From the IMG/VR virus record IMGVR_UViG_3300041586_000064, positions 1 through 29,792 of that record: a DNA stretch of 29,792 nt, one strand, 5' to 3'. This stretch comes from a virus. The translations under genes were made by a program, and so were the position numbers. The notes beneath the pieces are model-generated. The model made no database searches, had not been told where the DNA came from, and saw nothing but the letters and a program-made list of their open reading frames with translations. Shown piece by piece: positions 1 through 29,792 of this stretch. Within the stretch, counting starts at the first letter, position 1. Every line of letters starts with the position of its first letter.

Positions 1-19
1 ATTACAAAAAGTTACAATA

Positions 20-2206
20 TTACATAAAATGTTGATTTTGCTCTATTTTTTCTATTAATTCCTTGTACAATAAATAGCCAGTTTTAACTTTTCCGCTAAT
101 TCTATGACTTTTTAATTCTAATTTATGTTTCAGACAAATTCTCTTTATATCATACTTTGTGATCTTATAAGAAAAATAAGTATTCATGTAATTGCAAATT
201 TCACCTTGATTTAAAATAGTTTCATCTTGGTGCTCGTCTGTTCTTTGTAATGAAAATTTAGTAAAAAATAAATCCTCAGACGCTTCAATTTCTACATTTT
301 GTAATGTGTTTTTATTTAAATATTCTATTTCTTCTTTACAAAATATCCTAAATTGAAAACCAGACTTGTATAAATTTTCCGCACACTTTAATAATTTATC
401 TTTATCAAATGCTTTTGCTTCCTCATACTTTACACTTTCAAACTCTATGGGTAGGATCCGCCTGTTACCTGTTTCATCCTTTAAAACCGAATTGTCGTTA
501 GTAGTTCCACATAACATTGTTCTACGCTTTAAATCAACGTCTAAACGTCCATAAGGTAGTCTTACCGTTATTTTGTTTTTTTCGGTAATCTTTTTAAAAT
601 TTTTAACGTCCTTGTGAGCCATTCCTCCAAATTCATCATTTAACATAATCATAGAAGTTGCCATTCTTTTTAGTACGTCTTTGCCACCTTCCTCCATAGC
701 TTCGTCAATAAAATATCGTCTTAATTCTTTAGGTAGCATATTTCTAAAAAAAGAAGTCTTACCGCTTGCTTGTTTTCCGCATAAGACTAAAACTAAAGGC
801 GAAACTTCTTCGTGATCGTATGAGCTAGTCCAATTGTGTATCGCTCCCACAAGCCACTTTTTTAATACCCAACGGTTAAATTCATTATAAGGCAAAATTA
901 AGTCCGCATATCTATCTATTTCATCTCCCATTGGTTCGCTATCGTTGTTTTTAAAATAATTAAAAATAGGATCAAAAGATTTAGACTTAGAATTAAAAAT
1001 AAGTTGTGATACATCGGTAGCCGTTACTTTAAACTCAAAGTATTTTTTAGCATGAATAACAATGCTATTAATAATTTCATCGTTTACGGGATTACCTTCA
1101 AACTCATAAATTTGGTTAAATTCATTTTTTAAAATAGTATAGTTTTCTTTTATAAAAACATCAAGCATTACAGTTTCGTTTTTCTCATTCTCAATACGTT
1201 TAACAAAATTTTCTTTGCTATCTATTAATTCTTTTATAAACTCTTCATCTGTTGTGTGTACTCCTAGTATTGCCAAAGTATCGATAACTCCTTTAGGCGT
1301 CATTATTTGATCGTTAGCTTTCCCAACTGCAACACGCTTTATAATTTGTTTAGATATTTCTGAATATAATTCACAGCCAGCCTCTTTTGCATGGTAGTAA
1401 AAAGTAGATATTGAAACACCACCTGTTTTGCAAAATTTATTATATTGACTTTCAATTCTAATTGGATCGTATTTTGTTCCGTTTTGGCAAATTGTTTTAA
1501 AATAATTAAGTCCGCTGTCTCCAAAATGCGAACCAATAGAAAAACCAATTTCGCAAAAAGTCTTATAATCGTCTTTACAAAGATCAATACCTTTATTCTG
1601 TATTTGCTCTATTATAAAACTAAAATCATCTTTAGCGAAAAAAAAAGTTTCTTTTTTTACTTTTTTAGCAGGTGCTTTTTTTGCTTTAAAAATTTCAGAT
1701 TTTTCATTTACAAAAATATCCATGTCGTAGCTAATATATCTTAAGCGATTTATATTTTTACAACTTTGATCTATATCTACGTCAAAATTATCTGAGTAAT
1801 ATTGAGCTAATCCATAAAATGATTCTAGGAATAAATCAGAATTAATTTTTACAAAGACAACTAACCCAGTTCCCGATACAGAACGATTTGAACTAAAAGT
1901 ATATTTGTCAGCATCAATTATTTTGCGTAGGTCGGTATTTACCTCGCAATCAATATCAATTAATATTAATCCATTAGTTTGCAAAATATTTTCTTTTGCA
2001 TGACTACCTTGCTTCATTACAGCTGATCCTGTTATCACTGGTAACTTGCTTTTTATAGAACTATATTTTGCTTTATCTGATTTATTAGCTCTAGCTTCAA
2101 ATATTAAATTTTGATGCTCTCCATTTTTTACTAATTCTACATATTTTGCAAAGTCAATAGTAATATTGTCTTTTTCGTGATGGCTTTTGTATTTTGAAAA
2201 TATCAT
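20..2206 (-). CDS. Primase-helicase, BT4734-like/PriCT-2/VirE-type
   Basis: A 728-residue replication protein expected to prime and unwind phage DNA. The N-terminal part (about 1-170) resembles the BT4734/BF3469-like archaeo-eukaryotic primase fold: a paired-aspartate motif LILIDIDCE (D84, D86), an SVSGTGLVVFVKI stretch (109-121), and NINRLRYISYDMD near 151-163. Residues 193-277 look like a PriCT-2 primase C-terminal domain. Residues 465-590 form a VirE/D5-type P-loop ATPase with Walker A GKQASGKTS (477-485), Walker B MIMLNDEF (519-526), sensor CGTTND (566-571) and a likely arginine finger DETGNRR (577-583). All key residues are present, so it looks active. It is the last gene seen in the leftward early operon, and its start overlaps the stop of the small upstream gene by ATGA. 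Domain names come from family knowledge; activity is inferred. Confidence 0.9.
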   Translation of the reverse strand: MIFSKYKSHHEKDNITIDFAKYVELVKNGEHQNLIFEARANKSDKAKYSSIKSKLPVITGSAVMKQGSHAKENILQTNGLILIDIDCEVNTDLRKIIDADKYTFSSNRSVSGTGLVVFVKINSDLFLESFYGLAQYYSDNFDVDIDQSCKNINRLRYISYDMDIFVNEKSEIFKAKKAPAKKVKKETFFFAKDDFSFIIEQIQNKGIDLCKDDYKTFCEIGFSIGSHFGDSGLNYFKTICQNGTKYDPIRIESQYNKFCKTGGVSISTFYYHAKEAGCELYSEISKQIIKRVAVGKANDQIMTPKGVIDTLAILGVHTTDEEFIKELIDSKENFVKRIENEKNETVMLDVFIKENYTILKNEFNQIYEFEGNPVNDEIINSIVIHAKKYFEFKVTATDVSQLIFNSKSKSFDPIFNYFKNNDSEPMGDEIDRYADLILPYNEFNRWVLKKWLVGAIHNWTSSYDHEEVSPLVLVLCGKQASGKTSFFRNMLPKELRRYFIDEAMEEGGKDVLKRMATSMIMLNDEFGGMAHKDVKNFKKITEKNKITVRLPYGRLDVDLKRRTMLCGTTNDNSVLKDETGNRRILPIEFESVKYEEAKAFDKDKLLKCAENLYKSGFQFRIFCKEEIEYLNKNTLQNVEIEASEDLFFTKFSLQRTDEHQDETILNQGEICNYMNTYFSYKITKYDIKRICLKHKLELKSHRISGKVKTGYLLYKELIEKIEQNQHFM

Positions 2207-2394
2207 ATTTTTTTAAATTTAACAGGGTACAAAGGTAAAAATTCAATAACTTCTTTAAGAGATGCAAATTTAATATATTTGCCTTGCGTGTCTAAAACTT
2301 TTACCATCTCAATAATAATTTTTGGCTGTAAATCTAAATATTCAAATTTATATCTAACGATTTCAAAGCTTCCTACGTTTTCAATTGTTTTCAT
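2203..2394 (-). CDS. Small hypothetical protein between helicase and primase
   Basis: A 63-residue protein of unknown function with no signal peptide or membrane segment. It is rich in Ile, Val, Lys and Glu and looks like a small beta-rich domain. Both ends overlap neighbours by ATGA: its start overlaps the stop of the SF2 helicase, and its stop overlaps the start of the primase-helicase. That tight translational coupling is the main reason to call it real, and it suggests a role alongside the two replication enzymes, though nothing in the sequence shows what it does. Confidence 0.75.
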   Translation of the reverse strand: MKTIENVGSFEIVRYKFEYLDLQPKIIIEMVKVLDTQGKYIKFASLKEVIEFLPLYPVKFKKI

Positions 2395-3965
2395 AAGTAT
2401 TTTTTTTCTAGTTTGTTTATTAATATTTCTTTTTGTCTTTTTAATGTTCTATTTGCGAAGCTTGGTAAATCTGAATTTATAATCTTAAAGTAATTTATCT
2501 TTAAATGTGTGTTTAAAACCCGTTCAACTCCTGTATTTCTATTTAATAAAAATTGTTCTTTAGGTACATTTTTAAACATTTTGTAGATTTGCGAAGTTAA
2601 AATCTTTAAAGCAAATATTTTGTCTTTATTTATTTTTTGGCAATATTCTATTATTTTATTTGCCTGCGGATTGATTACATTTTGTTGGACCGCTAAGCCT
2701 TCATCGATTTTTATTTCTTTAATTTTGCAATTATTATGACCGCATGAAGGACACAAGCAAGTTCTTTCTTTCATGAGTTCTCCGCAATTATCGCATTCAG
2801 TTACTTCTTCATCTGTTGGCTCTTTTTTTGCTTTGTAATTGTCAGTTCCCCAAAATATTTTTTCCCAGTCAAAAATATCGCTCCATCGTCCAAATCTTGC
2901 AATATTACCGCCTCCGTCAATGTGAATAAATCTATCTTTAAATATTTTATCTGTAATTCTTGATGCACGTCCTGTAATTTGAATGTAAAGCGATAGTGAT
3001 GAAATTCTACGAGAAACTATAATAGCTTGCACATCGGTAACGTCAAAACCTTTAGTAAAAACGCCAACGTTAAATAATATAGCGCCATCTGTATTTCTAA
3101 ATTTTTCCACAACTTCGCTTCTACTGTAATCAGTTTCATTTACGCTGTCATACATTAAACAATTAGGAACGCCCGCCTCAACAAATAAATCATAAATAAA
3201 TTTATTAAGATTTGTGTTTTGCGTAAATATCATTGTTTTTTTTCCGTTACAAAATTCTTTGTAATTTTCCAACACGTCCATCTGATATTTAGTATTAAAA
3301 ACTTCCTCACTGTTAGATACCTCCCCAAATGCATCAAATTTAAAATCGTTTTCGTCTATTGGTATTGCATAATTTTCATCAACTACTAAAAATCCGTCGG
3401 TAATAAGATCAGCTATTTCAATACCTACTATAATGTCTTGAAATAAATCAGCTAGAACAAAATTTTTCGTAAACTCTATTTTTTCGCAGCAATCACATTG
3501 TAATTTATCCATTACTTTATGATTAAAGCAAAAGAAGTAATTATCTTTTCGATTGCTTATCGGTGTCGCTGTGAATCCAATTATTTTACAATTTGCAATC
3601 TCTAGTATTTTCTCGTAAATAATTACATGGCACTCGTCAATTATAATTAAATCAAAATCAGCAATTAAATCAGAATATTTTTTTAATCTACTCTTTAGCG
3701 TTTGCACCATAGAAACCACGATTTTTGATTTAGGAAATGTTTTGTCTTTAGCTTCAAATGTAGATGCATCTGTAAAATGTTTTGCTGTCTGCCCTACAAG
3801 TTCACGGCTATCTACTAATATTAAAACACGTCCAGAATACTGTTTTGCTAGTGTTGTAAAAATAACCGTTTTTCCGCCTCCCGTAGCTAGCTGAACACAA
3901 ATTCTTTGATTTGTATTGCTAGTTATTTTGTTTAATAAATCTTTTTGGTATGGTCTTAATTCCAT
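2391..3965 (-). CDS. SF2 DEAD/DEAH-type helicase with C-terminal zinc ribbon
   Basis: A 524-residue superfamily 2 helicase. Visible motifs in order: Q-motif-like RPYQKDL (4-10), motif I ATGGGKT (27-33), motif II DECH (110-113), motif III TATP (132-135), motif V GVFTKGFD (301-308) and motif VI QITGRASR (329-336). A cysteine pair (C157, C159, C160) sits between the two RecA lobes, and a zinc-ribbon-like cluster (C391, C394, C403, C405, C408) follows the second lobe. Phages commonly carry such UvsW/RadD-like helicases for branch migration or fork restart; which of these it does cannot be read from sequence. It overlaps the following 63-residue gene by ATGA. Two tandem promoters and a hairpin leader lie upstream, so it is probably the first gene of a helicase-small ORF-primase transcription unit. 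Confidence 0.92.
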   Translation of the reverse strand: MELRPYQKDLLNKITSNTNQRICVQLATGGGKTVIFTTLAKQYSGRVLILVDSRELVGQTAKHFTDASTFEAKDKTFPKSKIVVSMVQTLKSRLKKYSDLIADFDLIIIDECHVIIYEKILEIANCKIIGFTATPISNRKDNYFFCFNHKVMDKLQCDCCEKIEFTKNFVLADLFQDIIVGIEIADLITDGFLVVDENYAIPIDENDFKFDAFGEVSNSEEVFNTKYQMDVLENYKEFCNGKKTMIFTQNTNLNKFIYDLFVEAGVPNCLMYDSVNETDYSRSEVVEKFRNTDGAILFNVGVFTKGFDVTDVQAIIVSRRISSLSLYIQITGRASRITDKIFKDRFIHIDGGGNIARFGRWSDIFDWEKIFWGTDNYKAKKEPTDEEVTECDNCGELMKERTCLCPSCGHNNCKIKEIKIDEGLAVQQNVINPQANKIIEYCQKINKDKIFALKILTSQIYKMFKNVPKEQFLLNRNTGVERVLNTHLKINYFKIINSDLPSFANRTLKRQKEILINKLEKKYL

Positions 3966-3983
3966 AAATTTATAAATAAAAAA

Positions 3984-4023
3984 ATCCTATCAGTTTGGTA
4001 GTAGAGTACCTCCCTGATAGGAT
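3984..4023 (-). promoter_or_regulatory. Leader hairpin with U-tract before the helicase gene
   Basis: On the minus strand a perfect 10-bp stem (ATCCTATCAG with CTGATAGGAT) encloses an inner 4-bp stem (GGTA/TACC) and is followed at once by seven T residues. The U-tract ends about 15 bases before the helicase ATG and the hairpin lies about 50 bases downstream of the predicted transcription start. It has the form of an intrinsic terminator but sits between a promoter and its gene, so it may be an attenuator or a 5' leader structure. Confidence 0.65.
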
Positions 4024-4074
4024 AATAAAAAATGTTTTTAGTTGTATTAAGTTCTCTACAAAATAATACTAATG

Positions 4075-4104
4075 CAAATATAATATAAAATAGTAAATAA
4101 ACAA
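4075..4104 (-). promoter_or_regulatory. Bacteroidetes-type promoter for the helicase operon (proximal)
   Basis: On the minus strand the -7 box TATATTTG (4082 to 4075) lies 19 bases after a TTG -33 element (4104 to 4102). This matches the Bacteroidetes consensus of TTTG/TTG, 19-21 bases, TAnnTTTG. The start site would fall near 4068, giving a leader of about 100 bases that includes the hairpin at 3984-4023. Confidence 0.7.
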
Positions 4105-4199
4105 TAGTTTTGTATAAAAAAAAGCAAGTGCGATATAATCACAAATGCTTCTTTAATAATTTTAAATTCTAAAAATTAGTGGTTTTATCCGTCGAAAGT

Positions 4200-4230
4200 C
4201 AAATATACTACTTATTTCTTAATTCCCCAA
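4200..4230 (-). promoter_or_regulatory. Bacteroidetes-type promoter for the helicase operon (distal)
   Basis: A second minus-strand consensus promoter: TTG (4230 to 4228), a 20-base spacer, then TATATTTG (4207 to 4200). It overlaps the 3' end of the 42-residue ORF at 4212-4340 and has the same -7 octamer as the promoter 118 bases downstream, so the helicase unit would have tandem promoters. Confidence 0.6.
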
Positions 4231-4340
4231 TAAATCCAATCTAAATATTTTTGTATTTCTTTGCGTCTTTCTGGACTTGCGGAAATTTTCTCTTTTTCTA
4301 GTTCGGCCAATGTGGGTTGCTTAATAACTTGCTTTTTCAA
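4212..4340 (-). CDS. Small hypothetical protein with TTG start
   Basis: A 42-residue ORF, reading (TTG)KKQVIKQPTLAELEKEKI at its start and ending LDWIYWGIKK. The TTG directly abuts the TAA of the upstream gene (TAATTG), and no in-frame ATG exists, so translation would need a TTG start, probably by coupling to the gene before it. The composition (charged helix followed by an aromatic end) looks protein-like rather than random. It fills what would otherwise be the only sizeable gap in this part of the operon. Function unknown; a chance open frame is still possible. Confidence 0.45.
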   Translation of the reverse strand: MKKQVIKQPTLAELEKEKISASPERRKEIQKYLDWIYWGIKK

Positions 4341-4607
4341 TTAAAAATCTAAATCATCAGATAAATCATTTTCCGCCTCTGTCATTTGATCTTTTCTTGG
4401 CGGCGAAACAATTATACCATCTGTCCAAATTACGTTACCGTTTGCAAGATAAACACGTTTTTCCTTAGCATCTCTTTGCTCTTTAGATTGCGCCAAATAC
4501 ATCGATACGTTTTGGCCATATTCGTTAGCGGTGTCGGAAATTGAAATGGTGTATTGCTTGTATTTTCCATTTTTGCCTTTAATTCCTAAGTTAATTAATG
4601 CACTCAT
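4341..4607 (-). CDS. SSB-like small protein with acidic C-terminal tail
   Basis: An 88-residue protein with a beta-rich N-terminal part, a basic stretch (residues 9-17), a conserved-looking WTDGIIVSPP segment (61-70), and a strongly acidic end, ENDLSDDLDF. Acidic tails ending in an aromatic residue are typical of phage and bacterial single-stranded DNA-binding proteins, where they recruit partner proteins. Its place, seven bases after an ERF annealing protein and upstream of the helicase and primase, fits a single-strand binder. The OB-fold itself cannot be confirmed by eye and the protein is shorter than standard SSBs, so the role is an inference; it may be an unrelated recombination accessory. 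Confidence 0.8.
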   Translation of the reverse strand: MSALINLGIKGKNGKYKQYTISISDTANEYGQNVSMYLAQSKEQRDAKEKRVYLANGNVIWTDGIIVSPPRKDQMTEAENDLSDDLDF

Positions 4608-4614
4608 AATATGT

Positions 4615-5154
4615 TTAAAATTTTGTTAATAATTCTTTTGTTAATAATTTTGTTCTTTGTTGTTCTGTTGCGTTTAAAGACTTGTATATTAAACCTAAAC
4701 TATCTTTGTTTTCCGCATTATGCAATAACATTTCGTTGTTTTTTTGCTCTTGTGTTAATTGAATAGACTTTTCTTTTGCGGGAACTGTTGCTTTTTGTCC
4801 GTCATCATCTTCGCTTCCTGCTGCGACAAAACTCTGCAAACCATATCTTCTAGCGTATGATATACCGCTACCTTGACTCTGTGCATCGTTTTGCTTAGAA
4901 AATATAATTTCGGTTAATGATTCTATTAATTCGCCTGATTCATGCATTAAAATAGTTTTAACGTAGTTTTTACCCTCTATTGTGCAAGTTGGCTGCAATA
5001 TAACAATTCCGTTGTTATTAAACGCTGGTAATATAGCTTCTAATATGCTATTTAAATCGCTATATTTATTTTTAAAGAAAGGATTTAAAGCTGTTTTTTT
5101 AGGTGTTACCATTTCCATTTGAGCTTTAACTAATGCAGTTGCTAAGTTTTTCAT
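4615..5154 (-). CDS. erf: ERF-family single-strand annealing protein
   Basis: A 179-residue protein with the features of the ERF superfamily of phage recombinases, which anneal complementary single strands during phage recombination and circularisation. The N-terminal NPFFKNKYSDLNSILEAI (24-41), a central GNxYVxTxLxHxSGExIES pattern (around 61-79), QGSGISYARRYGLQSF (94-109) and the acidic EDDDGQ (115-120) all match the family. The C-terminal third is a variable, glutamine-rich tail. It lies directly upstream of the SSB-like gene, a common pairing in phage recombination modules. No RecE/exonuclease partner is seen beside it; the VRR-NUC nuclease lies at the far end of the window. Confidence 0.9.
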   Translation of the reverse strand: MKNLATALVKAQMEMVTPKKTALNPFFKNKYSDLNSILEAILPAFNNNGIVILQPTCTIEGKNYVKTILMHESGELIESLTEIIFSKQNDAQSQGSGISYARRYGLQSFVAAGSEDDDGQKATVPAKEKSIQLTQEQKNNEMLLHNAENKDSLGLIYKSLNATEQQRTKLLTKELLTKF

Positions 5155-5156
5155 AA

Positions 5157-5393
5157 TTATTTATTCGTTAATCTTAATTCTCTCAATTGATATTGTCTCT
5201 CTTCTAATTGCTTTGCAACTGCTTTTTTTATTTTATAAATATTTGCAAATACTGGATCGTTCATATTTTCTTTCCAGTCGTGCGAGTCGCTATCTATGCG
5301 CTTTGACGATAAAAACATTTGTCTAGTTTTTAATGGAATTTGCATATAGTGTTCCTCAGTCATTTTTAAAAAAATTTCTCTGTTGCTTTCCAT
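5157..5393 (-). CDS. Hypothetical protein upstream of ERF
   Basis: A 78-residue, highly charged, probably all-helical protein with two Arg/Gln/Glu-rich stretches and an aromatic-containing centre (HDWKENMNDPVFANIYK). It has no recognisable domain. It ends three bases before the ERF start and begins about 20 bases after a 50-residue ORF, so it belongs to the recombination segment of the operon. Function unknown. Confidence 0.75.
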   Translation of the reverse strand: MESNREIFLKMTEEHYMQIPLKTRQMFLSSKRIDSDSHDWKENMNDPVFANIYKIKKAVAKQLEERQYQLRELRLTNK

Positions 5394-5413
5394 AACTTAT
5401 TTTTTTTTAATGG

Positions 5414-5566
5414 TTAAATTGAGTTTAAAACTTCTGTTTGAGTTTTATAAATTCTAGTTTTTTCGTTGTATTTTCTATTATTAGAAAAATACCCTACTCT
5501 TTCGCCATTATTGTAACTTGCTACTAAATTGTAACCTTTTCTGTTTAATTTTTCTTGAATAGTCAT
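5414..5566 (-). CDS. Small hypothetical protein
   Basis: A 50-residue protein starting MTIQEKLNRKGYNLVASY and rich in Asn, Lys and Tyr. The pattern (short amphipathic helix, then GYxxVxxYxNGERVGYFSNNRKYNE) resembles a small beta-hairpin domain rather than a random frame. It is the first ORF after the promoter-like box at 5633-5640, with a leader of about 60 bases. Function unknown. Confidence 0.65.
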   Translation of the reverse strand: MTIQEKLNRKGYNLVASYNNGERVGYFSNNRKYNEKTRIYKTQTEVLNSI

Positions 5567-5601
5567 AATTTCTATATTTTAGTGTTTAGCTTTATTGCTG
5601 G

Positions 5602-5640
5602 TGTAAAAATACAATAGTTTTACATTAGTTCGCAAATATA
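5602..5640 (-). promoter_or_regulatory. Promoter-like box and short leader hairpin
   Basis: A minus-strand -7 octamer TATATTTG lies at 5640-5633, identical to the strong promoters elsewhere, but the expected -33 TTG is poor. Just downstream, TGTAAAA and TTTTACA (5602-5608 with 5618-5624) can form a 7-bp hairpin in the leader of the 50-residue ORF. Confidence 0.45.
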
Positions 5641-5664
5641 TTAACAATAATTTAAGAAATAAAA

Positions 5665-5686
5665 AAACCACTTGTTACGGTGGTTT
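5665..5686 (-). terminator. Intrinsic terminator after the 96-residue ORF
   Basis: On the minus strand, AAACCAC and GTGGTTT form a 7-bp stem around an 8-base loop, followed directly by a run of seven T residues. It lies about 30 bases after the stop of the gene at 5718-6008 and just upstream of a new promoter-like box, which fits the end of one transcription unit and the start of the next. Confidence 0.75.
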
Positions 5687-5717
5687 AAATAAATTGCTTG
5701 CAGTCGGTAAAAGAATA

Positions 5718-6008
5718 CTATTCTAAGAGTGGTTTTTTAGAAACTCGCATACCCATTAAATACGAATTGTAATTTATTTCGCTATGGTCGTAATACCATT
5801 TAAATATAGCACCTTTTGGAGCGTATCGTTCTAAATCTAAACGTATATTTTCAAAAGAAAAATAAGCATCGTTAAAACAATTTACCCCACCTTTAATATC
5901 TCCTATCCAACCGTAAGCATGACAGTCTTGTTTTTTACAAAATAAGTCAGTGTAAAGATCAATGCAATTGTCTAGCCTTTCTTTTATTTCTTGTATTTGT
6001 ATTTTCAT
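5718..6008 (-). CDS. Hypothetical phage protein
   Basis: A 96-residue soluble protein with a Cys/Trp-rich middle (LFCKKQDCHAYGWIGD, 22-37) followed by FNDAYFSFENIRLDLE and KGAIFKWYYDH. Proteins of this layout are seen in Bacteroidetes phage early regions, but I cannot give it a function. Its ATG overlaps the stop of the 47-residue ORF upstream (ATGA), and a clear terminator follows, so it is the last gene of its unit. Confidence 0.75.
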   Translation of the reverse strand: MKIQIQEIKERLDNCIDLYTDLFCKKQDCHAYGWIGDIKGGVNCFNDAYFSFENIRLDLERYAPKGAIFKWYYDHSEINYNSYLMGMRVSKKPLLE

Positions 6009-6148
6009 TTTAATAAATATTTTATAGGTTTTTGTAAATGCGGTAAGTCTTTAGATTCTCTAACCAATTTTTTTGCATTTGGTATTAATGCGCTTGCAAT
6101 TTCTGCAAGTGTAAATCTATTCTCCAATACGTTGTATGTTCTTTTCAT
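6005..6148 (-). CDS. Small hypothetical protein
   Basis: A 47-residue ORF beginning MKRTYNVLENRFTLAEIA and ending IKYLLK. An A-rich leader (AAAATAAAAAAC) precedes the ATG, as for other genes here. The stop overlaps the next start by ATGA, and the start lies 32 bases inside the gene before it. The sequence around 10-35 could be a short helix-turn-helix, but it is too small to judge. Function unknown. Confidence 0.6.
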   Translation of the reverse strand: MKRTYNVLENRFTLAEIASALIPNAKKLVRESKDLPHLQKPIKYLLK

Positions 6149-6371
6149 GTTTTTTATTTTGATCGTAAATTCTTTGGACCATTAATATTTTATCTCTATT
6201 TTTTAAATAGTAAATCTCTCGATATGCTTTTATTTCTTCTTTAGTCTTTTTTAACCTTCTTTTAGCCGTTGGTACGGCTTCTTTTTTTATTTTAATACTT
6301 TGCGCTGTGCAACATCTTTTGGAGCTGGATTCGGTAACGTATTTTTGACCGCAATTACAATAATGTATCAT
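6117..6371 (-). CDS. Hypothetical Cys-rich, basic protein
   Basis: An 84-residue protein. The N-terminus carries C5, C7, C20 and C21 with H3, a possible zinc-binding cluster (HYCNCGQKYVTESSSKRCC). The rest is strongly basic and helical (KKTKEEIKAYREIYYLKNRDK), so nucleic-acid binding is plausible. Its start lies 17 bases inside the helix-turn-helix gene before it. No family is recognised; the zinc site is an inference from cysteine spacing. Confidence 0.7.
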   Translation of the reverse strand: MIHYCNCGQKYVTESSSKRCCTAQSIKIKKEAVPTAKRRLKKTKEEIKAYREIYYLKNRDKILMVQRIYDQNKKHEKNIQRIGE

Positions 6372-6615
6372 AGTTTAATTTGGATTCTATTATTAAATAA
6401 TTTGCAGTATAACCTTTAATATCATTTTTAATTTTATGTGAATATTTATAAACATAAGATTTTTCTAAAACAATAATTACGTCAGCTGAATACATCGCAT
6501 TTCTATTTTTAGAACTATATCTTTTTATTTTTAAAATATTTAATTTATTTCTAACTGATTTTTCTGAAATTTTTAAATGATTTGCTAATTGTGTGAGGGT
6601 ATATAATAATTCCAT
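6355..6615 (-). CDS. Helix-turn-helix protein, MerR/excisionase-like
   Basis: An 86-residue protein whose first half reads as a MerR/excisionase-type helix-turn-helix: LTQLANHLKISEKSVRNKL (7-25), then a basic wing-like stretch KIKRYSSKNRNAMYS (29-43) and a following helix DVIIVLEK. Such proteins act as small regulators or recombination directionality factors; with no integrase in view, a regulatory role within the early operon is the safer reading. A long hairpin leader (6630-6693) ends 14 bases before the ATG, so its own translation may be controlled. Confidence 0.7.
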   Translation of the reverse strand: MELLYTLTQLANHLKISEKSVRNKLNILKIKRYSSKNRNAMYSADVIIVLEKSYVYKYSHKIKNDIKGYTANYLIIESKLNYDTLL

Positions 6616-6629
6616 TTATTTTTTTTTAT

Positions 6630-6693
6630 GCCATAATCAACTTTCTTACCAGAAGCAAAAAAGTTAAGTTTTGTTTTTTTAGCTGACTATGGC
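6630..6693 (-). promoter_or_regulatory. Hairpin leader A before the helix-turn-helix gene
   Basis: On the minus strand GCCATAGTCAGCT pairs with AGTTGATTATGGC over 13 bp (two G-U pairs) around a 38-base loop. The 3' side runs into TATGGCATAAAAAAAAATAA and then the ATG at 6615. The same shape and the same 3' flank occur before the next upstream gene (6967-7015), although the stem sequences differ. Confidence 0.6.
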
Positions 6694-6768
6694 TGTTTAA
6701 TATTTATTTTTAAAACGGTTTATGCTTGGCGTATTAAATATACTGTAAGCGATTAGTTATTGGCAAGG

Positions 6769-6948
6769 CTAAAAACCGTTTAAAATCATAATCTTTTTTA
6801 AAGCCGAACTAGCTCTTTCTCCAGGGTCTCCATATTCATCTTCCAAATCATCATCCCATTTGGTAATATCATTCAATGCCTGTTCAGCTACTTTTAATTT
6901 AGACTTTGCTAATTCAAGGGCTTGTGTAAGTTTTTTTTCTTTTGACAT
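6769..6948 (-). CDS. Small acidic hypothetical protein
   Basis: A 59-residue ORF: MSKEKKLTQALELAKSKL at the start, an acidic WDDDLEDEYGDPGERASS centre (31-48), and an ALKKIMILNGF end. It is preceded by an A-rich leader and hairpin leader B (6967-7015), so the start is well placed. The protein looks like a helical hairpin with an acidic loop. Function unknown; it sits between a DUF3310 gene and a helix-turn-helix gene in the early operon. Confidence 0.7.
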   Translation of the reverse strand: MSKEKKLTQALELAKSKLKVAEQALNDITKWDDDLEDEYGDPGERASSALKKIMILNGF

Positions 6949-6966
6949 TTTATTTATTTTTTTTAT

Positions 6967-7015
6967 GCCATAATTTAACAGTTACTAAGCAGCATTGCAT
7001 CTGTTAAATTATGAC
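6967..7015 (-). promoter_or_regulatory. Hairpin leader B before the 59-residue ORF
   Basis: On the minus strand GTCATAATTTAACAG pairs with CTGTTAAATTATGGC over 15 bp (one G-U pair) around a 19-base loop. It ends 18 bases before the ATG at 6948 and is followed by CATAAAAAAAATAAATAAA, not by a U-tract, so it is not an intrinsic terminator in this direction. It shares its 3' flank and geometry with leader A. Confidence 0.65.
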
Positions 7016-7024
7016 TGATTAATA

Positions 7025-7393
7025 TTACTTTTTTAAATTTTTTATTTCTCGTTGCAAAAAGTCAATAGCTTTTTTCAAATCCTCTATTTCGTCGTCTTTT
7101 TTGCCAGCACGAACTATGTATTTTATTGCTGAACCACGACAAAAATTAATATTGTTGTCATGGCAAAAATCAATTACGTCTTTATTCGTTGCGTTTTTGT
7201 AGTGTTTGGGTACGTCGTTGTCAACTAATATAGCTTCATGTAATTGTTTCCAATATAGATATCTTTCTTTTGTATGCCCCCAAGTAAACGCACAATCTAA
7301 ATCATTTGTGTCTTTATTACAATATTTTTCCGCTCTTGCCTGATAATATAACGCTTTTTTATTATTATCTAGATCTAATTCTGATATTAACAT
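7025..7393 (-). CDS. DUF3310-containing protein
   Basis: A 122-residue protein. Residues 61-120 carry the DUF3310 pattern found in many phages: PKHYKN (62-67), VIDFCHDNNINFCRGSAIKY (73-92), IVRAGKKDDEIEDLKKAIDFL (93-113). The family is common in phage nucleotide-metabolism and replication regions, but its biochemical role is not settled. The first 60 residues are a family-variable extension with a Trp/Tyr-rich stretch. Its start overlaps the stop of the upstream gene by seven bases. Confidence 0.85.
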   Translation of the reverse strand: MLISELDLDNNKKALYYQARAEKYCNKDTNDLDCAFTWGHTKERYLYWKQLHEAILVDNDVPKHYKNATNKDVIDFCHDNNINFCRGSAIKYIVRAGKKDDEIEDLKKAIDFLQREIKNLKK

Positions 7394-7608
7394 AGTAATT
7401 TATTTAGTTGTTTTTTAATTTCGTAGAGCCTAATTAATTCGTCGTTTGTTTTTTCCATTGGAAAGTTAAAAATTGTAAAATACTCTTTAGTAAGTTTTGC
7501 AATTTTAATAAGTTCGTCATGATACCATGCATCTACTGTTACTTGTTCAGTTTCTGTTTGCTCTTCGTTTAAATACGGTGCATTGTTCGTGTAGTCTGTT
7601 GTGTCCAT
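7387..7608 (-). CDS. Hypothetical protein, first gene of the leftward early operon
   Basis: A 73-residue protein with a disordered, acidic, Thr/Asn-rich N-terminus and a helical C-terminal half (DAWYHDELIKIAKLTKEYF, then EKTNDELIRLYEIKKQL). No family recognised. It is the first gene after the divergent control region: the -7 box at 7632-7625 lies 17 bases before its ATG and overlaps a perfect palindrome, so its expression is probably under operator control. Confidence 0.75.
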   Translation of the reverse strand: MDTTDYTNNAPYLNEEQTETEQVTVDAWYHDELIKIAKLTKEYFTIFNFPMEKTNDELIRLYEIKKQLNKLLC

Positions 7609-7624
7609 GTGTTTTATTTTTTTA

Positions 7625-7632
7625 CAAATTTA
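7625..7632 (-). promoter_or_regulatory. -7 box of the leftward early promoter
   Basis: Minus-strand TAAATTTG matches TAnnTTTG and lies 17 bases before the ATG of the first leftward early gene. There is no good TTG at the -33 position; the 16-bp palindrome fills much of the spacer instead. This arrangement suggests a regulated promoter. Confidence 0.5.
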
Positions 7633-7645
7633 AGTTATAACTTAA
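7630..7645. promoter_or_regulatory. Perfect 16-bp palindrome, candidate operator
   Basis: TTAAGTTATAACTTAA is a perfect inverted repeat with no spacer. It overlaps the last three bases of the leftward -7 box and lies in the 123-base gap between divergent operons. A dimeric repressor bound here would cover the leftward promoter. The XRE-type protein encoded at 8358-8612 is the nearest candidate ligand; that link is inference. Confidence 0.55.
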
Positions 7646-7674
7646 TATGTAATAGTTAATAAAACGTTAAATTA

Positions 7675-7686
7675 ATCATTAATGAT
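7675..7686. promoter_or_regulatory. Perfect 12-bp palindrome, second candidate operator
   Basis: ATCATTAATGAT is a perfect palindrome 45 bases (centre to centre 43) from the 16-bp one and just upstream of where the -33 element of the rightward promoter would lie. In AT-rich DNA such palindromes can arise by chance, so the call rests on position. Confidence 0.35.
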
Positions 7687-7709
7687 ATTTATTTTATCAG
7701 AAGTGTTAC

Positions 7710-7717
7710 TATATTTG
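7710..7717 (+). promoter_or_regulatory. -7 box of the rightward cassette promoter
   Basis: Plus-strand TATATTTG, 15 bases before the ATG at 7732, matches TAnnTTTG exactly and is identical to the octamer of the leftward promoters. The -33 region has TTTA rather than TTG, so it may be weak or need an activator. Confidence 0.55.
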
Positions 7718-7731
7718 TAAAAAAAAATATT

Positions 7732-7863
7732 ATGAACGATTTTTATTTAGCCCGTATTGAGGCATTGGAAAAGAGAATAGCAGAATTAGAAAAAGAAAAG
7801 TACATTGCTGCGCTTAAAATTATTATTAACGACCCTGTATTTAACGAACCTATAAAATTATGA
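7732..7863 (+). CDS. Small coiled-coil protein, first gene of rightward cassette
   Basis: A 43-residue protein: MNDFYLARIEALEKRIAELE, a heptad-patterned helix, then KYIAALKIIINDPVFNEPIKL. Its first 22 residues resemble those of the next gene (MND, R-I-x-A-L-x-K-R-[IV]-x-E-[IL]-E-K), so the two may share a dimerisation helix by duplication. Its stop overlaps the next ATG (ATGA), and the promoter box at 7710 lies just upstream. Function unknown; it may pair with the product of the next gene. Confidence 0.7.
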   Translation: MNDFYLARIEALEKRIAELEKEKYIAALKIIINDPVFNEPIKL

Positions 7864-8216
7864 ATGATATAGACAGTACACGCATCTCAGCACTTCAAAA
7901 AAGAGTAAGCGAAATTGAAAAGTTAATGGTTTTGTATGACATCAACAACAATCAAAAAGAAATTAATAATGATAACAAAATCACAACGCAAGGGGGGTTT
8001 AAGCAGCTAGAAGAGCAATTAATTATGAACGTAAATGTCAGCACTTTTAATTCTTATGAAGTAAAAGATAAGGATTTTTTATTTTATAATAGCGTTACAG
8101 GATTTTATTGCAGTAATTACTTTAGTATAATATGCTGCTTAACTACATTTAATCATTATACCTTTGCAGTTTTTTCTGATGACAACGGTAAACTAAAAAC
8201 AGATTTTAACTTATAA
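7860..8216 (+). CDS. Hypothetical protein with N-terminal coiled coil
   Basis: A 118-residue protein with a coiled-coil start (MNDIDSTRISALQKRVSEIE) like that of the preceding gene, an Asn/Lys-rich linker (28-42), and a C-terminal half rich in Phe, Tyr and Cys (FLFYNSVTGFYCSNYFSIIC, 73-92) that looks like a small beta-rich domain. No membrane segment is certain. It is translationally coupled to the 43-residue gene by ATGA. No family recognised. Confidence 0.75.
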   Translation: MNDIDSTRISALQKRVSEIEKLMVLYDINNNQKEINNDNKITTQGGFKQLEEQLIMNVNVSTFNSYEVKDKDFLFYNSVTGFYCSNYFSIICCLTTFNHYTFAVFSDDNGKLKTDFNL

Positions 8217-8232
8217 ATAAAAATATTTTATT

Positions 8233-8361
8233 ATGTGGAAATATATAAACAAAACTCTCCCTACTTCGGTAAAAATAGTTTTATTAATTATTATTATTGC
8301 GGATTTATTATTTATTATATTTGATTATTTACCCAAATTATTTAGACTAATATCATCATGA
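8233..8361 (+). CDS. Small single-pass membrane protein
   Basis: A 42-residue protein: short basic N-terminus (MWKYINKTLPTSVK), one hydrophobic segment (about 15-30, IVLLIIIIADLLFIIF), then DYLPKLFRLISS. One membrane span with a basic N-terminal end suggests an inner-membrane protein. The stop overlaps the ATG of the XRE gene (ATGA), so both are made from one message. Small membrane proteins in phage cassettes often act in superinfection exclusion, but nothing here shows that directly. Confidence 0.7.
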   Translation: MWKYINKTLPTSVKIVLLIIIIADLLFIIFDYLPKLFRLISS

Positions 8362-8612
8362 GTAAAATACAACAACAATTAACGGCCATTTTAAGGGCTA
8401 AAAAAGACATTGTAGGTATTAGTGCCCTGCAATTAAAGAGATGGGAACTAGGCACTACTTCGCCTTCGCTAGAAACGTTTGAAAAGGTCTGCAAAGAGAA
8501 CAATATAGACGTACATGAATTTTTTGTTTATGATCTTGAAAGTTTGTTGCAATTTGCAAACAAAGCGGGTAAAAAACTAGGTCATAAAGTAGTAATAACT
8601 TTTGAAAAGTAA
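8358..8612 (+). CDS. XRE/Cro-type helix-turn-helix regulator
   Basis: An 84-residue protein. ISALQLKRWELGTTSPSLET (20-39) matches the recognition-helix end of Cro/C1-type domains (SxxQLxRWExGxxxPSLETF), followed by the usual helix FEKVCKENNIDVHEFF. The first helices (MSKIQQQLTAILRAKKDIVG) are shorter and less typical than in full XRE domains, so the DNA-binding unit may be reduced. The C-terminal tail has no known domain. It is the only regulator in the rightward cassette and the best candidate to bind the palindromes at 7630-7686. Confidence 0.7.
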   Translation: MSKIQQQLTAILRAKKDIVGISALQLKRWELGTTSPSLETFEKVCKENNIDVHEFFVYDLESLLQFANKAGKKLGHKVVITFEK

Positions 8613-8615
8613 CGG

Positions 8616-8783
8616 ATGCATTGTCAAAGACCAGTAAAAAATGAAAAGACGAACAAATGGGAAGTTTGGGACTTTGCGTATAAGGAAAAAGGTGAAAGAC
8701 ATTACGAACTTCATAAATTTTTTACACACAAAGAAGCTGTCGAATTTTGGAAAATAAGAAACCCAAAACAAAATAATAATTAA
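8616..8783 (+). CDS. Small hypothetical protein
   Basis: A 55-residue ORF starting MHCQRPVKNEKTNKWEVWDF, rich in Trp, Lys, His and aromatic residues, with a C-terminal TFTHKEAVEFW-like helix (residues FFTHKEAVEFWKI). It begins three bases after the XRE stop. The regular WEVWDFAYKEKG/HYELHKFF pattern looks like a small beta-beta-alpha fold. No family recognised. Confidence 0.65.
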   Translation: MHCQRPVKNEKTNKWEVWDFAYKEKGERHYELHKFFTHKEAVEFWKIRNPKQNNN

Positions 8784-8944
8784 ATATAACGGCTGAAGCT
8801 AACCGATGTTTAGGGCAAAGTAAGCCTAGACTTTGGTATGATTACCCAAACTTACAGACACAAACAAATTATTAAATTAAAAACCATAAAGCCTAAATAG
8901 CGGTTAACGTATGTTATCACTTAGCTTTTTAAAACACAACACAA
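8784..8944 (+). other. Non-coding stretch able to fold; possible structured RNA
   Basis: No gene is seen in these 161 bases, which include segments richer in G and C than the neighbours. GCTAACCGATGTTTAGGGC (8798-8816) is nearly complementary to GCCTAAATAGCGGTTAAC (8891-8908): about 15 pairs with two mismatches and one bulge. Inside it, GTAAG/CTTAC (8820-8824 with 8851-8855) and TTTGG/CCAAA (8832-8836 with 8846-8850) form a second, bulged hairpin. This is a plausible multi-stem RNA or an old fold-back element. No promoter was found. Confidence 0.4.
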
Positions 8945-9136
8945 ATGAAAACATTTAAAATAATTATTGGATACTTAATTGTATCACTTTTTGCAATAAT
9001 GATAATATACTGTTTTGTTGATAATATCTATCAAAATGGTTGGTAATTTATATTATCTCTATTTATTGTTTTAGCTTTAATTGGATTACTTCTTTTTGGA
9101 CTTAATCTTTTAAGCAACAACGACCAAGATGAGTGA
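8945..9136 (+). pseudogene. Two-span membrane protein ORF interrupted by TAA
   Basis: From the ATG at 8945 the frame encodes MKTFKIIIGYLIVSLFAIMI and a short IYCFVDNIYQNGW loop, then a TAA (9044-9046). The same frame stays open for 30 more codons and encodes a second hydrophobic span (about FILSLFIVLALIGLLLFGL) and an acidic end SNNDQDE before TGA at 9136. Together they make a sensible 64-residue two-span membrane protein, so the TAA looks like a nonsense mutation. Alternatives are a genuine 33-residue product, or chance hydrophobicity downstream. Confidence 0.45.
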
Positions 9137-9201
9137 CAACGTCGTTGCGGCTTGCAGAAGGAAAGGATTACGAAGCACAAATTATAAATTAAACACAAAT
9201 T

Positions 9202-9534
9202 ATGAAAAAAAATGAAAATTTACTAAAAAATGTATTATTAAAAAAAAATGCTGTTATTGTCAGTTTTTATTTGGTAAAATATTATGGCGGTAGTTATGAG
9301 GATAGTTTTCAATCATTTGTTTTTGTCACAAATAAAAAATCAACTGCAACTAAATATTGTACTAAGTTTAATAAAATATTAAAAAAATGGCAAGATTATT
9401 ACAAACAATTTGAAACAAAAAAATACGGTACAATTACTTGGATAGCTGACGAACATATTGAAAAAAAATTTTCTCGATGGAATCAACTTAACGCAATAAG
9501 CAGGTGTTGTTACGTTGAAGTTGCAGTCAGATAA
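9202..9534 (+). CDS. Hypothetical phage protein, last gene of rightward cassette
   Basis: A 110-residue soluble, basic protein with many aromatic residues. The central FVTNKKSTATKYCTKFNKIL (42-61) and the later GTITWIADEHIEKKFSRWN (76-94) look like conserved blocks of a small phage family, but I cannot name a function. An A-rich run precedes the ATG. It is the last rightward gene; the leftward metallophosphoesterase ends 66 bases further on, so the two converge. Confidence 0.75.
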   Translation: MKKNENLLKNVLLKKNAVIVSFYLVKYYGGSYEDSFQSFVFVTNKKSTATKYCTKFNKILKKWQDYYKQFETKKYGTITWIADEHIEKKFSRWNQLNAISRCCYVEVAVR

Positions 9535-9599
9535 TTTATTATAACTTATCGCTAAAATTTATTAATAAAATTAAAAACAGCTATAACAAGCGGTTTTTT
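9535..9599. terminator. Convergent intergenic gap, possible weak terminator
   Basis: The gap between convergent genes holds a 12-bp AT palindrome (TTTATTAATAAA, about 9558-9569) and, on the plus strand, a run of eight T residues right after AAGCGG (about 9590-9601). A weak CGCT/AGCG pairing precedes the run. Transcripts from both sides probably end here, but no strong hairpin is present. Confidence 0.3.
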
Positions 9600-10475
9600 T
9601 TATAGTTCCATCATTATATTAGTTGCACGTTTTCCATATTCTACAACACCGCAAGATATAGCAGGCTTTGCATAATTTTTACCATAAGCTAATGCATAAG
9701 ACTTATTATCTACACCACAACCAACTTGCATACCAAATATTTTAAATTTAGCTCCTACAATCCACTCAACATAACATTCCTTGTGTAAATGTCCTTGCAC
9801 TACGCTTTGTAAATCTCTACGCGCTCTATTTCTAGCCGTTCCACCTTCTCCATGAATATATAAAACATCATCTATCTCTACGCTTTCAACAAATTTCCAT
9901 CCGATAACACCCAAAACCTCAGCGTAATCTCTAATCCACATTTTAGACAAGCCGCTAGTCATTGCTTTACGCATTATAAGCCGATCATGGTTACCAATGG
10001 TAACGTATGCTTTTGGAAAAACTTTGTACCACTCTTTTATATTATGAATCGCAAGTTTTAATTCTTGACCGGCTGAATGTCCATCTGGATCTGTTTCGTG
10101 GTAAGAACTTGCGTGATTGTCTATAACATCCCCTATGAACACAACAGTATCACAATTATATTCCTGGTAAGTTTTTAAACAATGATCCCTATATTTTTCT
10201 AAGCAAAACGGTTCGTGTAAATCTCCAATAATTAAAACGCGTTTACCTTTTTTATTTATTTTAACGTTTTTAGGTAGTGCTTTAATTTCGTCTTGACTAT
10301 TAAACGCATCTGTAAATACTGCTTTTCTAGTTGTATTTTCTAAGTTTGCAAAGCTATTTAAATGCTGTTCCTCTTGTTTTACGGTTAAAGTATATTGATT
10401 TATTTCTTTTAATTCTAAGCCTAAATTAGCCGCTTGGTAATTGCTTAATCGGTAACGTCTGTTATTATTTTTCAA
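9600..10475 (-). CDS. Calcineurin-like metallophosphoesterase
   Basis: A 291-residue protein with all the metal-binding motifs of the calcineurin-like phosphoesterase family in order: GDLH (84-87), GDVIDNH (115-121), GNHD (161-164), an IHGE histidine (207-210) and GHLH (228-231). It should be an active metal-dependent phosphatase, phosphodiesterase or nuclease; the substrate cannot be told. The first 70 residues form a variable N-terminal extension. It is the last gene of the leftward late module, ten bases after the spanin candidate. Possible roles are nucleic-acid processing or removal of a host signalling nucleotide; both are inference. Confidence 0.9.
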   Translation of the reverse strand: MKNNNRRYRLSNYQAANLGLELKEINQYTLTVKQEEQHLNSFANLENTTRKAVFTDAFNSQDEIKALPKNVKINKKGKRVLIIGDLHEPFCLEKYRDHCLKTYQEYNCDTVVFIGDVIDNHASSYHETDPDGHSAGQELKLAIHNIKEWYKVFPKAYVTIGNHDRLIMRKAMTSGLSKMWIRDYAEVLGVIGWKFVESVEIDDVLYIHGEGGTARNRARRDLQSVVQGHLHKECYVEWIVGAKFKIFGMQVGCGVDNKSYALAYGKNYAKPAISCGVVEYGKRATNIMMEL

Positions 10476-10484
10476 GGTTAAGTT

Positions 10485-10910
10485 TTATTTAAATTTTATT
10501 AGGGCAAATAAAAAGATTAATATTATTGCTACTATCCAAATTAAATTATTATTGCTTTGTGTCTCTTTATTTTTGACTGATTTATAAGTTATCGTATTTC
10601 TGTAAATGTCAAACGTTTTATAACGCACTGAATCAACTATTTTTATGTTAGTAGTGCTTTTATTGTTTTGTACAAAAGTTTCTTTTAAGCCGTCTTTTTC
10701 TCTGGAGTAAATATACCCACGATCAAAGGTATTATTAATATCAAGTTTTTTAAACAAAGAAAAGTCAACAGAACCAATTGTTTCTGCTGACTTTAATTTA
10801 TCTAATTCTTTTGTCTGATCTGTTTTTCTAGTACCGCATCCAACCTGAATTACCACCAAAAAGATAATTACTAATTTTGTCGAATAATTTTTCCATGATA
10901 TTTTTTTCAT
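10485..10910 (-). CDS. Candidate unimolecular spanin (lipoprotein plus C-terminal TM)
   Basis: A 141-residue protein with a hydrophobic lipoprotein-like start (KLVIIFLVVIQVGCG, candidate lipidated C25), a charged periplasmic-type middle (26-118), and a C-terminal membrane span (about 121-138, NLIWIVAIILIFLFALIKFK). An outer-membrane lipid anchor at one end and an inner-membrane span at the other is the layout of unimolecular spanins, which fuse the two membranes in the last step of lysis of Gram-negative hosts. It lies 13 bases after the lysozyme gene, which supports this. The lipobox is imperfect (Q at -3), so a two-span membrane protein is the main alternative. Confidence 0.6.
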   Translation of the reverse strand: MKKISWKNYSTKLVIIFLVVIQVGCGTRKTDQTKELDKLKSAETIGSVDFSLFKKLDINNTFDRGYIYSREKDGLKETFVQNNKSTTNIKIVDSVRYKTFDIYRNTITYKSVKNKETQSNNNLIWIVAIILIFLFALIKFK

Positions 10911-10923
10911 AAGTGATTACAAA

Positions 10924-11361
10924 TTACGTGCCAAAGTATTGCTTAACTTCTGTTTTTCTTCTGTCTTTAATCTCTACTGGTTTGCTCCAATTTAAAAACG
11001 CTGCACCTATTGCTTTATTATTTGGATTTAAATTTATTAATTTTAAAGCTAAAGAATCCCTAAAACCATTTATACCAATATTATAAGCAAATGAAACGCA
11101 AGCATCAAATTGGTTTTGATTTACGCATGATGTTATGGCCTTGTCCACACCCTCAACAAATTTACCCAAAATTACATCGCTTAATTTACTAGCTTCTGCC
11201 ATTGTCAGCGGTTTGTCTGCCATTGTTACTTTTTTCCCGTTCGCATAAAAGGTGTTACCAAAGGCAATAGTTGGTATCCCTTTTGTGTCTAAATATGGTT
11301 TTAATCTTAGCCCTTCCCTATTGTGCAATAATTTAACGCCCTTCTTACTTATTTGCATCAT
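10924..11361 (-). CDS. Endolysin, GH24 (T4-like) lysozyme
   Basis: A 145-residue muramidase that should cut the glycan strands of peptidoglycan at the end of infection. The family's catalytic triad is visible: E16 in REGLRLKPY, D25 in LDTKGIP and T31 in TIAFGN, matching E11/D20/T26 of T4 lysozyme. The C-terminal NQNQFDACVSFAYNIGINGF and DRRKTEVKQYF segments are also typical. There is no signal peptide or signal-anchor, so it should need a holin to reach the periplasm. The start overlaps the stop of the 110-residue membrane protein upstream by 17 bases. Confidence 0.92.
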   Translation of the reverse strand: MMQISKKGVKLLHNREGLRLKPYLDTKGIPTIAFGNTFYANGKKVTMADKPLTMAEASKLSDVILGKFVEGVDKAITSCVNQNQFDACVSFAYNIGINGFRDSLALKLINLNPNNKAIGAAFLNWSKPVEIKDRRKTEVKQYFGT

Positions 11362-11677
11362 TTTTTAATTTAGTAAATAACATTTCGTTTTCTTTAATCT
11401 CTTTTGCATTACGTTTAAAAAATAATTCTATCTCTTTGTTTTCGGCCTCTTGTTCTAACATTCTACTTTTAGTTGCTGAATCCCTCCGATACGTTAAAAG
11501 CTTATAATAAGCAAAAAACACTCCTATAATAGTAAGCAGCAACTGAAAAAAATTTGTTATGTTTCCTAAATAAAAATCGTCTGCTGATATTTTTTTAATT
11601 ATATCAAACACAGTAAATCCGTAAAAAAAGCAAAACAAGTAATTAACGCAAGAAATTAAAGATTTTATTGTAATCAT
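11345..11677 (-). CDS. Holin candidate, two-span membrane protein
   Basis: A 110-residue protein with two hydrophobic segments (about 8-25 and 43-60, TNFFQLLLTIIGVFFAYYKL) and a long, highly charged C-terminal tail (62-110). It overlaps the lysozyme start by 17 bases. Two-span membrane proteins with charged tails next to an endolysin are usual holin or antiholin candidates. The 74-residue neighbour is another candidate, and the pair could act as holin and antiholin. No family could be named. Confidence 0.6.
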   Translation of the reverse strand: MITIKSLISCVNYLFCFFYGFTVFDIIKKISADDFYLGNITNFFQLLLTIIGVFFAYYKLLTYRRDSATKSRMLEQEAENKEIELFFKRNAKEIKENEMLFTKLKNDANK

Positions 11678-11702
11678 AGTAGGTAAGCTGAGGCATTTAA
11701 AA

Positions 11703-11927
11703 TTATCTCTTTAAAGTTTCTGGCAGTTTGTCATCTTCGTTTGGTGTAAAGAAGTTTTTAATGATATAAGAAACTACTAACAAAAGTAATGCTTTAATCT
11801 CGGGCGAAACGTTTAAACTAGGAATAAATGTTTCTTGAATAAAATTTAAAATTGTAGCAATTACTAAAAGTAATAATGCTTTTGCGGCATCTAGCCAGTT
11901 TAGGCTAAAAAATTTTGATTGTTTCAT
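11703..11927 (-). CDS. Small holin-like membrane protein
   Basis: A 74-residue protein with two likely membrane spans (about 13-30, AAKALLLLVIATILNFIQ, and 44-60, IKALLLLVVSYIIKNFF) joined by a short loop, and a charged C-terminus (NEDDKLPETLKR). Size, span number and place before the lysozyme fit a class II-type holin. It lies 16 bases after the fibre gene and 25 bases before the second membrane protein. Confidence 0.65.
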   Translation of the reverse strand: MKQSKFFSLNWLDAAKALLLLVIATILNFIQETFIPSLNVSPEIKALLLLVVSYIIKNFFTPNEDDKLPETLKR

Positions 11928-11943
11928 TTTGTTTTATATTTAA

Positions 11944-13236
11944 TTAATTATATACTCTGATTTCAATTGATGCCTTATTTAATTGGTTATGATTTAATGA
12001 ACCTGCTAACCTAGTACTAATTCTTACGTAATCAACAGATGATAAATTATCAATACCATACCCTTTGTCTGCTGATTGATCTCCTGAAATAAAACTTACA
12101 GTTTTATTCAAGGTAAATGCACCAGTAAGAGTCCCTAAATATATGCCGACACTTGAAACACTCCAAACTAGCGTACCCTCTAAAGTATTTTCTAATACAA
12201 TTACAAAAGGAGCATTTGTTCCTGATTGACTTAATAAGGCGGTGTAAACTTTGTATGGTCTTACCTGTCCTAAAGTAGCTAATTCAGTTGATACCGTTGC
12301 GGGTGCTGCTGTTACTGAGCCTTGAACAACTGTATTACCTCTTATTAATAAATTATTACTACCTCCGTTTAATATAGTCAACAAATTTCCAGTATTTGGA
12401 TTTATGAAGTCAGCAAATAAATTACCGTTAAACAAAGAGGCACCGTTAAATGTCGCGTTATTAGAAACAGTTATATTCGTACCATCACTTAATAAACCGC
12501 TATTTCCCACCGCTCCACTAAAGGTAAATCTTGCCACCTGGTTTGTTGTTCCTGAGCCTGATATTTTAGCATTTAAAGCAGTTTGTGTAGATGTTGAAAT
12601 AGGCTTGTTTAAATCACTTGTATTATTTACGTTTCCTAATCCTACATCGTTACTGTTTAAAATAACCGCTCCCACTTTACCCGCTACACTTGTAACCGTA
12701 CTTGCAGGTGTTAATAATTCACTCCAATTGCCTAAAACAGACGAAGGACTTTGTCTTAATATGAAAGCCTTGCTAACGTCTGATCTAATGGCAATATCTC
12801 CCTGCTCTGCTTGACTTAAAGCAATCATTTGCGCTTCAGAAGATATAGGAAATGTTTCAGAAATTGCAACCGCTGGGATTTGTTCATTGGGGATTTTACC
12901 AATAGAGTTTAATGTAGCAACTCCATTAAGTGCACCCTTTTGATTAACGTTCAATTTAGCATCTAATTTATTATCTACAATTCCAATAGTGTAAACCTGT
13001 GGGTTTACTTCAGCCGTTGTAGTCCTTACCGTTCCGCTTGTGCTTGCGTTGGCTTGTGGTACTAAACTAGCTCTTAAAACAAACTTTAATTCTTTAGTAA
13101 TAGAATCCTGAACAATAACTCTAGTTGCTGAATTTTGTTTTGTATTATTAAGCAATAATATATTTTCTATTTGCGTTGCATCAGGGCTTTGAGCCATCGC
13201 AAAAAATGGTAATAAAAGTAAAAGTAATTTTTTCAT
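11944..13236 (-). CDS. Tail fibre protein with apparent Sec signal peptide
   Basis: A 430-residue protein. The middle carries standard phage fibre repeats: KGALNGVATLNSIGKIPNEQ (about 103-122), a QGDIAIRSDVSKAFILR block, and VTSVAGKVGAVILNSNDVGL followed by GNVNNTSDLNKPIS. The last third is beta-rich and ends in a variable C-terminal domain, the usual receptor-binding part. Oddly, the first 17 residues (MKKLLLLLLPFFAMAQS) are a textbook Sec signal peptide with an AMA-Q cleavage site. An internal ATG at codon 14 would give a cytoplasmic form starting MAQSPDATQ. It follows another fibre-type gene by one base and precedes the holin genes. Confidence 0.85.
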   Translation of the reverse strand: MKKLLLLLLPFFAMAQSPDATQIENILLLNNTKQNSATRVIVQDSITKELKFVLRASLVPQANASTSGTVRTTTAEVNPQVYTIGIVDNKLDAKLNVNQKGALNGVATLNSIGKIPNEQIPAVAISETFPISSEAQMIALSQAEQGDIAIRSDVSKAFILRQSPSSVLGNWSELLTPASTVTSVAGKVGAVILNSNDVGLGNVNNTSDLNKPISTSTQTALNAKISGSGTTNQVARFTFSGAVGNSGLLSDGTNITVSNNATFNGASLFNGNLFADFINPNTGNLLTILNGGSNNLLIRGNTVVQGSVTAAPATVSTELATLGQVRPYKVYTALLSQSGTNAPFVIVLENTLEGTLVWSVSSVGIYLGTLTGAFTLNKTVSFISGDQSADKGYGIDNLSSVDYVRISTRLAGSLNHNQLNKASIEIRVYN

Positions 13237-13237
13237 A

Positions 13238-13720
13238 TTAAAAAAAGTTTATTTGTATGCGGTTTCCTGCAAACATTGTTTTTGTAATCGTTAAAGTTGT
13301 TCCTGTTTGTGACCACTCGTCAACCTCAAAAAGTTCGGCTCTGTTAAGTAAAACTCTATCAACGGTTAAACCTACTTGAATTTCAAATACGCTTATTCCT
13401 GCAAATGTTTCAATTCTTGCGGGTGTTCTCTCTAGGCTAAAGAATACATCTTGACCTAAAACATAACTGTCTTGTGTCTCGTCCTCTTCTTGCAGGTTGC
13501 TCTGTACGTTTACTTCTGCACCTTCTGCAACGTTATTTAATTTAGTTTGCAACGATGTTGTAAAATTATTTTCGCTTAGCCCTTGACCTGCTATTTTGTC
13601 TACTTTTTGATTGTAAAGTTCTGCAAACATAGTATTAACAGCTATAAATGCATTTCTTAAAGGATCACCTTGTCCCGTGTTGGGTAGGTCTACATTTATC
13701 GTGATTATACTCATTGTCAA
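13238..13720 (-). CDS. Fibre-associated structural protein
   Basis: A 160-residue protein. The start (SIITINVDLPNTGQGDPLRN, 4-23) and the KVDKIAGQGLSENNFTTSLQ block (39-58), followed by a TKLNNVAEGAEVNVQ run, match the collar/fibre segments repeated in many phage tail fibres. The C-terminal 80 residues are beta-rich. It is probably a fibre, collar or baseplate attachment protein. Its start lies 56 bases inside the preceding connector gene; the conserved NVDLPNTGQGDPLR block begins within the overlap, which supports this start over a later one. M3 (13714) is an alternative. Confidence 0.8.
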   Translation of the reverse strand: MTMSIITINVDLPNTGQGDPLRNAFIAVNTMFAELYNQKVDKIAGQGLSENNFTTSLQTKLNNVAEGAEVNVQSNLQEEDETQDSYVLGQDVFFSLERTPARIETFAGISVFEIQVGLTVDRVLLNRAELFEVDEWSQTGTTLTITKTMFAGNRIQINFF

Positions 13721-14201
13721 ATTTTTCTGGTTTGATCCAATTTAAAGAAGTCTTTACTTTTATTCTACTGTTAGAAGGTCTTTCAGGCAAATTTAACTCC
13801 TCCAAGTGTTCTTGCATTTTTATTTCTAATCCTAACGCTAATTTTTCATACTTGTCAGCCATTTTGACTAATTCTTCAGATGACTGTTGCGTACGTTCAG
13901 GTGTTACTAGATACGCTCCATTTTGGCTTACCTTAATTATGCCTAACTGCAAATAAAAACTACAAGTGTAATAAGATAATATTAATTCTATGTAGTCATT
14001 AAATAATGCTAGGTATTCATTTTGCAAACTATCATTATTAAAATCAGTCTTAATTTTTAAATACAAAGGATTACCTAACACCCTTTTAATTTCAGTACTT
14101 TCAGCCATAAAAATAAAAGGATTAATAGAATCGTTGTCTATATTTCCATCAAACCCGCTTAATTTTGCTATGTTTTCTATATTAGTTAATAATTTATTCA
14201 T
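13665..14201 (-). CDS. Putative head-tail connector protein
   Basis: A 178-residue, mainly helical protein that directly follows the portal gene (8-base overlap). Its features (IKRVLGNPLYLKIKTDF, 38-54; NDYIELILSYYTCSFYL, 68-84; a C-terminal LNLPERPSNSRIKVKT stretch) fit the gp6-like/adaptor class of small helical proteins that dock under the portal, and similar genes sit next to portals in Bacteroidetes phages. That role is inferred from position and helix pattern. Its last 18 codons overlap the next gene in another frame. Confidence 0.65.
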   Translation of the reverse strand: MNKLLTNIENIAKLSGFDGNIDNDSINPFIFMAESTEIKRVLGNPLYLKIKTDFNNDSLQNEYLALFNDYIELILSYYTCSFYLQLGIIKVSQNGAYLVTPERTQQSSEELVKMADKYEKLALGLEIKMQEHLEELNLPERPSNSRIKVKTSLNWIKPEKFDNEYNHDKCRPTQHGTR

Positions 14202-15303
14202 TTGTTATATTTGTATCTGAAACAATTATTTTTTCTTGACCAAAGTTTATAAAATCAATATCGGCATTAGGATTAATTTTTCTAAACATTTCGTTTAGAT
14301 ATTCTATTAATTCATCTCTTATAGGGTTAATAGTGCTTAAATATAATGAATCTGTTGCTGTTGCTATCTCGTCCGCATTGCTAGAAAATCCATTGCTACC
14401 AGGTCTGGAAAATAATATATTCATAGCCTGATGTGCTGCCATTAATTTAATTTCGCAAGTTTCATCATAAGTTACAAATTGCTCGTTACGTCCTCGTGGT
14501 TCTATTGTATCTATAATTATAGCTTCGTTTGCGCTTTCGTTTACAGAAATTATAACACCATCTCCGTTTTCAGTTCCTGTATAGTCGTCTCCTATTTTTT
14601 TAGATATTTCTTTTTTTTCATCTTCATCCATTAGGCCACCACTATTAATATTTATAATAGTTTTTCCCTGAAATCCACGCATCACATGATTAACCGCATC
14701 ATCAATTAATGCACTTTCTATTTTAGCGCTTTTAAAGCCACTAAACCAATCAGGAAAAGGAAAGTAAGGCTCTGAGCTTAATATTTTTAAATGTAATATC
14801 TCAATAGGGTTATCATTGTCGTACTTGCTAAACATTGGGTAAGGTCTAGGAGGGAACTCTCCTTCTCTTGTATAATCCCAGCAATACCAATAACCGTCAA
14901 CCTCCATGTATCTTTCATCCCGTGCATCTATATTTACATTTAAACCCATTCTAATATTAGGTGTGTGTAAAAATTTAACTACGTTACCCTCAAAATTTAT
15001 AGACTGAATAAATGCCGAACCATCCCTTTTAAAGTCTAAAACTATTTTGCGCAAATCTCCTTTTGCTAAAAATTCATGTGGTTTAAGCGATCCGCTTTTG
15101 TCTACAAGTCCTTTACCTACAATATAATTTACAATTGTCTTAATTATAAAAGAATTGGTAGGGCTGTCATCGTAAGAATCTCTATATTTTTTAAAGTTTA
15201 TATTATTTTTACCGTTTAAGGTGTATTCTTTTCCTACTGATGGTCTTTTAACGCCTGTTTCGTAAGCAGAAAATTGAACAAGATTTATATTTTTTTTTGT
15301 CAT
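14194..15303 (-). CDS. Portal protein
   Basis: A 369-residue protein that should form the twelve-part ring through which DNA enters the head. Matches to portal proteins: WFSGFKSAKIESALIDDAVN (about 187-206), GFQGKTIININSGGLMDEDE, KKIGDDYTGTENGDGVIISV, and IKLMAAHQAMNILFSRPG in the C-terminal half, which follow the stem/wing pattern of SPP1- and HK97-type portals of Bacteroidetes phages. At 369 residues it is on the short side. It lies downstream of the capsid gene rather than next to the terminase, which is unusual. The start overlaps the previous stop by one base. Confidence 0.85.
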   Translation of the reverse strand: MTKKNINLVQFSAYETGVKRPSVGKEYTLNGKNNINFKKYRDSYDDSPTNSFIIKTIVNYIVGKGLVDKSGSLKPHEFLAKGDLRKIVLDFKRDGSAFIQSINFEGNVVKFLHTPNIRMGLNVNIDARDERYMEVDGYWYCWDYTREGEFPPRPYPMFSKYDNDNPIEILHLKILSSEPYFPFPDWFSGFKSAKIESALIDDAVNHVMRGFQGKTIININSGGLMDEDEKKEISKKIGDDYTGTENGDGVIISVNESANEAIIIDTIEPRGRNEQFVTYDETCEIKLMAAHQAMNILFSRPGSNGFSSNADEIATATDSLYLSTINPIRDELIEYLNEMFRKINPNADIDFINFGQEKIIVSDTNITNE

Positions 15304-15632
15304 TAGTTGTAAAATTTAGTATTTTGTAGCTTAGTATATTCCTGCACGTTTTGCGTTTCTGATACTACTAAAATTTTACCTAAAGATACTATTTTAAGAC
15401 TTAAATTTTCTATCAAAGTATAACTAAATTTATTACCAATTTGGGATATTGGAAAAGATAATAATGTAACTTTATAGTTATCATTTTCTAATAATGTAAC
15501 GTTTGCAACTATCTCACTTGATAATCTTGTAAATTCATTTATAAGCAGGAAACGCAATTGCAAAGCTATATTTAATTTATAACGTGATACAATTTCAAAT
15601 GATGGCAAAGTGTTAATTCTTAAAATATCCAT
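15303..15632 (-). CDS. Hypothetical protein between tail-tube candidate and portal
   Basis: A 109-residue protein rich in Leu, Ile, Asn and Thr, with alternating hydrophobic residues that suggest beta strands (ANVTLLENDNYKVTLLSF, 43-60). No membrane span or known domain. It begins after a terminator-type hairpin (15652-15675), with the U-tract ending about 15 bases before its ATG, and ends by overlapping the portal start. A head or neck role is possible by context only. Confidence 0.7.
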   Translation of the reverse strand: MDILRINTLPSFEIVSRYKLNIALQLRFLLINEFTRLSSEIVANVTLLENDNYKVTLLSFPISQIGNKFSYTLIENLSLKIVSLGKILVVSETQNVQEYTKLQNTKFYN

Positions 15633-15651
15633 GTTATAAATTTATTTAAAA

Positions 15652-15675
15652 AACGCCTAACAATTGTTAAGCGTT
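15652..15675 (-). terminator. Hairpin with U-tract before the 109-residue gene
   Basis: On the minus strand AACGCTTAACAATTGTTAGGCGTT is a near-perfect palindrome (9-12 bp stem with one G-U pair) followed by six T residues. It begins seven bases after the stop of the tail-tube candidate and ends about 15 bases before the next ATG. It should lower or stop transcription into the portal genes unless anti-terminated. Confidence 0.7.
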
Positions 15676-15681
15676 AAATAT

Positions 15682-16194
15682 TTATTGTACTGGTAATAAT
15701 GCAGCGTTTAAAGCAATAACCCCCAGCGGTGCTAATGTAAATGCTAAATCTACTTCTTTTGAATTTATTGTTACTGTAAATCCTTGTAAGTCTGATCCAC
15801 CTACTAGTGTCATTACATCACAACCATTTTGCGATCCTAAAACACGAATTACACCGTTGTAATCCTCTACAAAAATAGTTTTTAAAATTCCTGAGTCTGT
15901 TGTAATTTCATTTCTTAAAGATAAATCATTACCGTTTACAAAAAATGTTAAAACTCCTACGATCTCGTTTGTTCGTGTAGCCTCGTCAAATGTTGAGGTT
16001 TCTACAATGTTGTTTCCTGCTGCTTTTACCTCTACTTTTGTTACGCTAAGAGCGTTTATAATTGCGGGCAAAGCAACTACACCTGTTACCGTATTTACCA
16101 CGGGAGTTGATGCTAAAAAAGGCGCAAAGAAAACGGATTTTATCCCTTTCATTGGTGCTTTCCTACTTACTAATCTTGATTTTGTTAGACTCAT
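15682..16194 (-). CDS. Structural protein, possible tail tube
   Basis: A 170-residue beta-rich protein with few charges and many Val, Thr, Ala and Asn. SLTKSRLVSRKAPMKGIKSV at the start, FVEDYNGVIRVLGSQNGCD (107-125) and LQGFTVTINSKEVDLAFTL (135-153) recall the small tail-tube-like proteins of Bacteroidetes phages. It follows the 127-residue gene by one base and ends before a hairpin terminator, in the highly expressed capsid segment. The tube assignment is an inference; a head decoration protein is the alternative. Confidence 0.55.
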   Translation of the reverse strand: MSLTKSRLVSRKAPMKGIKSVFFAPFLASTPVVNTVTGVVALPAIINALSVTKVEVKAAGNNIVETSTFDEATRTNEIVGVLTFFVNGNDLSLRNEITTDSGILKTIFVEDYNGVIRVLGSQNGCDVMTLVGGSDLQGFTVTINSKEVDLAFTLAPLGVIALNAALLPVQ

Positions 16195-16195
16195 T

Positions 16196-16579
16196 TTATA
16201 TTGATTTTACAAAAATCTGTACTGTTGCACGATATGCAACCACTTGATTTGTTAAATATGTTTGATCTTGAAAATTTCCTACTTCTACGTTTGTAGTTAA
16301 AGAAATTAAAGAACCAAAAGTTGTTACTACTGGTGTTGCTAAAAATTCCGCTGCAATTAAATCAACAATTTGCTTATTAATTCCTACTGTTGCATTGTTA
16401 AAAATTGCTAACATTGTGCCTTGTGCTGTTGCAGTTTCTACTGTTGCTTTTGGAATATTTAAAACAACCGTTCTAATGTATTCGAAATCTGCAAAAGTTG
16501 CAATACTAGGCCTGTTATATGCTGTTGGCAATTGCAAATCAGAAAGACTATTTTGCGCTCCTAAATTTGTTATAGGCAT
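16196..16579 (-). CDS. Hypothetical structural-region protein
   Basis: A 127-residue protein with low charge, rich in Ala, Thr, Val and Asn, matching the composition of its structural neighbours. The start is MPITNLGAQNSLSDLQLPTA and the end RATVQIFVKSI. No family recognised. It is the first gene after the capsid, separated from it by a hairpin with a U-tract, and may be a decoration, head-completion or tail protein. Confidence 0.7.
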   Translation of the reverse strand: MPITNLGAQNSLSDLQLPTAYNRPSIATFADFEYIRTVVLNIPKATVETATAQGTMLAIFNNATVGINKQIVDLIAAEFLATPVVTTFGSLISLTTNVEVGNFQDQTYLTNQVVAYRATVQIFVKSI

Positions 16580-16596
16580 GATGTTATTTTTTTAAA

Positions 16597-16617
16597 AAGG
16601 GTACATTACATACCCTT
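16597..16617 (-). terminator. Hairpin with U-tract after the capsid gene
   Basis: On the minus strand AAGGGTA and TACCCTT form a 7-bp stem around seven bases, followed by TTTTT. It lies 11 bases after the capsid stop and its U-tract ends about 15 bases before the next ATG. As a leaky terminator it would keep capsid message in excess over downstream genes. Confidence 0.65.
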
Positions 16618-16627
16618 ATTATTATTA

Positions 16628-17644
16628 TTATCCACCGTATAAAACACCGTCAGGATGAGCCATAACAGTTGCGTCTAGTGTGTAGATAGTTCTTACAAAC
16701 ATTACATCACTATCGTTGTCAACTTTCCCTGTTTCAAATGCCGCTACGTCTGATGTTGCATCTGTTGAAAAGAAAATAACGGATGGTCTTTGTAAGTACA
16801 CAAAACCTTTAGGGAATGGAACAAATTCAATTACAACACCGTTAAAAGATATCACTTCGTTTGCTCCTGTGCCAACAACTAAAAAGTTAACTTGTTGTGC
16901 AGCACCTACGGAATTGTTAGCAGTCAGGATTAATTGTCTGTGTGCGTAAGGTGCATACATAATAGGTAATTCAACTGCTTCAAAAGACTCAGGTCTTGCA
17001 TTTACAAAGATTTTTCCGTATTCTGTGGCAATATTTGCAACTGTAAATGTTGTACCCGCTACTTTAATATAAGCTCCCAAGGCTGTCTCGTCAAATAAAA
17101 CTCTTGACAATACACCGTCAATATCTGCTGCGTCTGCTGCAAATCCTGCAACCGCTGCTTTTGCTGATGCTGAAATGCTACCCTGTTCTGCACCTGCTGT
17201 TAATCCCGCAATAGATGCTTTAGTTGCAGCAGAAAAACCTGACCAAAACTTTAACTGTGCATCTTGAGAAGTTTTTGGGCCTGTTAATTGCAAAACTTGT
17301 GTGTTAAAATCCGAACTGTCAATGTTAAACGCACCTGTTGCCATATCACGATTAAAACGAGATTGACGTAAGTCCTCCATTTTAAATGTGTACTTATACT
17401 CAATCTTTTTTGGGTTTGCTAAGCGATCTCTAAGTACTGGACCACCTAATGAATTAAGTCTTTCTCCAGTATACTTTTGACCTTGCACCGTTACTGCGGT
17501 TTCAGTAATTATTGTAGATGCTTTTACGTCGTCTGCAAAATTTACTAAACTTTTTTGAATCGTTTTATTTGCAAAAAAGATTTCTTGGATGATAGGCTCT
17601 ACCGCCTTGCCTCTTATTGATATTGGGCTATAACTTATTGGCAT
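16628..17644 (-). CDS. Major capsid protein
   Basis: A 338-residue protein placed directly after the protease-scaffold gene. The N-terminal segment (PISIRGKAVEPIIQEIFFAN, 7-26), the RLANPKKIEYKYTFKMEDLR region, a long Ala-rich insertion (about 140-190), and a C-terminal VMFVRTIYTLDATVMAHPDG (315-334) fit HK97-fold major capsid proteins of Bacteroidetes phages. It should self-assemble into the icosahedral shell. Its size, composition, position and following hairpin terminator all fit a highly expressed structural protein. The fold is an inference from family resemblance and context. Confidence 0.85.
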   Translation of the reverse strand: MPISYSPISIRGKAVEPIIQEIFFANKTIQKSLVNFADDVKASTIITETAVTVQGQKYTGERLNSLGGPVLRDRLANPKKIEYKYTFKMEDLRQSRFNRDMATGAFNIDSSDFNTQVLQLTGPKTSQDAQLKFWSGFSAATKASIAGLTAGAEQGSISASAKAAVAGFAADAADIDGVLSRVLFDETALGAYIKVAGTTFTVANIATEYGKIFVNARPESFEAVELPIMYAPYAHRQLILTANNSVGAAQQVNFLVVGTGANEVISFNGVVIEFVPFPKGFVYLQRPSVIFFSTDATSDVAAFETGKVDNDSDVMFVRTIYTLDATVMAHPDGVLYGG

Positions 17645-17650
17645 AATTTA

Positions 17651-18685
17651 TTATTTATTGGTTTTTTTATATTCTCTAAATTTTTCCAATGCTGACATTG
17701 GTTTTGCAGGCAATCCATCAGGGTTAGGCTTAATACCTCTTAACATCTCCTCTGACATTTTAAGAGCTACTTTTTTAGCCGCAGCATATTCTTTTGACAT
17801 CATCGTGCTACCGTCTTTTAAAGCTACGATTTGCGCTTTTAAGTCGTTGTTTTCCGCTTGTAAGTCGTCCATCATTTTCATGTCCTCTTTCATTTTCATT
17901 TCGTCCTTACTAGCTTCTACTACTTTAGCTTCTGCTGCAACGGCATCTACTACTAAACCGTTTTCATCTGTTGTCATTACAAGTCCGTCAATAGTTTCTG
18001 TAATACTTGCAAATGGTACACCGTCAATGTCGGTTAATAAACCTCCAATTTCTTTTTTATCTAAATAGTAAGCCTTTTCGCCTACCATATACATATCTCC
18101 AAGTTCCTCAGCCATTAAGACTTTCTTAACACGCGCTGTAAATTCTTCGTCTGTCATTTCTATATTTTTTTGTTCTGTTAATACTGGTTCTAAGTAAGCC
18201 TCTATTGAGAAACCTGTTAATTTTCCTGACTTAATGTCAGCCCATACTTCGGGATTTTCTACGCTTTGCGCCATGACTAAATCACCTTTTATAACTTCTA
18301 GTCCTAAAACTGCGGCTTTATCTCTAATAGGATCAACAACAATCCAACTCTCAAAAATGTACATATCATTACGTACTTTTCCATCATGGTTTACTGTTGC
18401 CCCGTTGTGGCTGTTGTTTTTAAAGAAGTTTTTTTGTAAATTATAAACGGTTTCCTCACTATAAAAAACCATAGCAGGCTCTCCGTTTATTTCTTTTCTA
18501 GGTATGAGTACATTTGGCCGCATAGCAACGGAATAGATAATTTGTTTTTCGTCGTCGGCAAATTGCAGTAATTTCTCTTGACTGTCAAACATTAGTAGAA
18601 CTGTTTTTAAAGCAGGACTTTCTACTGTGGACATTCTAAATAATCCCTTTTCTCCGATAGTGTATTTTAGTTCGTAGTTTTTCAT
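17651..18685 (-). CDS. XkdF-like prohead protease with scaffold-like C-terminus
   Basis: A 344-residue protein. The N-terminal 170 residues match the XkdF-type prohead serine protease: VNHDGK with likely catalytic H100, and KLTGFSIEAYL with likely S160. The C-terminal half holds a strong coiled coil (about 258-290, rich in Met, Lys, Glu and Asp) and a Pro/Lys-rich end (KPNPDGLPAKPMSALEKFRE), the usual make-up of a scaffold domain. Protease and scaffold therefore appear joined in one chain, as in several phages, and the protease would clear the scaffold during head maturation. The capsid gene follows six bases later. A consensus promoter and leader hairpin precede it. Confidence 0.88.
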   Translation of the reverse strand: MKNYELKYTIGEKGLFRMSTVESPALKTVLLMFDSQEKLLQFADDEKQIIYSVAMRPNVLIPRKEINGEPAMVFYSEETVYNLQKNFFKNNSHNGATVNHDGKVRNDMYIFESWIVVDPIRDKAAVLGLEVIKGDLVMAQSVENPEVWADIKSGKLTGFSIEAYLEPVLTEQKNIEMTDEEFTARVKKVLMAEELGDMYMVGEKAYYLDKKEIGGLLTDIDGVPFASITETIDGLVMTTDENGLVVDAVAAEAKVVEASKDEMKMKEDMKMMDDLQAENNDLKAQIVALKDGSTMMSKEYAAAKKVALKMSEEMLRGIKPNPDGLPAKPMSALEKFREYKKTNK

Positions 18686-18701
18686 AATTTTTTAAACAAA
18701 A

Positions 18702-18730
18702 AAAGTCATACCGGATAAAGGCATGACTTT
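18702..18730 (-). promoter_or_regulatory. Leader hairpin with U-tract before the protease gene
   Basis: On the minus strand AAAGTCATGCC pairs with GGTATGACTTT over 11 bp (one G-U) around a seven-base loop, then runs into seven T residues. It has terminator form, yet lies between the promoter at 18791-18821 and the protease ATG at 18685, the same plan as before the helicase gene. It may end tape-measure transcripts, attenuate the capsid operon, or both. Confidence 0.65.
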
Positions 18731-18790
18731 AATTTATAACTAAAAAAAATAAATTGGTAAAATTCATCTTCACATTTTTTAAATAATAAA

Positions 18791-18821
18791 CAAATATAAT
18801 ACTTTTTAATTAATAAACAAA
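18791..18821 (-). promoter_or_regulatory. Bacteroidetes-type promoter of the capsid segment
   Basis: On the minus strand TTTG (18821 to 18818), a 19-base spacer, then TATATTTG (18798 to 18791): a full consensus promoter with ideal spacing. It lies just after the tape-measure stop and would give the protease and capsid genes their own transcript, with a leader of about 100 bases. Confidence 0.75.
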
Positions 18822-18827
18822 TTTATA

Positions 18828-20729
18828 TTAAAAACTATTCTTTATTACTAATGCTTTTACATTATTTGTTGCGTCTTTAATATCTGATTCCAACACAAAA
18901 ACTCTTTGCGCTGGTTGATTTGCTTGTGCCTTACCCAAACTTTGTCCTATTTGGTTTTCTGCTGTATTGTTAAACGCTACGGATGGGGCAGTTGCTGCTT
19001 GAACACCGCCACCGCTTGCGCTTAAACTAGGAGAACTAGGAGCACCGCCGCCACCTAATGCTTGTAATCCTTTTGCAGTTGCTGCTATTGTTGCGGCTAT
19101 TCCTATTCCAGTACTAACGTTGTTTAAAGCAGTTTCAGTAGCTGTCAATGCTATTCCTGCTGGTGCGGGAATTATAGCATTTTTTGCCCTTACTGCAATG
19201 TTAGCAGCTCTAGTATTAATTACCATTTTAGCAATTGCAACAGCACTTTCGGCTATTAAAGCAGCTTTTTGAACTACTTTATTTTTTTTAAATATACTAG
19301 AAATTAATGCTATCCCTCTTTCGGCAACTTCAAATTGTTTTTGTTGTATTGTATTTTCTGATTCTGCAACTTGTTGAGCAATTAAAATTTCTTGCTCTGC
19401 TGTACGTTTTGCACTTCCTAGTTTGACCGCTTCAATTACTTCTACATTAGCCGTTATAGAATCTAATCTTAATCTTTGCGCTTCTTGCTCTGCAATAAAT
19501 TCTAATGCTTCCCTTTCAATTTTAGCAACATTAGCAGCGCCAATTAGAGCGTTATTTTCCTCATTAAACTTTTCAAGTTCTAAGGCTTCTTTTTCTCGTA
19601 ATGCTTTTGCAGTTGCATTCCTTTTTTCTTGCGCTGCTTTTTCTAAGTCGTTAAGAACTTTATTTTTTTCTCTTACTTCTTTTCTTTGAGCTTTGTTATA
19701 AATTAGTAAACTTTCTGCTTCGCTAAATCTGCCTTCTGCTATTCTAGAAAAATGTTCGTTATTTAATTCTATTTCTTTTTTCCTAGACTCTGACAATGTA
19801 CTAGCATTACGTTCAAGATACCTTTCGTTTTGCGCTATATTTTCCTCTGCTTTTTGTTTAGACTTTGCTAATAACCTGTCTGTCTGAGAAGTCAATCCTA
19901 TAAAATCCGTAACACTATTTACAATATTACTAATGGTTTTGCCAACACTTGCAAGTGCAGGAATAAAATTTAAAGCTACTTCTTTGACCTTATCAAAGTT
20001 TTGTATTAATGCCACAACTCCTACAACTAGAAGTCCAATTCCTGTTGCAGCAATTGCGCCTTTTAAAACCTTAAAACCTGTTGAAGTAGTGTTTACTGCT
20101 ACACCGAATAATCTTTGTGATATGGTAGCTAATGCTGTCGCTGCTGCATTTGCTTTGTTTACTAAAGTACTTTCTACAACTAATGCTTTTAGTACTCTAA
20201 ATTGACCGCCTAAATCAGAAACGCTACTAATAGCATCCGCAAATGCCATGGCACTTTGTACTTTTAACAATGCTTTTTCGGTGTCTTCAGATTGATCCCC
20301 AAATAATGCCATTCCTGCTGTAACTCCCTGCACTCCTACTGCTGCAATTTGCGCTGCCCCACCTAATTTTTGGCCTATTGTTGTGGCTGCTGCATCAACG
20401 GTCTGATCTGTTTGTATCTGAACACGTCTGTAATTTGCAACAGTTTGAAGTAACAATCTAAACTCCTCAGTGGTAGTTTGCCCCGCTAATGACAATTCAT
20501 ACAATCTGTCTTCTGCTTCGCCTAATCTAGTCGTAAGGGGTTGCAAATCTCCGTAAACTTGCTCAAATGTCTTGTCAATATTTTTAAATGACTTGTCAGC
20601 ATCTTTTGCACTAACCTCTACCTTATCTAAGGATGCTTTTAATTTGTTTACATCAGTTGCTGCGGTGCTTGCGTTCTGATCAAATATAATTTTTACTCTT
20701 TTTTCTTCGTCTTGATTTTTATTTGCCAT
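18828..20729 (-). CDS. Tail tape measure protein
   Basis: A 633-residue protein whose length sets tail length; at roughly 1.5 angstroms per residue it implies a tail near 95 nm. It shows the usual parts: an N-terminal coiled-coil region (20-120), a Gly/Ala-rich hydrophobic section with a membrane-like span (about 223-244, KGAIAATGIGLLVVGVVALI), a long charged coiled coil (about 325-460), a second Ala-rich hydrophobic section (490-560), a Gly/Ser linker, and a conserved-looking C-terminal end (VFVLESDIKDATNNVKAL). Such proteins line the tail tube and help DNA enter the host. It follows the 747-residue tail gene by one base. Confidence 0.9.
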   Translation of the reverse strand: MANKNQDEEKRVKIIFDQNASTAATDVNKLKASLDKVEVSAKDADKSFKNIDKTFEQVYGDLQPLTTRLGEAEDRLYELSLAGQTTTEEFRLLLQTVANYRRVQIQTDQTVDAAATTIGQKLGGAAQIAAVGVQGVTAGMALFGDQSEDTEKALLKVQSAMAFADAISSVSDLGGQFRVLKALVVESTLVNKANAAATALATISQRLFGVAVNTTSTGFKVLKGAIAATGIGLLVVGVVALIQNFDKVKEVALNFIPALASVGKTISNIVNSVTDFIGLTSQTDRLLAKSKQKAEENIAQNERYLERNASTLSESRKKEIELNNEHFSRIAEGRFSEAESLLIYNKAQRKEVREKNKVLNDLEKAAQEKRNATAKALREKEALELEKFNEENNALIGAANVAKIEREALEFIAEQEAQRLRLDSITANVEVIEAVKLGSAKRTAEQEILIAQQVAESENTIQQKQFEVAERGIALISSIFKKNKVVQKAALIAESAVAIAKMVINTRAANIAVRAKNAIIPAPAGIALTATETALNNVSTGIGIAATIAATAKGLQALGGGGAPSSPSLSASGGGVQAATAPSVAFNNTAENQIGQSLGKAQANQPAQRVFVLESDIKDATNNVKALVIKNSF

Positions 20730-20730
20730 A

Positions 20731-22974
20731 TTAAAAATTTAAAGCTATTAATTTAGTTCTACCATCTGTTAAATTTATTTGAGCATCTAAAAAGAAGTAT
20801 CTTTGATTACCTATAATTATTTGGTTTTGCATTCTAAACCCTGTTGGGATATTACTCTCTCCTTGTTTAGTATTTGCAAAATTTAAAAATATTTCATTTG
20901 GTGGTAAATTAACAATAAACTCAGATTTATAAGTATTAGGATTTAAAAGTAATTCTATAAATTCACTATAATAATTTAGGTATAAAGAATCTGTATCTAT
21001 TCCTATTGCGCCAAAGGCTAGTGTTTTTCTGTTAGCAAAATTAACATAAGAAGGCTGTAATATTTGGAACAACCTTTGGTTTTGCGTATTAGAAAATTGC
21101 AAAGAAAATGGACTTGCACCCAAGCTATTTGCTTGCAAATAAAACAAAGTAAACTCCTCAAAGACTGGCTTGTATCTTACCGCACCATTATTTAAAACCT
21201 CTGGTGTTTCGTTTGCAAATCCGTAAGCGGTCTTAACGCTTGAAGGGTGCGCTAAATTACGCACATTCATAATACTATAATCAGTTTTTATTTCAAACTT
21301 AGTTGGCTTTAAAACTTCTGCTTCAGGAAATATTAAACTGCCAAATGTTTCACTATCAAAATATTTGCTTTTTGCATGACTAAATAAATACTGATTGTAT
21401 TCATTACCTTCCTTTTTATTTAAAGTAGCAATGTCCGTATATTCTGTGTAGTCGACCTCTCTAGTGCTCCACTCTTTGTTTTTTTCTTGTATGTCGCTTG
21501 GTGTTAACCAATACATCGATTGATCAGGTAATCCCGTTGCAACAACTGAAATATTAAATGTTTTAAAAAATGATCTTAAAAAATCAGCTGACTTTATTTT
21601 TGGTAAAGCTGTAATTAAATTAAATTTGTTACCGCCTAATGTTGCTGATGCCGTACTGTTTAAACTGGTGTGTGAATAATTTGCACGCGCTGTTCTTTTA
21701 AAACCTGTAACTCGTCTAGTATAATTAAATCGTTGTACAGTTTGAAAATTAAGATTATTCCAAGCTAGTAATGTTAAAGGCAAAACTTCTATTCTCATAA
21801 ATAGCTCACCGTTACTGTTTAACATTGTCGGATTTTCAGCCCTTGTATCTGTTATTCTACTTGTAAATACATTACCTGTTATCTCTTGACTATCTAGTAA
21901 TATATTTGTTTCCGCATTTATTAAATTTACTTTTATTTTAGTTCCAGCTCCTTGTAAAGATATAAGGTTGTTAAAAATTACATTAACATCAAATCCATCA
22001 GACCAACCGCCTTGCTCTCCGCTGTTTGCGTTATTGCGTTTGCACTTAAAAATTCCTGTAACAGAATTACTAGTCATTAACCATTTAACGTTTTCTATTT
22101 GTGGAACGCTTACCGCTGATGTATCTCTTTTAAAATCTGTTCTAGCTGCAATTATATTATTATAATTTACAAGCGGGGACGCTTTTGTATTAGGTGTAAC
22201 TATATTTTCAGCACTACACCAAGTAAATATATCTAGCAATTCTGGTCTGTCAAATAAAGGGCAAATTATAGGCACGCCTATTTTTAAAATTAAATATTCT
22301 AAAATACATTTATAATTTATTGCAGGTCTTATCTCATCTAGTTCTATTTGGTTAACCGTATCTATTGTTCGGCTATTTTGAAAAGCAATATTATCAACGG
22401 TGTTTAAGTTTTCCTCATCGTAAATCCAAACACGTTTATTGCTAATAAATGGAATTGCAAACTTTAAATTTATATTGGTACTAGCAACGTCAACAGATTT
22501 TATTGATGACATTAATTTATTTAAAGTAAGCGTATTAAAATCAATTAAAAATTCAGTATCAAAACTGCCATCTGTTTTCTGGAATAACGACTGTATTGTT
22601 GTGTCTCCTAAAATTTCTGACAGGCTTGTTAAATTACTTGCAAAAGATGCTTTGTAAACTTTCTGGTTTTGAAATTCGTAATCACTTTCTTTAAATGTTA
22701 ATTTGCCTGACTGAAATAAAAAACCAGCTATGTAAATTTTAGAATCAAATTCGCCTGTTAAATTAGGTCTTTGTATTTTTTCATTACCGTAAAACCCGCT
22801 TAGTATTTTATTTTTATCTGTTGCCTTTAAAGTAAATGATTGCGTAAATGGTGCAAATATTTTACTAATGTCGTTTAAGTCTTTAAATGTAAACTTTAAA
22901 TTTATAAGTTCGTTTTCGTCGACATCTAATAAATAAAAATTATTGTCAGTATGCTTGATGTATATTTGAACCAT
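20731..22974 (-). CDS. Large minor tail protein, possible tail-tip/hub
   Basis: A 747-residue beta-rich protein rich in Asn, Phe and Leu. It begins MVQIYIKHTDNNFYLLDVDE and soon reads KIFAPFTQSFTLKATDKNKI (about 39-58), a pattern seen in the first domain of tail-tip proteins of Bacteroidetes phages. The rest has no recognised enzyme motif. Its place immediately before the tape measure suggests a tail-tip or hub role, although in most phages the hub gene follows the tape measure. It overlaps the upstream gene by one base (TAATG). Confidence 0.7.
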   Translation of the reverse strand: MVQIYIKHTDNNFYLLDVDENELINLKFTFKDLNDISKIFAPFTQSFTLKATDKNKILSGFYGNEKIQRPNLTGEFDSKIYIAGFLFQSGKLTFKESDYEFQNQKVYKASFASNLTSLSEILGDTTIQSLFQKTDGSFDTEFLIDFNTLTLNKLMSSIKSVDVASTNINLKFAIPFISNKRVWIYDEENLNTVDNIAFQNSRTIDTVNQIELDEIRPAINYKCILEYLILKIGVPIICPLFDRPELLDIFTWCSAENIVTPNTKASPLVNYNNIIAARTDFKRDTSAVSVPQIENVKWLMTSNSVTGIFKCKRNNANSGEQGGWSDGFDVNVIFNNLISLQGAGTKIKVNLINAETNILLDSQEITGNVFTSRITDTRAENPTMLNSNGELFMRIEVLPLTLLAWNNLNFQTVQRFNYTRRVTGFKRTARANYSHTSLNSTASATLGGNKFNLITALPKIKSADFLRSFFKTFNISVVATGLPDQSMYWLTPSDIQEKNKEWSTREVDYTEYTDIATLNKKEGNEYNQYLFSHAKSKYFDSETFGSLIFPEAEVLKPTKFEIKTDYSIMNVRNLAHPSSVKTAYGFANETPEVLNNGAVRYKPVFEEFTLFYLQANSLGASPFSLQFSNTQNQRLFQILQPSYVNFANRKTLAFGAIGIDTDSLYLNYYSEFIELLLNPNTYKSEFIVNLPPNEIFLNFANTKQGESNIPTGFRMQNQIIIGNQRYFFLDAQINLTDGRTKLIALNF

Positions 22975-24131
22975 TAGACAATGTTATTTATAAAATTATT
23001 AGTTTCCTCAAACTCTAGCGTGTAAGATATAGAGCTCTTATCGTTAAGCCTTGTTTTCTTTAAAAAATCTGTTGTTAAATTCTTAATTGGTATTTGTGTA
23101 AAAGTAGAGTAAAAACCTAAATTTAATTCTGTAACAACATCGCTATCTACTGTAATAGTTGTGTTGTCAACGGTTACCGATGTACTATCTACTGTAATGC
23201 CTGTTTGCACTGTTTTAAATATATCAGCTCCAAATATAACCAAATACAATTTACTTGATGCTAATAATTCTCTTACTTGATAATTATTGTTTTCGTCAAT
23301 TAAGCCTGTATTAATTGTAAATTTTCTAAAACCAACTGGAGATCCGTTTTGCTTAAGGTGTTGAATTTGGCTATTAATGTTTAATGCATTTCTAAAAGAA
23401 GTACTAAACTCATCTCGTTTTGTCGGTATTGTTTCCGTAAACCTCCCAAACGGAGTAAAGGTATCCCATAAACCTAAACGATTGAGATAAACGATTATAG
23501 AAGTAACTCCTGTTTGTTGCAATCTTAAAGCAGGATTTACAATTGTTTGCAAAATGATTCCATTTTCTCCTGTGCCTGATGTAGAAGTTTCTGCTGTTGT
23601 GTTTAAATTAAAAGTAAACCTATCATAATTTATAGCATTTGCAAACCTTCTTGGTAATTCAACCTCATCAAATGTGCTATAAGAACCTCCTTTTTGTTCT
23701 TGCGTCAATCGATAACCTGACGTGGCAAAAAAAGTACCTAACTGTTTTACGCTTTCTAAGTTAACTTTAAAAACAACATGAAAGTATACCCCTTCGCCTG
23801 CCGTTGTTGCGCCTGCCGTGCTATTATAAGCAAATTGCGGATTATTTTTGTTTAGGTTACTACTAGTAATAAAAGACTTAAGTTCGTTATTTATATTTAT
23901 CTCGATATAATTATCATCTTGCGATATTTTTTTTACATTATTAAACACAACGTTAGGACTTAAAGGCAAATCATTAGTTTGCGATCCGCGCCAAATGTAT
24001 ATTTCAATACTTACTGTTTGTATATTAGTATCTTGTAATTCGTTTAGAAAATTAAATATAACAGGACTTTCCGCAAAGTATATTTTTGCTTTGCTGTCTA
24101 TGTTTGTTAAAATTGGTGTTGCTAAAGGCAT
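22974..24131 (-). CDS. Tail structural protein with short internal repeat
   Basis: A 385-residue beta-rich protein. A YLNRLGLWDTFTPFGRFTET stretch (215-234) is like those seen in tail proteins of Bacteroidetes phages. Near the C-terminus three TVD units repeat every seven residues (313, 320, 327: TVDSTSV, TVDNTTI, TVDSDVV), which probably form a small beta-helix or bristle. It is followed with a one-base overlap by the 747-residue tail gene, and the two are likely partners in one tail substructure. No catalytic motif seen. Confidence 0.65.
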   Translation of the reverse strand: MPLATPILTNIDSKAKIYFAESPVIFNFLNELQDTNIQTVSIEIYIWRGSQTNDLPLSPNVVFNNVKKISQDDNYIEININNELKSFITSSNLNKNNPQFAYNSTAGATTAGEGVYFHVVFKVNLESVKQLGTFFATSGYRLTQEQKGGSYSTFDEVELPRRFANAINYDRFTFNLNTTAETSTSGTGENGIILQTIVNPALRLQQTGVTSIIVYLNRLGLWDTFTPFGRFTETIPTKRDEFSTSFRNALNINSQIQHLKQNGSPVGFRKFTINTGLIDENNNYQVRELLASSKLYLVIFGADIFKTVQTGITVDSTSVTVDNTTITVDSDVVTELNLGFYSTFTQIPIKNLTTDFLKKTRLNDKSSISYTLEFEETNNFINNIV

Positions 24132-24132
24132 A

Positions 24133-24486
24133 CTATACTATTGGACTAGTTAATAAATCAATCATGTTTTTTACGTGAACATTAACCGCATCGACCACAT
24201 ATTCTCTAATTGCATTTGTCATAGGTGTATTTATTAAATTTTCTCTTTCCTTTGGTGTAGCCTCCCCTTTAGGTGTATTATATTGACCGTAAAACTTTTG
24301 AGATAATATCAAAGTATTATAAGGCTTAACCGCTCTACCAACAGAATCCCGTAAGTGATCTTTTTCTAGCAAGCTCACTTTTGAATTTCTAGCGGTTACA
24401 ACTTTAACTAACCTTCCTAATTCAAGCAAACTATTTTTAGTCAACGCTTCTATGTCCTTCTGTTGTATTGTCTTTCTTGCCGCCAT
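24133..24486 (-). CDS. Putative tail/neck protein, paralogue of its upstream neighbour
   Basis: A 117-residue protein. Residues 41-85 (HLRDSVGRAVKPYNTLILSQ, then KFYGQYNTPKG) can be aligned with GLLKDTMRGAYIGKTNSIEF and the following QLYYGAYGTNSK of the gene just upstream, so the two look like a diverged duplication. It lies between the tail-terminator-like genes and the large tail proteins, which suggests a head-tail joining or tail-completion role. Its start is 50 bases inside the upstream gene and no later ATG would leave a full domain. Confidence 0.6.
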   Translation of the reverse strand: MAARKTIQQKDIEALTKNSLLELGRLVKVVTARNSKVSLLEKDHLRDSVGRAVKPYNTLILSQKFYGQYNTPKGEATPKERENLINTPMTNAIREYVVDAVNVHVKNMIDLLTSPIV

Positions 24487-24859
24487 CTGCTATTTTTAAA
24501 GATTTTAATAATTGCTTAATCTTGTCAGTACCTATATTTGCGCTGCTTACTGCTGACCTTCTTATATCGCGCCCAGTTCTAGTCTTGCCTTTAATAGTTA
24601 TTTCTCTACCTTGTTCATCCTCAAAAAAAACTACCCATTCTAAATCTTTAGGTATAATTCTTTTAGCGTTCGCAATTAACTTACTGTTTGTGCCATAAGC
24701 TCCATAATACAACTGTCTAAATTCTATGGAATTTGTTTTACCTATGTAAGCACCTCTCATGGTATCTTTAAGCAACCCCGAATCAACTCTAGCTGTGTTT
24801 TTAGAAGTTCTTATAACCTCTCTAATGTACTGCCTTATCTGGCCAACGCTATATGTCAT
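24437..24859 (-). CDS. Putative HK97 gp10-like tail/neck protein
   Basis: A 140-residue basic protein. VDSGLLKDTMRGAYIGKTNS (26-45) followed by IEFRQLYYGAYGTNSKL resembles the central fold of gp10-type neck and tail-completion proteins. The C-terminal 40 residues are Ser/Lys/Gly-rich and probably flexible; they overlap the next gene in another frame. Its start overlaps the previous stop by 11 bases. The family call is tentative and rests on position next to a tail-terminator-like gene. Confidence 0.55.
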   Translation of the reverse strand: MTYSVGQIRQYIREVIRTSKNTARVDSGLLKDTMRGAYIGKTNSIEFRQLYYGAYGTNSKLIANAKRIIPKDLEWVVFFEDEQGREITIKGKTRTGRDIRRSAVSSANIGTDKIKQLLKSLKIADGGKKDNTTEGHRSVD

Positions 24860-25307
24860 TTTGATGAATTGAAAATGTAGCGTTAAATTTTACTCCATCT
24901 AAATTATTGCGTTCATCACGTCTTACTGGAACAAACTCTGATACACTAGCCTCCACTATATTAATATTCAAAACATTATGTGATTTTAAAACCTCTAAAA
25001 TAAAATTGTTTGCGATGCTGTCAGCTATTCCAATGTTATCAATATAATTTATATCACTTAATAATTTAGAAGGCGTTGCAATTTTAGCGTCGTCTCTTTG
25101 ATTTAAAATTGTAAATTCAAAAACAAACTTCTTTAAGTCTTGCAACGGTGCTGGGCTTGACAATAATTGAAAACTTACTAAAGGATAAATGTTTTCTTTG
25201 CTAATATCAATCACATCATCATCCTTAAAAGCAATTGTATTAACTAACGGACTTGCGCTATAAACTTCTATAATGTGCGTTAAAACTTGTGATAATTGAC
25301 TTGCCAT
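24849..25307 (-). CDS. Tail terminator-like protein
   Basis: A 152-residue protein. YPLVSFQLLSSPAPLQDLKK (41-60), an FEFTILNQRDDAKI strand, IADSIANNFILEVLK (115-129), and a RRDERNNLDGVKFNATFSIH end follow the layout of tail terminator (gp17/U-like) proteins in Bacteroidetes phages: a strand-rich half, a helix and a final strand. An ATG at 25361 would add 18 residues but would overlap the upstream gene by 49 bases; the ATG at 25307 lies 5 bases after that stop and has an A-rich leader, so it is preferred. Tail-terminator function is an inference. Confidence 0.6.
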   Translation of the reverse strand: MASQLSQVLTHIIEVYSASPLVNTIAFKDDDVIDISKENIYPLVSFQLLSSPAPLQDLKKFVFEFTILNQRDDAKIATPSKLLSDINYIDNIGIADSIANNFILEVLKSHNVLNINIVEASVSEFVPVRRDERNNLDGVKFNATFSIHQNDI

Positions 25308-25312
25308 AAATT

Positions 25313-25846
25313 TTATTTTACTTGTTCTAATATTCTTTGACCCGTAAGATAGTTTGCCCAAAAAAAGAACTCGCTAACCTTCCATTGCTCTACTAATTTA
25401 TATTTGCTTAAGTCTCCTTTACAAAGGACGTCCATTAAAACTACATTGTTTCCAAAACGTTCAACAAATTCTTTTCTAACTTCAGAGCCGATTGTCTCGC
25501 TGCCTTCCTCTCCGTATATAGGAGGATTAAAAATAAAATCATTTAGTTCGTAATGCGCTGTTTTTTGCGCTGAATAATCTAACATGATTAATTCTAAATT
25601 ATGAACGTAAATTATTTGATACCATTTTTTTACAACAAAGATACTACAAAATTCTTTAAAACCTTCTGCTTCTAAAAATATCTCTAAATCTGTATACTGA
25701 TCAAATGTTAAGTTTTGTATATCTTTAGTTTTAAATTTATAAGATGACTTTTTATTAAGTAAATAATTAATCCAAAATGCAAACTTTATGTTTTGCCCTT
25801 GATTTTTTAGTTTAGCAAATTTGTTTAGTGTTATTCCTAAAATCAT
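25313..25846 (-). CDS. Hypothetical protein between terminase and tail genes
   Basis: A 177-residue protein, mostly helical, with many aromatic residues. The N-terminal half reads FAFWINYLLNKKSSYKFKTK (23-42) and LTFDQYTDLEIFLEAEGFKE; the C-terminal half has an FIFNPPIYGEEGSETIGSEV block (104-123) and ends FFFWANYLTGQRILEQVK. No signal or membrane segment. No family recognised. By position it may be a head-tail joining or tail-assembly protein, but nothing shows this directly. Confidence 0.7.
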   Translation of the reverse strand: MILGITLNKFAKLKNQGQNIKFAFWINYLLNKKSSYKFKTKDIQNLTFDQYTDLEIFLEAEGFKEFCSIFVVKKWYQIIYVHNLELIMLDYSAQKTAHYELNDFIFNPPIYGEEGSETIGSEVRKEFVERFGNNVVLMDVLCKGDLSKYKLVEQWKVSEFFFWANYLTGQRILEQVK

Positions 25847-25850
25847 CCTT

Positions 25851-26039
25851 TTATAATTTAAAGGTTTTTTCTTTTACAAATTCAAAATCATAGTGCCAAC
25901 TTTCAACAATACTACAAGCTAGTCTATAAATTATTTGATTATGAGAAATTGTAATTCCAGTAATAATTCTCTCTAATTGTTCGTTGTCCGTTATCAGATA
26001 CACAATTTCTGATAAGTTAAATTTTGTTTCTATTTTCAT
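25851..26039 (-). CDS. Small protein coupled to the large terminase
   Basis: A 62-residue protein: MKIETKFNLSEIVYLITDNE, then QLERIITGITISHNQIIYRL and an ESWHYDFEFVKEKTFKL end. The [KN]FNxxxIVYLxTDxEQLERIxTGI pattern recurs in small proteins of Bacteroidetes phages and looks like an SH3-like beta barrel. Its ATG overlaps the terminase stop by ATGA, so it is probably made in step with the terminase. Function unknown. Confidence 0.75.
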   Translation of the reverse strand: MKIETKFNLSEIVYLITDNEQLERIITGITISHNQIIYRLACSIVESWHYDFEFVKEKTFKL

Positions 26040-27439
26040 CCTTTCATGTATTTTTTATATTTATCGACAAACATTCTTGTTAAAATATATCTTAACGTAT
26101 CGCATGCGTGCCCGTATTCTTGGTAAGATTGCCCTGTTACTTTATCTTTAACAACTTTTTTATTTACTTTGCCTTCCTCATTCTCGGTGCAGTATTGGTA
26201 ATCGTTTATACTGTTTCTGCATCTACTATCAAAAACTAATTTTAATGCCTCTATGCTACCTAATAGTACCTCGTTTGTAAATCCTCTTGACATTATTACT
26301 GATGGATTGCTAGGAGGCACTCTAAATGTAGGATGACTATTTTTTAAATATCCTTTTATTAATAAGTAAAAGTTTTGACCTTTTTGTATTTTGGTATCTT
26401 GCTTTTTGCTAGTTGCATCTCCGTAAACAAACAAGCCCTCTTTATTTTTGCCATACCGCTTAATAAACTCATCGCAAGTATCTTTTAAAGTGTTAAGCGG
26501 GTCTTTAAGCATGATTTCATCTATTTGTCGTAAAACATTATTTGACAACTGAAAAACATTGCAAGTAAGATAAGGTAACACGTTTTCATCAAAAGATATG
26601 TGTAAAGGTAAATTAGGATCGTAGGGGTAGTTACCTACATGCTTATCGCTTTTAAATTGTTTTAGGAACTCGCCACCGGTACGCAATTTACCCCATTTGC
26701 CTAACGCATAAATGTTATAATAATTTATGTCGTTAATCTTGTCTCTTTCAAAATCAGCTATAACATGAACGTCAATAAAACCTCCACCTTTTTTATCACC
26801 CACAATCCAAATGTTATCAAGATAGCAAGTGCGAAGAATAACCATGTCGCCACTGTCATTAACCTGATGACTTGTGATTTTACTTTTAACATCTGTAAAT
26901 TTTTCAACATCAAATATTTGTGTTTTTATAAATGACAATTCGCTAACTGGATTAAATATTCCGATTATCTGTTGCCCTTTTAATCCTCGTAAACGTTTTT
27001 TTACTTGCTTAAAATCAGTCATATCGTATTGACTAAACTCTTCTAAACATATCTTTTTTATTCCGCTTAAACCTTTTATTTTCTCGCTGTCATCTAAGCC
27101 CTTAAACCTAACATAAGAACCTGTTTCCAAACATTCAATGTAATGCTTTTGTATTTTAAAGTATTCGTTTAAACCCCAGTCGCTAATTATACTTTTAAAA
27201 TCTTCAAATATAGAGCCTTGTATGTCGGTGCTAAACTTTCTAAAAATTAAACTATTATTGTTGCTATTTTCTAGCATAAAGACAATAGTTTTTTGAACAT
27301 AGCTATAAGTTTTACCGCTTGATGAGCCGCCATAGATAAATATAAAACGTACTAATTCATTATTAAATGCATTATCTATTTCATGATACAATTCATTAAA
27401 TATTCCTCCATCAAAGTCTATACTTTCTATTCCAATCAT
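26036..27439 (-). CDS. terL: Terminase large subunit
   Basis: A 467-residue packaging motor and nuclease. The ATPase domain shows Walker A GGSSSGKT (37-44), Walker B IKKICLEEF (128-136) and a coupling-type IGIFNPVS (159-166). The nuclease domain shows likely metal-binding acids D284 (SFDEN), D341 (YGDAT) and D447 (HACDTLRY), the RNase H-like triad of the family. All key positions are present, so it should cut and pump DNA into the prohead with the small subunit encoded upstream. The length is normal. Its start lies 29 bases inside a doubtful 69-residue ORF. Confidence 0.95.
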   Translation of the reverse strand: MIGIESIDFDGGIFNELYHEIDNAFNNELVRFIFIYGGSSSGKTYSYVQKTIVFMLENSNNNSLIFRKFSTDIQGSIFEDFKSIISDWGLNEYFKIQKHYIECLETGSYVRFKGLDDSEKIKGLSGIKKICLEEFSQYDMTDFKQVKKRLRGLKGQQIIGIFNPVSELSFIKTQIFDVEKFTDVKSKITSHQVNDSGDMVILRTCYLDNIWIVGDKKGGGFIDVHVIADFERDKINDINYYNIYALGKWGKLRTGGEFLKQFKSDKHVGNYPYDPNLPLHISFDENVLPYLTCNVFQLSNNVLRQIDEIMLKDPLNTLKDTCDEFIKRYGKNKEGLFVYGDATSKKQDTKIQKGQNFYLLIKGYLKNSHPTFRVPPSNPSVIMSRGFTNEVLLGSIEALKLVFDSRCRNSINDYQYCTENEEGKVNKKVVKDKVTGQSYQEYGHACDTLRYILTRMFVDKYKKYMKG

Positions 27440-27620
27440 AAGCCAAATTTACGTAGAATTGTTTAATCTGTTTCATGTTTGTTTTATTAAAATTAAAATC
27501 TTGATAATTGTCTTTAATTATATTCCAACTAATAAAAAATAAAAAGAAACACTTGCACTTGTCAGCTTTTAAATCCAAGTCTATAAAGAGTATCGACCGC
27601 TTAAGAATTATTATTTTCAT
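27411..27620 (-). CDS. Doubtful small ORF before the terminase
   Basis: A 69-residue frame with several Cys, Phe and Asn residues (KADKCKCFFLFFISWNIIKD, 19-38; KTNMKQIKQFYVNLAYDWNR, 46-65). It overlaps the genes on both sides (20 and 29 bases). The second half looks more protein-like than the first. It fills the only 160-base gap between the two terminase genes, but could be a chance frame or the 3' end of a decayed gene. Confidence 0.35.
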   Translation of the reverse strand: MKIIILKRSILFIDLDLKADKCKCFFLFFISWNIIKDNYQDFNFNKTNMKQIKQFYVNLAYDWNRKYRL

Positions 27621-27858
27621 CTCTTTTTAATATTTTACCGTTTAATTCTACCGATGTCATTCCAGATATTCCATCATTCTTCCAAATAATACCTCTATGT
27701 TTTAAACTTTTGTATTCTTTTTTACGACATACTTTTTTCATATTAATATAAAAAGCTACAACATCCGATATATCATACATTAAGTCTACAAAATTATCTT
27801 CAGTAGCTATATCAAAAATATCTTCAATCGTCATTAAATGATGTTCTTTAATTTTCAT
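27601..27858 (-). CDS. Hypothetical protein after the small terminase
   Basis: An 85-residue protein with an acidic, helical first half (IEDIFDIATEDNFVDLMYDI, 11-30) and a basic, strand-rich second half (KKEYKSLKHRGIIWKNDGIS). Its ATG overlaps the end of the small terminase gene by 11 bases. M9 is an alternative start. No family recognised; it might be a packaging accessory by context only. Confidence 0.65.
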   Translation of the reverse strand: MKIKEHHLMTIEDIFDIATEDNFVDLMYDISDVVAFYINMKKVCRKKEYKSLKHRGIIWKNDGISGMTSVELNGKILKRDENNNS

Positions 27859-28291
27859 CTCGTTTAATTTTAATATTTATTCTTTTAGGCTTCTCAGGAA
27901 CTATCTCCTCAATTTTTTCTACTAAGTTATTTAATCGCTGCGTAATGCTAGGATTAAACAATCCTGCCATACCTCCTGTAATTTGATTGGCTCTTATTTC
28001 TTTTCTAATGTACGTACAGATAGGGGAGAAGTCGGTGTAATAACCATCTTTGTTTTTGAAATAATCCTCAACTGTTCCATAATTTTTATAACAAAAAACC
28101 TCAAAACCATCTAACGTATAAGGCAACTTTATATCATCGCTCATTCGTTGACCTTCTTTGCCTACATACTGAACTTTTTGCCATTCTTTAGCCTGCAATA
28201 GTAAATCGTCTTTATAAAGCTGAAAAGCGTGTTCTAATTCGTCTGGATTTTTAAATATTCTTGTTGGGTGTATGTTACCGTTCTTTGCCAT
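27848..28291 (-). CDS. terS: Terminase small subunit, gp3-like
   Basis: A 147-residue DNA-packaging protein expected to recognise the packaging site and deliver DNA to the large subunit. It follows the plan of gp3-type small terminases: RIFKNPDELEHAFQLYKDDL (11-30), LPYTLDGFEVFCYKNYGTVE (56-75) as the helix-turn-helix region, a DYFKNKDGYYTDFSPICTYI segment, and NQITGGMAGLFNPSITQRLN (102-121) before a basic, Lys-rich tail. It sits 0.4 kb upstream of the large subunit. Its ATG overlaps the TAA of the decayed upstream copy (TAATG). Confidence 0.8.
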   Translation of the reverse strand: MAKNGNIHPTRIFKNPDELEHAFQLYKDDLLLQAKEWQKVQYVGKEGQRMSDDIKLPYTLDGFEVFCYKNYGTVEDYFKNKDGYYTDFSPICTYIRKEIRANQITGGMAGLFNPSITQRLNNLVEKIEEIVPEKPKRINIKIKRDEN

Positions 28292-28639
28292 TATTTTATT
28301 TTTTTAATATATTTATAAACATAAAAATCATAATCATTAAACATAAGGTATCCTTTTAATAAATTTTTACAAGCGTATCTACAATTGCCAAAAATTAACA
28401 ATTACTTTTTCTAAATATTTAAATTTAGGTTTTTTATAAGAAATTATTTCAGCAAATTGATTATTATCACTTAGTTTTACTGCAATTTTTTTAGATTTAT
28501 CATAAACTACAAAAACATTAAAATATGTAAATACTGCCTTATTAATTTTAATTTTGCCTAATTCATAAATCTTTCCATCATTCAAACACCTTACCTCTTT
28601 TGCATTTTTAAAATGCTTTTTTACTTATTTTAGTTTCAT
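28291..28639 (-). pseudogene. Decayed tandem copy of the gene at 28636-28983
   Basis: The frame opens ATG AAA CTA AAA TAA, where the intact neighbour has GAA at codon 5: a single-base nonsense change. The frame then continues VKKHFKNAKE and, later, FAEIISYKKPKF, shared with the neighbour. A T-run (GTTAATTTTTGGC, about 28387-28399) has shifted the frame: the expected NCRYACKNL continues one base off and runs to KYIKKIK and a TAA that overlaps the small-terminase ATG. Two separate lesions in an otherwise readable 115-codon copy make this a pseudogene. A partial product of 68 residues from a TTG (28585) is possible but doubtful. Confidence 0.7.
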
Positions 28640-28983
28640 ATTGTTTTTTTAATATATTTATAAACAAAAGCATAATCATAATCATAATCAGTAAATACTA
28701 CGTATCTATTAAATAAATTTTTACAAGCGTATCTACAATTTACAGAAATACTAAAATCTTTGTAATCACTAGCCACTACTTTATCACCATATTCAAATTT
28801 AGGTTTTTTATAAGAAATTATTTCAGCAAATCCAAAATCTTTATGCCATAAAGACCATCCATTAAAATCAAAAATATTTCCTTTACGATTATAAAACGGC
28901 GCGACTATTCCATAAATTCCGTAGCCAAAAGTTACTATGTCTTTTGCATTTTTAAAATGCTTTTTTACTTCTTTTAGTTTCAT
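28636..28983 (-). CDS. Hypothetical protein, intact copy of a tandem pair
   Basis: A 115-residue protein rich in Tyr, Phe, Lys and Asp. It has a Trp-containing middle (IFDFNGWSLWHKDFGFAEII, 37-56), a KKPKFEYGDKVVASDYKDFS block (59-78) of the kind seen in small phage proteins with SH3-like folds, and a YVVFTDYDYDYAFVYKYIKK end. Both starts and stops are coupled to neighbours by ATGA. The downstream copy (28291-28639) is broken, so this is the functional version. Function unknown. Confidence 0.7.
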   Translation of the reverse strand: MKLKEVKKHFKNAKDIVTFGYGIYGIVAPFYNRKGNIFDFNGWSLWHKDFGFAEIISYKKPKFEYGDKVVASDYKDFSISVNCRYACKNLFNRYVVFTDYDYDYAFVYKYIKKTI

Positions 28984-29246
28984 ATTAGTTTTATGTTCAA
29001 AGTTAAATTTATTTCCTCTTTACTATATCCCTTTGCTAGCAATCTGTAAACTTTTTGCGATATTGTCATCCAGCTTAAACCTTGAATACTATCTATTTCG
29101 CTTATTAGCTTTAATACAGGCGTGTTTAAGGCAATAGAAAGCTCTTTAGCGTTATAAGTATCAAACTCGTTAATAAAGTCTTTTAAAACGTCTATTTTGC
29201 TTTTTGTCTTTTTACGTGTAATACCGTATATGTTTATATTTTCCAT
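28980..29246 (-). CDS. Hypothetical protein, possible helix-turn-helix
   Basis: An 88-residue helical protein. The basic start ITRKKTKSKIDVLKDFINEF (9-28) is followed by AKELSIALNTPVLKLISEID (33-52), which could be a short helix-turn-helix, and a second repeat-like helix VYRLLAKGYSKEEINLTLNI. Its stop overlaps the next start by ATGA. A consensus promoter lies about 90 bases upstream, inside the nuclease gene. DNA binding is a guess. Confidence 0.6.
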   Translation of the reverse strand: MENINIYGITRKKTKSKIDVLKDFINEFDTYNAKELSIALNTPVLKLISEIDSIQGLSWMTISQKVYRLLAKGYSKEEINLTLNIKLI

Positions 29247-29286
29247 TTTGCTAAGATAGTTAATATTATTTGTTTGTATTTATTAT

Positions 29287-29634
29287 TTAACATTTTATTA
29301 ATACTATTGTTTTAAACTCATCTAAAGACCGACAAATATAATATTTATGTCCTAGTGCCTCAACTTTTAATTGAAATTCAATTTGATCTTGACTTTGTGT
29401 GCCACAATAACTTTTTAATTCAACGTAAATTGTAAATCCAAAAAGACAAACAATTAAGTCTGAACAACCTTTTTCAATCTTTACACTTTTATTATTCCTT
29501 GCTAGTTCGTTTGGAACTACAATTGCTAAAATTTTATTTGCTCTGGACCAGTCAATTATTTGATTTTGTATTTCGTTTTCGCTTAATTCCGTTAGTTGTT
29601 TCAAGCTCTTTTTTATAATATTTTCTAATTTCAT
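29287..29634 (-). CDS. VRR-NUC domain nuclease
   Basis: A 115-residue PD-(D/E)XK-fold nuclease of the VRR-NUC family. The motifs are E21 (NEIQNQIIDWSR), D59 in KGCSDLIV, E72-x-K74 in YVELKSYCG, and Q84 in SQDQIEFQLKV, followed by ALGHKYYICRSLDEFK. Family members cut structured DNA such as flaps or junctions; in phages they are often linked to recombination or packaging. It is the first leftward gene seen at this end, and it may help resolve replicated DNA before packaging by the terminase genes downstream. Confidence 0.9.
   Translation of the reverse strand: MKLENIIKKSLKQLTELSENEIQNQIIDWSRANKILAIVVPNELARNNKSVKIEKGCSDLIVCLFGFTIYVELKSYCGTQSQDQIEFQLKVEALGHKYYICRSLDEFKTIVLIKC
29333..29363 (-). 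promoter_or_regulatory. Bacteroidetes-type promoter inside the nuclease gene
   Basis: On the minus strand TTG (29363 to 29361), a 20-base spacer, then TATATTTG (29340 to 29333). The element lies within the 3' end of the VRR-NUC gene and would drive the genes from 29246 downward, including the terminase. Spacing and octamer match the promoters at 4075, 4200 and 18791. Confidence 0.6.
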
Positions 29635-29652
29635 GTGATTTGTAATTTTTTA

Positions 29653-29699
29653 TACGTTTGTAACTTGTTGATTTTTAACGATGTAACTTTGTAACTTTG
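29653..29699 (+). promoter_or_regulatory. Rightward promoter-like cluster at the window edge
   Basis: Plus-strand TACGTTTG (29653-29660) and two abutting TAACTTTG boxes (29684-29691, 29692-29699) all match TAnnTTTG. A TTG at 29668-29670 lies 21 bases before the second TAACTTTG, a good -33 spacing. Transcription would run right, out of the window. The repeat could also be a binding site rather than a promoter. Confidence 0.45.
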
Positions 29700-29736
29700 T
29701 AATTTTACTTTTTTAAGACTTTCTTAGCACTATATA

Positions 29737-29765
29737 ATAATGCGTCATTATATATAATGTGTCAT
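29737..29765. repeat. Direct repeats and palindrome, candidate operator or origin element
   Basis: ATAATGCGTCAT (29737-29748) and ATAATGTGTCAT (29754-29765) are 12-base direct repeats with one mismatch, 17 bases apart. Between and across them CATTATATATAATG (29746-29759) is a perfect 14-bp palindrome, and CACTAT (29729-29734) and ATAGTG (29769-29774) are flanking inverted bases. The block lies just downstream of the rightward promoter-like cluster, as an operator would. Confidence 0.45.
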
Positions 29766-29792
29766 ATAATAGTGTTTTCTATAATAGTTTTA

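Follow-up and report, generated by a model that had tools for sequence, protein, structure and literature searches.

In the window, the whole 29,792-nucleotide stretch of DNA from a Bacteroidota-infecting virus, a helicase gene was found to be preceded by a leader in which the loops of two hairpins are complementary to each other, and leaders with the same layout and different sequences recur in related phages. The second hairpin of this kissing leader is one of six hairpins located shortly before start codons, and these six belong to three unrelated element types. On balance, and with a slight lean in its favour, we read the six as three kinds of hairpin that had been lumped together, with the kissing leader being a cis-acting attenuator, those around the capsid gene being terminators and the third element standing apart.

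All six hairpins fold on the coding (minus) strand, and the 3' end of each stem lies 14-19 nt from an ATG: 18 nt for 3984-4023 (ATG at 3965), 14 nt for 6630-6693 (6615), 18 nt for 6967-7015 (6948), 19 nt for 15652-15675 (15632), 17 nt for 16597-16617 (16579) and 16 nt for 18702-18730 (18685). The first-pass annotation, which had placed six hairpins 13-20 bases before an ATG, is borne out by this, and its division into four hairpins followed by a U-run and two followed by an A-rich leader was also correct. For five of the six, folding of the coding strand was clearly favoured over folding of its complement, which argues for RNA. Six of the 11 gaps tested on the minus strand, each 30 nt or longer, carried a hairpin (dG <= -7, 10-25 nt before the ATG). 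In 300 dinucleotide shuffles of these gaps, the number with such a hairpin was 0.27 on average and 3 at most. The annotation had proposed a comparison with shuffled AT-rich sequence, which fails to reproduce the hairpins, and with related phages, in which they are present. Its repeated spacing lies far above shuffles, as 53 of 125 hairpins were found 15-19 nt before the ATG in 202 gaps from related contigs and the window, versus 2 of 86 after shuffling. However, no single fixed distance exists, because the spacing varies little behind the capsid gene (17-19 nt across 32 relatives) but widely in the kissing-leader class (7-26 nt, median 16). The suggestion that one recurring device sets ribosome access is unsupported since the hairpins fall into three unrelated types.

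The leader of the helicase gene is arranged on the minus strand in the order predicted promoter, HP1 near the expected transcription start, linker, HP2, U-run and ATG. The predicted promoter (4075-4104) is a TTG-N19-TATATTTG site of the Bacteroidota -33/-7 type from a motif scan; in sequence this rich in AT, such promoters are matches to a motif, and their window-wide counts are only weakly above shuffles. HP1 (4044-4069; GTATTA-TTTTGTAGAGAACT-TAATAC) carries the loop segment GTAGAG (4054-4059), which is complementary to the apical loop CTCTAC (4001-4006) of the terminator-like HP2 (3984-4023). The predicted pairing between the loops is 6 bp in the window and 6-9 bp in relatives. HP2 is followed by a U-run and an A/U-rich tail (3966-3983) that leads to the gene of an SF2 (DEAD/ResIII) helicase (2391-3965; PHROG 16, Pfam PF04851/PF00270/PF00271). 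The loop-loop pairing is the main feature of this locus and was missed in the first-pass annotation. A search for loop partners of the five other window hairpins gave low-complexity A/T matches only.

Pairing of the loops, each time with a differing sequence, was observed in about 50 elements of related phages, collected with a caller that required an HP1 stem of at least 4 bp. The leader is present in the isolates snusmum6-1, hemulen9-1 and FCL-2. Several copies occur per genome before replication genes, and the recognised genes behind them are helicase, replication-initiation and homing-endonuclease genes. In an unconditioned test we took 46 non-redundant starts that have both a promoter motif and a strong hairpin and were not selected for complementarity. 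The longest complement between leader and HP2 was at least 6 nt in 41 of the 46 (14.4 expected from shuffled leaders and 13.0 from swapped leaders), at least 7 nt in 34 (about 3.5 expected) and at least 8 nt in 20 (about 1 or less expected). A stricter caller applied to three contig groups gave 9 versus 0.0, 43 versus 2.5 and 23 versus 3.0. In the minimum free energy structure of its own hairpin, each kissing segment stays about 90% unpaired, and 44 distinct loop sequences occur in 52 elements. In near-identical HP2s ahead of unrelated genes, a double change from C-G to U-A was found in the kissing pair; it was read directly from the sequences and not counted by a covariation tool, because the kissing columns are off by one in the alignment.

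The architecture of the elements is conserved while their sequence is not, with stem and loop sequences varying freely and GA-rich internal loops recurring in a few types. In most related elements the -7 box TAnnTTTG sits 2-6 nt before HP1. In 44 of 52 elements the sense-strand HP2 is more stable than its antisense counterpart, and at least four T residues occur within 6 nt after HP2 in 43 of 52, a clear U-run being missing in the other nine. The T fraction in these 6 nt is 0.76, compared to 0.45 in the remaining tail, and the tail before the ATG is 92% A+T. In three elements, two of which have no U-run, the HP1 loop sequence is copied just before the ATG (0.04-0.25 expected), as though the output stage had been exchanged.

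A covariance model built from a 5-sequence subgroup with the kissing pairs left out recovered elements from other subgroups, and its hits in L116, L103 and L230, which are outside the training set, again have complementary loops. A MAFFT alignment of 13 mixed elements was dropped as its stems were mis-registered. The covariance model R1 gave one hit in 299 host genomes of one family, near the end of a numbered contig and beside a replication-type gene; R1 represents one subgroup and the filters were strict, so absence elsewhere in host chromosomes counts as weak evidence. Among other phages, the stricter caller detected no promoter-linked kissing leader in crAss001 or phi14:2 (first 50 kb of each), in 6H (first 46 kb), or in phi46:1, lotta8-1, FPSV-S1 and 11b.

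The predicted features place a terminator-like hairpin downstream of a promoter motif and upstream of a gene, as in an attenuator, and the mechanism is most likely that of a regulated attenuator or leader switch. The leader RNA would begin near the expected transcription start with HP1, the loops of HP1 and HP2 would pair with each other, and HP2 would act as a terminator or, in a few relatives, as a translation-blocking element. Depending on whether its loop is held by HP1 or not, HP2 would then set transcription or ribosome loading into the helicase gene. The loop pairing in the cell, the termination at HP2, the effect of pairing on the outcome and the direction of this effect are what we infer from the sequences. 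The predicted pairing is compatible with HP2 folding, and the kissing complex alone does not preclude HP2. As the internal loops differ, there is no evident conserved binding pocket. We tentatively suggest, at somewhat under even confidence, that the elements form a new modular cis-regulatory RNA family of Bacteroidota phages. Each copy would have its own loop pair, the promoter and leader would move as a cassette between replication and homing-endonuclease genes, and the output stage would be exchanged, being mostly a terminator and in some cases a block of the translation start. With its own kissing loop pair in each copy, the copies within one genome would not need to cross-talk.

The HP1-HP2 complex could also be a constitutive, non-regulatory structure at the 5' end, which seals this end of the mRNA against decay and, for ribosomes that start without Shine-Dalgarno pairing, keeps the ATG within an A/U-rich tail free of structure. 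The position of HP1 so close behind the -7 box, near the expected start, the A+T content of the tail and the conserved architecture with unconserved sequence are all consistent with such a structure, but we regard it as unlikely since it leaves both the U-run directly after HP2 and the HP1-loop copies before the ATG unexplained and gives no account of the bias to replication and homing-endonuclease genes. The leader might instead be the binding site for a protein of the phage or the host that acts as a translational repressor or activator of the gene behind it, comparable to the T4 gene 32 pseudoknot and gp32. T4 replication proteins are known to bind their own leaders (PMC3014915), and the several copies per genome before replication genes and the few recurring types of GA-rich internal loop would fit a protein ligand. 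This is improbable, as no sequence is common to all elements, their loops and stems vary freely, and the same element type stands ahead of unrelated genes, which speaks against simple autoregulation.

A further reading is that every hairpin simply terminates the gene upstream of it, with the closeness to the ATG due to genome compactness and the loop complementarity functionless. This holds for 15652, 16597 and 18702, where short gaps, U-runs and a T7-like spacing were observed, but for the set as a whole it is very improbable. The upstream stop is 317 nt away from hairpin 3984-4023, with a promoter motif ahead of the hairpin, no U-run is present at 6630 and 6967, and for the kissing-leader class it is already contradicted by loop pairing that is far above chance in the unconditioned test and is kept by double changes.

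The kissing leader RNA is apparently uncatalogued. No Rfam family reached its gathering threshold in the window or in L020, L051, L054 and L060, permissive thresholds applied to the window and six further loci gave no match at any family's gathering score, and literature searches returned no description of such a leader. The nearest resemblance was between HP2 of L165 and TEG147 (RF03535), which share an AGUAG...CGAAA internal loop, a hairpin and a U-run. The score of 27.6 bits is well under the gathering score of 56.1, the match covers the HP2 part only as the model has no HP1, and TEG147 is a Staphylococcus aureus small RNA, unlike the phage leader here. A hammerhead was considered because UGA..GAG..CGAA occurs in some HP2s, and was rejected as the core is unconserved and the loop pairs with HP1. 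In the pistol ribozyme the P1 loop pairs inside a later stem; this candidate was considered for that reason, and Rfam gave no match. A riboswitch was rejected since a conserved ligand-binding core is absent, with no nucleotide common to the elements besides the promoter box and with internal loops of several types. An H-type pseudoknot of the T4 gene 32 kind does not apply to the collected elements, where the partner segment is in the loop of another hairpin and not in an adjacent single strand.

Kissing loops or pseudoknots in the replication-initiation leaders of plasmids control termination or translation, as in the antisense-RNA attenuators of pT181 and pIP501 and the RepZ-type activating pseudoknots of IncB and IncI. 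In the plasmid attenuators the partner is a separate antisense RNA, whereas here both loops are in the same leader and the loop sequence is specific to each copy. The T4 gene 32 leader has one H-type pseudoknot 67 nt upstream which is bound by gp32, and leaders of this type resemble the present one in that a phage leader RNA has a loop-mediated tertiary pairing and in that an A/U-rich stretch leads up to the start of a replication gene (PMC3014915). The differences are that two hairpins kiss here, that HP2 is terminator-like and that the element is common to unrelated genes. Hairpins also precede the phage homing-endonuclease genes I-TevI, mobE, segB and seg43(25) of T-even phages, and the stable hairpin of seg43(25) is located immediately before the ribosome binding site but does not sequester that site (PMC2988022). 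These are single hairpins that mostly sequester the Shine-Dalgarno sequence, with no loop-loop pairing or U-run described for them. Gene control in Bacteroidota phages is little described in the searchable literature, and the leader RNA described here, which recurs and was found by sequence analysis alone, is attached to genes for the start of DNA replication and to mobile endonucleases and is present in isolated phages. If it is a regulated attenuator, these phages would have a control device independent of any conserved sequence, and its loop pairs would offer a natural orthogonal set of RNA parts from which expression tools could be made in a tool-poor group.

Hairpins 15652, 16597 and 18702 are predicted to be intrinsic terminators of the ordinary kind. 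On the coding (minus) strand each has a stable stem with a U-run immediately behind it, and the next start codon follows at about 17 nt. Hairpin 15652-15675 lies 6 nt after a 170-aa gene and precedes a 109-aa gene, while 16597-16617 lies 10 nt after the putative capsid gene. Hairpin 18702-18730 belongs to the protease-capsid operon leader and follows a promoter-like site (18791-18821, minus strand; TTTG-N19-TATATTTG, motif scan). Compensatory changes, counted pair by pair for 16597 only, were observed in 17 distinct sequences, where 99% of the stem cells are paired, five of six pairs have changes on both sides and covariation is 0.77 versus 0.19 in shuffles. A DNA search of the phage collection with the capsid region gave no match. 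The T7 terminator Tphi, between genes 10 and 11, likewise follows the major capsid gene; it is annotated at 24210 with the gene 11 ATG at 24228, which leaves the same 17 nt as at 16597. Unlike in T7, the window promoters look host-type Bacteroidota and the capsid protein is, as far as tested, not of the T7 kind. From position and covariation, the terminators inside the capsid operon probably lower the expression of the downstream genes relative to the capsid protein. The proposal of leaky terminators that tune gene ratios is a good fit for these three hairpins, with leakiness presumed.

A third, A-rich element occurs in two copies on the minus strand, the hairpins at 6630 and 6967. The first (6630-6693; AATATTAAACA-GCCATA...TATGGC-ATAAAAAA) is a long hairpin, and the second (6967-7015) precedes a 59-aa ORF. 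In both, A-rich sequence is found after the stem in place of a U-run. A change from G-U to G-C was observed in the 6967 element in the close relative L002/L224.

The first-pass annotation had reported at least six hairpins ending 13-20 bases before an ATG, and the shuffled-sequence comparison that it proposed confirms this observation. Strong hairpins located 10-25 nt upstream of an ATG were found six times in the gaps between co-directional window genes against 0.27 in shuffles, and the distance in related contigs peaks at 15-19 nt, with 53 of 125 hairpins compared with 2 of 86 in shuffles. Each of the six folds on the coding strand and stops 14 to 19 nt short of an ATG. However, the six hairpins are not one thing, and comprise predicted terminators in the capsid cluster, a leader with kissing loops and an A-rich element. 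A conventional terminator unlike these six was noticed at 5665-5686 (-), 31 nt past the stop of ORF 5718-6008 with the next ATG 98 nt on, and a strong terminator-like hairpin of 13 pairs lies at 10761-10794 (-) within ORF 10485-10910.

The window is a viral record (29,792 bases, GC 31%) in which most genes run on the minus strand. Among isolated phages, Cellulophaga phage phi46:1 is nearest by the putative capsid protein (32% identity) and the Flavobacterium phages snusmum and mumin by the helicase (40%). The window also has sites that resemble Bacteroidota promoters (TTTG-N19-TAnnTTTG). It was therefore reasonable to assume a host group that does not rely on Shine-Dalgarno pairing.

The kissing leader precedes the SF2 helicase gene of the window. 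The inner stem of its second hairpin, HP2 (3984-4023, minus strand), closes the loop CTCTAC, and the loop of HP1 (4044-4069, minus strand), just upstream, contains the complementary GTAGAG. A predicted promoter occupies 4075-4104 (minus strand), and HP1 begins 5 nt past its -7 box. In relatives of this gene the loop sequences differ and the complementarity is the same (CTCCAC/GTGGAG, CCGACT/AGTCGG, GTAGTAG/CTACTAC and CAGCGAC/GTCGCTG). For the helicase gp033 of snusmum6-1 (MN812234), the annotated start at 9791 lies upstream of the HP2 end, and the ATG at 9827, 18 nt past HP2, is the likelier start.

To keep the test from being circular, 46 non-redundant gene starts were selected for a promoter motif plus a strong hairpin close to the ATG, and complementarity was no criterion. 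The hairpin interior matched its own leader over at least 6 nt in 41 of the 46, against an expectation of 13-14 when leaders are shuffled or swapped; matches of at least 7 nt occurred in 34 (about 3.5 expected) and of at least 8 nt in 20 (about 1 or less expected). Capsid-cluster hairpins or doubtful ORFs account for the five exceptions. With a strict caller, three contig sets gave 9, 43 and 23 hits, compared with 0.0, 2.5 and 3.0 once the upstream regions were shuffled. In addition, a covariance model built from five sequences with the kissing pairs left out finds elements from other subgroups, and the loops of its matches in three contigs (L116, L103 and L230) are again complementary.

The architecture was described from 55 elements, or 52 non-redundant ones, both sets being chosen for complementarity and hence descriptive rather than a test of pairing. 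HP1 mostly starts 2-6 nt past TTTG, near the expected transcription start, and is mostly joined to HP2 by a linker of 13-22 nt. In HP2, the outer stem leads to an internal loop that belongs to one of a few purine-rich types (GAGTA/GAAA, GGA/AAA, TGAA/GGAT), followed by an inner stem mostly of 3-6 bp and an apical loop mostly of 6-11 nt, and the tail to the ATG has a median of 16 nt (range 7-26 nt). Within its own hairpin, a kissing segment is about 90% unpaired, and 44 of the 52 loop sequences are distinct. In 44 of 52 elements the sense strand gives a more stable HP2 than the antisense strand, and therefore selection appears to act on the RNA.

A U-run directly follows HP2 in 43 of 52 elements, the T fraction being 0.76 in the first six bases past HP2 versus 0.45 in the remaining tail. 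Attenuators have this order of promoter, terminator and gene. In three elements (L122:6568, L143:6129 and L164:1830; 0.04-0.25 expected) the HP1 loop sequence is repeated just upstream of the ATG, and two of these elements have no U-run. The extra copy is a possible alternative partner for the HP2 loop and resembles a second output stage that acts on translation. The leader could possibly be a purely protective 5' structure. We favour a cis-acting switch, in which expression would be set by the fate of the HP2 loop, because a terminator-like hairpin stands between promoter and gene and, in three elements, second copies of the HP1 loop sequence precede the ATG.

Near-identical HP2s were observed before the window helicase, a 227-aa protein in L139 (sub-threshold DUF7833 match) and a 750-aa primase-helicase-like protein in L100. 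Their kissing pair shows a double change, C-G to U-A. The element is therefore modular. Recognised genes behind it encode SF2 helicases, DnaD-like or O-like replication initiators, a primase-helicase, and NUMOD4-HNH, GIY-YIG and endonuclease-VII-like enzymes. In several contigs two or three copies were called, every one having a loop pair of its own, and called copies also occur in the isolated phages snusmum6-1, hemulen9-1 and FCL-2.

Parts of the idea behind this leader are known separately and their combination is apparently new; kissing attenuators, for example, are known in plasmids. The T4 gene 32 pseudoknot (PMC3014915) and the hairpins that control homing endonucleases in T-even phages (PMC2988022) were also known already. 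Literature searches, with most subscription papers outside their coverage, found no description of the kissing leader. No Rfam family was reached at family threshold for the window and four other loci, and with permissive settings the window and another six loci yielded sub-threshold matches only. One HP2 (L165:3945-3994) had a sub-threshold match to TEG147, a small RNA of Staphylococcus aureus; both have a U-run and an AGUAG...CGAAA internal loop of the bulged-G (sarcin-ricin-like) type.

The hairpins at 15652, 16597 and 18702 (minus strand) are predicted terminators with short loops and a U-run. The one at 16597 follows a 338-aa gene, the putative major capsid gene, whose relative in phi46:1 carries the annotation of a structural protein detected by mass spectrometry. 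Of about 45 related contigs, most have this hairpin, at 4-10 nt past the stop and with the next ATG 17-19 nt downstream. Among 17 distinct sequences its stem has standard pairs in 99% of pair cells and both-side changes in 5 of 6 pairs, and its covariation score is 0.77 against 0.19 shuffled and at most 0.11 with the strands slid; the terminator is kept by compensatory change. The Tphi terminator of T7 occupies the same place, 17 nt upstream of gene 11. Since coupled ribosomes in E. coli repress terminators a few bases past a gene almost completely (PMC4824070), the capsid-gene terminator may well be leaky. Some of the relatives have a hairpin of other sequence where 18702 lies, with a spacing of 16-17 nt. 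This spacing is not absolute because in another branch the counterpart terminator lies 28-53 nt upstream.

The hairpins at 6630-6693 and 6967-7015 (minus strand) share the frame AATATTAA-n-CA-G[CT]CATA ... TATGGC-ATAAA and have no U-run after their stems. Further copies were found in L049 (about 1120-1190) and L060 (about 6390-6450; start codon not directly downstream), one in each, and two in the close relative L002/L224. The repeat has conserved ends, AATATTAAnCAG[CT]CATA ... TATGGCATAAA, with variable pairing arms between them, and is A-rich past the stem. The stems vary in sequence among copies, one pair changing from G-U to G-C. Elsewhere in the window, a tandem duplication at 28293-28682 and 28596-28992 (repeat families D1, D3, D5 and D8, 82-94% identical) gives two related small ORFs.
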